Assembly (NCBI GenBank): GCA_031279915.1
Contig: JAITHO010000190.1
Coordinates: 1 to 29,587 of the forward strand
Reading direction: 5' to 3'
DNA: 29,587 bases
DNA from: Tannerellaceae bacterium
GTDB lineage: Bacteria > Bacteroidota > Bacteroidia > Bacteroidales > Tannerellaceae
In this document: positions 1 through 29,587 of the stretch, in pieces
Numbering within the stretch: position 1 is the stretch's first letter
Layout: each line of letters opens with the position of its first letter
Position numbers and translations under genes: made by a program
Notes under the pieces: model-generated
What the model saw: the letters and a program-made list of their open reading frames with translations, nothing else
Databases searched by the model: none
What the model was told of the DNA's origin: nothing

Positions 1-357
1 ATCATTCACCGGCACCCCATTAACCGTAACATTCACCCGCGTAGCATCCGCGCCACGAATACGAAAGCCGGCGTACCCAATACCCGTTCCGGCATCCGAA
101 GTCATCACCACCGACGGCAGCGCCGATAGCAAAGCCGGCACCCCCTGCCCGTCGTCGCGCCTCCTCATCTCCTCCTTCGATAAACTACCATAAGCCACCG
201 GCGTAACCGACGAAACCTTAACCGCCGTAACAACCACCTCGTCGAGCTCAATATTCCTCGACACCCTTAGCGAATCCTCAGGATCGCTCATCGCCGCACG
301 CGCAGCTCCCGCCAAAAGCAACAGCACGCATAAAATCATAATTACTCTTTTCTTCAT
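1..357 (-). CDS. TonB-dependent receptor, N-terminal part only (probable thiamine transporter)
   Basis: Reading leftward from an ATG at 357, 119 codons are open to the window edge, so the gene is cut and its barrel lies outside. The product starts with a signal peptide (MKKR, then a hydrophobic stretch ending in ARAA). An acidic segment follows with a TonB-box-like stretch, ELDEVVVTAVK, about residues 37-47. Then comes the start of a plug domain, with the motifs LPSVVMTSDAGTGIGYAGFRIRG and VNVTVNGVPVND at residues 81-119. Such receptors import scarce nutrients across the outer membrane using TonB/ExbBD energy. The only clue to the substrate is the TPP riboswitch in the leader at 418-517; thiamine-regulated outer-membrane receptors are an established class in Bacteroidota. 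Receptor identity is secure. The thiamine assignment is inference from the riboswitch. Confidence 0.9.
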   Translation of the reverse strand, partial: MKKRVIMILCVLLLLAGAARAAMSDPEDSLRVSRNIELDEVVVTAVKVSSVTPVAYGSLSKEEMRRRDDGQGVPALLSALPSVVMTSDAGTGIGYAGFRIRGADATRVNVTVNGVPVND

Positions 358-417
358 CTAAAAAGATTTTTAAGTAAAACAATAAAATAAGAAAAGTACG
401 GGGAGATAGTGAGAGAG

Positions 418-517
418 TCCTCAATCCCTACGTCGGCATTACCCGCATCAGGTTATATGGGTATAATCTCAGCCTGCGGCAAGTGGGCAGATAACCCGCG
501 CCGTCAAGCACCCCTGT
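418..517 (-). promoter_or_regulatory. TPP riboswitch (thi element)
   Basis: Read on the minus strand, the segment carries the conserved TPP aptamer blocks in the right order: AGGGGTGC, then a variable GC-rich P3 arm, GGCTGAGA, ACCC, AACCTGATGCGGGTAATGCC and GACGTAGGGA. These match the thi-box signature (GGGGUGC, CUGAGA, ACCUGAU..GGGUAAUGCC, CGUAGGGA). It lies about 60 bases upstream of the receptor start at 357. Binding of thiamine pyrophosphate should repress the receptor. I see no clear intrinsic terminator between aptamer and start codon. A CTCCCC run near 395-402 (minus strand) could compete with GGGG of the aptamer, but that is speculation. Confidence 0.95.
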
Positions 518-531
518 CTTGTTCGTGGCCG

Positions 532-562
532 CGAAGATAAGCCTTTTTGTAAGAAATCAAAG
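532..562 (-). promoter_or_regulatory. Bacteroidota-type promoter for the TPP riboswitch and receptor
   Basis: On the minus strand a TTG (558-560) is followed after 18 bases by TATCTTCG (532-539), one base away from the Bacteroidota -7 consensus TAnnTTTG. Transcription would start about ten bases before the aptamer at 517, which is where a riboswitch leader should begin. Confidence 0.6.
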
Positions 563-1208
563 AGAAAGATACCACAAAGCACAGCCCAAACCCATACAAA
601 TCAACATTCCGCCCGTTACACATTTAGGCAACGAAATCAGCAGCCCCGCACAACATTCCTTCCCCCCGAAGCCCCCTCCAACCATAGCGCAGCCAATTTT
701 CCCCTCCCGATGAGCATCACCTAATATCCTCATACCGTTATTATTACAAATCAAGCTTCAGCCCCAAAAAATTCCTATAGGAATTTAAAAAAATCCCTAT
801 AGGAATTTTTTAAAATTCTAGTAATGATTTTTTGAAATTCCTATAGGAATTTTTTCAAGGTCCTATAACGACTTTTTTAAGGCCCCAGCATAATCTTTTT
901 GAATCCCACTGCGCCTTTACAAAAGCAAAAAGCAAATGAAGATAATTGCCGCAATAGATAATCCAATCATCCCCATATCCCCTCCAACCATCCCCACAAA
1001 ATCCTTCATACCCCAAATCAATCAAAGACAAATCACCCAACCACGCCGCAGATATATCTCAATAACCCAACCCCCCGTCCCAATGAAAAAAACATAGTCA
1101 TAATAATAACATAAGCCATCCCAACGTATATCATGAAAAAAAATAGGAGGAGAGATAGGAAAAAAGAGATATTTCTGCAGTAATGAAAGCTTTGAAAAAA
1201 AATATTTG
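563..1208. other. Long intergenic region between divergent genes
   Basis: About 650 bases without a credible gene. The short reading frames here (on either strand) have no family signature and strongly biased composition: the plus strand is C-rich and G-poor, with many CCCC runs. The only organised content is the 22-bp palindrome array at about 769-905, listed separately, whose last recognisable unit fades into ordinary sequence near 927. The part near 1130-1200 is A-rich and leads into the promoter at 1209. Confidence 0.6.
769..905. repeat. Tandem 22-bp palindromic repeat array (array A), decaying rightward
   Basis: Units of exactly 22 bp can be laid end to end from 774. Units 1, 2 and 4 carry the core CCTATAGG (centres 777.5, 799.5 and 843.5). 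Units 1 and 4 form the perfect 18-bp palindrome AAATTCCTATAGGAATTT (769-786 and 835-852). Unit 3 (centre 821.5, CTAGTAAT), unit 5 (centre 865.5, CCTATAAC) and unit 6 (centre 887.5, CCCAGCAT) keep phase and the T-run but have lost palindromy. Each unit is a core followed by about six T and some A. The array sits between the receptor/riboswitch promoter (minus) and the DUF308 gene (plus). Confidence 0.85.
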
Positions 1209-1216
1209 TAACTTTG
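1209..1216 (+). promoter_or_regulatory. -7 promoter box for the DUF308 gene
   Basis: TAACTTTG is an exact match to TAnnTTTG. It lies 75 bases before the ATG at 1292. A TTTG at 1191-1194 is closer than the usual -33 spacing, so only the -7 element is well supported. Confidence 0.55.
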
Positions 1217-1291
1217 AACCCTCAACCGGATTACGCATAAATAAATACAGCGACCGGCGCCTATAAAACGATTAGAAGAAGCAAACAGAAA

Positions 1292-1858
1292 ATGATTACA
1301 ACTATTACAAAAAATTCAATGCTCCGCAGTATTCTGGCCATGCTCGCCGGACTGCTGATGATATTATGGCCATCTCAGATGATCCACTATATGGTAATGG
1401 CAATAGGCGCACTATTTATATTAGCCGGCATATACACCCTAGTATTATACGTTCGCAGCAGCGAAACACGCAGAACCGTTCACATAGTAGCCGCAATAGC
1501 AAGCCTGCTGCTCGGAGCATGGCTAATGATAGTACCCAGCTTTTTCATTAATATATTAATGTATATATGGGGAATCCTCCTAGCCCTATCAGGCACACAA
1601 CAGATAGTCGCCCTAATAGCAGCCCGCAAATACACCACAGTACACATCGCCTATTACATATTACCCGCAATAATCATTGCCGCCGGCATAGTAATCATGC
1701 TACATCCAGGCACAGTAATCTCCAAGACATTTATAATATTAGGAGCCCTAAGCCTACTATACGGCATAAACGAACTAATAGGATGGTATATATTTCGCCC
1801 ACAAAAAGCCCCAATCGTGTTGGCAAACGAAGTAGAAGACGCAGATATTATAGAATAA
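1292..1858 (+). CDS. DUF308 / HdeD-family integral membrane protein
   Basis: This 188-residue protein is almost entirely hydrophobic. It has about six membrane segments arranged as three similar helical pairs separated by short loops such as WPSQMIHY, VPSFFINI and HPGTVISK. The recurring pattern of a small-residue helix, a W/V/H-P-S/G turn and another helix is typical of the DUF308 (HdeD-like) family, whose molecular function is unknown; E. coli HdeD is linked to acid resistance at high cell density. The soluble C-terminal tail is acidic (EVEDADIIE). Codon use is distinctive for the window, rich in ATA and CTA, in line with the AT-rich surroundings. It appears to be a single-gene unit with its own promoter at 1209. 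The HU gene follows after 116 bases with its own promoter. Confidence 0.8.
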   Translation: MITTITKNSMLRSILAMLAGLLMILWPSQMIHYMVMAIGALFILAGIYTLVLYVRSSETRRTVHIVAAIASLLLGAWLMIVPSFFINILMYIWGILLALSGTQQIVALIAARKYTTVHIAYYILPAIIIAAGIVIMLHPGTVISKTFIILGALSLLYGINELIGWYIFRPQKAPIVLANEVEDADIIE

Positions 1859-1903
1859 TTAATTATAAACATCGTGGAAACAAAAAATTGCTTGGAAGTT
1901 ATT

Positions 1904-1932
1904 TTGCAGTCTCAGAATATATAATACCTTTG
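1904..1932 (+). promoter_or_regulatory. Promoter for the HU gene
   Basis: TTG at 1904-1906, 18 bases of spacer, then TACCTTTG at 1925-1932, an exact Bacteroidota -7 box. The ATG of the HU gene follows about 42 bases later. Confidence 0.7.
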
Positions 1933-1974
1933 CAAGCAAAATTTTGTAACACCTAACATTAATACTTTTTAGAT

Positions 1975-2247
1975 ATGACAAAAGCAGATATTGTTCGCGA
2001 AATTTCTAAGAATACCGGAATCGACAGACATACGGTATTAACGAGTGTAGAATCTTTCATGGAATTGGTCAAAGATTCGCTGGCCAAGGGAGAAAACGTT
2101 TATTTAAGAGGCTTTGGCAGCTTCATAGTAAAAACAAGAGCGCAAAAAACCGCCCGTAATATTTCAAAGAATACTACGATCATTATTCCGGCGCACAACA
2201 TTCCCTCATTCAAGCCCGCAAAGACCTTTAATGACAAGATTAAGTAA
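1975..2247 (+). CDS. HU/IHF-family DNA-binding protein
   Basis: This 90-residue protein has the normal HU length. It begins MTKADIVREISKNTGI and contains the family signature around VYLRGFGSFIVKTRAQKTARN (residues 43-63), which covers the GFGSF turn and the first strand of the DNA-binding arm. The arm continues with NISKNTTIIIPAHNIPSFKPAK, including the proline that intercalates at DNA kinks. It should act as a homodimeric nucleoid protein that bends DNA; whether it binds the palindrome arrays in this window is unknown. A 32-base gap separates it from the mS38-like gene, so they are probably co-transcribed from 1904-1932. Confidence 0.95.
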   Translation: MTKADIVREISKNTGIDRHTVLTSVESFMELVKDSLAKGENVYLRGFGSFIVKTRAQKTARNISKNTTIIIPAHNIPSFKPAKTFNDKIK

Positions 2248-2279
2248 AATTTGAATGTATAACCATTAAAAGGATTACA

Positions 2280-2369
2280 ATGCCAAGCGGAAAGAAAAGA
2301 AAAAGGCATAAAATGTCGACGCACAAGCGTAAAAAACGATTGAAGAAGAATAGACACAAGAAGAAGTAA
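2280..2369 (+). CDS. 29-residue basic protein, AURKAIP1/COX24 (mS38-like) family
   Basis: A short gene running from ATG to TAA (30 codons) encodes MPSGKKRKRHKMSTHKRKKR followed by LKKNRHKKK. More than half the residues are Lys or Arg. The KRKRHKMxTHKRKKRLKKNRHKK pattern is that of the Bacteroidota AURKAIP1/COX24-domain proteins, relatives of mitochondrial small-subunit ribosomal protein mS38. Its position between HU and RNase G is, from memory, common in Bacteroidales. It most likely binds rRNA in the small subunit. An AAAGGA lies 9 to 14 bases upstream of the ATG. It is followed by the hairpin at 2414-2451. Confidence 0.85.
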   Translation: MPSGKKRKRHKMSTHKRKKRLKKNRHKKK

Positions 2370-2413
2370 GCATTAGCGCTTCTTAAGTTGTCTAAACTTC
2401 CGTAGTTTTTATA

Positions 2414-2451
2414 AGAACAAACTTAATATGTAGACCTTTTAAGTTTGTTCT
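2414..2451 (+). terminator. 13-bp perfect hairpin after the mS38-like gene
   Basis: AGAACAAACTTAA (2414-2426) pairs perfectly with TTAAGTTTGTTCT (2439-2451) across a 12-base loop. T-rich sequence (TTGTATATATTG) follows. It sits 45 bases after the mS38-like stop and 45 bases before the RNase G start. It could be a terminator or attenuator, or a processing and autoregulation site for RNase G, whose leader it would form. Confidence 0.65.
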
Positions 2452-2495
2452 TTGTATATATTGCAAGGTCTAAAACACAAACACCCTATTTTATA

Positions 2496-4064
2496 GTGAT
2501 AAGCGAATTAGTAGTCGATGTACGCTCCAAAGAGGTAGCTATAGCCGTACTGGAAGACAAGAGCCTTGTAGAACTTCAGAAAGAAGGACACAACATCTCC
2601 TTTGCAGTAGGCAATATATATCTTGGTAAGGTAAAAAAGCTGATGCCGGGGCTCAATGCTGCTTTTATTGATGTAGGCTATAAAAAGGATGCATTTCTTC
2701 ACTACCAGGACTTAGGGCCAAACTTCAATACACAGCAGAAATTCCTCAAACAAATGATAAGCGATCCGAAAAAGCCCGCACTGTCAAAAGTCCAGATCAT
2801 GCCGGAAATAGACAAAGACGGGAGCATAAGCGATGTGCTTAAAGCAGGACAGGAAGTATTCGTGCAAGTAGCCAAAGAACCGATCTCAACAAAAGGCCCC
2901 CGATTAACTTCCGAATTATCATTTGCAGGAAGATTCATAGTTTTGATACCTTTTTCGGACAAAGTTTCAGTCTCAACCAAAATCAAATCAGGCGAAGAGC
3001 GCGCACGCCTCCGACAACTGATTCAAAGTATTAAACCCAAAAATTTCAGCGTCATTGTACGCACGTCGGCAGAAAGCAAGCGGGTGGCCGAACTTGATCA
3101 TGAGATGAAAACATTAGTGAAACGATGGGAAGACGTAAATTCTAAAGTCGGTAAAGTAAAAGTGCCGGCTATTCTTTACGAAGAAACAGCGCGAACCGTT
3201 GCGCTTTTACGCGACATATACAACCCATCGTTTCAGAACATTCATGTTAACGACAAAGATATTTACAACAACATCAAGGATTACGTTTCCCTGATCGCTC
3301 CAGGACAAGAGAACATCGTGCAGCACTACACAGGCGAACTCCCCATCTTTGACAACTTCGCCATAACAAAGCAGATCAAATCCCTGTTCGGGCGCACAGT
3401 TACTTATAAAAGCGGCGCCTACCTGATCATAGAACATACAGAAGCCATGCACGTTATCGACGTCAACAGCGGCAATCGTTCTAAAGGAAGCGATGCGCAG
3501 GAAAAAACAGCCATTGATGTGAACATAGCCGCTGCTGACGAAATTGTTAGGCAGCTCCGACTCCGAGATATGGGAGGCATAATTGTTGTAGATTTTATTG
3601 ACATGTCCGAACCCTCTAACAGGCAAAAGCTATTTGAGCATATATCGAAAGTGATGTCGTCCGACAGAGCTAAGCACAATATTTTGCCGCTAAGTAAATT
3701 CGGCCTCATGCAGATAACGCGCCAGAGAGTCAGACCCGAAATGGATGTCAATACATCCGAAACCTGTCCAACCTGCTTCGGATCCGGCAAAACCAAACCG
3801 GCAATCCTATTTACCGACAGCCTGGAAGAAAAAATAGACTGCTTGGTCAACAAGCACAAAGTGAAGAAATGCAACCTACACCTGCATCCTTACGTCGCAG
3901 CATTTGTAGACAAAGGCTTTTTCTCTTTAAAACGGAAGTGGAAACTGAAATACGCACGCGGATTAAAAGTTATCCCCGACCAAAGTCTCTCATTCCTTGA
4001 GTATAAGTTTTATGACAAGGAAAAAAATGAGTTAGACATGAAAGAAGAAAAAGAAATTAAGTAA
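2496..4064 (+). CDS. rng: Ribonuclease E/G family endoribonuclease (RNase G type)
   Basis: I place the start at GTG 2496, giving 522 residues beginning V(M)ISELVVDVRSKEVAIAVLEDKSLVELQ, the normal start of Bacteroidota Rne/Rng. The frame also contains an upstream ATG at 2445, but that lies inside the right arm of the hairpin and adds 17 unrelated residues. An S1 RNA-binding domain spans about residues 35-120 (GNIYLGKVKKLMPGLNAAFIDVGYKKDAFLH). The catalytic DNase-I-like part includes HVIDVNSG and GGIIVVDFID, which hold the two conserved metal-binding aspartates. The Zn-link motif CPTCFGSGK (first Cys of the CPxC pair near residue 427) joins subunits in this family. It cleaves single-stranded, AU-rich RNA in rRNA maturation and mRNA turnover. 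The long RNase E scaffold tail is absent. The C-terminus is Lys/Glu-rich. Confidence 0.92.
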   Translation: MISELVVDVRSKEVAIAVLEDKSLVELQKEGHNISFAVGNIYLGKVKKLMPGLNAAFIDVGYKKDAFLHYQDLGPNFNTQQKFLKQMISDPKKPALSKVQIMPEIDKDGSISDVLKAGQEVFVQVAKEPISTKGPRLTSELSFAGRFIVLIPFSDKVSVSTKIKSGEERARLRQLIQSIKPKNFSVIVRTSAESKRVAELDHEMKTLVKRWEDVNSKVGKVKVPAILYEETARTVALLRDIYNPSFQNIHVNDKDIYNNIKDYVSLIAPGQENIVQHYTGELPIFDNFAITKQIKSLFGRTVTYKSGAYLIIEHTEAMHVIDVNSGNRSKGSDAQEKTAIDVNIAAADEIVRQLRLRDMGGIIVVDFIDMSEPSNRQKLFEHISKVMSSDRAKHNILPLSKFGLMQITRQRVRPEMDVNTSETCPTCFGSGKTKPAILFTDSLEEKIDCLVNKHKVKKCNLHLHPYVAAFVDKGFFSLKRKWKLKYARGLKVIPDQSLSFLEYKFYDKEKNELDMKEEKEIK

Positions 4065-4154
4065 GGAGCTTTCGAAAATCTAAAACCACAGTTCGCAATT
4101 GAATACTTATTATATAATGCAGTAACTGTGATTTTCCGAAGCCATAAGCAAAAA

Positions 4155-4190
4155 GGGACGCTATTCCGAAGAGTAGCGTCCCCTGTTTTT
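4155..4190. terminator. Bidirectional terminator between rng and rlmN
   Basis: GGGACGCTA (4155-4163) and TAGCGTCCC (4174-4182) form a perfect 9-bp stem with a 10-base loop. TGTTTTT follows on the plus strand, and AAAAA precedes it, giving a T-run on the minus strand. It ends both convergent units: rng from the left and the foldase-rlmN operon from the right. Confidence 0.9.
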
Positions 4191-4243
4191 GGTATGCCGA
4201 GCTATGACGGGCATGTTTGCCCTCTGTTGTGTAATTGTCTGCG

Positions 4244-5284
4244 CTACGGCTTCAAGGTATGCTTTGTTGGGAGATTATTGCCTCCGAGCATGCCGCAGGC
4301 GGCTTGTATGTCTTCGCCGCGCGAGGTGCGTATGGTGCATGTTATGCCTTGGCGGCCGAGCATATCGCGAAATGATTCCATCCTCTCGAGCGACGATGGT
4401 TCGAGCGGAGTGTCGGGAATAGGATGGTAGTTGATTAGGTTCACACGACAATGTATGCCTTTGAGGAGAAGGGCTATTGAGGAGGCGTGCCGCGGAGAAT
4501 CGTTGAAGCCTCTGAAGAGAATGTACTCAAAAGACACTCGCCTCTGGTGGCTGAAGTCGTATTTGCCAATCAGCGATATGATCTGCTGAATGGGGAATGC
4601 TTTCTCGCATGGCATGATGGAGAAGCGGTCGTCATGATGCGTTGAGTGCAGGCTGATGGCTAAGTTGCATGAGCTTTCGTCGAGGAAGCGTTTCAGTCCT
4701 TTGGCGCCTACGGTTGATACTGTGATGCGCTTGGGGCTCCATCCAAAGCCGTAGGAGGACGTGAGGATGTCGAGGGTTTTCATCACTTCGGCTGTATTGT
4801 CGAATGGTTCGCCCATGCCCATGAATACTGCGTTGGTGATGCCGTCGGCTTCAGGGATCGACATTAATTGGTTGAGCATCCCGTTGGCTGTCAGATTGGC
4901 CGTGAAGCCAAGCTTCCCTGTCATGCAGAATAGGCAACTCATCTTGCAGCCTACCTGCGAGGACAGACATACAGTATTCCTGTCGGATGCCGGAATGTAG
5001 ACCGTTTCAATGTAAGATCCCGAAACAGGGAAGGTGTATTTCACCGTACCGTCAACGGATTTGCGGGAGGAGGAAGGCTCGGTGCGGCCTATTTCGAATT
5101 GTTCCTGCAAGCTGGCGCGACCGGCTGCTGAGATGTTGGTCATTTCATCTATTGAAACGACTCTTTTCTTATACAGCCAGTCGGCAATCTGACTGGCTGT
5201 ATAAGATGGGAGTTTGCTCTGGGCTGCTACTTGACGGAGCTCCGCAAGGGTCATTCCCAGAAGAGGGAGTTTGGTACCGGCCAT
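4244..5284 (-). CDS. rlmN: Dual-specificity 23S rRNA A2503 / tRNA A37 C2-methyltransferase RlmN
   Basis: This 346-residue radical-SAM enzyme has the usual family length. The N-terminal helical RNA-binding region (residues 1-90) includes YTASQIADWLYKKRV. The radical-SAM cluster motif CxxxCxxC is C113-C117-C120 (GCKMSCLFC). GMGEPFDN, the SAM-binding GGE-like motif, follows. The C-terminal GEDIQAACGMLGG carries Cys330, corresponding to the Cys that is methylated and forms the covalent RNA intermediate. It methylates C2 of A2503 in 23S rRNA and of A37 in some tRNAs, which improves translational fidelity. Its ATG overlaps the stop of the upstream foldase gene by one base (TAATG), so the two are translationally coupled. 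Confidence 0.97.
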   Translation of the reverse strand: MAGTKLPLLGMTLAELRQVAAQSKLPSYTASQIADWLYKKRVVSIDEMTNISAAGRASLQEQFEIGRTEPSSSRKSVDGTVKYTFPVSGSYIETVYIPASDRNTVCLSSQVGCKMSCLFCMTGKLGFTANLTANGMLNQLMSIPEADGITNAVFMGMGEPFDNTAEVMKTLDILTSSYGFGWSPKRITVSTVGAKGLKRFLDESSCNLAISLHSTHHDDRFSIMPCEKAFPIQQIISLIGKYDFSHQRRVSFEYILFRGFNDSPRHASSIALLLKGIHCRVNLINYHPIPDTPLEPSSLERMESFRDMLGRQGITCTIRTSRGEDIQAACGMLGGNNLPTKHTLKP

Positions 5285-7428
5285 TAATAGAAGCGTATGC
5301 GATTGTCTTTGATATTGGCATTGTATATCAGCAGCTGCATGGCTTGGTAGCCATAGCGATATAGGGCGGTTGAGTTGAGGCTTGCGGTTTGCGTTTGCTC
5401 GTCGTAAGGTTGTTCGCTGCTTGATCTGTTGAATACTTCGAATACATAGACGCCGTTATTGCCTGCGGCTGGAGCGCTGGCGGTATTAAGGGGAGCCATG
5501 GCGATCAAGGCGTTCAGCTTGGGCTCTACTCCTATGCCGCTTATGCGCGAGGTGCTGAAGTTGATGAAGCGAACGGTGTCTGCAGATGCATTCATCGCCT
5601 CTGCGTAGGCATTGAGCGATGTGAGCTGACGGGATTGGAGGTCGGATACTATCTTCTCGCCTTTCTTCTTTGCTATAAGTTCGGCTTTTAGAGATGGTTC
5701 GAGGGAGGAGAGCGATCGATAGCCTTTGCGTACGGTGCCTTGCATGATGGCGAAGACTAAATGCTTGTTGTCGCAGTCGAATATATCGGAGATCTCGCCC
5801 TTCTTGTGCTCGAAGGCCCAGTGAACTATCTTGCGAGACTGCGGAATGCTGCCTACGGTTTCGTCGTTAGATCCGAGGGATACATCCGAGAAGAAGGCAT
5901 AGCCTGCATGCTGCGCTGCTGTATCCAATTGCTCAATGTCCCGATGCCGAGATTTGAAGAGGTTTAAGGCGTTGTAAAGATCGCTTGAGGTTTTGGTGCT
6001 TGGACTTACGGTTTTATTGAACTCGGCGACCTTATACTTGTCGACGTTCGACGTCCTTTCCGTTACCTTCAACAGGTGAGTGCCATGGGTTGATCTGAAT
6101 TTGAAGACCTCGTTCGGTACGGCCGAGAATATGGCGTTCTTGAAGTCGTCGTTCAGGATGCGCACTGCTATCTCTTCCGTGATCCAGCCCAGTTCGCCGC
6201 CGTTCTCTGCGGAGTTCTGGTCGAGGGAATTTGTGGCGGCTATCGCTGCGAAGTCGCCCTTCTTTAACTCGGCTATCAAGCTGTCAGACACTGTTGCTTC
6301 TCTGCCGTCATTAGCTATAAGGATGTGGCTTACTTTAACGGAGTCGGGGGCCAAGGTTTTATCCATTAGCTTGAACAGCCGGTAGCGGCTGGATGTTTGT
6401 TCGAGGAAGGGGCCGTATACCTCGCCAATGGCTGCCGAGGAAACGAACTGTCTTACTTCGCTGTCGAGGAAGCTCTCCGAACGGAAGGCGTCGATGTAGA
6501 GGGTCTCAGAGTTATCGGCCACGAAGTCGCGCATGCTCTCTATCTGCCCGCCATCGAGCTCCGACTTCACCTGCTCTATCTCTGCGCTTACCTTATTATA
6601 ATCCTCCTGGCTGGGGAATATATCTACTGAGACGTAGCTGATTATTTTGGCTTCTTCCTGACGATAGGCCTTCTTGCGCATGTTATATAGCTTCTCGATC
6701 TCGGAGCTGCTCACCGTGGCTGCCGAATCCGGAACCGACGAGTAGGGCTGCATCACGTAGGCAATGTCTGAACTCTCTGCCTGGGTTGCGTATGCATCCT
6801 TGGCATCGAGCTTATTGGCTGAGATGGCCTTTGATAGCAGCGTGATGTACTTCTGCTCCTGTCTTTGGAGCTTCAATAGCTTCTCCCAATACAGCCGAAG
6901 GCTCCGGAGTTGCATGAGCTCTTCCTGCTGATTGGCGGGGGCATTGCTGATGGCTTCGTCTGAGGTCATCTTAAGGAAGCGCAGGTAATAGGATTTGTCG
7001 AAACCTCCGGTTTGAGGGTTCTGAAACATTTGGTTTTGCATCAGCATCGGCGCGATATTCTCGCCCTGAACCATGTCGAACATCTCCTCGGGGGTTACTA
7101 CCATGCCGAGCTTCTTTAGCTCGTCGTGTAGCAAGACTTCCTCTACTATGCTGTTGTATACGTTTTGACGTATACGGACGCGCTCTGCCTCGGGGAGATT
7201 GCTCTGACCGTATTGCAGCTCGGCAACATGCTCCACCTCCGTCAGCCGCGACTGATATTCGGGATATTTGATGCTTGTTCCGTTCACTTCAAGAACGGTT
7301 TCCTGATGTTGTTTGAAGAATGTGGAGCCGGAGTTAAGAAAGTCGCCAATAATGAAGGCAAACAAGGCGATTCCTACGACGGCGACAAGCAGTCCTGCTT
7401 GGTTCCTGATTTTTTCAAGCGTAGCCAT
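5284..7428 (-). CDS. PpiD/SurA-type periplasmic peptidyl-prolyl isomerase (foldase)
   Basis: This 714-residue protein has one N-terminal membrane anchor (about residues 12-31, LLVAVVGIALFAFIIGDFL), with the rest in the periplasm, as in PpiD. A SurA_N-like helical chaperone region covers about residues 40-230 and includes the inserted Gln/Met-rich part MLMQNQMFQNPQTGGF. A parvulin rotamase domain starts near residue 365 with VKVSHILIAND and continues with NSAENGGELGWITEE and THGTHLLKVTER. A long C-terminal part looks like a second, degenerate chaperone/parvulin lobe. It should help outer-membrane proteins such as the receptors in this window to fold. It is the first gene of a two-gene operon with rlmN and is preceded by the -7 box at 7474. 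Confidence 0.9.
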   Translation of the reverse strand: MATLEKIRNQAGLLVAVVGIALFAFIIGDFLNSGSTFFKQHQETVLEVNGTSIKYPEYQSRLTEVEHVAELQYGQSNLPEAERVRIRQNVYNSIVEEVLLHDELKKLGMVVTPEEMFDMVQGENIAPMLMQNQMFQNPQTGGFDKSYYLRFLKMTSDEAISNAPANQQEELMQLRSLRLYWEKLLKLQRQEQKYITLLSKAISANKLDAKDAYATQAESSDIAYVMQPYSSVPDSAATVSSSEIEKLYNMRKKAYRQEEAKIISYVSVDIFPSQEDYNKVSAEIEQVKSELDGGQIESMRDFVADNSETLYIDAFRSESFLDSEVRQFVSSAAIGEVYGPFLEQTSSRYRLFKLMDKTLAPDSVKVSHILIANDGREATVSDSLIAELKKGDFAAIAATNSLDQNSAENGGELGWITEEIAVRILNDDFKNAIFSAVPNEVFKFRSTHGTHLLKVTERTSNVDKYKVAEFNKTVSPSTKTSSDLYNALNLFKSRHRDIEQLDTAAQHAGYAFFSDVSLGSNDETVGSIPQSRKIVHWAFEHKKGEISDIFDCDNKHLVFAIMQGTVRKGYRSLSSLEPSLKAELIAKKKGEKIVSDLQSRQLTSLNAYAEAMNASADTVRFINFSTSRISGIGVEPKLNALIAMAPLNTASAPAAGNNGVYVFEVFNRSSSEQPYDEQTQTASLNSTALYRYGYQAMQLLIYNANIKDNRIRFY

Positions 7429-7468
7429 TTATATTCTGTTTTTTAAGTTGATAAATTTTTTAATTTGA

Positions 7469-7510
7469 GTGGGCAAAGATATGGAAAAAATATTTTCCTC
7501 TCTTGCCCAC
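7469..7510 (-). promoter_or_regulatory. -7 promoter box of the foldase operon inside a nested inverted repeat
   Basis: On the minus strand TATCTTTG (7474-7481) matches TAnnTTTG exactly, about 46 bases upstream of the ATG at 7428. The box lies inside a nested inverted repeat. The outer arms are GTGGGCAA (7469-7476) and TTGCCCAC (7503-7510). The inner arms are GGAAAA (7483-7488) and TTTTCC (7493-7498). The symmetry may be an operator, or the terminator of the gene to the right, which ends at 7573. Confidence 0.6.
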
Positions 7511-7572
7511 TTGTCCTTTATATGCGCGCCGGCTTCTGGCGGAGCGTATCGGGGGATGAGGGAGGGGTCGGA

Positions 7573-8907
7573 TCAGAGCCCGATTTCCCAGCCTGGCTCG
7601 TAGCTGCGCGACCAGAGGGCTTGGGCGCTCGGAGAGCTGAGGATGTGCCCGTCTGACGGATCAATGGCTAAGCGTTCGCCGGTGCGCCAGGCTATGTTTC
7701 CGAGCTGAACGAGTACTGTGCTCTTATGCAGCTCGGCTACGTCGGCATTGGGGCGACGGTTATTCTTGATGGCGTCTAAGAAATCCGCTATATGGATGGC
7801 ATCCAGATGGGCGGCAGGGCTCGCCGTGTTTGTGCCGTCGATTACGTCGGTGGATGCAACCTCCTTGACGAGTTTGTTGCGCTGGTCGAAGATGCGATAG
7901 CCGTTATGACCTGTTTCCATTGAGCCTTCCGTTCCGTAGAAGACTTCGCCGCGGTCGCCTCCCTCGGAGTGTCGACCGTTGCAGCTACGTCCCTCCCAAG
8001 TGACAAGGCAGTCGTTGCCGAATTGCAGGTTGATGACTTGAGTGTCGGGACATTCCCAATCGTCCTTGAAGGCGAAGCGAGAACCTTCGGAGCTGACTTG
8101 CGTGGGATAATCAACCCCCAGCCCCCAGCGGATGAGGTCTATCTCATGCGTACCGTTATTCAACGCTTCCCCTGTGCCCCAATGCCAAAACCAATGCCAG
8201 TTATAATGCACCAGATTATCGCGATAACTGCGACGGGGAGCCGGCCCCTGCCACAAATCGAAGTCAAGCCCCGAAGGAGCAACCGACGCTTTGCCTAGCC
8301 CTATCGACGTCCTACGGTTAGTATACCATCCACGAGCATAGTATGCCTTGCCTATCGCCCCGCTTTGAAGCTCCCTTATTGCCTCTATCACCCCCGGCCA
8401 GGAGCGGCGCTGGGCCCCTATCTGAACTATCCTGTTATACTTGCGGGCGGCGGCCACCATCAGCTCGCCCTCTCGAGGATTATGTCCGCAAGGCTTCTCC
8501 CCATAAACGTGCTTGCCCGCCTGACAGGCCATGACAGCCGCCGCTGCATGCCAGTGATCGGGAGTGGCGTAATAGAGGGCGTCAACGCTTTTGTCGGCAA
8601 GAAGCTTACGGATGTCCTTCTCCGTCTTCGGATTGCCGCCGGCGTCGCTCACTGCCTTCACTCCCTTGGCCAAAGCTTTTTCGTCGACGTCGCATACGTA
8701 GCACACGTTCGCCTGCTTGTTTTGCTGGAATAGTTGCGACATGACGGCCCCGCGGCCATTCGTTCCCATGATTGCTACCTGGATGCGCTCGTTCGCTCCA
8801 ACTATATTGGCGTAACTGCGCGCGCTGAGGCTCATACCGCCAAGGGTGAGGCCCAATCCGGCAGCCGTTGTTTGCTTGATAAATGTTCTTCGTGACGTAT
8901 TCTTCAT
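7573..8907 (-). CDS. Tat-exported Gfo/Idh/MocA-family oxidoreductase
   Basis: This 444-residue protein begins MKNTSRRTFIKQTTAAGLGL, a twin-arginine signal peptide (SRRTFIK), so it is folded with its cofactor and exported to the periplasm. A Rossmann NAD(P)-binding domain follows (VAIMGTNGRGAVMSQLF, then CDVDEKALAKG). The family motif HWHAAAAVMACQAGKHVYGEKP around residues 117-139 includes the EKP lysine. The C-terminal substrate domain contains WHWFWHWGTGEALNNGTHEIDLIRWGL. In Bacteroidota, exported family members of this type act on sugars or glycoside derivatives, often by oxidising C3 or similar positions; the exact substrate cannot be read here. It stands alone, with its promoter at 8978. 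No glycoside hydrolase or SusCD pair is adjacent. Confidence 0.9.
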   Translation of the reverse strand: MKNTSRRTFIKQTTAAGLGLTLGGMSLSARSYANIVGANERIQVAIMGTNGRGAVMSQLFQQNKQANVCYVCDVDEKALAKGVKAVSDAGGNPKTEKDIRKLLADKSVDALYYATPDHWHAAAAVMACQAGKHVYGEKPCGHNPREGELMVAAARKYNRIVQIGAQRRSWPGVIEAIRELQSGAIGKAYYARGWYTNRRTSIGLGKASVAPSGLDFDLWQGPAPRRSYRDNLVHYNWHWFWHWGTGEALNNGTHEIDLIRWGLGVDYPTQVSSEGSRFAFKDDWECPDTQVINLQFGNDCLVTWEGRSCNGRHSEGGDRGEVFYGTEGSMETGHNGYRIFDQRNKLVKEVASTDVIDGTNTASPAAHLDAIHIADFLDAIKNNRRPNADVAELHKSTVLVQLGNIAWRTGERLAIDPSDGHILSSPSAQALWSRSYEPGWEIGL

Positions 8908-8977
8908 GATATGTAATAATTATGGAATTAATATAATGTATAGCCCCTCTGTGCAAGGCCTACTTTTCGATCGCCTG

Positions 8978-8985
8978 CAAAGTTA
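8978..8985 (-). promoter_or_regulatory. -7 promoter box for the exported oxidoreductase gene
   Basis: TAACTTTG on the minus strand is an exact match to TAnnTTTG, 71 bases before the ATG at 8907. The nearest upstream TTG is spaced about 23 bases away, longer than usual. Confidence 0.55.
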
Positions 8986-8999
8986 TTTAAATATCCGAA

Positions 9000-9265
9000 G
9001 CTGCATTGCAACCCATTCCCCTCCTCTCCCGCCCTCCTATTCCCTCCCTACATAAGCCCGAACGGCGCTCTCCTCCATCCATCCCTCTAAAAAATGTATA
9101 TGAGGCGCTTGTATGGGGGGAGATTTTCGACCATAGAATAAAGCCGTCCGTCAATCCCTTGAGGGCTTTTTTATATGGAGCGCTTGATGGTATTAGGGTC
9201 GAAAATATTCATCCCCTACAAATATCCATACATACATTTGATATTGCCACTTTGAAAATTTTTTT
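9000..9265. other. Intergenic segment with hairpin inside a 10-bp inverted repeat (possible small RNA)
   Basis: No gene is credible here. The arms ATTTTCGACC (9123-9132) and GGTCGAAAAT (9197-9206) bracket an inner terminator-like hairpin: AAAGCC (9140-9145) pairs with GGCTTT (9164-9169), with an inner TCAA/TTGA stem and a T-run to 9172. A sequence TATATG(A/G)(G/A)GCGCTTG followed by ATGG occurs twice, near 9098 and 9172. On the minus strand GATATTTG near 9220-9230 is one base away from a -7 box. The segment may make a short RNA, but this is weak. Confidence 0.35.
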
Positions 9266-9268
9266 GTG

Positions 9269-9576
9269 AGAGCTTTCAAGAACTTGAAAAGTTAAAAATA
9301 ATTTTATTGGAGCTTTTCAAGTTCTTGAAAAGCTGAAAACATTTATATGGTGCTTTTCAAGTTCTTGAAAAGCTCCAAAACTTTCTTGTAGGACTTTTCA
9401 AGAGCTTGAAAAGCTTAAAACATTTCTTATGACGCTTTTCAAGTTCTTGAAAAGCTAAAACTATTTCTCATGAGACTTTTCAAGAGCTTGAAAAGCTAAA
9501 AACATTTCTTATGGCGCTTTTCAAGTTCTTGAAAAGTTGAAACTGTTTTTGTTGGGGCTTTTCAAGAACTTGAAAC
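9269..9576. repeat. Tandem 41-bp palindromic repeat array (array B), eight copies
   Basis: Eight copies of CTTTTCAAG-NN-CTTGAAAAG (9-bp arms, 2-base centre) are centred at 9281.5, 9322.5, 9362.5, 9403.5, 9444.5, 9485.5, 9526.5 and 9567.5. The spacing is 41 bp six times and 40 bp once. The centre dinucleotides in order are AA, TT, TT, AG, TT, AG, TT, AA. The first copy lacks one T in its left arm and the last has a shortened right arm. The spacers between copies are also related (CTAAAACATTTCTTATGGCG type). It lies between the divergent oxidoreductase (minus) and histidine kinase (plus) genes. Confidence 0.95.
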
Positions 9577-9736
9577 TGAAAAAAATTTTTTTTCAAAAAA
9601 AAGTTTGTGGAGAGGAGGGCTCGCCATAATGTTGGATGGCTTGCTATGGATGGGGTGGGGATTCGCTGCGAATGGCCGGCGGGCTTGCTCCTCGGGCTTA
9701 TCTTGGCGGCATTGACGGCGTATTGCATCTGCGGTT

Positions 9737-9744
9737 TATCTTTG
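9737..9744 (+). promoter_or_regulatory. -7 promoter box for the two-component operon
   Basis: TATCTTTG matches TAnnTTTG exactly and lies 22 bases before the ATG at 9767, so the leader would be very short. A TTG at 9712-9714 is 22 bases upstream, slightly longer than usual. Confidence 0.6.
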
Positions 9745-9766
9745 CCAAAAAAAATATTATGGTGAT

Positions 9767-11233
9767 ATGGAACGAAGGATAAGAATCGTTTGGGCGCTGT
9801 CGCTCATCTCTGCTGCGCTTGCGATAGGAGTGCAGGCTTATTGGCTATACAATCAATATAAATATGTTATAGATACTTATGCGGAGGATACGGCTGCGCG
9901 GGTGTTCGACGTTTGCGAGCGGGAGTATGAGATGCGCAAGGCGGCCGATAAGCGTCCGATGTCGATCATGATGCAGCGTAACACGGCGATTGTTGATTCG
10001 GCTGCGATCTCGTCGAGGCAGGCCAACATGGTGTTTGCCTTCTCTATGAAGACGCCGATTGACAGCCCCTCGATCGAGATGCCAAAGCGATTGGATTCGA
10101 TCAACCTGCAGCCGGTTAGCGAGGTGGGTCATCGTGTGATGAACCTCTCTATCGTCTCGCCAAATGATCTTTCAGACGATGCTTTGCAGCAGGGCATACG
10201 GAGGGCCATCACCGAATCCTCCGTGCCCTTCAGCCACGCCTTGCTCGACTCTCTCCTCAGGGCTGAGATGCCCGACATCAGCTACGTGATGGAGCCCTGG
10301 GAGGCGGCGGATTCTGCCAACTATGCGTCGCGATGGGAAAAAACCGGGGGGCTGGCGCATCCCCTCCTGAAGATTCGATATGCATATAGTCCGCTCGAGC
10401 GCAAAGGGATGGTTATCCTCCTGCCTATCCCGCCGCAGCCTATCTTTGGGAGGATGGCCTTTCAGCTTGGCATAAGCTTCGGCCTCCTCCTCTTGCTAAC
10501 CGGCTCTTTTCTTTTCCAAATCAAAACTATTATGAAGCAAAAGAAGCTGGGCGAACTCAGGGAGAGCTTCGTCAATACGATGGTTCACGAACTGAAGCGG
10601 CCGGTGCAAACCCTCAAGACCATGCTGGCTTTCCTGGGGGATAGGGAGATGAGCAGCGATGTGGATGCAAGCCAACAGGCTTTGAATGATTCGATGTTTG
10701 AGATAGATAATCTGTCGGCATACCTTAATAAGCTGAAGGATTTGGTGCGAACGGATAGCGAGAATACTCCTCTGCATCTCTCGCGCTTTAATATTCGAGA
10801 ACTGATAGAAAAGGTGGTGCGCCTAAGGCCTGCTATCGCTCCGGAAAAGAAGGTTAGCATCAATATTCGCTTCGATATGGCTTCGGAAATAATAGAGGCC
10901 GATGCGGTGCACCTGGCGAACGTGCTGAGCAATTTGATTGAGAACGCTATCAAGTATTCGGGAAGGGAGGTAAGGATTGAAGTACGGGCTGAAGCGCGGG
11001 GGAAGGAGCTTTGGCTATCGGTATCCGACGATGGCATCGGCGTTCCGGCAGCCGAACGCAAGCAGGTGTTCGATAAGTTCTATCGAGCATCCAACCTGCC
11101 CGACAGCAGCTTGCCTGGCCTTGGGCTCGGACTTAGCTACGTGAAGCTGATTGCCGAAGCTCATCGCGGAAGGGTTGTCCTACGCGGTCGAGAGGGAGGC
11201 GGATCTGTCGTTCAATTAATATTCCCGATCTGA
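9767..11233 (+). CDS. Membrane sensor histidine kinase
   Basis: This 488-residue protein has an N-terminal membrane helix (about residues 7-24), a periplasmic sensor region of about 200 residues with no recognised domain, and a second helix near 226-247 (LGISFGLLLLLTGSFLF). The HisKA dimerisation domain has the H-box VHELKRPVQTL; His274 should be the phosphorylated residue. The HATPase domain shows the N-box LSNLIENAIKYS (Asn389, Asn393), G1 DDGIGVP (Asp421/422) and G2 GLGLGLSYVK, so all catalytic boxes are intact. It should autophosphorylate in response to an envelope signal and pass phosphate to the regulator encoded 3 bases downstream. The stimulus cannot be read. The H-box has KRP where many kinases have RTP or KTP, as is common in Bacteroidota. 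Confidence 0.95.
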   Translation: MERRIRIVWALSLISAALAIGVQAYWLYNQYKYVIDTYAEDTAARVFDVCEREYEMRKAADKRPMSIMMQRNTAIVDSAAISSRQANMVFAFSMKTPIDSPSIEMPKRLDSINLQPVSEVGHRVMNLSIVSPNDLSDDALQQGIRRAITESSVPFSHALLDSLLRAEMPDISYVMEPWEAADSANYASRWEKTGGLAHPLLKIRYAYSPLERKGMVILLPIPPQPIFGRMAFQLGISFGLLLLLTGSFLFQIKTIMKQKKLGELRESFVNTMVHELKRPVQTLKTMLAFLGDREMSSDVDASQQALNDSMFEIDNLSAYLNKLKDLVRTDSENTPLHLSRFNIRELIEKVVRLRPAIAPEKKVSINIRFDMASEIIEADAVHLANVLSNLIENAIKYSGREVRIEVRAEARGKELWLSVSDDGIGVPAAERKQVFDKFYRASNLPDSSLPGLGLGLSYVKLIAEAHRGRVVLRGREGGGSVVQLIFPI

Positions 11234-11236
11234 GCC

Positions 11237-11938
11237 ATGAAAGCCCTCAAGATTCTGTTTGCCGACGACGATCTGAAGTACTCCCTCCTCATCAAGCGAT
11301 TCCTCGAACGCGAAGGATACGAGCTTACTTATACGGGCAACGGACTTAATGCGGTTGAGCTCTTCCACCAGATCAAGCCTGATTTGCTCCTGCTCGATGT
11401 GAACATGCCTGGCCTCAATGGATTTGAAGTCGCCGAAATCATACGCCGAACCGATCGCCACACGCTAATCTTCTTCCTGTCTGACCGCTCGGATAAGTCC
11501 GACCGACTAACAGGATTCAGTCTGCAAGGCAACGACTACCTCGCTAAGCCATTCTATCCCGAAGAACTGCTGGCCCGCATACGCGAACGATTCCAAACCG
11601 GACTAACCTCGGGCAGCGAATCCTTCGCCTTTGCATCAACCCATTTTGACTACGACGCCAACGAACTCCGCATCGGAAACAGCAAAACGCTTATAACCTC
11701 ACGACAGGCCGATATACTACGGATGATGGCCATGCGGCTCAACGAAACCGTCGCACGGGAAGCCATCCTCGCAGCCGTTTGGGGCAATGTATCGCATGCC
11801 AATTCGCTAGCCCTGAATGTTCAGATAAGCCATCTGCGCAAAGCTCTGCGCAACGATCCGGGGGCGGAGATTATATCGGTAAGCGGAAAGGGCTACACGC
11901 TCAAGGCTTCACCGGCTCCCCCAAGAGCGAGCTCTTAA
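11237..11938 (+). CDS. OmpR/PhoB-family response regulator
   Basis: This 233-residue protein has a receiver domain at residues 1-120, with an acidic pocket (FADDDLKYS near residues 8-12), phosphoacceptor Asp54 (LLLLDVNMPGLNGFE) and conserved Lys104 (YLAKPFYPEE). A winged-helix DNA-binding domain follows at about 130-230 (LTTSRQADILRMMAMRLNETVAREAILAAVWG and NVQISHLRKALRNDPGAEIISVSGKGYTL, the latter covering the recognition helix and wing). It starts 3 bases after the kinase stop, so the two form a pair. Targets are unknown. The final 38 bases overlap the 3' end of the convergent oxidoreductase gene. Confidence 0.95.
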   Translation: MKALKILFADDDLKYSLLIKRFLEREGYELTYTGNGLNAVELFHQIKPDLLLLDVNMPGLNGFEVAEIIRRTDRHTLIFFLSDRSDKSDRLTGFSLQGNDYLAKPFYPEELLARIRERFQTGLTSGSESFAFASTHFDYDANELRIGNSKTLITSRQADILRMMAMRLNETVAREAILAAVWGNVSHANSLALNVQISHLRKALRNDPGAEIISVSGKGYTLKASPAPPRASS

Positions 11939-13001
11939 TCGCTGCCTCCAGGATTCGCACTACCGTGACATTATTCTCCAAAGCCGAGAGGTCGGTAGGC
12001 TTCACCGAGATCTCTCCCCGAACAACTGCCTTCAGATAAAGGAAGGAGTCGTTGTAAGGAGGCTGCAATGCGGGCGGCGTCTCCGTGCGCTGAGAGCCGT
12101 CGAGGTAAATGCGCATCGAGGTGGGAGTATCCTGGTAGATATATCCCCGGCTGCCGTAGATGTGCATATCCTTCCGACTCATTGGCCAATTCCAGGATGC
12201 CATGATCTGCACGCTGGCTGTTGGATATTGCAGAAGAATAGTTGCATCGTCGTCAACCAGCGGGTATTTATCCGGCTTTTGTTGGAGAAGAGTTGCATAG
12301 ACGCTCAGAGGCTTCTCGCCCTTCATCAGCCGGGTCGAGAGGTTAGCGCCGTAGCAACCGAAGTCCATCACCGCTCCCCCTCCATTGCCAACGGGGTTAG
12401 TTAGCCATGACAGGAACTCCTTCGAGCATCCGATCTCGATAGGGCCCTGATGTCCGTCGTATACATTGATGCGAGTGATGCTGCCTATGGTCTGATTGTC
12501 GGTTAATCGGAAGGCCTCGTGGTTCGTTGCATACCACGTTGTCTCGTAGTTGGTGAGGAGATGGATGCCGTGCGTTCGGGCTAGCTCCGCCATGCGCTGG
12601 GCATGCGCCACGCTAACCGCAAGCGGCTTCTCCACCATCACATGAACTCCCCGCGGAGCAGATGCCTCCACCACCCGCAAGTGATCATATATAGAGCCAT
12701 ACGCAACAACCGCCTCCGGCTTCGTAGCATCCAGCATCTGATCCAAGTTGGCATAGAACAGCGATGGATCAAGCTTAGATCGCAGCCGGTTGTTCTCCCT
12801 CAAATCCTTATCGGCCTCAAATACTCCGACAATAACGAAATCGCCTCGATCAACACGCCGAACCACCTCCGCAAGATGGCCGTGAGATATTCCGGCAACA
12901 GCAAGCCGCATCGGATTGCCGTCCCCCGTCTGCGCATAAGATGCAGTAACAGCCGCAGCAGCTATGATCATAATCGATAAAACACGTTTCAAAACTTTCA
13001 T
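11901..13001 (-). CDS. Exported Gfo/Idh/MocA-family oxidoreductase (Sec signal)
   Basis: This 366-residue protein has a Sec-type signal peptide (MKVLKRVLSIMIIAAAAVTA, cut near SYAQ), then a Rossmann domain (MRLAVAGISHGHLAEVVRR, GVFEADKDLRENN). The family motif is VHVMVEKPLAVSVAHAQRMAELA near residues 125-145. The C-terminal domain includes NPVGNGGGAVMDFGCYGANLSTRLM. It differs from the protein at 7573-8907: it is shorter and uses Sec rather than Tat, so it may take its cofactor outside the cytoplasm or act as a non-redox member. It follows the kinase-like gene after only 11 bases, so the two may be co-transcribed. The substrate is unknown. Its stop lies inside the convergent response regulator gene. 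Confidence 0.88.
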   Translation of the reverse strand: MKVLKRVLSIMIIAAAAVTASYAQTGDGNPMRLAVAGISHGHLAEVVRRVDRGDFVIVGVFEADKDLRENNRLRSKLDPSLFYANLDQMLDATKPEAVVAYGSIYDHLRVVEASAPRGVHVMVEKPLAVSVAHAQRMAELARTHGIHLLTNYETTWYATNHEAFRLTDNQTIGSITRINVYDGHQGPIEIGCSKEFLSWLTNPVGNGGGAVMDFGCYGANLSTRLMKGEKPLSVYATLLQQKPDKYPLVDDDATILLQYPTASVQIMASWNWPMSRKDMHIYGSRGYIYQDTPTSMRIYLDGSQRTETPPALQPPYNDSFLYLKAVVRGEISVKPTDLSALENNVTVVRILEAAIKSSLLGEPVKP

Positions 13002-13012
13002 GTAATCTATAT

Positions 13013-13633
13013 TTATAAGTTAATAATAAGTCGGAACTCTTCTGACTCCGTCCAATTGCCGAGCCATTGCCGGCGGAAAGGCTTTTGCTCCGCATGGAGA
13101 TAGTAGTTGTGAAGGATGCAAGCCGCCGTCTTGGTTGGCGATGAATCAGAGGTCTCCACAATCAGATCGTAGTTGCTGAAATCCGAGAGATCGGCATCGT
13201 ACTGCAGCTTGAACCTCAATCGCTCGCTGTCGCGCCTCTCGCGTATCTTGCTCACGGCCTCTCCAATGTCGTCGAAGCTCTCTCCGATCCGATTGGTGTC
13301 TCCAAATATCCGCTTGGCCGCGATTTGCTCCTCCACGGTCAAGAATACTTTGAAGGAAAGAGGAACGAAGCGCCAGGCCATCCTCGAATCGAAGATGATG
13401 CCCTGCCTTTGGCCTAACTCTGCCACGCGGCGATCGCATTCATGGTCGATCTCAGGATGAGTTTCCATGTATCGGTTAAATTCAACCGCACTCATGTTCA
13501 TACTTGCAGCTATCTCCCGCTGGATGAGACCAACGGAAACTCTCTCATAGCCCAATTGTTCTTGAAGGATTGCAGTGACCGAGCTCTTTCCGCTGCCTGG
13601 ATCACCGCTGATAGTGATGTTGTTGTTTGTCAT
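13013..13633 (-). CDS. Cytidylate-kinase-like P-loop nucleotide kinase
   Basis: I choose ATG 13633 (206 residues, MTNNNITISGDPGSGKSSV), because a longer frame up to 13741 would start upstream of the promoter at 13651 and adds residues unlike the family. Walker A is GDPGSGKSS at residues 10-18. Downstream motifs include SVGLIQREIAASMNMSAVEFNRYME, DRRVAELGQRQGIIFDSRMAW (an NMP-binding-like region) and AAKRIFGDTNRI. These fit the cytidylate-kinase-like family (the archaeal-type CMP kinase group), which is often annotated as AAA or (d)CMP kinase. Substrate specificity is uncertain. The C-terminal tail ends in EEFRLIINL. The exported oxidoreductase gene follows 11 bases after its stop. Confidence 0.75.
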   Translation of the reverse strand: MTNNNITISGDPGSGKSSVTAILQEQLGYERVSVGLIQREIAASMNMSAVEFNRYMETHPEIDHECDRRVAELGQRQGIIFDSRMAWRFVPLSFKVFLTVEEQIAAKRIFGDTNRIGESFDDIGEAVSKIRERRDSERLRFKLQYDADLSDFSNYDLIVETSDSSPTKTAACILHNYYLHAEQKPFRRQWLGNWTESEEFRLIINL

Positions 13634-13650
13634 AATAGTTCGTTTTCCGG

Positions 13651-13658
13651 CAAATGTA
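13651..13658 (-). promoter_or_regulatory. -7 promoter box for the kinase-like gene
   Basis: TACATTTG on the minus strand matches TAnnTTTG exactly and lies 17 bases upstream of the chosen ATG at 13633. It argues against the longer reading frame, because transcription would begin after that start. Confidence 0.6.
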
Positions 13659-13686
13659 AGTAATTCATATTTCATATATACATAAT

Positions 13687-13716
13687 TTGAAGGAGATGCA
13701 ACATTCTCAAACTTTG
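13687..13716 (+). promoter_or_regulatory. Possible promoter for the GIN-domain gene
   Basis: TTG (13687-13689), 19 bases of spacer, then AAACTTTG (13709-13716), which keeps the TTTG half of the -7 box but not the TA. The ATG at 13754 lies 38 bases downstream. Confidence 0.35.
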
Positions 13717-13753
13717 TTCGTCTATATTTTATTAGGATCAATAATTATACAAT

Positions 13754-14476
13754 ATGAAAACAAGAACTTTTTGGATCATTATTTTGGTAGGCATAGTTGC
13801 CATCAGCGTATCGCAGGCGGCTATAAAGAAGGAAACGCGGCAGGCATCTCCCTTCGAAACCGTATTTTGTAGCAACGGAATTGATGTGTATTTCACCGAG
13901 TCGAGCTCATACAGCATCGTTGTTGAGGCCGATGAAGACTTCCTGAAGGAGATTATAACCGATCTTAGCTCCGGTGTCCTCACGATCAAGCGCAAATCGA
14001 GCTTCAACGGGCTCAATATTTTCAACAGGAATAGATGGAACGTCAAGGTTCACATCTCTGCTCCTACGCTCAATGCAGTACATGTCTCCGGCGGCAGCGA
14101 CTTCTTTGCCGAGAAGCTAACAAGCAACGGAGATTGCAACATCGACCTCTCAGGGGGAGCCGATGTCAAGATCAATAACATGGCTGTCGCCGGAAGCGCT
14201 AGAGTTGGATGCAGCGGCGGCGCCGATTGCTCTATCAAATCACTGCGCACAACCGACGGCAACTTCGATGCAAGCGGCGGGGCCGACATCGTTATCAACG
14301 TCGAAGCCAGCGGGAAAATATACTGCTCGGCAAGCGGCGGAGCCGATATAACTATCAGCGGAAAGGCCGACTCTGTTGACGCCAATGCCAGCGGCGGAGC
14401 CGACGTCAACATCCGCAAGCTCGTTCGCAGCCAAACCAAAGCGCACAGCAGCGGAGGAGGCGACGTGCATCAGTAA
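13754..14476 (+). CDS. Exported GIN-domain (DUF2807) beta-helix protein
   Basis: This 240-residue protein has an N-terminal signal or anchor (MKTRTFWIIILVGIVAISVS). A DUF2807-type domain follows: FETVFCSNGIDVYFTESSSYSIVVEADEDFLKEIITDLSSGVLTIKRK is the typical opening (an exposed strand pair with a GI-D-V motif). The rest is a repetitive strand region with seven SGG(A/S/G)D turns (SGGSDFF, SGGADVKI, SGGADCSI, SGGADIVI, SGGADITI, SGGADVNI, SGGGDVHQ), spaced about 18-22 residues apart, as expected for a right-handed beta-helix. Family members in Bacteroidota are thought to be surface or periplasmic adhesin-like proteins; the function here is unknown. It stands alone, followed by a hairpin at 14505. 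Confidence 0.88.
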   Translation: MKTRTFWIIILVGIVAISVSQAAIKKETRQASPFETVFCSNGIDVYFTESSSYSIVVEADEDFLKEIITDLSSGVLTIKRKSSFNGLNIFNRNRWNVKVHISAPTLNAVHVSGGSDFFAEKLTSNGDCNIDLSGGADVKINNMAVAGSARVGCSGGADCSIKSLRTTDGNFDASGGADIVINVEASGKIYCSASGGADITISGKADSVDANASGGADVNIRKLVRSQTKAHSSGGGDVHQ

Positions 14477-14504
14477 AACTCATATACAGCTAGCATAAAA
14501 CAGT

Positions 14505-14539
14505 GAAGGCCGCCGGTTACTACAAGTCCGACGGCCTTC
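14505..14539. terminator. Hairpin between convergent GIN-domain and lipoprotein genes
   Basis: GAAGGCCG (14505-14512) pairs with CGGCCTTC (14532-14539). The T-run is better on the minus side (ACTGTTTTATG) than the plus side (TGTGTTC), so it serves the lipoprotein unit best and possibly both. Confidence 0.6.
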
Positions 14540-14610
14540 TGTGTTCACAACTGCTAATTCAAAAATCAAAACTTACGGCTTATGGCATCCGTATACTATA
14601 TCCTTAATCT

Positions 14611-15654
14611 TTACTTGGAGACTGTGTTGGCAAACACTATCCACGGACGGTAGCCCTCGTAGGGTTCGTCGTACGTAATCGTTATCACATCGCCCGCCTT
14701 GAAGGCGTCAGCTGTAGCAGGCTGGCCTTTCTCCGTGAAAACCGTATAAGCATCGAACAGCACATTCCTTATTTCCGAAGGAGCGGGAGCCGTTACGAAC
14801 ATCAGGCTGTCTGTCATCCCCGTAAGGGTACAAACCAGGCTCGACTGAGGGAACTTCGTAAGCTCATCCACGTCGTACAGGTGCGGCTCCGTGTACGTTC
14901 CCTGCGGAACGAGCTCGGCCCATACGATATTGGTATCGGGATGAAGCATGCCATCTTCGCCAAGGAGCGACTGGAAGCCAAGGCGGGTGCGACCAACCTC
15001 GGCATTGAGGTAAAAGTAGTAAAGCGGCGGAGTGAAATCCTTGATCACCTCATGCTCCGTCAGCTTCTTGTGCGAACTGAAGATAGCAGTGTAGTTCGCA
15101 CCGTCGTTCAGCAGGCAGCTATACACACCCGCTGGGCCCCGGAAAGCAATCATCCCGTCGCTAACCACTATCTGCATGCCCGGAGGAGTATTGAGCGGCG
15201 GCTCAAGGTTTTCGGGCTTGTCGTGCAGCTCAACGTAAGCCGTGAAAGCCGAAACCGTAACGAGCAGATCCCCCTGGCCGCAAATTTGGCGCAAGAACGG
15301 GAAGCGATCGCCGCTAACCGTATAAAACAGAGCCCCTGATATCTGTATCGCATCATAAGGATAGCTCACGTAAGGCCGGTAGCCGTCGGCACGCAGCAAA
15401 GGCGCCCGGTTTGGGGCCTGCGTCGCGCCGAGATCCGTTCGCGTATCGAAGCTCCTTGTTGCAGCTATTGCCAGCAGCCTTCCGGCATCGTCGCGCTGCA
15501 TTGTTCCGACAGCAACTTCGAGCTCCGGGTAATCAATCGTAGGCTCATGCTCATCATCCGGGTATCCCTCCGTTTTCAGGCAGGAAACAGTCATTAACGG
15601 CAGCGCCGCAGCAAGCATAAACGCCCACATTCCGTTCAAAATTCTTTTAGTCAT
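14611..15654 (-). CDS. Lipoprotein of unknown function, 347 residues
   Basis: The N-terminus MTKRILNGMWAFMLAAALPL leads to the lipobox MTVSC; Cys25 should be lipidated after signal peptidase II cleavage. The mature start KTEGYPDDEHE is acidic, which in Bacteroidota can direct lipoproteins to the outer-membrane surface. The body has alternating hydrophobic stretches typical of beta-sandwich proteins (DAIQISGALFYTVSGDRF, LLVTVSAFTAYVEL, DVITITYDEPYEGYRPWIVF). I recognise no domain. It follows the smaller lipoprotein gene after 30 bases and is probably in the same operon. No SusC/SusD or fimbrial partner is adjacent. Confidence 0.8.
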   Translation of the reverse strand: MTKRILNGMWAFMLAAALPLMTVSCLKTEGYPDDEHEPTIDYPELEVAVGTMQRDDAGRLLAIAATRSFDTRTDLGATQAPNRAPLLRADGYRPYVSYPYDAIQISGALFYTVSGDRFPFLRQICGQGDLLVTVSAFTAYVELHDKPENLEPPLNTPPGMQIVVSDGMIAFRGPAGVYSCLLNDGANYTAIFSSHKKLTEHEVIKDFTPPLYYFYLNAEVGRTRLGFQSLLGEDGMLHPDTNIVWAELVPQGTYTEPHLYDVDELTKFPQSSLVCTLTGMTDSLMFVTAPAPSEIRNVLFDAYTVFTEKGQPATADAFKAGDVITITYDEPYEGYRPWIVFANTVSK

Positions 15655-15684
15655 CGTTTTTTTGTTTTATAGATTAAACATATA

Positions 15685-16215
15685 TTAATTGCTTCTGTAT
15701 AAATTCTCCTTCTTTAGTTGCTCCATCAGCCTGGCCCATTCATGTTCAATGGCCTTGCTGTTCTGATCGCGCACCCATTGCTGCTGAGCGGGGTCGGGAA
15801 GGAGCGCCACCTCCGGAAATCCGTCTAAAATGAAGTATTTGTTGTTGATGATATCATAGTGCAAAACCGGTTGATTGATGATTCGGTAGTTCCAAACTCC
15901 AATATATACCGGGGTAAATAAGACGAACTCATCGGATATAAAAAACTGTATTCCGAAATCCCTAACCTCGTTGATTATCGACATGTTCGAATAATTTTGA
16001 CGGAAACGCAGCTCCCTTGTTGTCTCATTAAACCAAAGAATATCCTTGCCCGTAAAAACTACATGTTTGTCGTTATCATATTGCGGATCAAAATAGGCCG
16101 CCACCGCAACAATCGCGGTTTCGGCAGGCGCATTATAAGGCTCATCCGCTTCAGGACGGCAGCCTCCCAACAAAAGCAGGACGGCAAGCATCGAAAAACA
16201 AAATAATCTATTCAT
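15685..16215 (-). CDS. Small lipoprotein of unknown function, 176 residues
   Basis: The sequence MNRLFCFSMLAVLLLLGGC gives a signal peptide with lipobox LLGGC (Cys19), followed by an acidic linker RPEADEPYNAPAE. The remaining 140 residues are rich in aromatic and beta-forming residues (HVVFTGKDILWFNETTRELRF, FGIQFFISDEFVLFTPVYIGVWNY) and end in a charged helix (KAIEHEWARLMEQLKKEN). I recognise no domain. It is the first gene of the lipoprotein pair and is immediately preceded by the long palindrome array C. No clear TAnnTTTG box is visible upstream. Confidence 0.78.
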   Translation of the reverse strand: MNRLFCFSMLAVLLLLGGCRPEADEPYNAPAETAIVAVAAYFDPQYDNDKHVVFTGKDILWFNETTRELRFRQNYSNMSIINEVRDFGIQFFISDEFVLFTPVYIGVWNYRIINQPVLHYDIINNKYFILDGFPEVALLPDPAQQQWVRDQNSKAIEHEWARLMEQLKKENLYRSN

Positions 16216-16381
16216 ATTTCAAACAACTTTCTATTATTATACCGCTATAACGGCCAAACTCCCTATCGACTTTGCTCCCGTGCAATAAGGCTGATCCGAA
16301 CTTGGGACAGAGTTGGAACGATAGGCATCAAAACTGAGCCAAGTCCATTCAACCTTCATATACTTTTGGGGGAAAATACTC

Positions 16382-16905
16382 CAACTCCGTCCGGGGTTCA
16401 TGGCGTTTTTTTGCAGATTGTCCCAGCTCCGTCCGGAGTTTGCCTTGTTTTTTCGAAATTGCTCGAACGCCGTCCGGGGTTTGCCTGGTTTTTTCGAAAT
16501 TGCTTGAACTCCGTCCGGAGTTTGCCTTGTTTTTTCGAAATTGCTTGAACTCCGTCCGGAGTTTGCCTCGTTTTTCCGAAATTGCTCGAACTCCGTCCGG
16601 GGTTTGCCCCGTTTTTCCGAAATTGCTCGAACTCCGTCCGGGGTTTGCCTCGTTTTTCCGAAATTGCTCGAACTCCGTCCGGGGGTTGCCTGGTTTTTTT
16701 CGAAATTGCTCGAACTCCGTCCGGAGTTTGCCTGGTTTTTTTCGAAATTGCTTGAACTCCGTCCGGAGTTTGCCCTGTTTTTTCCGAAATGGCTCGAACT
16801 CCGTCCGGAGTTTGCCTGGTTTTCCGAAAAACGAGCCAAACTCCGGACGGAGTTGGCCTCAATCTCCCAAAATAGCCCCGACTCCGTCCGGAGTTTGCAC
16901 AAATT
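16382..16905. repeat. Tandem 41/42-bp palindromic repeat array (array C), thirteen copies
   Basis: Thirteen cores of the form AACTCCG-TC-CGGAGTT (7-bp arms, 2-base centre) are centred at 16390.5, 16432.5, 16473.5, 16514.5, 16555.5, 16596.5, 16637.5, 16678.5, 16720.5, 16762.5, 16804.5, 16846.5 and 16887.5. Spacing is 41 or 42 bp throughout; units with a longer T-run in the spacer are 42. The spacer is conserved too (TTGCCTGGTTTTTTCGAAAT, then TGCTCG). The twelfth core is reversed (centre GA). Several right arms carry GGGG for GGAG, which keeps T-G wobble pairing if the plus strand is transcribed. Stop-free frames run through it on both strands, but the 41-bp units shift frame, so I do not call a gene. 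Confidence 0.95.
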
Positions 16906-16941
16906 GCAGGTGCAGGTAATGAAGTTGCTGCGTACATGAGG

Positions 16942-19530
16942 TCAATTTTGTAATGGAAGTTGCTCCCGCTCCCGCTCAATTATCACCTGCTTTTGTTCGG
17001 GTTTTTTGGCGCCCCAATTTCCTAATCTCAAGTTTATTTTCAGGAGAAGTATATGGCTATATGCCTTCATATTTAAAAGAGTTTTCTCGCTATATATATG
17101 AGTATTTATTTCTTTAATTCTATTGTATCTGATTCCCGGTAAAAATGGAGGAGTATAGGATAAAGCAAGAGAAATACGGTCGTTCCACAGTTCTTTTTGC
17201 AGAGCAATATTCCAATGATCCGAACCTGAAGTCTGAAATCCCTGCCAAATAATATCTCTTCGCATATTCCTGTAATAAGCAAGTTGAGCGCCAAACGAAA
17301 TAGCAGCGTTATAGTAATTAATTTCGGAGAAAAACATGCATCCGTTTAGGGCATTATTGATTCCTTTGTGCATGGCCTCCTCGCGGTAAAACATCAGCGA
17401 ATTTTTGAATCGAAAATAATTCCCAAGCTCCCTATCGTAGGATATTTGAAGGTTATACGACCTGAAGTCAACGTTATCAAAAGTCCTGTAAAATTTGTAG
17501 GCTACAAGGTTATATATCTCGCTGATACCGTCTTTAGTATAGTTAAAATGTCCGGATAACTTTAAGCTGTTTGCAAAGTCAATTTCCAGTAATACGTTAT
17601 GCTTCACCGACGATTTAAGAGCCGGATTACCCGACTGCGACATAAAAGTATCCACCACAATACTCATGGGGCTAAGTTGATATAATGAAGGCTGCGATTG
17701 GCGTGCATGATAGCCGGCTGTGAGCTTAATTGCATTGCTTATTCTGTAATTAAAGTGAAGCAATGGCAACATAGCTGAGGAATATTGCGCCCTATCCCTG
17801 TCCTTACTTCGAGTTTGTTCCAATACAATTCCAGCCTTAAGTTCTATCTTATTAGACGGATAAAACGACAGATAAGCGAAACCTTTATTTCGCACTTCGG
17901 TATAATCCAGAAATCCTAGGCCACGGCTGTTTGTCGATGCATATTCACGGCGGATATTTGAATATCCAAGCTCCGCCGATATGGCATCCGACAGAATATA
18001 ACGAGCCTCAATATTTCCCACCGTATGGTTTTTATATTCGCTGTAATAATCGTCGTAACGGAGGCCTGATGTTTCCTCTCTATGATATTCGTTCTCTATC
18101 CAATTGTAGTAATAATTGTATGACAAATCAGCATAAAGATGCAGCCTGTTGATAAATTGCGCCTGATAATAAAGCGTAGTCGTGAAAGCTTTAGCCATAG
18201 TAAGATTTCGAGATACATTAGTCCGTCTATAATCGGAGAAAATTGTATCTGCATATCCCATACTGTATCTCGATTTAGAATCAATATTTCCCGAAAGATA
18301 ATTAGTTTGCAGCCCGATTAATTGCCGGCCAGGCAGTTTATAGTTAAGCCCTCCGTTGAGCGTATGATTGGAATTTTTATAGAGATTATTGGGAGCATTT
18401 TCCGGCAAAGAAATCAAGTTTAAATAATCGTAGCGAAGGAATTTGTCCGAATAAATTTCCCTGATGTCCGCATCGTGCGACCATGAAGCCGATAGGTTTA
18501 TTTTGCCCGCAGAGTAACTCAATCCTACTCCCGAATGATTCCCAGCTATTGCATTGTTATCGCCCGAAAAATTTAATGAAGTTGAATGGAATGCATTGAT
18601 GTCGTATCCGCTATAATCCTTCTTGAGAATGAAGTTAATGATGGCCGCATAATCGTCTGAAACAAAACGTCCGGACACAGCATGAATAAGCTCGATCGAA
18701 TGTATTCTGTGAGGAGATAAATGCTTAAAGTAGGAAGCTTGATGCTCTATTCCGTCGACTATCATCAGCACATTAGCATGATGATTAACCAGAACTGTTT
18801 CCAATGCTTCATCAAATAATACTCCCGGAATCCTGTCTAATAACTCCAGTGCATTAGTTGCTCCTGATCGCATTTGAGGTGTGACTAAATAGCTCGAGCG
18901 ATTGATTCCTTTTCGGATTATATTATCGGCTGTTATTACAGTTTCGTTTAGCTGAAATTCTCTTGGCTTAAGGAAGAATATCCCTAAGTCGCCTGCGCTA
19001 TAAATGTACTTGGATATACTCTCATATCCCAAGTAACTAATCCGAATCATGGAAGGTATTTCCCTGCTTTCTATCCTGAAACTTCCATCGCTTGAAGTTA
19101 CTCCTGCAACTATAATATTGCCGTCGTGACGAAGCAAACTTATGGTCGCATATTCCAAAGCTTCCGACGAAACTTTGTCGAGCGCTACGCCACGGAATAC
19201 AGAGTTATTCGCTTCGGCAAAAGGATAGACCGGGATTATATTCTTTCGCCCTACGGCATCCGGAACTATAACGTAAACGTTCTCGATTTTCTCCACATGA
19301 AATGGTTTATCTCTCAACAGCCATTCGATAGCATCTTCATGAGTTGCGAACGATTCTGCAACCGATACTTTATATCCCGACAGAGCCTTATCATCAAACG
19401 ATATTTCTACATTCAGCATGCTAAGAACCTTGCTAAGCGGAACATTGTTAACCTCAACTTTGACGCTTTGCGATCGGCCTGTGAAAACAATCGCAGCCAG
19501 CATAATCGTAAGGATAATCCGTTTGTTCAC
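16942..19530 (-). CDS. TonB-dependent outer-membrane receptor with STN domain
   Basis: This 862-residue protein starts at GTG 19530, directly after the TAG stop of fecR. The signal peptide (MNKRIILTIMLAAIVFTGRS) is followed by a secretin/TonB short N-terminal (STN) domain, residues about 22-90 (VEVNNVPLSKVLSMLNVEISFDDKAL). Next comes a carboxypeptidase-regulatory-like beta-sandwich near 112-195 (RGVALDKVSSEALEYATISLL), then a plug-like region (LELLDRIPGVLFDE, VLMIVDGIEHQ, RIHSIELIHAVSGRFVSDDYAAIINFILKK) and a long beta-barrel with many aromatic strands. The STN domain signals to the FecR protein encoded just upstream, so this receptor should both import a ligand and switch on its own sigma factor. 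No SusD partner is present, so a siderophore, metal complex or peptide is more likely than a large glycan, but that is inference. Confidence 0.92.
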   Translation of the reverse strand: MNKRIILTIMLAAIVFTGRSQSVKVEVNNVPLSKVLSMLNVEISFDDKALSGYKVSVAESFATHEDAIEWLLRDKPFHVEKIENVYVIVPDAVGRKNIIPVYPFAEANNSVFRGVALDKVSSEALEYATISLLRHDGNIIVAGVTSSDGSFRIESREIPSMIRISYLGYESISKYIYSAGDLGIFFLKPREFQLNETVITADNIIRKGINRSSYLVTPQMRSGATNALELLDRIPGVLFDEALETVLVNHHANVLMIVDGIEHQASYFKHLSPHRIHSIELIHAVSGRFVSDDYAAIINFILKKDYSGYDINAFHSTSLNFSGDNNAIAGNHSGVGLSYSAGKINLSASWSHDADIREIYSDKFLRYDYLNLISLPENAPNNLYKNSNHTLNGGLNYKLPGRQLIGLQTNYLSGNIDSKSRYSMGYADTIFSDYRRTNVSRNLTMAKAFTTTLYYQAQFINRLHLYADLSYNYYYNWIENEYHREETSGLRYDDYYSEYKNHTVGNIEARYILSDAISAELGYSNIRREYASTNSRGLGFLDYTEVRNKGFAYLSFYPSNKIELKAGIVLEQTRSKDRDRAQYSSAMLPLLHFNYRISNAIKLTAGYHARQSQPSLYQLSPMSIVVDTFMSQSGNPALKSSVKHNVLLEIDFANSLKLSGHFNYTKDGISEIYNLVAYKFYRTFDNVDFRSYNLQISYDRELGNYFRFKNSLMFYREEAMHKGINNALNGCMFFSEINYYNAAISFGAQLAYYRNMRRDIIWQGFQTSGSDHWNIALQKELWNDRISLALSYTPPFLPGIRYNRIKEINTHIYSEKTLLNMKAYSHILLLKINLRLGNWGAKKPEQKQVIIEREREQLPLQN

Positions 19531-20289
19531 CTATTCGATTTCGAATGTAATACCGAAAGGCTTTCCAACTATTTCAAGAACCGTTTCTGCTTGTTCCGTT
19601 TGCGAGAAGTTGCCCGTATAAAGATGATTTAATTCGGAGCTTGTAGCTACCTTAATATTATATTGCCGCTCGATTTCAGCTATTACTTCTGCAAGTGGAG
19701 TTTCAACGAAAACGAGTTTGCCATGCATCCATTCCGGAGCTTGTCCGGCAGCTATTTTCATGTCCGATCCGTCGCAAATTGCCTTCATTCCGGAGCGGAG
19801 GATGGCGGACCCTCGCTCGCTGATAACTTCTACGCTTCCGCTAACACAAGTCACTCTGTACTTTCCATTCCTGGAATAAACATTGAAGACCGTCCCCAGC
19901 GCTTTCACCTTATTCTTTCCGGAAATAACGCTGAAGGTACTGCCTTTCTTTACCTCGAAATATCCTTCGCCTTCGAGCCTTAACGTTCGACCTAAAAACC
20001 ATCCGAGCGGACGATAAGTTATCCTGCTTCCGGCATTCAAGGTTAGCTGCGAATTGTCGGGCAATGTGATAGCAGTATGTTCGCCGGCTGAGGATATTCT
20101 TGTTACGGAATAAAGGTTGGCAATAGCGATAGCCAATATAATAGCGGCGGCTATGTATTGCCATACTTTGATGCGATAGCGGCGGCTGTTCACTGGGGAA
20201 TTGGCGAAGGAATCGGCGAAGGCTTTGTTCCATATATCTTCCTTGCTTTGCGGCCATTTGGGCTTGATTTTTATGTCGCTTGCGTTCAT
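19531..20289 (-). CDS. FecR-family anti-sigma factor
   Basis: This 252-residue protein has a cytoplasmic N-terminal part (about 1-42) that should bind the sigma factor, one membrane helix near 44-62 (YIAAAIILAIAIANLY), and a periplasmic FecR domain at about 72-175 (HTAITLPDNSQLTLNAGSRI, LEGEGYFEVKKGSTFSVISGKNKVKALGTVFNVY). The C-terminal DUF4974-like segment (KLVFVETPLAEVIAEIERQYNIKV, then a GNFSQTEQAETVLEIV stretch) is typical of Bacteroidota FecR proteins and resembles an STN fold. It lies between the sigma factor (12 bases upstream) and the receptor (0 bases downstream), in the classic order. Confidence 0.95.
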   Translation of the reverse strand: MNASDIKIKPKWPQSKEDIWNKAFADSFANSPVNSRRYRIKVWQYIAAAIILAIAIANLYSVTRISSAGEHTAITLPDNSQLTLNAGSRITYRPLGWFLGRTLRLEGEGYFEVKKGSTFSVISGKNKVKALGTVFNVYSRNGKYRVTCVSGSVEVISERGSAILRSGMKAICDGSDMKIAAGQAPEWMHGKLVFVETPLAEVIAEIERQYNIKVATSSELNHLYTGNFSQTEQAETVLEIVGKPFGITFEIE

Positions 20290-20301
20290 CTTATTTTGAG
20301 T

Positions 20302-20790
20302 TTATAATAGTTTGCTTCTCATTAATCTTAGCGCGGCGCTAATATGTTTCTCTACGGTTTTCACGCTTATGCTTAAACATTCGGCTATCTCGCGGTACTT
20401 CATTTCGTCTTCGCGGTGCATGAGGAATACTGTGCGCTGCATCTCCGGCATCTGCTCGATTGCGGAGGAGTATGCGGCGGCGGTTTCGTTGTACATGGCT
20501 ATGTCTTCGGGAGAAGGCTCGGTATGGATTTCCGTTGACATGCTTTGCTGGAAGTTCATTTGGCTGCATATTTTCCTGTAATTGCTGACGTATGCATCGG
20601 AGGCTATCTTGTACAGCAATGCTTTGATGTTGTCGGGGTTTAGCGAGTTGCGTTTTTCCCATATCCGCAGGAAGACATCTTGGGCTACGTCTGAGGCTGT
20701 GATGGTATCGCCGCAGCGGTAGAAGATGTAGGTGCGGATTGCGTCGAAGTGTTCGCTGAATAGGCTCTTGAATTCTGTTTCGCTTAGCAT
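20302..20790 (-). CDS. ECF-type RNA polymerase sigma factor (FecI-like)
   Basis: I choose ATG 20790 (162 residues, MLSETEFKSLFSEHFDAIRT). The frame stays open to an ATG at 20862, but those 24 extra residues are unlike the family and would begin inside the hairpin at 20864. Sigma region 2 is FDAIRTYIFYRCGDTITASDVAQDVFLRIWEKR. Region 4 is EQMPEMQRTVFLMHREDEMKYREIAECLSISVKTVEKHISAALRLMR, with the helix-turn-helix in the last part. It should direct RNA polymerase to the receptor operon when released by the FecR protein. It is the first gene of the sigma - anti-sigma - receptor operon. Confidence 0.95.
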   Translation of the reverse strand: MLSETEFKSLFSEHFDAIRTYIFYRCGDTITASDVAQDVFLRIWEKRNSLNPDNIKALLYKIASDAYVSNYRKICSQMNFQQSMSTEIHTEPSPEDIAMYNETAAAYSSAIEQMPEMQRTVFLMHREDEMKYREIAECLSISVKTVEKHISAALRLMRSKLL

Positions 20791-20863
20791 TGATAGCTGG
20801 TTGATGTGTCTATGAGTTATACCGCATGAATGCTGAAATACCCTCATTTTAATTAAAAGCAAT

Positions 20864-20890
20864 GGAGGCTCCTATCAAGATAGAAGCCTC
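20864..20890 (-). terminator. Terminator hairpin after the Gly-rich receptor gene
   Basis: GGAGGCT (20864-20870) pairs with AGCCTCC (20884-20890), with an inner TATC-AA-GATA stem. On the minus strand it is followed by ATTGCTTTTAATT. It separates the receptor at 20945-23845 from the sigma factor operon. Confidence 0.8.
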
Positions 20891-20944
20891 CTACTACTAT
20901 TGCAACTAATACGTACTATTAAAACTCTGTTGAGATCTTTATTA

Positions 20945-23845
20945 TCATCCGCCTGGGCCTCTGAATCCTCCGCCCTGACGTCCTCCGCCTGGAGGCGGGC
21001 CGCCTGGGCCTCTGTCTTCAAAGCGACGGTTGCCGCCGAAAGCGTCTTGCATGTTGGCTCCTCCCTTGAATATGCTAAAGCGATAGATGAAGTGTAGTAT
21101 AAAGTAGCTCGTTAGCGTATTGGTGCGGGATTCGGAGTACATGGCGTCGGTTGAGGAGTTGGATATATTGGCTCGCTGCTGGAGGATGTCGTATACTTTC
21201 ATGCGGAATGTTCCCGTGCCCTTGAGCATTGGGATGGGCTTGGAGGCAATGGAGGCATTCCACATTGTTTCCTTCTGCGTATATGTGTCGGAGTAACCTG
21301 AGGTGGTTGAATATGTAATGTCGCTCTCTATGACTAAGGGCAGTACCGGCGCTATATTATATAGGTATAGGGAGGTGGATCCTCCAACGCCATAGCGGAA
21401 GGTGTTGAGATTGTCGCCTGGGCGGGTGGAGTAGCGATAGCTGTTGAAGTTGATGTTAGCGTTCAGGCCTATGTCGAAATAGTTGGAACGATAGTCGATG
21501 CCGGCGCGTTCGCTTAGGGTGAGCGATTTGGTATTGCTTGTGACGGCGTCCATGATCGAATTGCTGTTGCCGTACATTCCCATGGTCATTGAGTTGATGG
21601 AGAACTTTGAGAACTGTTCTTTGTAGCGGAGGGGAGTGTTCATCATGAATCGGAGATTGCCGCTGTAGTTGCCGTCGATGTTGGCGTAGGTTGTATGCTT
21701 TACTCCGCCGGGAAGATTGCTTACGTTGTTGACTATGGCGTTCAGCGTGTAATTACCGCCGGCCATGAGCATGAATGCGGTTTGCTTTTCGGGGAGGAAG
21801 CGCCTGAACATGATGTTCAGGTTGTTGTTGTAACTGGGATCAAGGTCCTTGTTGCCAATCACTATGTTGTTCGGATCGGTTACGTCGCGCACTTGCTGGA
21901 GCTGGGTCATGCTCGGTTCGTTGGCTCGTCCGTTGTAATCTATTCGCAGATTTGACTGCCGGTTGAACATATAGTTAAATTGTAGCATGGGCGAGAAGTT
22001 GAGCACCGAGCGCGATATTTCTTCGACTACCTCTCCGTCTTTGTATATCTCCCCTTTGCTTGATGCGGGATCGAGGTTGGCTCCGAGGGTGAAGTTGTAC
22101 TTGGGGCGGACGGCCTTGAAGCTTAGGCTGGCCCGCTGCGATGTGAAGTCGTAGTTGTACTTTTCGATGTAGCTCGTATCGCGTATGGTATAGTTGCCGT
22201 TGGCGTCGGCCATGTAGATTGGCCGATCGGAGCTCTGGTTGCGCTGCGAGTAGCGATAGCTAAGCTGCAGGAAATTGTTGCCGCCTAAGGGTTCGACCCA
22301 TGATGCATACAGGCGATAGTTGTAATTGAAGTTCTTGTAGCTATAAATCTGATCAATCAGATAGTCGGGAGTGCCGTCGAAGTAGAGCGAGTTCGAGTAG
22401 TTCTTCCCATCTTCTTTGGTGCGATTATATTCGCCTTCGATGGATGCGCTCAAGACGCGGCCCTTATTGTTGAGCTTGCGGCTGATGTCGAGCTCGCCTT
22501 CGAATCCCATGCCGCTGCCGTCGGACGATGAGCGCGACTCAACGTCGCTCAGCTTGTTGTGGGCTTCGCTGGGATTGCGTCCGAGCCCGAGCTTGGTGTT
22601 CGATGTCTCTTCCTGGGCGATATGGCTGCCGCTGAAGCTGAGGTTAGGGCGGAATATTATGGTTGTCATCGTATCCGGACGCCATTCCATGCGAACATTG
22701 GCGCGCACGTTGTCGTTAACGCGGTTGCCGGATGAGTTGCGATCGGTGAAGCGGGTTGTATCGGCACGCAGGAATGTTTGCGAGCTACTGTTAGTGATGG
22801 CAGTATTATCGGTGCCGTTGTACCGAATATTGCCGGTGATGGTAAGTTTGGGGGAGAACTCTCTGCTGAAGTTCAGGCCGACGTTGCCCGAGGAGGTGAT
22901 TCCATTGCCCCCGCCTCCGCCGAACATCATCCTGCCTCCGCCGCCACCCTGCATCATTGAGGAGGCAAAATCCGTGAAGCCCATGTTGTTCGTATTGTTC
23001 AGCCCGCCCATAAGGGTGATCTGATTATTGTTCCAAAAGCGATTAACGATGGCATTACCCTCGTAGCGCTCCTTGCTGCCGTAGCCGGCCATGGCATTCC
23101 CGAACCAGCCTTCCTTCATCCCAGGTTTGATTACGAGATTTATAACCGTTTCCTCGTTGCCGTCGTCAAAGCCTGTCATCATCGTCATGTCGCTCTTGCG
23201 ATCAACCACCTGCACCTTATCGACCATGGCTGCGGGGAGATTCTTCGACGCTACCTTCGGATCGTCGGAGAAGAACTCTTTGCCATCCACCAATATCTTC
23301 TTGATCTCTTTGCCGTTGACCGTTATCTTCCCATCGCTGCTCACCTCGGCGCCGGGCATGCGCTTCACCAAATCTTCCAGCGCCGCGCCTTCCTGAACCT
23401 TATATGAATCTGCATTATATTCAATGGTATCATTCCTGACCTGAACTTCGGCCGCTTTGCCTACAACTACGGCTTCGCTCAACAGGATGGAGGATTCCTG
23501 CATTTCTACCCTACCAACGTTCACCGGATTGGTGCGACCGGAGATTTGCAACAACTGGTAAACAGGCTCGAAGCCAACGTAAGTCACATGCATTAAATAA
23601 TTGCCCGCCCTCACATTCTTGATGGAAAAACTGCCGTTGCGCTCGCTGGCCGCACCGGTCACGAAGGCGCTGTCGCGAACGCTCAGAAGACGAACGGTGG
23701 CTTGCTCAACCGGCTCGCGGTTACTCTTCTCGACGACTGAACCGCGTATCTCAACGCTCGCGCCGCCCGATCGCTGTTGCGCCATCATTGCTGGCATAAC
23801 GGCAAGAAGTAAAACTAATAGTGGGATGATTTTGCTGTTTCGCAT
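20945..23845 (-). CDS. TonB-dependent receptor / outer-membrane beta-barrel protein with Gly-rich tail
   Basis: This 966-residue protein has a signal peptide (MRNSKIIPLLVLLLAVMPAM, cut near MAQQ). A carboxypeptidase-regulatory-like domain covers about residues 30-115 (VEIRGSVVEKSNREPVEQATVRLL). A plug-like region at 120-235 includes EAVVVGKAAEVQVRNDTIEYNAD, LVKRMPGAEVSSDGKITVNGKEIKKILVDGKEFF and KNLPAAMVDKVQVVDRKSD. A beta-barrel of the OMP_b-brl_3 type follows. Unusual glycine runs lie near residues 299-318 (MQGGGGGRMMFGGGGGNG, a surface or periplasmic loop). The extreme C-terminus is Gly/Pro-rich (RGPGGPPPGGGRQGGGFRG) instead of ending in an aromatic barrel-signal strand. It has no SusD partner and no adjacent dedicated regulator. 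Ligand unknown. Confidence 0.9.
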   Translation of the reverse strand: MRNSKIIPLLVLLLAVMPAMMAQQRSGGASVEIRGSVVEKSNREPVEQATVRLLSVRDSAFVTGAASERNGSFSIKNVRAGNYLMHVTYVGFEPVYQLLQISGRTNPVNVGRVEMQESSILLSEAVVVGKAAEVQVRNDTIEYNADSYKVQEGAALEDLVKRMPGAEVSSDGKITVNGKEIKKILVDGKEFFSDDPKVASKNLPAAMVDKVQVVDRKSDMTMMTGFDDGNEETVINLVIKPGMKEGWFGNAMAGYGSKERYEGNAIVNRFWNNNQITLMGGLNNTNNMGFTDFASSMMQGGGGGRMMFGGGGGNGITSSGNVGLNFSREFSPKLTITGNIRYNGTDNTAITNSSSQTFLRADTTRFTDRNSSGNRVNDNVRANVRMEWRPDTMTTIIFRPNLSFSGSHIAQEETSNTKLGLGRNPSEAHNKLSDVESRSSSDGSGMGFEGELDISRKLNNKGRVLSASIEGEYNRTKEDGKNYSNSLYFDGTPDYLIDQIYSYKNFNYNYRLYASWVEPLGGNNFLQLSYRYSQRNQSSDRPIYMADANGNYTIRDTSYIEKYNYDFTSQRASLSFKAVRPKYNFTLGANLDPASSKGEIYKDGEVVEEISRSVLNFSPMLQFNYMFNRQSNLRIDYNGRANEPSMTQLQQVRDVTDPNNIVIGNKDLDPSYNNNLNIMFRRFLPEKQTAFMLMAGGNYTLNAIVNNVSNLPGGVKHTTYANIDGNYSGNLRFMMNTPLRYKEQFSKFSINSMTMGMYGNSNSIMDAVTSNTKSLTLSERAGIDYRSNYFDIGLNANINFNSYRYSTRPGDNLNTFRYGVGGSTSLYLYNIAPVLPLVIESDITYSTTSGYSDTYTQKETMWNASIASKPIPMLKGTGTFRMKVYDILQQRANISNSSTDAMYSESRTNTLTSYFILHFIYRFSIFKGGANMQDAFGGNRRFEDRGPGGPPPGGGRQGGGFRGPGG

Positions 23846-24004
23846 GATTAAAATATATAATTCGTTTTGTATATGGATAGACAGCAGGCTTATAATTTGG
23901 TTTAATACCTTAATGAAAAATTAAGAATCGACAATAAACCTACGCCTTGGTTGCTATCACCAAAATATTTCGGAAACGACAATACAGTATCTCTGTTCCC
24001 AAAA

Positions 24005-24300
24005 AAATGATTTCGCCTCAACTAGGTACCTGTTTAGTCCCAAAAAAAAGTTTTGGGGATAATCAGGGACTAGATTGAGGCAAAAAAACCCTTGGGGAGG
24101 AAGATTGGTGGCTGATATTCCTCCGTAAAAAAGATTTTGCGACAGAATGGCAGCTGTTTTGCCTCATTAAATTCGTTTTGGCGACAGAATGGCGGCATTT
24201 TTCTTCCCCAAAAACGTTTTGGGCACAAACTAGAGACTAGGTTGGTTCCAAAACTTTTTTTTGGGAAAAATCAGGCTCTAGGATGAGAGAAATTTTTTTT
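24005..24300. repeat. Degenerate ~41-bp periodic array (array D)
   Basis: TTTTGGG-type blocks recur at about 24011, 24051, 24090, 24135, 24176, 24217, 24259 and 24297, with steps of 38 to 45 bp and three of 41-42 in a row. Three blocks complete a palindrome of the CCCAAAA-n-TTTTGGG kind (24040-24057, 24207-24223, 24248-24265). GCGACAGAATGGC occurs twice, 42 bp apart (about 24139 and 24181). ACTAG-type motifs recur as GGGACTAGATTGAGGC, GAGACTAGGTTGG and GGCTCTAGGATGAG. It looks like an old, diverged array of the same kind as B and C. Confidence 0.6.
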
Positions 24301-24536
24301 GCAGAAACATAATATACATCCCGTATGTGAGCCGCATGACTTGTTTGCCCTCAAACACAACCCGACTTTTTGCCAATTCAACCTGCTGAAACCAGGCACA
24401 CCCTGGCGCTGGGCCCCAGCCAGAAAATTTTAGCCAACTACAGCCTGTGCCTGTTTCCAAACCGTTTTTCCGGCATAAAGTCAATGTGTGTTGGAGGCTG
24501 AATATTTTTTCCGACAAATACAACACTGCTTTCGGG
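24301..24536. other. Gene-free segment with two adjacent small hairpins
   Basis: No credible gene. Two short symmetric elements sit side by side: CCAGG-CACAC-CCTGG (24392-24406) and GCTGGG-C-CCCAGC (24408-24420), followed by AAAATTTT. The open frame on the minus strand at 24278-24526 has no family signature. This could be a further decayed part of array D, but the 41-bp phase cannot be followed. Confidence 0.4.
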
Positions 24537-24651
24537 ACTTCTAATAATTAAATTTTTCAAGGCTTGCGACAGAGGTAAAAGCGGAGTTTACTTTAGTAAA
24601 TGAGCATTTTGCCGACGGAGCGTAACGCAGAAAAATCTAATTATTAGAAGT
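24537..24651. mobile_element. 115-bp MITE-like element with 21-bp terminal inverted repeats
   Basis: ACTTCTAATAATTAAATTTTT (24537-24557) and AAAAATCTAATTATTAGAAGT (24631-24651) are inverted copies with one mismatch in 21 bases. The interior is also roughly self-complementary: GGTAAAA pairs with TTTTGCC and TTTACT-TT-AGTAAA forms the tip, so the whole element can fold into one long hairpin. It has no coding capacity. I see no clear target-site duplication. It ends 13 bases before the PAP2 stop codon and could also act as its terminator. Confidence 0.65.
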
Positions 24652-24664
24652 AACCGTTATCCTG

Positions 24665-25393
24665 TCAAAATACGCAAGCCATACCCATGCCAATGGCATC
24701 GCTGCCAACAACCGGAACGATTGCCATGCCGCTGGGGGCCTTGATGACCTTGCGGAAAAGGGGGAGGAGAAGATAGGAGGCTTCGACGCAGAGGATGGCG
24801 GTTCCGGCTCCCGCGGCAACGTCGCCCAACCAGTGCTTGCGATTGATGACGCGCATGCTGCCTACGCCGGCGGCTGCTGCATAGCCGGCGATGCCAATCC
24901 AGGGCGAGCTGTCTTTATACTCGCGAAAGAGGATGTGAGCGCCGGTGAAGGCCGTGGCCGTATGCCCGGAGGGGAAGGAGTTATGGGCCGATCCTGTTGG
25001 GCGGGGAATGTCGACGGAGTATTTCAGGGCATTGACCGTGAGGGTTGTGAGCAGATAAGATGTGGCGCAGATGAAGGTTCGGTCGCGTAGGTTATGGCGA
25101 GCCTTCGCTCCGAGCAGTTCGGCTCCGTAGATGGCTGCGAGGGGGGCGTACTGGATGTAGTCGTCGGCCCGCGTATGTAGGTTGAGTTCCTTCATCTTGT
25201 TGTCTATGGATTCGTCGATCAGCCGGTATGGGCGCAGCGTGTGGGCAAGTATCCCGTAGGTGATGAGGGATCCGGATATGATATAAGGCGCCGCCTTCCG
25301 TCCGAAGGATGCTTCGTCGTGCTCCTGGGCTGTTGCGGGCGGGACGAGGCAGCATGCGGTTGCTATTGCGATTATGCAGGCGGGGAATTTCAT
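24665..25393 (-). CDS. PAP2-family membrane phosphatase
   Basis: This 242-residue protein has an N-terminal signal or first helix (MKFPACIIAIATACCLVPPA). The three PAP2 catalytic motifs are intact: KYSVDIPRP (Lys124, Arg131, Pro132), PSGH (residues 141-144, His144) and RVINRKHWLGD (Arg181, nucleophile His187, Asp191). Several hydrophobic helices lie between. It should remove phosphate from lipid pyrophosphates or phosphates on the periplasmic face, for example undecaprenyl-pyrophosphate, phosphatidate or lipid A. The exact substrate is not readable. It is the last gene of the argB - DMT - LOG - PAP2 run, 34 bases after the LOG gene. Confidence 0.93.
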   Translation of the reverse strand: MKFPACIIAIATACCLVPPATAQEHDEASFGRKAAPYIISGSLITYGILAHTLRPYRLIDESIDNKMKELNLHTRADDYIQYAPLAAIYGAELLGAKARHNLRDRTFICATSYLLTTLTVNALKYSVDIPRPTGSAHNSFPSGHTATAFTGAHILFREYKDSSPWIGIAGYAAAAGVGSMRVINRKHWLGDVAAGAGTAILCVEASYLLLPLFRKVIKAPSGMAIVPVVGSDAIGMGMACVF

Positions 25394-25427
25394 GGGGCAG
25401 ATGCGGGGCGGATGGGCGATGAAGGGC

Positions 25428-26006
25428 TCAGATCCATTTTCCGGTAGCTATGGGTTGGTATGCCCGTAGTTGATCCAGGAGGTCGGGAACGTTATCGGCG
25501 GCGAGCAGCATTTCTCGGTGCTCCGGCTTCAGGAAGGCCTGGGCGCTCATGTTGTCGAGGAAGCTCAGGAGCGAGTTGTAGAAGCCTTCGGTATTAAGTA
25601 TTCCGACGGGCTTGGTATGGAGGCCGAGCTGGGCCCATGTGATTATCTCGAAGAGCTCGTCGAGGGTGCCGTATCCTCCGGGCAGGGCAATGAAAGCCTG
25701 GGCCATCACGCTCATCCTGTACTTGCGTTCGTGCATCGTGTTCACAACGATCATCTGGCTCAGCCCTTCGTGGGCCAACTCCGTGCGGTTGAGGAATCCG
25801 GGAATAACGCCTATGACCCTGCCGCCATTGTCGAGAGCTCCGTCGGCAACGCATTTCATCAGCCCCACCTTGCCCCCGCCGCAAATAATATCAATGCCTT
25901 GCATGGCAAGCACCATTCCGAGCAGATATGCCTGCTGGGCGTATTCTTCGCGCACGCCTGCGTTTGAGCCGCAGTACACGGCTATCTTCTTTAGTATTGC
26001 TGTCAT
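25428..26006 (-). CDS. LOG-family (TIGR00730) nucleotide 5'-monophosphate phosphoribohydrolase
   Basis: This 192-residue protein has the Rossmann-like fold typical of the family: IAVYCGSNAGV at the start, GGGKVGLMKCVADGAL near residues 43-58, then MHERKYRM with the catalytic Arg94, and the hallmark PGGYGTLDE (residues 109-117, Glu117). Such enzymes hydrolyse AMP-type nucleotides, or cytokinin ribotides in plants, to base plus ribose 5-phosphate. The physiological role in bacteria is uncertain. Its ATG overlaps the stop of the transporter gene by four bases (ATGA), so they are translationally coupled. Confidence 0.93.
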   Translation of the reverse strand: MTAILKKIAVYCGSNAGVREEYAQQAYLLGMVLAMQGIDIICGGGKVGLMKCVADGALDNGGRVIGVIPGFLNRTELAHEGLSQMIVVNTMHERKYRMSVMAQAFIALPGGYGTLDELFEIITWAQLGLHTKPVGILNTEGFYNSLLSFLDNMSAQAFLKPEHREMLLAADNVPDLLDQLRAYQPIATGKWI

Positions 26007-26965
26007 ATAGATTTTTGTTGTTGATGTTCTTCAATAAGCTTTCCCCGCTCCTTCTCAACGTCCTCGCGGCTCTTACTCTGCGTAACCATATAAACGCCGG
26101 CGAATACAAGTATGGTCGATAGCAATTTCCATCCTGTGAAACTTCCCTGGCCAATCATCATAGCGATGAGAGATGCAACGATAGGTTGTATATAGTTGTA
26201 CATGCTGACAGTGGTGGGACGCAATCGTCGCAGCGACATAGGTATGAGTGCGTAGGTGATGAAGGTTGCGAATAGTAGCACGTACAGCAGCGCTCCCAGG
26301 TCGGCCGGATGTCGCAAGCCTTCGGCAAATACAGGCGCCTCCAGCACGCCTTTGTACATGAAGGGAAATAGCATGAGGGTGGAGAAAAGAAACATCCACT
26401 TCATGATCGTGATAGCCGAGTACTTCCGGCTCAACGGACGCGAGAGAACCACATATATGGAGTAGAGCAGATTGCTGAGGGCGATGCGTATCACTCCGCC
26501 TATGCCGTCCTCGCCGCCTCCCCCTCCGCCGGCAGCAGTAAGGATCATGAGCAGAGCGCCGCAAACTCCCAAGGCCACTCCGGCTGCCTTCATCCAAGTG
26601 ATAGGTTCCTTAAGGATAAGGGCCGCAAGGAGCATAACGTAGATCGGGCCGGCAGTGGAGATGATTGATGCGTCAACCGGCGAAGTCAGATTCAGTCCGG
26701 TCATGAACAGGGCAGTATTCAGCGTCACTCCGCACAGAGCGCACACAAACAACAGTCCCATATCCTTGAGCTCCATCCGCTCCCGACCAACAAACATCGA
26801 GGTCAACCAAAACATAGCGCAAGCAAATACGGAGCGCATCAGCGTTAAAGCCTCCGGACTAACATGCGAGGGAATAAGATATTTGGATATCGGAAGATTG
26901 ACGGCAAAGAGAATGTTCACGAGCAGTATCAAGCCGTGCCCCTTCCACTTCTCGCTGGTCATCAT
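26003..26965 (-). CDS. EamA/DMT-superfamily transporter
   Basis: I choose ATG 26965 (320 residues, MMTSEKWKGHGLILLVNILF), since it overlaps the argB stop as ATGA. The frame extends to 27034, but that part lies inside argB and is not family-like. Ten membrane segments in two EamA repeats are visible; the first begins LILLVNILFAVNLPISKYLIP and the second after the glycine-rich linker TAAGGGGGGEDGIGG (about residue 170). The second repeat includes PTTVSMYNYIQPIVASLIAMMIG, the usual last-helices motif. Such transporters export or import small metabolites such as amino acids; the substrate is unknown. It lies between argB and the LOG gene with overlaps on both sides. Confidence 0.92.
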   Translation of the reverse strand: MMTSEKWKGHGLILLVNILFAVNLPISKYLIPSHVSPEALTLMRSVFACAMFWLTSMFVGRERMELKDMGLLFVCALCGVTLNTALFMTGLNLTSPVDASIISTAGPIYVMLLAALILKEPITWMKAAGVALGVCGALLMILTAAGGGGGGEDGIGGVIRIALSNLLYSIYVVLSRPLSRKYSAITIMKWMFLFSTLMLFPFMYKGVLEAPVFAEGLRHPADLGALLYVLLFATFITYALIPMSLRRLRPTTVSMYNYIQPIVASLIAMMIGQGSFTGWKLLSTILVFAGVYMVTQSKSREDVEKERGKLIEEHQQQKSI

Positions 26966-27729
26966 CGGATGAAAGTGCCAGACATTGACAGTAAATCCGA
27001 TGCCTGAGTGATGCGAACAGATCTCACTCCCCACGTAATAGCATCGAATGCATTCTCCAGCTTAGGAATCATGCCGCCCCGTATCACGCCTTTGTTTACG
27101 TAGTCGACAAACATAGATCGGTTGAGCTCGGGAATTAGGCTGTCGTCATTATTCTCGTCGGCAAGCGCTCCCTTCTTCTCAAAGCAATAAATAAGCTCCA
27201 CCTCATACAGCCCCGCCATGGCCTTCGCCACCGACGCTGCAATCGTATCAGCATTAGTGTTGAGCAGCAAACTGCCTCGGTCGTGCGTCAGCGGAGCTAA
27301 GACCGGAACAATGTCCTGCATCACAAGCGATGCAAGCGCAGAGGCATTAACCTCCTCAACGTCGCCCACGAATCCGTAGTCAATCTCCCCCACCGGCCTC
27401 TTCACCGAACGAATAATATTCAGATCCGCCCCCGACAATCCAATCGCATTCACACCAAGCCCCTGAAGCTGTGCAACGATCCGCTTGTTCACCAAACCGC
27501 CATACACCATCGCCACAAGCTCAAGAGTAGCCGCATCAGTAATGCGCCGGCCGTTCGTCATCCGAGTCTCTATACCCAAACGATCAGCCAGGCGAGAGAG
27601 CGACCTCCCCCCGCCATGAACAAGAATCTTATAGCCTTTTATAGAAGAAAAGTCATGCAGCAAAGACTCGAGCGATTGAAGCTCCTCCACAACCTTGCCT
27701 CCAACTTTTATTACTGAGAGTTTATCCAT
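26962..27729 (-). CDS. argB: Acetylglutamate kinase (N-acyl-glutamate kinase)
   Basis: This 255-residue protein has the amino-acid-kinase fold. The ATP-phosphate loop KVGGKVVEE starts at Lys8; HGGGRSL at residues 38-44 and TNGRRITD near 58-65 shape the substrate pocket; NTNADTIAASVAKAM and GGMIPKLENAFDAI complete the ATP- and effector-related C-terminal part. It phosphorylates the gamma-carboxyl of N-acylglutamate in arginine biosynthesis. In Bacteroides fragilis the pathway is known to use N-succinyl rather than N-acetyl intermediates, so the true substrate here could be N-succinylglutamate. It heads a run of overlapping genes (DMT, LOG, PAP2) and has a promoter at 27758. No other arg genes are visible. 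Confidence 0.95.
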   Translation of the reverse strand: MDKLSVIKVGGKVVEELQSLESLLHDFSSIKGYKILVHGGGRSLSRLADRLGIETRMTNGRRITDAATLELVAMVYGGLVNKRIVAQLQGLGVNAIGLSGADLNIIRSVKRPVGEIDYGFVGDVEEVNASALASLVMQDIVPVLAPLTHDRGSLLLNTNADTIAASVAKAMAGLYEVELIYCFEKKGALADENNDDSLIPELNRSMFVDYVNKGVIRGGMIPKLENAFDAITWGVRSVRITQASDLLSMSGTFIR

Positions 27730-27757
27730 GCTTAAAGTATACGAATTTTTAGTCGCG

Positions 27758-27765
27758 CAAAGGTA
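27758..27765 (-). promoter_or_regulatory. -7 promoter box for argB
   Basis: TACCTTTG on the minus strand matches TAnnTTTG exactly, 29 bases before the argB ATG at 27729. It is part of a divergent promoter pair with the tRNA promoter at 27785. I see no ArgR-like operator I would trust. Confidence 0.6.
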
Positions 27766-27784
27766 GCAAAAACGAAATATTCTC

Positions 27785-27792
27785 TATATTTG
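27785..27792 (+). promoter_or_regulatory. -7 promoter box for tRNA-Gly
   Basis: TATATTTG matches TAnnTTTG exactly and lies 14 bases upstream of the tRNA 5' end. No good -33 TTG is visible. Confidence 0.6.
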
Positions 27793-27806
27793 CCCAACGA
27801 AAGCCC

Positions 27807-27879
27807 GCGGTAGTAGCTCAGTCGGTAGAGCATCAGCTTCCCAAGCTGAGGGTCACGAGTTCGAATCTCGCCTACCGCT
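27807..27879 (+). tRNA. tRNA-Gly, anticodon CCC
   Basis: The 73-base cloverleaf has acceptor stem GCGGTAG / CTACCGC with discriminator T, D-arm GCTC..GAGC, anticodon stem TCAGC / GCTGA with loop TTCCCAA (anticodon CCC, reading GGG), and T-arm ACGAG-TTCGAAT-CTCGC with one A-C mismatch at the base of the stem. The 3' CCA is not encoded. It is a single tRNA gene followed by a strong terminator. Confidence 0.96.
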
Positions 27880-27900
27880 CCCCCCAATCCCCATCCCCCC

Positions 27901-27930
27901 AAAAAGCCTCTCCATACCGAGAGGCTTTTT
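27901..27930. terminator. Intrinsic terminator after tRNA-Gly
   Basis: AAAAAGCCTCTC (27901-27912) pairs with GAGAGGCTTTTT (27919-27930) around a 6-base loop, giving a GC stem with an A-tract before and a T-tract after, so it works in both directions. The 225 bases that follow, up to the VanX-like gene at 28156, hold no gene I can support. Confidence 0.93.
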
Positions 27931-28155
27931 CCGTTGTAGGCCGAGCAAGCTTCAAGCCCTCCATTAGCAAGTTGACAGGAACTCTAATACGAGAGATTCA
28001 ATGCACAACTTGTGCCGCTCAACTCGCATATTCCTTTGCAAGTTTGACCTCAAAGATGCAGCTCGTGAACTTATTTGTCCAGCTTTTGATGATAAATCGG
28101 CAGCCCCCTAAATGCAAACTAAGCAGCACAAGTCTATTGGCTTGCAGGAGCAAAA

Positions 28156-28818
28156 TTACAGTAGAGGCAGCCGGGCTTTAGCTTCTTCGCGCGAACAGGC
28201 GTTGAAGTGCCACCATTCGTATAAGATGGTGCGGAATCCAGCTTGGCGCATTATGGTTCTGAGAAGGCGACGATTCGCGTATGCTTCGGAGCTAATCTTC
28301 CTCGATCGCAGCAGATTCTCTTCATCATTAATATGCGATTCAGAGCCGAAGTGATCAAAGCGAGAGCCCATGTCGAGCGGTCGCCCTGAAGCGTCGACTA
28401 TGGTGAGGTCAACGGCCATCCCGTAATTGTGAAGACCGCCTCCATTGGCCGGATTGCTAACATATTTAGCCTTGCCGGCTTTCCGAGCCAAATTCCACAT
28501 GGCTCGCTGAACCGACATGGGGCGGGCAGCGTCATAAATAAGGAGCGAATATTCTGGGCGACGTACTTTGAGCAAGGCCTGAGCTTTCACAAGTTTGGCT
28601 GCGGCTTCCGGATGCAACCATGCGCCGGATATTTGCCGGTAAACAGCCTCACCGAGAAAATTGTCGATGCCGGCATAACGAAGCTCCACCTTCAGCGATG
28701 CATCGATGCCGGTTACATCAACTAATCCTTTAGAAAAAAAATATTTGTTGAGATCCTCCTGCCCGATGATAGGGTAAGCAAGGCTGAGCCAGATGGAGAA
28801 TGCAACAAGCTGCTTCAT
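28156..28818 (-). CDS. VanX/DdpX-type D-alanyl-D-alanine dipeptidase (peptidase M15 family)
   Basis: This 220-residue protein has a signal peptide (MKQLVAFSIWLSLAYPIIGQ), so it is probably periplasmic. The M15D zinc-site motifs are present: GGLHNYGMAVDLTI gives His130 and Asp137, and EWWHFN gives catalytic Glu201 and His204. YDAARP near residues 95-100 is also typical. The family cleaves D-Ala-D-Ala or similar dipeptides; VanX in resistance clusters is cytoplasmic, but there is no vanHA next to this gene and it carries an export signal, so a role in cell-wall turnover is more likely than vancomycin resistance. Its ATG overlaps the murI stop by four bases (ATGA), linking it to D-amino-acid and wall metabolism. 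Confidence 0.92.
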   Translation of the reverse strand: MKQLVAFSIWLSLAYPIIGQEDLNKYFFSKGLVDVTGIDASLKVELRYAGIDNFLGEAVYRQISGAWLHPEAAAKLVKAQALLKVRRPEYSLLIYDAARPMSVQRAMWNLARKAGKAKYVSNPANGGGLHNYGMAVDLTIVDASGRPLDMGSRFDHFGSESHINDEENLLRSRKISSEAYANRRLLRTIMRQAGFRTILYEWWHFNACSREEAKARLPLL

Positions 28819-29587
28819 CCCAAAGTGATTTGTTCCACCTCAACAGATTGATTGAGAAAGACGGAAGCTGTTTCTGTGAATTTTTCTCTGGATTCGCTTG
28901 TCATGAATCTACAACGTCCTTGCTTCTCAAGCCTGCTATCCATTTCAGGATGCCGCCGTAAGTAGTCTACCAGGCTGCGGGCTACATATTCGCCTTGTTC
29001 GAAAATAGATACGCCGGCCGGTAGGTATTGTACAATTTTGCCGATGAGAAGCGGATAGTGTGTGCAGGCAAGGATGAGAGTGTCGATGAGCGGATCAACA
29101 TTGAGGATGTGATTTATATGTTTCTTGACAAAAAAATCAGCCCCCGGCGAAGCAAATTCTTTGTTTTCGACCAGAGGAACCCACATTGGACAAGCTTCGC
29201 CGGTTGTGATGATATGAGGGAAAAGGTTTTTGATTTCTATATTATATGATTCGGACGAGATTGTGCCATTAGTGCCAAGCACTCCGACGTGCTTGCTGCG
29301 ACTGATGGCATCTATTGCTTCGACGGTTGGCCGGATAACGCCGAGCACTCGCCGCGCTGGATCTATTTCGGGGAGGTCTTTTTGCTGAATTGTGCGAAGT
29401 GCCTTTGCTGAGGCGGTATTGCAGGCGAGTATCACTAATTGGCATCCTTCGCTGAATAGTCGCTGCACGGCTTGCAGCGTAAAGCGATACACCACTTCGA
29501 ACGAGCGGGCGCCGTACGGAGCACGTGCATTGTCGCCGAGATACAGGTAGCTATACGAAGGGAGGGCTTGCCGAATCTTGTTGAAGA
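28815..29587 (-). CDS. murI: Glutamate racemase, 5' end cut by the window edge
   Basis: The frame runs from the window edge to a TGA at 28815-28817, giving about 257 residues without the true start. It includes YLYLGDNARAPYGARSFEVV near the edge, then the first catalytic-Cys motif ILACNTASAKAL, the second catalytic-Cys motif LILACTHYPLL, and GVLGTNGTISS between them. It converts L-Glu to D-Glu for peptidoglycan. A GTG at 29495 is in frame, but the conserved sequence continues upstream, so it is not the start. Roughly 15-25 N-terminal residues should lie beyond 29587, including the first Asp-containing motif. The VanX-like gene overlaps its stop. Confidence 0.96.
   Translation of the reverse strand, partial: FNKIRQALPSYSYLYLGDNARAPYGARSFEVVYRFTLQAVQRLFSEGCQLVILACNTASAKALRTIQQKDLPEIDPARRVLGVIRPTVEAIDAISRSKHVGVLGTNGTISSESYNIEIKNLFPHIITTGEACPMWVPLVENKEFASPGADFFVKKHINHILNVDPLIDTLILACTHYPLLIGKIVQYLPAGVSIFEQGEYVARSLVDYLRRHPEMDSRLEKQGRCRFMTSESREKFTETASVFLNQSVEVEQITLG

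Follow-up and report, generated by a model that had tools for sequence, protein, structure and literature searches.

Intergenic tandem arrays in a Tannerellaceae genome and its genus keep a step of about 21 or 41 bp across many unit sequences

How do repeats of different sequence come to share one spacing? The question is raised by a stretch of 29,587 nucleotides, hereafter the window, which is contig C47 of the genome of a Tannerellaceae bacterium (G000; a draft of 2.09 Mb, 60.75 % complete) and carries four intergenic arrays, A to D, of short tandem palindromes. We find that A to D belong to a genome-wide, genus-concentrated class of fixed-step intergenic satellite arrays. The step is one dyad every ~20.5-22 bp, or two helical turns, mostly in the form of a 41-bp unit with a strong and a weaker dyad.

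The sample from G000 consisted of the window and 40 further contigs (428,550 of 2,085,321 bases, 20.6 %), in which tandem arrays were counted with Tandem Repeats Finder (TRF) at a period of at least 9 and a score of at least 80. An unselected subset of 34 contigs (325,636 bases) leaves out the window and six contigs chosen for B arrays. With one genome per species, the comparison covered the nearest relative, G017 (168,003 bases, many stretches picked by synteny), 16 more species of that genus (728,325 bases), 15 genomes representing other genera in the same order (357,645 bases) and 68 named loci (1,139,899 bases; one titled Kiritimatiellae, the rest Bacteroidota by title). Judged by one oxidoreductase protein, the closest named relatives are uncultured Tannerella or Tannerellaceae, Parabacteroides and Porphyromonadaceae (12 loci, 67-78 % identity), and many of these genomes presumably come from termite guts. 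The marker protein intended for building a genus tree could not be located in G006, G008, G012, G014 or G017.

Table 1. Positions of the four arrays and of the genes beside them in the window
Feature	Position	Strand	Remarks
Array A	768..880 (TRF)	no strand	22-bp repeat of AAAATTCCTATAGGAATTTTTT, x 5.1
DUF308 protein	1292..1858	+	right of array A
GFO/IDH/MocA oxidoreductase	7573..8907	-	left of array B, divergent gap
Array B	9261..9590	no strand	TRF 41 bp x 8.1; 8 dyads
Histidine kinase	9767..11233	+	right of array B, divergent gap
ORF without Pfam match	15685..16215	-	left of array C
Array C	16382..16905	no strand	TRF 41 bp x 9.6 (16427-16823), 92 % matches, spacings 41-42
Beta-barrel outer-membrane protein	16942..19530	-	right of array C; array 3' of gene
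Beta-barrel outer-membrane protein	20945..23845	-	left of array D; array 5' of gene
Array D	24005..24301	no strand	degenerate lattice, alternating dyads, 20-21.5 bp steps
PAP2 family protein	24665..25393	-	right of array D

Direct reading and TRF both find the four arrays where the first-pass annotation had placed them (Table 1), and its periods of 22 bp for A and 41 bp for B and C are borne out by TRF and by the dyad spacings. The perfect dyad of A, AAATTCCTATAGGAATTT, has centres at 777, 799 and 843, which are 22 and 44 bp apart, and another at 810. In B the dyad CTTTTCAAG-nn-CTTGAAAAG, centred on TT, AA or AG, recurs at steps of 41, 40, 41, 41, 41, 41 and 41 bp. The dyad of C is AACTCCG-TC-CGGAGTT, with the centre flipped to GA in one unit (16839-16854), and the spacer holds a second, weak dyad, TTTCGAAA. 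The short arms with a two-base centre described for B and C were correctly seen and measure 7-11 bp. For D a period of about 41 bp had been proposed; TRF gives a unit of 42 bp, in just 2.3 copies (24127-24222), but the dyads step by 20-21.5 bp. Those with 6-7 of 8 pairs lie at 24193, 24214.5, 24234.5 and 24255.5 and also at 24027 and 24047.5, and the array includes the dyad CCCAAAAACGTTTTGGG (24207-24223). Because the surviving dyads of D are 20-21.5 bp apart, a dyad step joins A, at 22 bp, and D to the 41-bp arrays.

Palindromes with arms of at least 7 number 31 in the window (overlaps counted), compared to 5-15 in 20 first-order Markov simulations. As a single strand, B folds far better than its shuffles (z -5.9 and -5.2); C folds no better than its own (z -1.3 and -1.4). 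The only Rfam match in the window is a tRNA at 27807-27879, and none falls on the arrays. A CRISPR array was considered and rejected: it is the whole 41-bp unit that repeats, as in C at 92 % matches, rather than a repeat set between unique spacers.

The description of each array as lying upstream of a minus-strand gene is incomplete, since A and B lie between divergent ORFs and C and D between co-directional minus-strand genes. One of these genes, at 15685-16215, had been labelled a lipoprotein, a label that the Pfam search did not bear out. The minus strand of 16942-20862 encodes in a row a sigma-70-like factor, an FecR-like protein and a beta-barrel outer-membrane protein; sigma/anti-sigma/receptor sets like this one are common in Bacteroidota.

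Is the shared period a property of the window or of the genome? The G000 sample contains 67 arrays, 51 with a period of 39-43, nine with 20-23 and seven with another period, and the commonest period is 41 (30/67). In the unselected contigs the two size classes account for 34 and 8 of 48 arrays, respectively. A TRF-independent measure, the exact recurrence of 8-mers in the non-coding sequence of these 34 contigs, reaches 21.5 per 1000 at lag 41; the same test in these contigs gives 11.2 at lag 82, 10.7 at lag 42 and a median of 0.06. The genome-wide excess at 41 bp, on which a refuting test had been set beforehand, is therefore present. In the nearest relative, 26 of 27 arrays have a period of 40-42, and 8-mers recur at lag 41 with a frequency of 46.0 per 1000, where the median is 0.04. 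Arrays of the two size classes together occupy 2.75 % of the bases sampled in G000 and 3.47 % of those sampled in G017. Distances between units, counted in 40 arrays with values outside 30-52 excluded, are 40-42 bp in 253 of 258 cases and equal the mode of their own array in 220. The claim of one spacing rule for many sequences thus holds across the G000 sample and the nearest relative.

Beyond these two genomes, 41 of the 51 arrays from the 16 further species have periods of 21-24 or 40-44, and array density varies within the genus: G003 has none, and G011 has 16.8 per 100 kb, the highest value. For comparison, the 15 genomes of other genera yielded six arrays (periods 19, 21, 51, 82, 106 and 121) and no lag-41 peak, and the 68 named loci yielded 12, of which one has a period of 39, two have 21-22 and nine have other values. 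Within what was sampled, the arrays are concentrated in this genus.

To what extent do the units differ in sequence? A circular, strand-blind comparison of 67 unit consensi from G000 and G017 gave 24 clusters under a lenient and 33 under a stricter setting, the biggest holding 31/67 and 14/67 arrays, respectively. The view of wholly unrelated sequences is not supported: the clusters are many, but for 5.1 % of unit pairs the similarity lies beyond the 99.9 % quantile of the null, and gap D is weakly similar between species. Given this excess similarity and the shared motifs (GAAAGC and CGGAAA are among those over-represented), the arrays are not wholly unrelated. No universal motif runs through the 67 units, and one ancestral profile of 41 positions for all arrays was rejected as weak (expectation-maximisation, leave-cluster-out, 11/67 at p<0.05). 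The idea that each array has a private core is refuted by recurrences on other contigs of G000. The B core is found in seven contigs, the window's among them. The C core recurs in C16, and C139 and C142 show short weak matches to it; the A core recurs in C2 and C14, and C10 has a degenerate form of it. An A-type array in G000 (L027) matches G017 at C56 and C126, and the CCAAAA-TTTTGG half of D is common to L012, L028 and L036.

Two candidate origins of the step within the unit were rejected. Duplication of a 20.5-bp sequence would leave internal identity, and identity at lags 20-22 is 0.257-0.265, barely above that at neighbouring lags. Helically phased A-tracts or curved DNA give a z of 3.2-4.7 at harmonic 4 and a stronger one, 5.9-9.3, at harmonic 3, and a purely helical A-tract code for the step is accordingly unsupported. 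In the aligned 41-bp units of G000 and G017, positions +5 to +8 from the main dyad tend towards purines and A/T, +9 towards G/C and +10 to +13 towards pyrimidines. This may be a weak code common to the units, but the null spread is wide and the pattern carries no weight in our reading.

We next consider the same intergenic places in two species. With the arrays masked, five simple collinear gaps with arrays in G000 could be paired with G017 (B, C, D, L011:9489-10171 and L045:1663-2062), and all five hold 40-42 bp arrays in G017. Unit similarity across these gaps is graded. One gap shows strong similarity (score 38, 0/1000 shuffles). Similarity is weak in D, where the two G017 arrays score 17 (p 0.001) and 6 (p 0.83), and in L011, with scores of 12 (p 0.026) and 11 (p 0.065). 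Neither B, with a score of 11 (p 0.09), nor C, with 9 (p 0.145), reaches significance between the two genomes. The predicted change of core at constant period in orthologous gaps is largely confirmed, with similarity running from strong to none. In a third species (L130), the ortholog of the gene beside B has a 41-bp array of other sequence 230 bp upstream, a case found at one of 12 loci inspected, one of which had 236 upstream bases only. Several other array-bearing gaps of G000 lie at synteny breaks and are unpairable with G017, and G017 lacks a 7.7-kb interval of G000 (L027:766-8475) that contains arrays at 804 and 8176; in G017 just 53 bp separate the flanks of this interval.

Where G000 and G017 differ in gene order, at synteny breaks and at one 6.8-kb inversion, there are 40-42 bp arrays alongside (L045:9743-10429 versus G017 L204:5817-13235; L011:3922-4338; L011:17356-17980). 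The arrays beside them may be recombination sites or may simply mark long gaps that tolerate breaks. Also on L011 (contig C64 of G000), positions 15327-15457 contain a dispersed repeat of ~125 bp; over 35 copies of it, 90-100 % identical, are among the G017 matches listed. The segment 24538-24649 of the window, 92 % identical to L079:14994-15104 at a non-orthologous place, is possibly related to it.

The arrays are restricted to long gaps: they occur in 27/33 gaps of at least 600 bp, 19/33 of 400-599, 5/41 of 200-399 and 0/215 below 200 bp, figures to which the arrays contribute by lengthening the gaps in which they are counted. According to a simple longest-ORF caller, from which all gaps and orientations were taken, 24 of 86 arrays are at contig edges, 15 are inside called ORFs (several of these being short ORFs mostly within the array itself) and the other 47 lie between genes. 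Tandem, divergent and convergent placements of these 47 number 27/11/9, compared to 131/44/36 for gaps of at least 50 bp, and array orientation relative to genes is neutral. Arrays of terminators, promoters or operators were rejected on the ground that the orientation mix is that of the background, and coding tandem repeats on the ground that the commonest period, 41, is no multiple of three and that 15/86 arrays fall in ORFs that are crudely called.

Mirror symmetry follows the same step. On average the best dyad of a unit has 6.52 of 8 positions paired, where shuffles give 5.34 (z 14.9); the dyad half a period away has 3.70, where shuffles give 3.03 (z 6.5), and other phases score slightly low (z -2.1). 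Dyads at the full and half period indicate a basic step of ~20.5-22 bp per dyad, uniting A, D and the 41-bp arrays. Exact arms of at least 7 are found in 31/67 units, where 1.95 are expected, and 25 of these 31 have centres of 0-2 bases, which are better suited to DNA dyads than to RNA loops. The claim of palindromes in every array fails: tested singly, 19/59 units reach p<0.05 and 40/59 do not, and 24 of 33 short-period arrays of the genus are without a significant dyad (p<0.05). Where two arrays of different sequence adjoin (L209), their dyads are 42 bp apart across the border; the other five adjacent pairs gave no such comparison.

Both centre orientations occur inside single arrays, namely B (AA, TT, AG), C (TC, one GA) and C16 (GA, TC). 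In the pooled counts (TT 24, AA 20; TC 11, GA 6), true flips are confounded with the orientation in which each array as a whole lies, and the evidence used here is therefore confined to mixtures inside one array. Template switching between inverted repeats (quasipalindromes) yields matched arms and inverted spacers, according to the portion of PMC8604942 available to us. The flipped centres within B, C and C16 match what such switching would give.

Selection on spacing had been suggested, and indels bear on it. Among 241 adjacent unit pairs from 44 arrays, 23 contain both an insertion and a deletion (12.6 expected, sd 3.3) and 40 contain just one kind (53.1 expected, sd 4.5), where the expectation assumes independent indels at each array's own rate and 1 and 0 of 100 runs, respectively, were as extreme. 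The compensated indels favour held spacing, though modestly, as clustered changes could mimic compensation, and the suggestion gains modest support from them. The same 241 pairs differ by 1048 substitutions, with ~0.04 net-length-changing indels per substitution. The drift in period predicted from the indel rate has an SD of 1.1-1.8 bp, ~1.5-2.5x the spread observed among clusters (0.7).

Taken together, these results suggest that spacing and symmetry, more than sequence, are kept in the arrays. The reading we prefer, at a probability of roughly 0.4, is a genus-specific satellite whose sequence drifts while spacing and dyads are held, perhaps for a putative dimeric architectural protein. Unit sequences would turn over by replication slippage, through growth and homogenisation, and template switching at hairpins would provide the matched arms and flipped centres. 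The putative protein, a DNA binder reading mainly shape, would occupy the dyads on one helix face; spacing and symmetry would be held because of it, and the arrays might thereby act as spacers or insulators between transcription units. This reading sits uneasily with the 40/59 units that singly have no significant dyad, the lack of a universal motif or orientation preference, the modest compensation signal, a predicted neutral drift only ~1.5-2.5x that observed and the loss of the 7.7-kb array-bearing interval in G017. Almost as probable is a satellite of common descent that has no function. In this case one or a few ancestral 21/41-bp repeats would have spread in the genus and drifted in place by slippage and homogenisation, substitutions erasing similarity faster than the rarer indels change the period; template switching at hairpins would symmetrise the units, half-period dyad included, and long gaps would merely tolerate the arrays. 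Relatedness beyond chance (5.1 % of pairs; a lenient cluster of 31/67), shared short motifs, residual similarity at gaps D and L011, the low rate of net-length-changing indels (~0.04 per substitution), the neutral orientation and the two centre orientations within B, C and the C16 array all fit common descent, which is harder to square with the weak common profile (11/67), a period spread somewhat tighter than predicted, the excess of compensated indels and the array retained in five of five simple collinear gaps. It is this persistence, with the compensated indels and the half-period dyad, that puts the putative architectural protein slightly ahead.

Alternatively, new arrays could arise repeatedly from local non-coding sequence through a copying or duplicating mechanism whose step is fixed at ~41 nt (or 21). 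Arrays without dyads keep the same period, clusters are many and the arrays are concentrated in one genus, as such a process would have it; dispersed families and the residual similarity in orthologous gaps point instead to descent, we know of no enzyme with such a copying step, and we consider the process improbable. Still less probable are mobile palindromes of the REP/BIME type spread by a Y1 (RAYT) transposase, despite the palindromic, intergenic character of the arrays and their dispersed families. Y1_Tnp was found neither in G000 (60.75 % complete) nor in 11 of 21 genomes searched, nine of these 11 in the genus, and is present in three genus species (G004, G007 and G012). Scored anywhere in the unit, GTAG occurs in 6/77 units against 20.2 (sd 4.1) in shuffles and CGTC in 21/77 against 17.9 (sd 3.7), and the arrays are not depleted between divergent genes. 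Fragmented draft genomes with 24/86 arrays at contig edges might raise the suspicion of an assembly artefact, such as loops in a de Bruijn graph built at k near 21 or 41. Such an artefact is very hard to credit given units that differ within arrays (1048 substitutions in 241 adjacent pairs), periods spread over 40-42, the dyads, the avoidance of short gaps and one locus at which two genomes carry homologous arrays (score 38, 0/1000 shuffles).

It is conceivable, if doubtful, that the arrays form a chromosome-wide dyad lattice, in which a putative architectural protein would read dyads two helical turns apart nearly regardless of sequence and arrays at conserved intergenic places would change sequence fully while the step is held. 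In eukaryotic satellites a constant unit length across sequences reflects packaging, and a unit length constant over dozens of repeat sequences, in most long gaps, resembles them. If true, the lattice would be a bacterial counterpart of packaging-phased satellites. A bacterial case of constant unit length would point to a new architectural protein with a two-turn register or to a fixed-step mutational process. We know of no packaging protein for such bacterial arrays.

Bacterial intergenic tandem repeats are an already known kind, within which the arrays fall. VNTRs and intergenic minisatellites are head-to-tail intergenic repeats whose copy number varies between loci and among strains of a species. 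The arrays found here share the head-to-tail intergenic layout and the variation between loci and, unlike VNTRs, keep one unit length across many sequence clusters, with dyads recurring at half the period. Phased operators and plasmid iterons repeat protein sites about every two helical turns; the arrays differ from them in having neither a shared core sequence nor a single locus. The parts of the open-access literature reached by our search do not describe such arrays. The closest described bacterial kind there is REP elements and BIMEs, with GTAG and CGTC super-families, which lie mostly between unidirectional and convergent ORFs and are associated with the RAYT (Y1) transposase (PMC3733652, as far as the text was available). 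Like them, the arrays are small, palindromic, mainly intergenic and present as several dispersed families per genome. Unlike them, the arrays are tandem with a fixed step, form 24-33 clusters without orientation preference, show no GTAG/CGTC enrichment in their units and come from a genome (60.75 % complete) in which no Y1 transposase was found. With quasipalindrome template switching (PMC8604942, in the same portion) they share TT/AA and TC/GA centres within one array; such switching would account for the symmetry and not for the fixed step. Eukaryotic satellite DNA of nucleosomal unit length combines fast sequence turnover with a conserved unit length (PMC8122249, in the excerpt available); unlike it, the arrays are bacterial, with units of ~21/41 bp, a few hundred bases each, and are spread over intergenic gaps.
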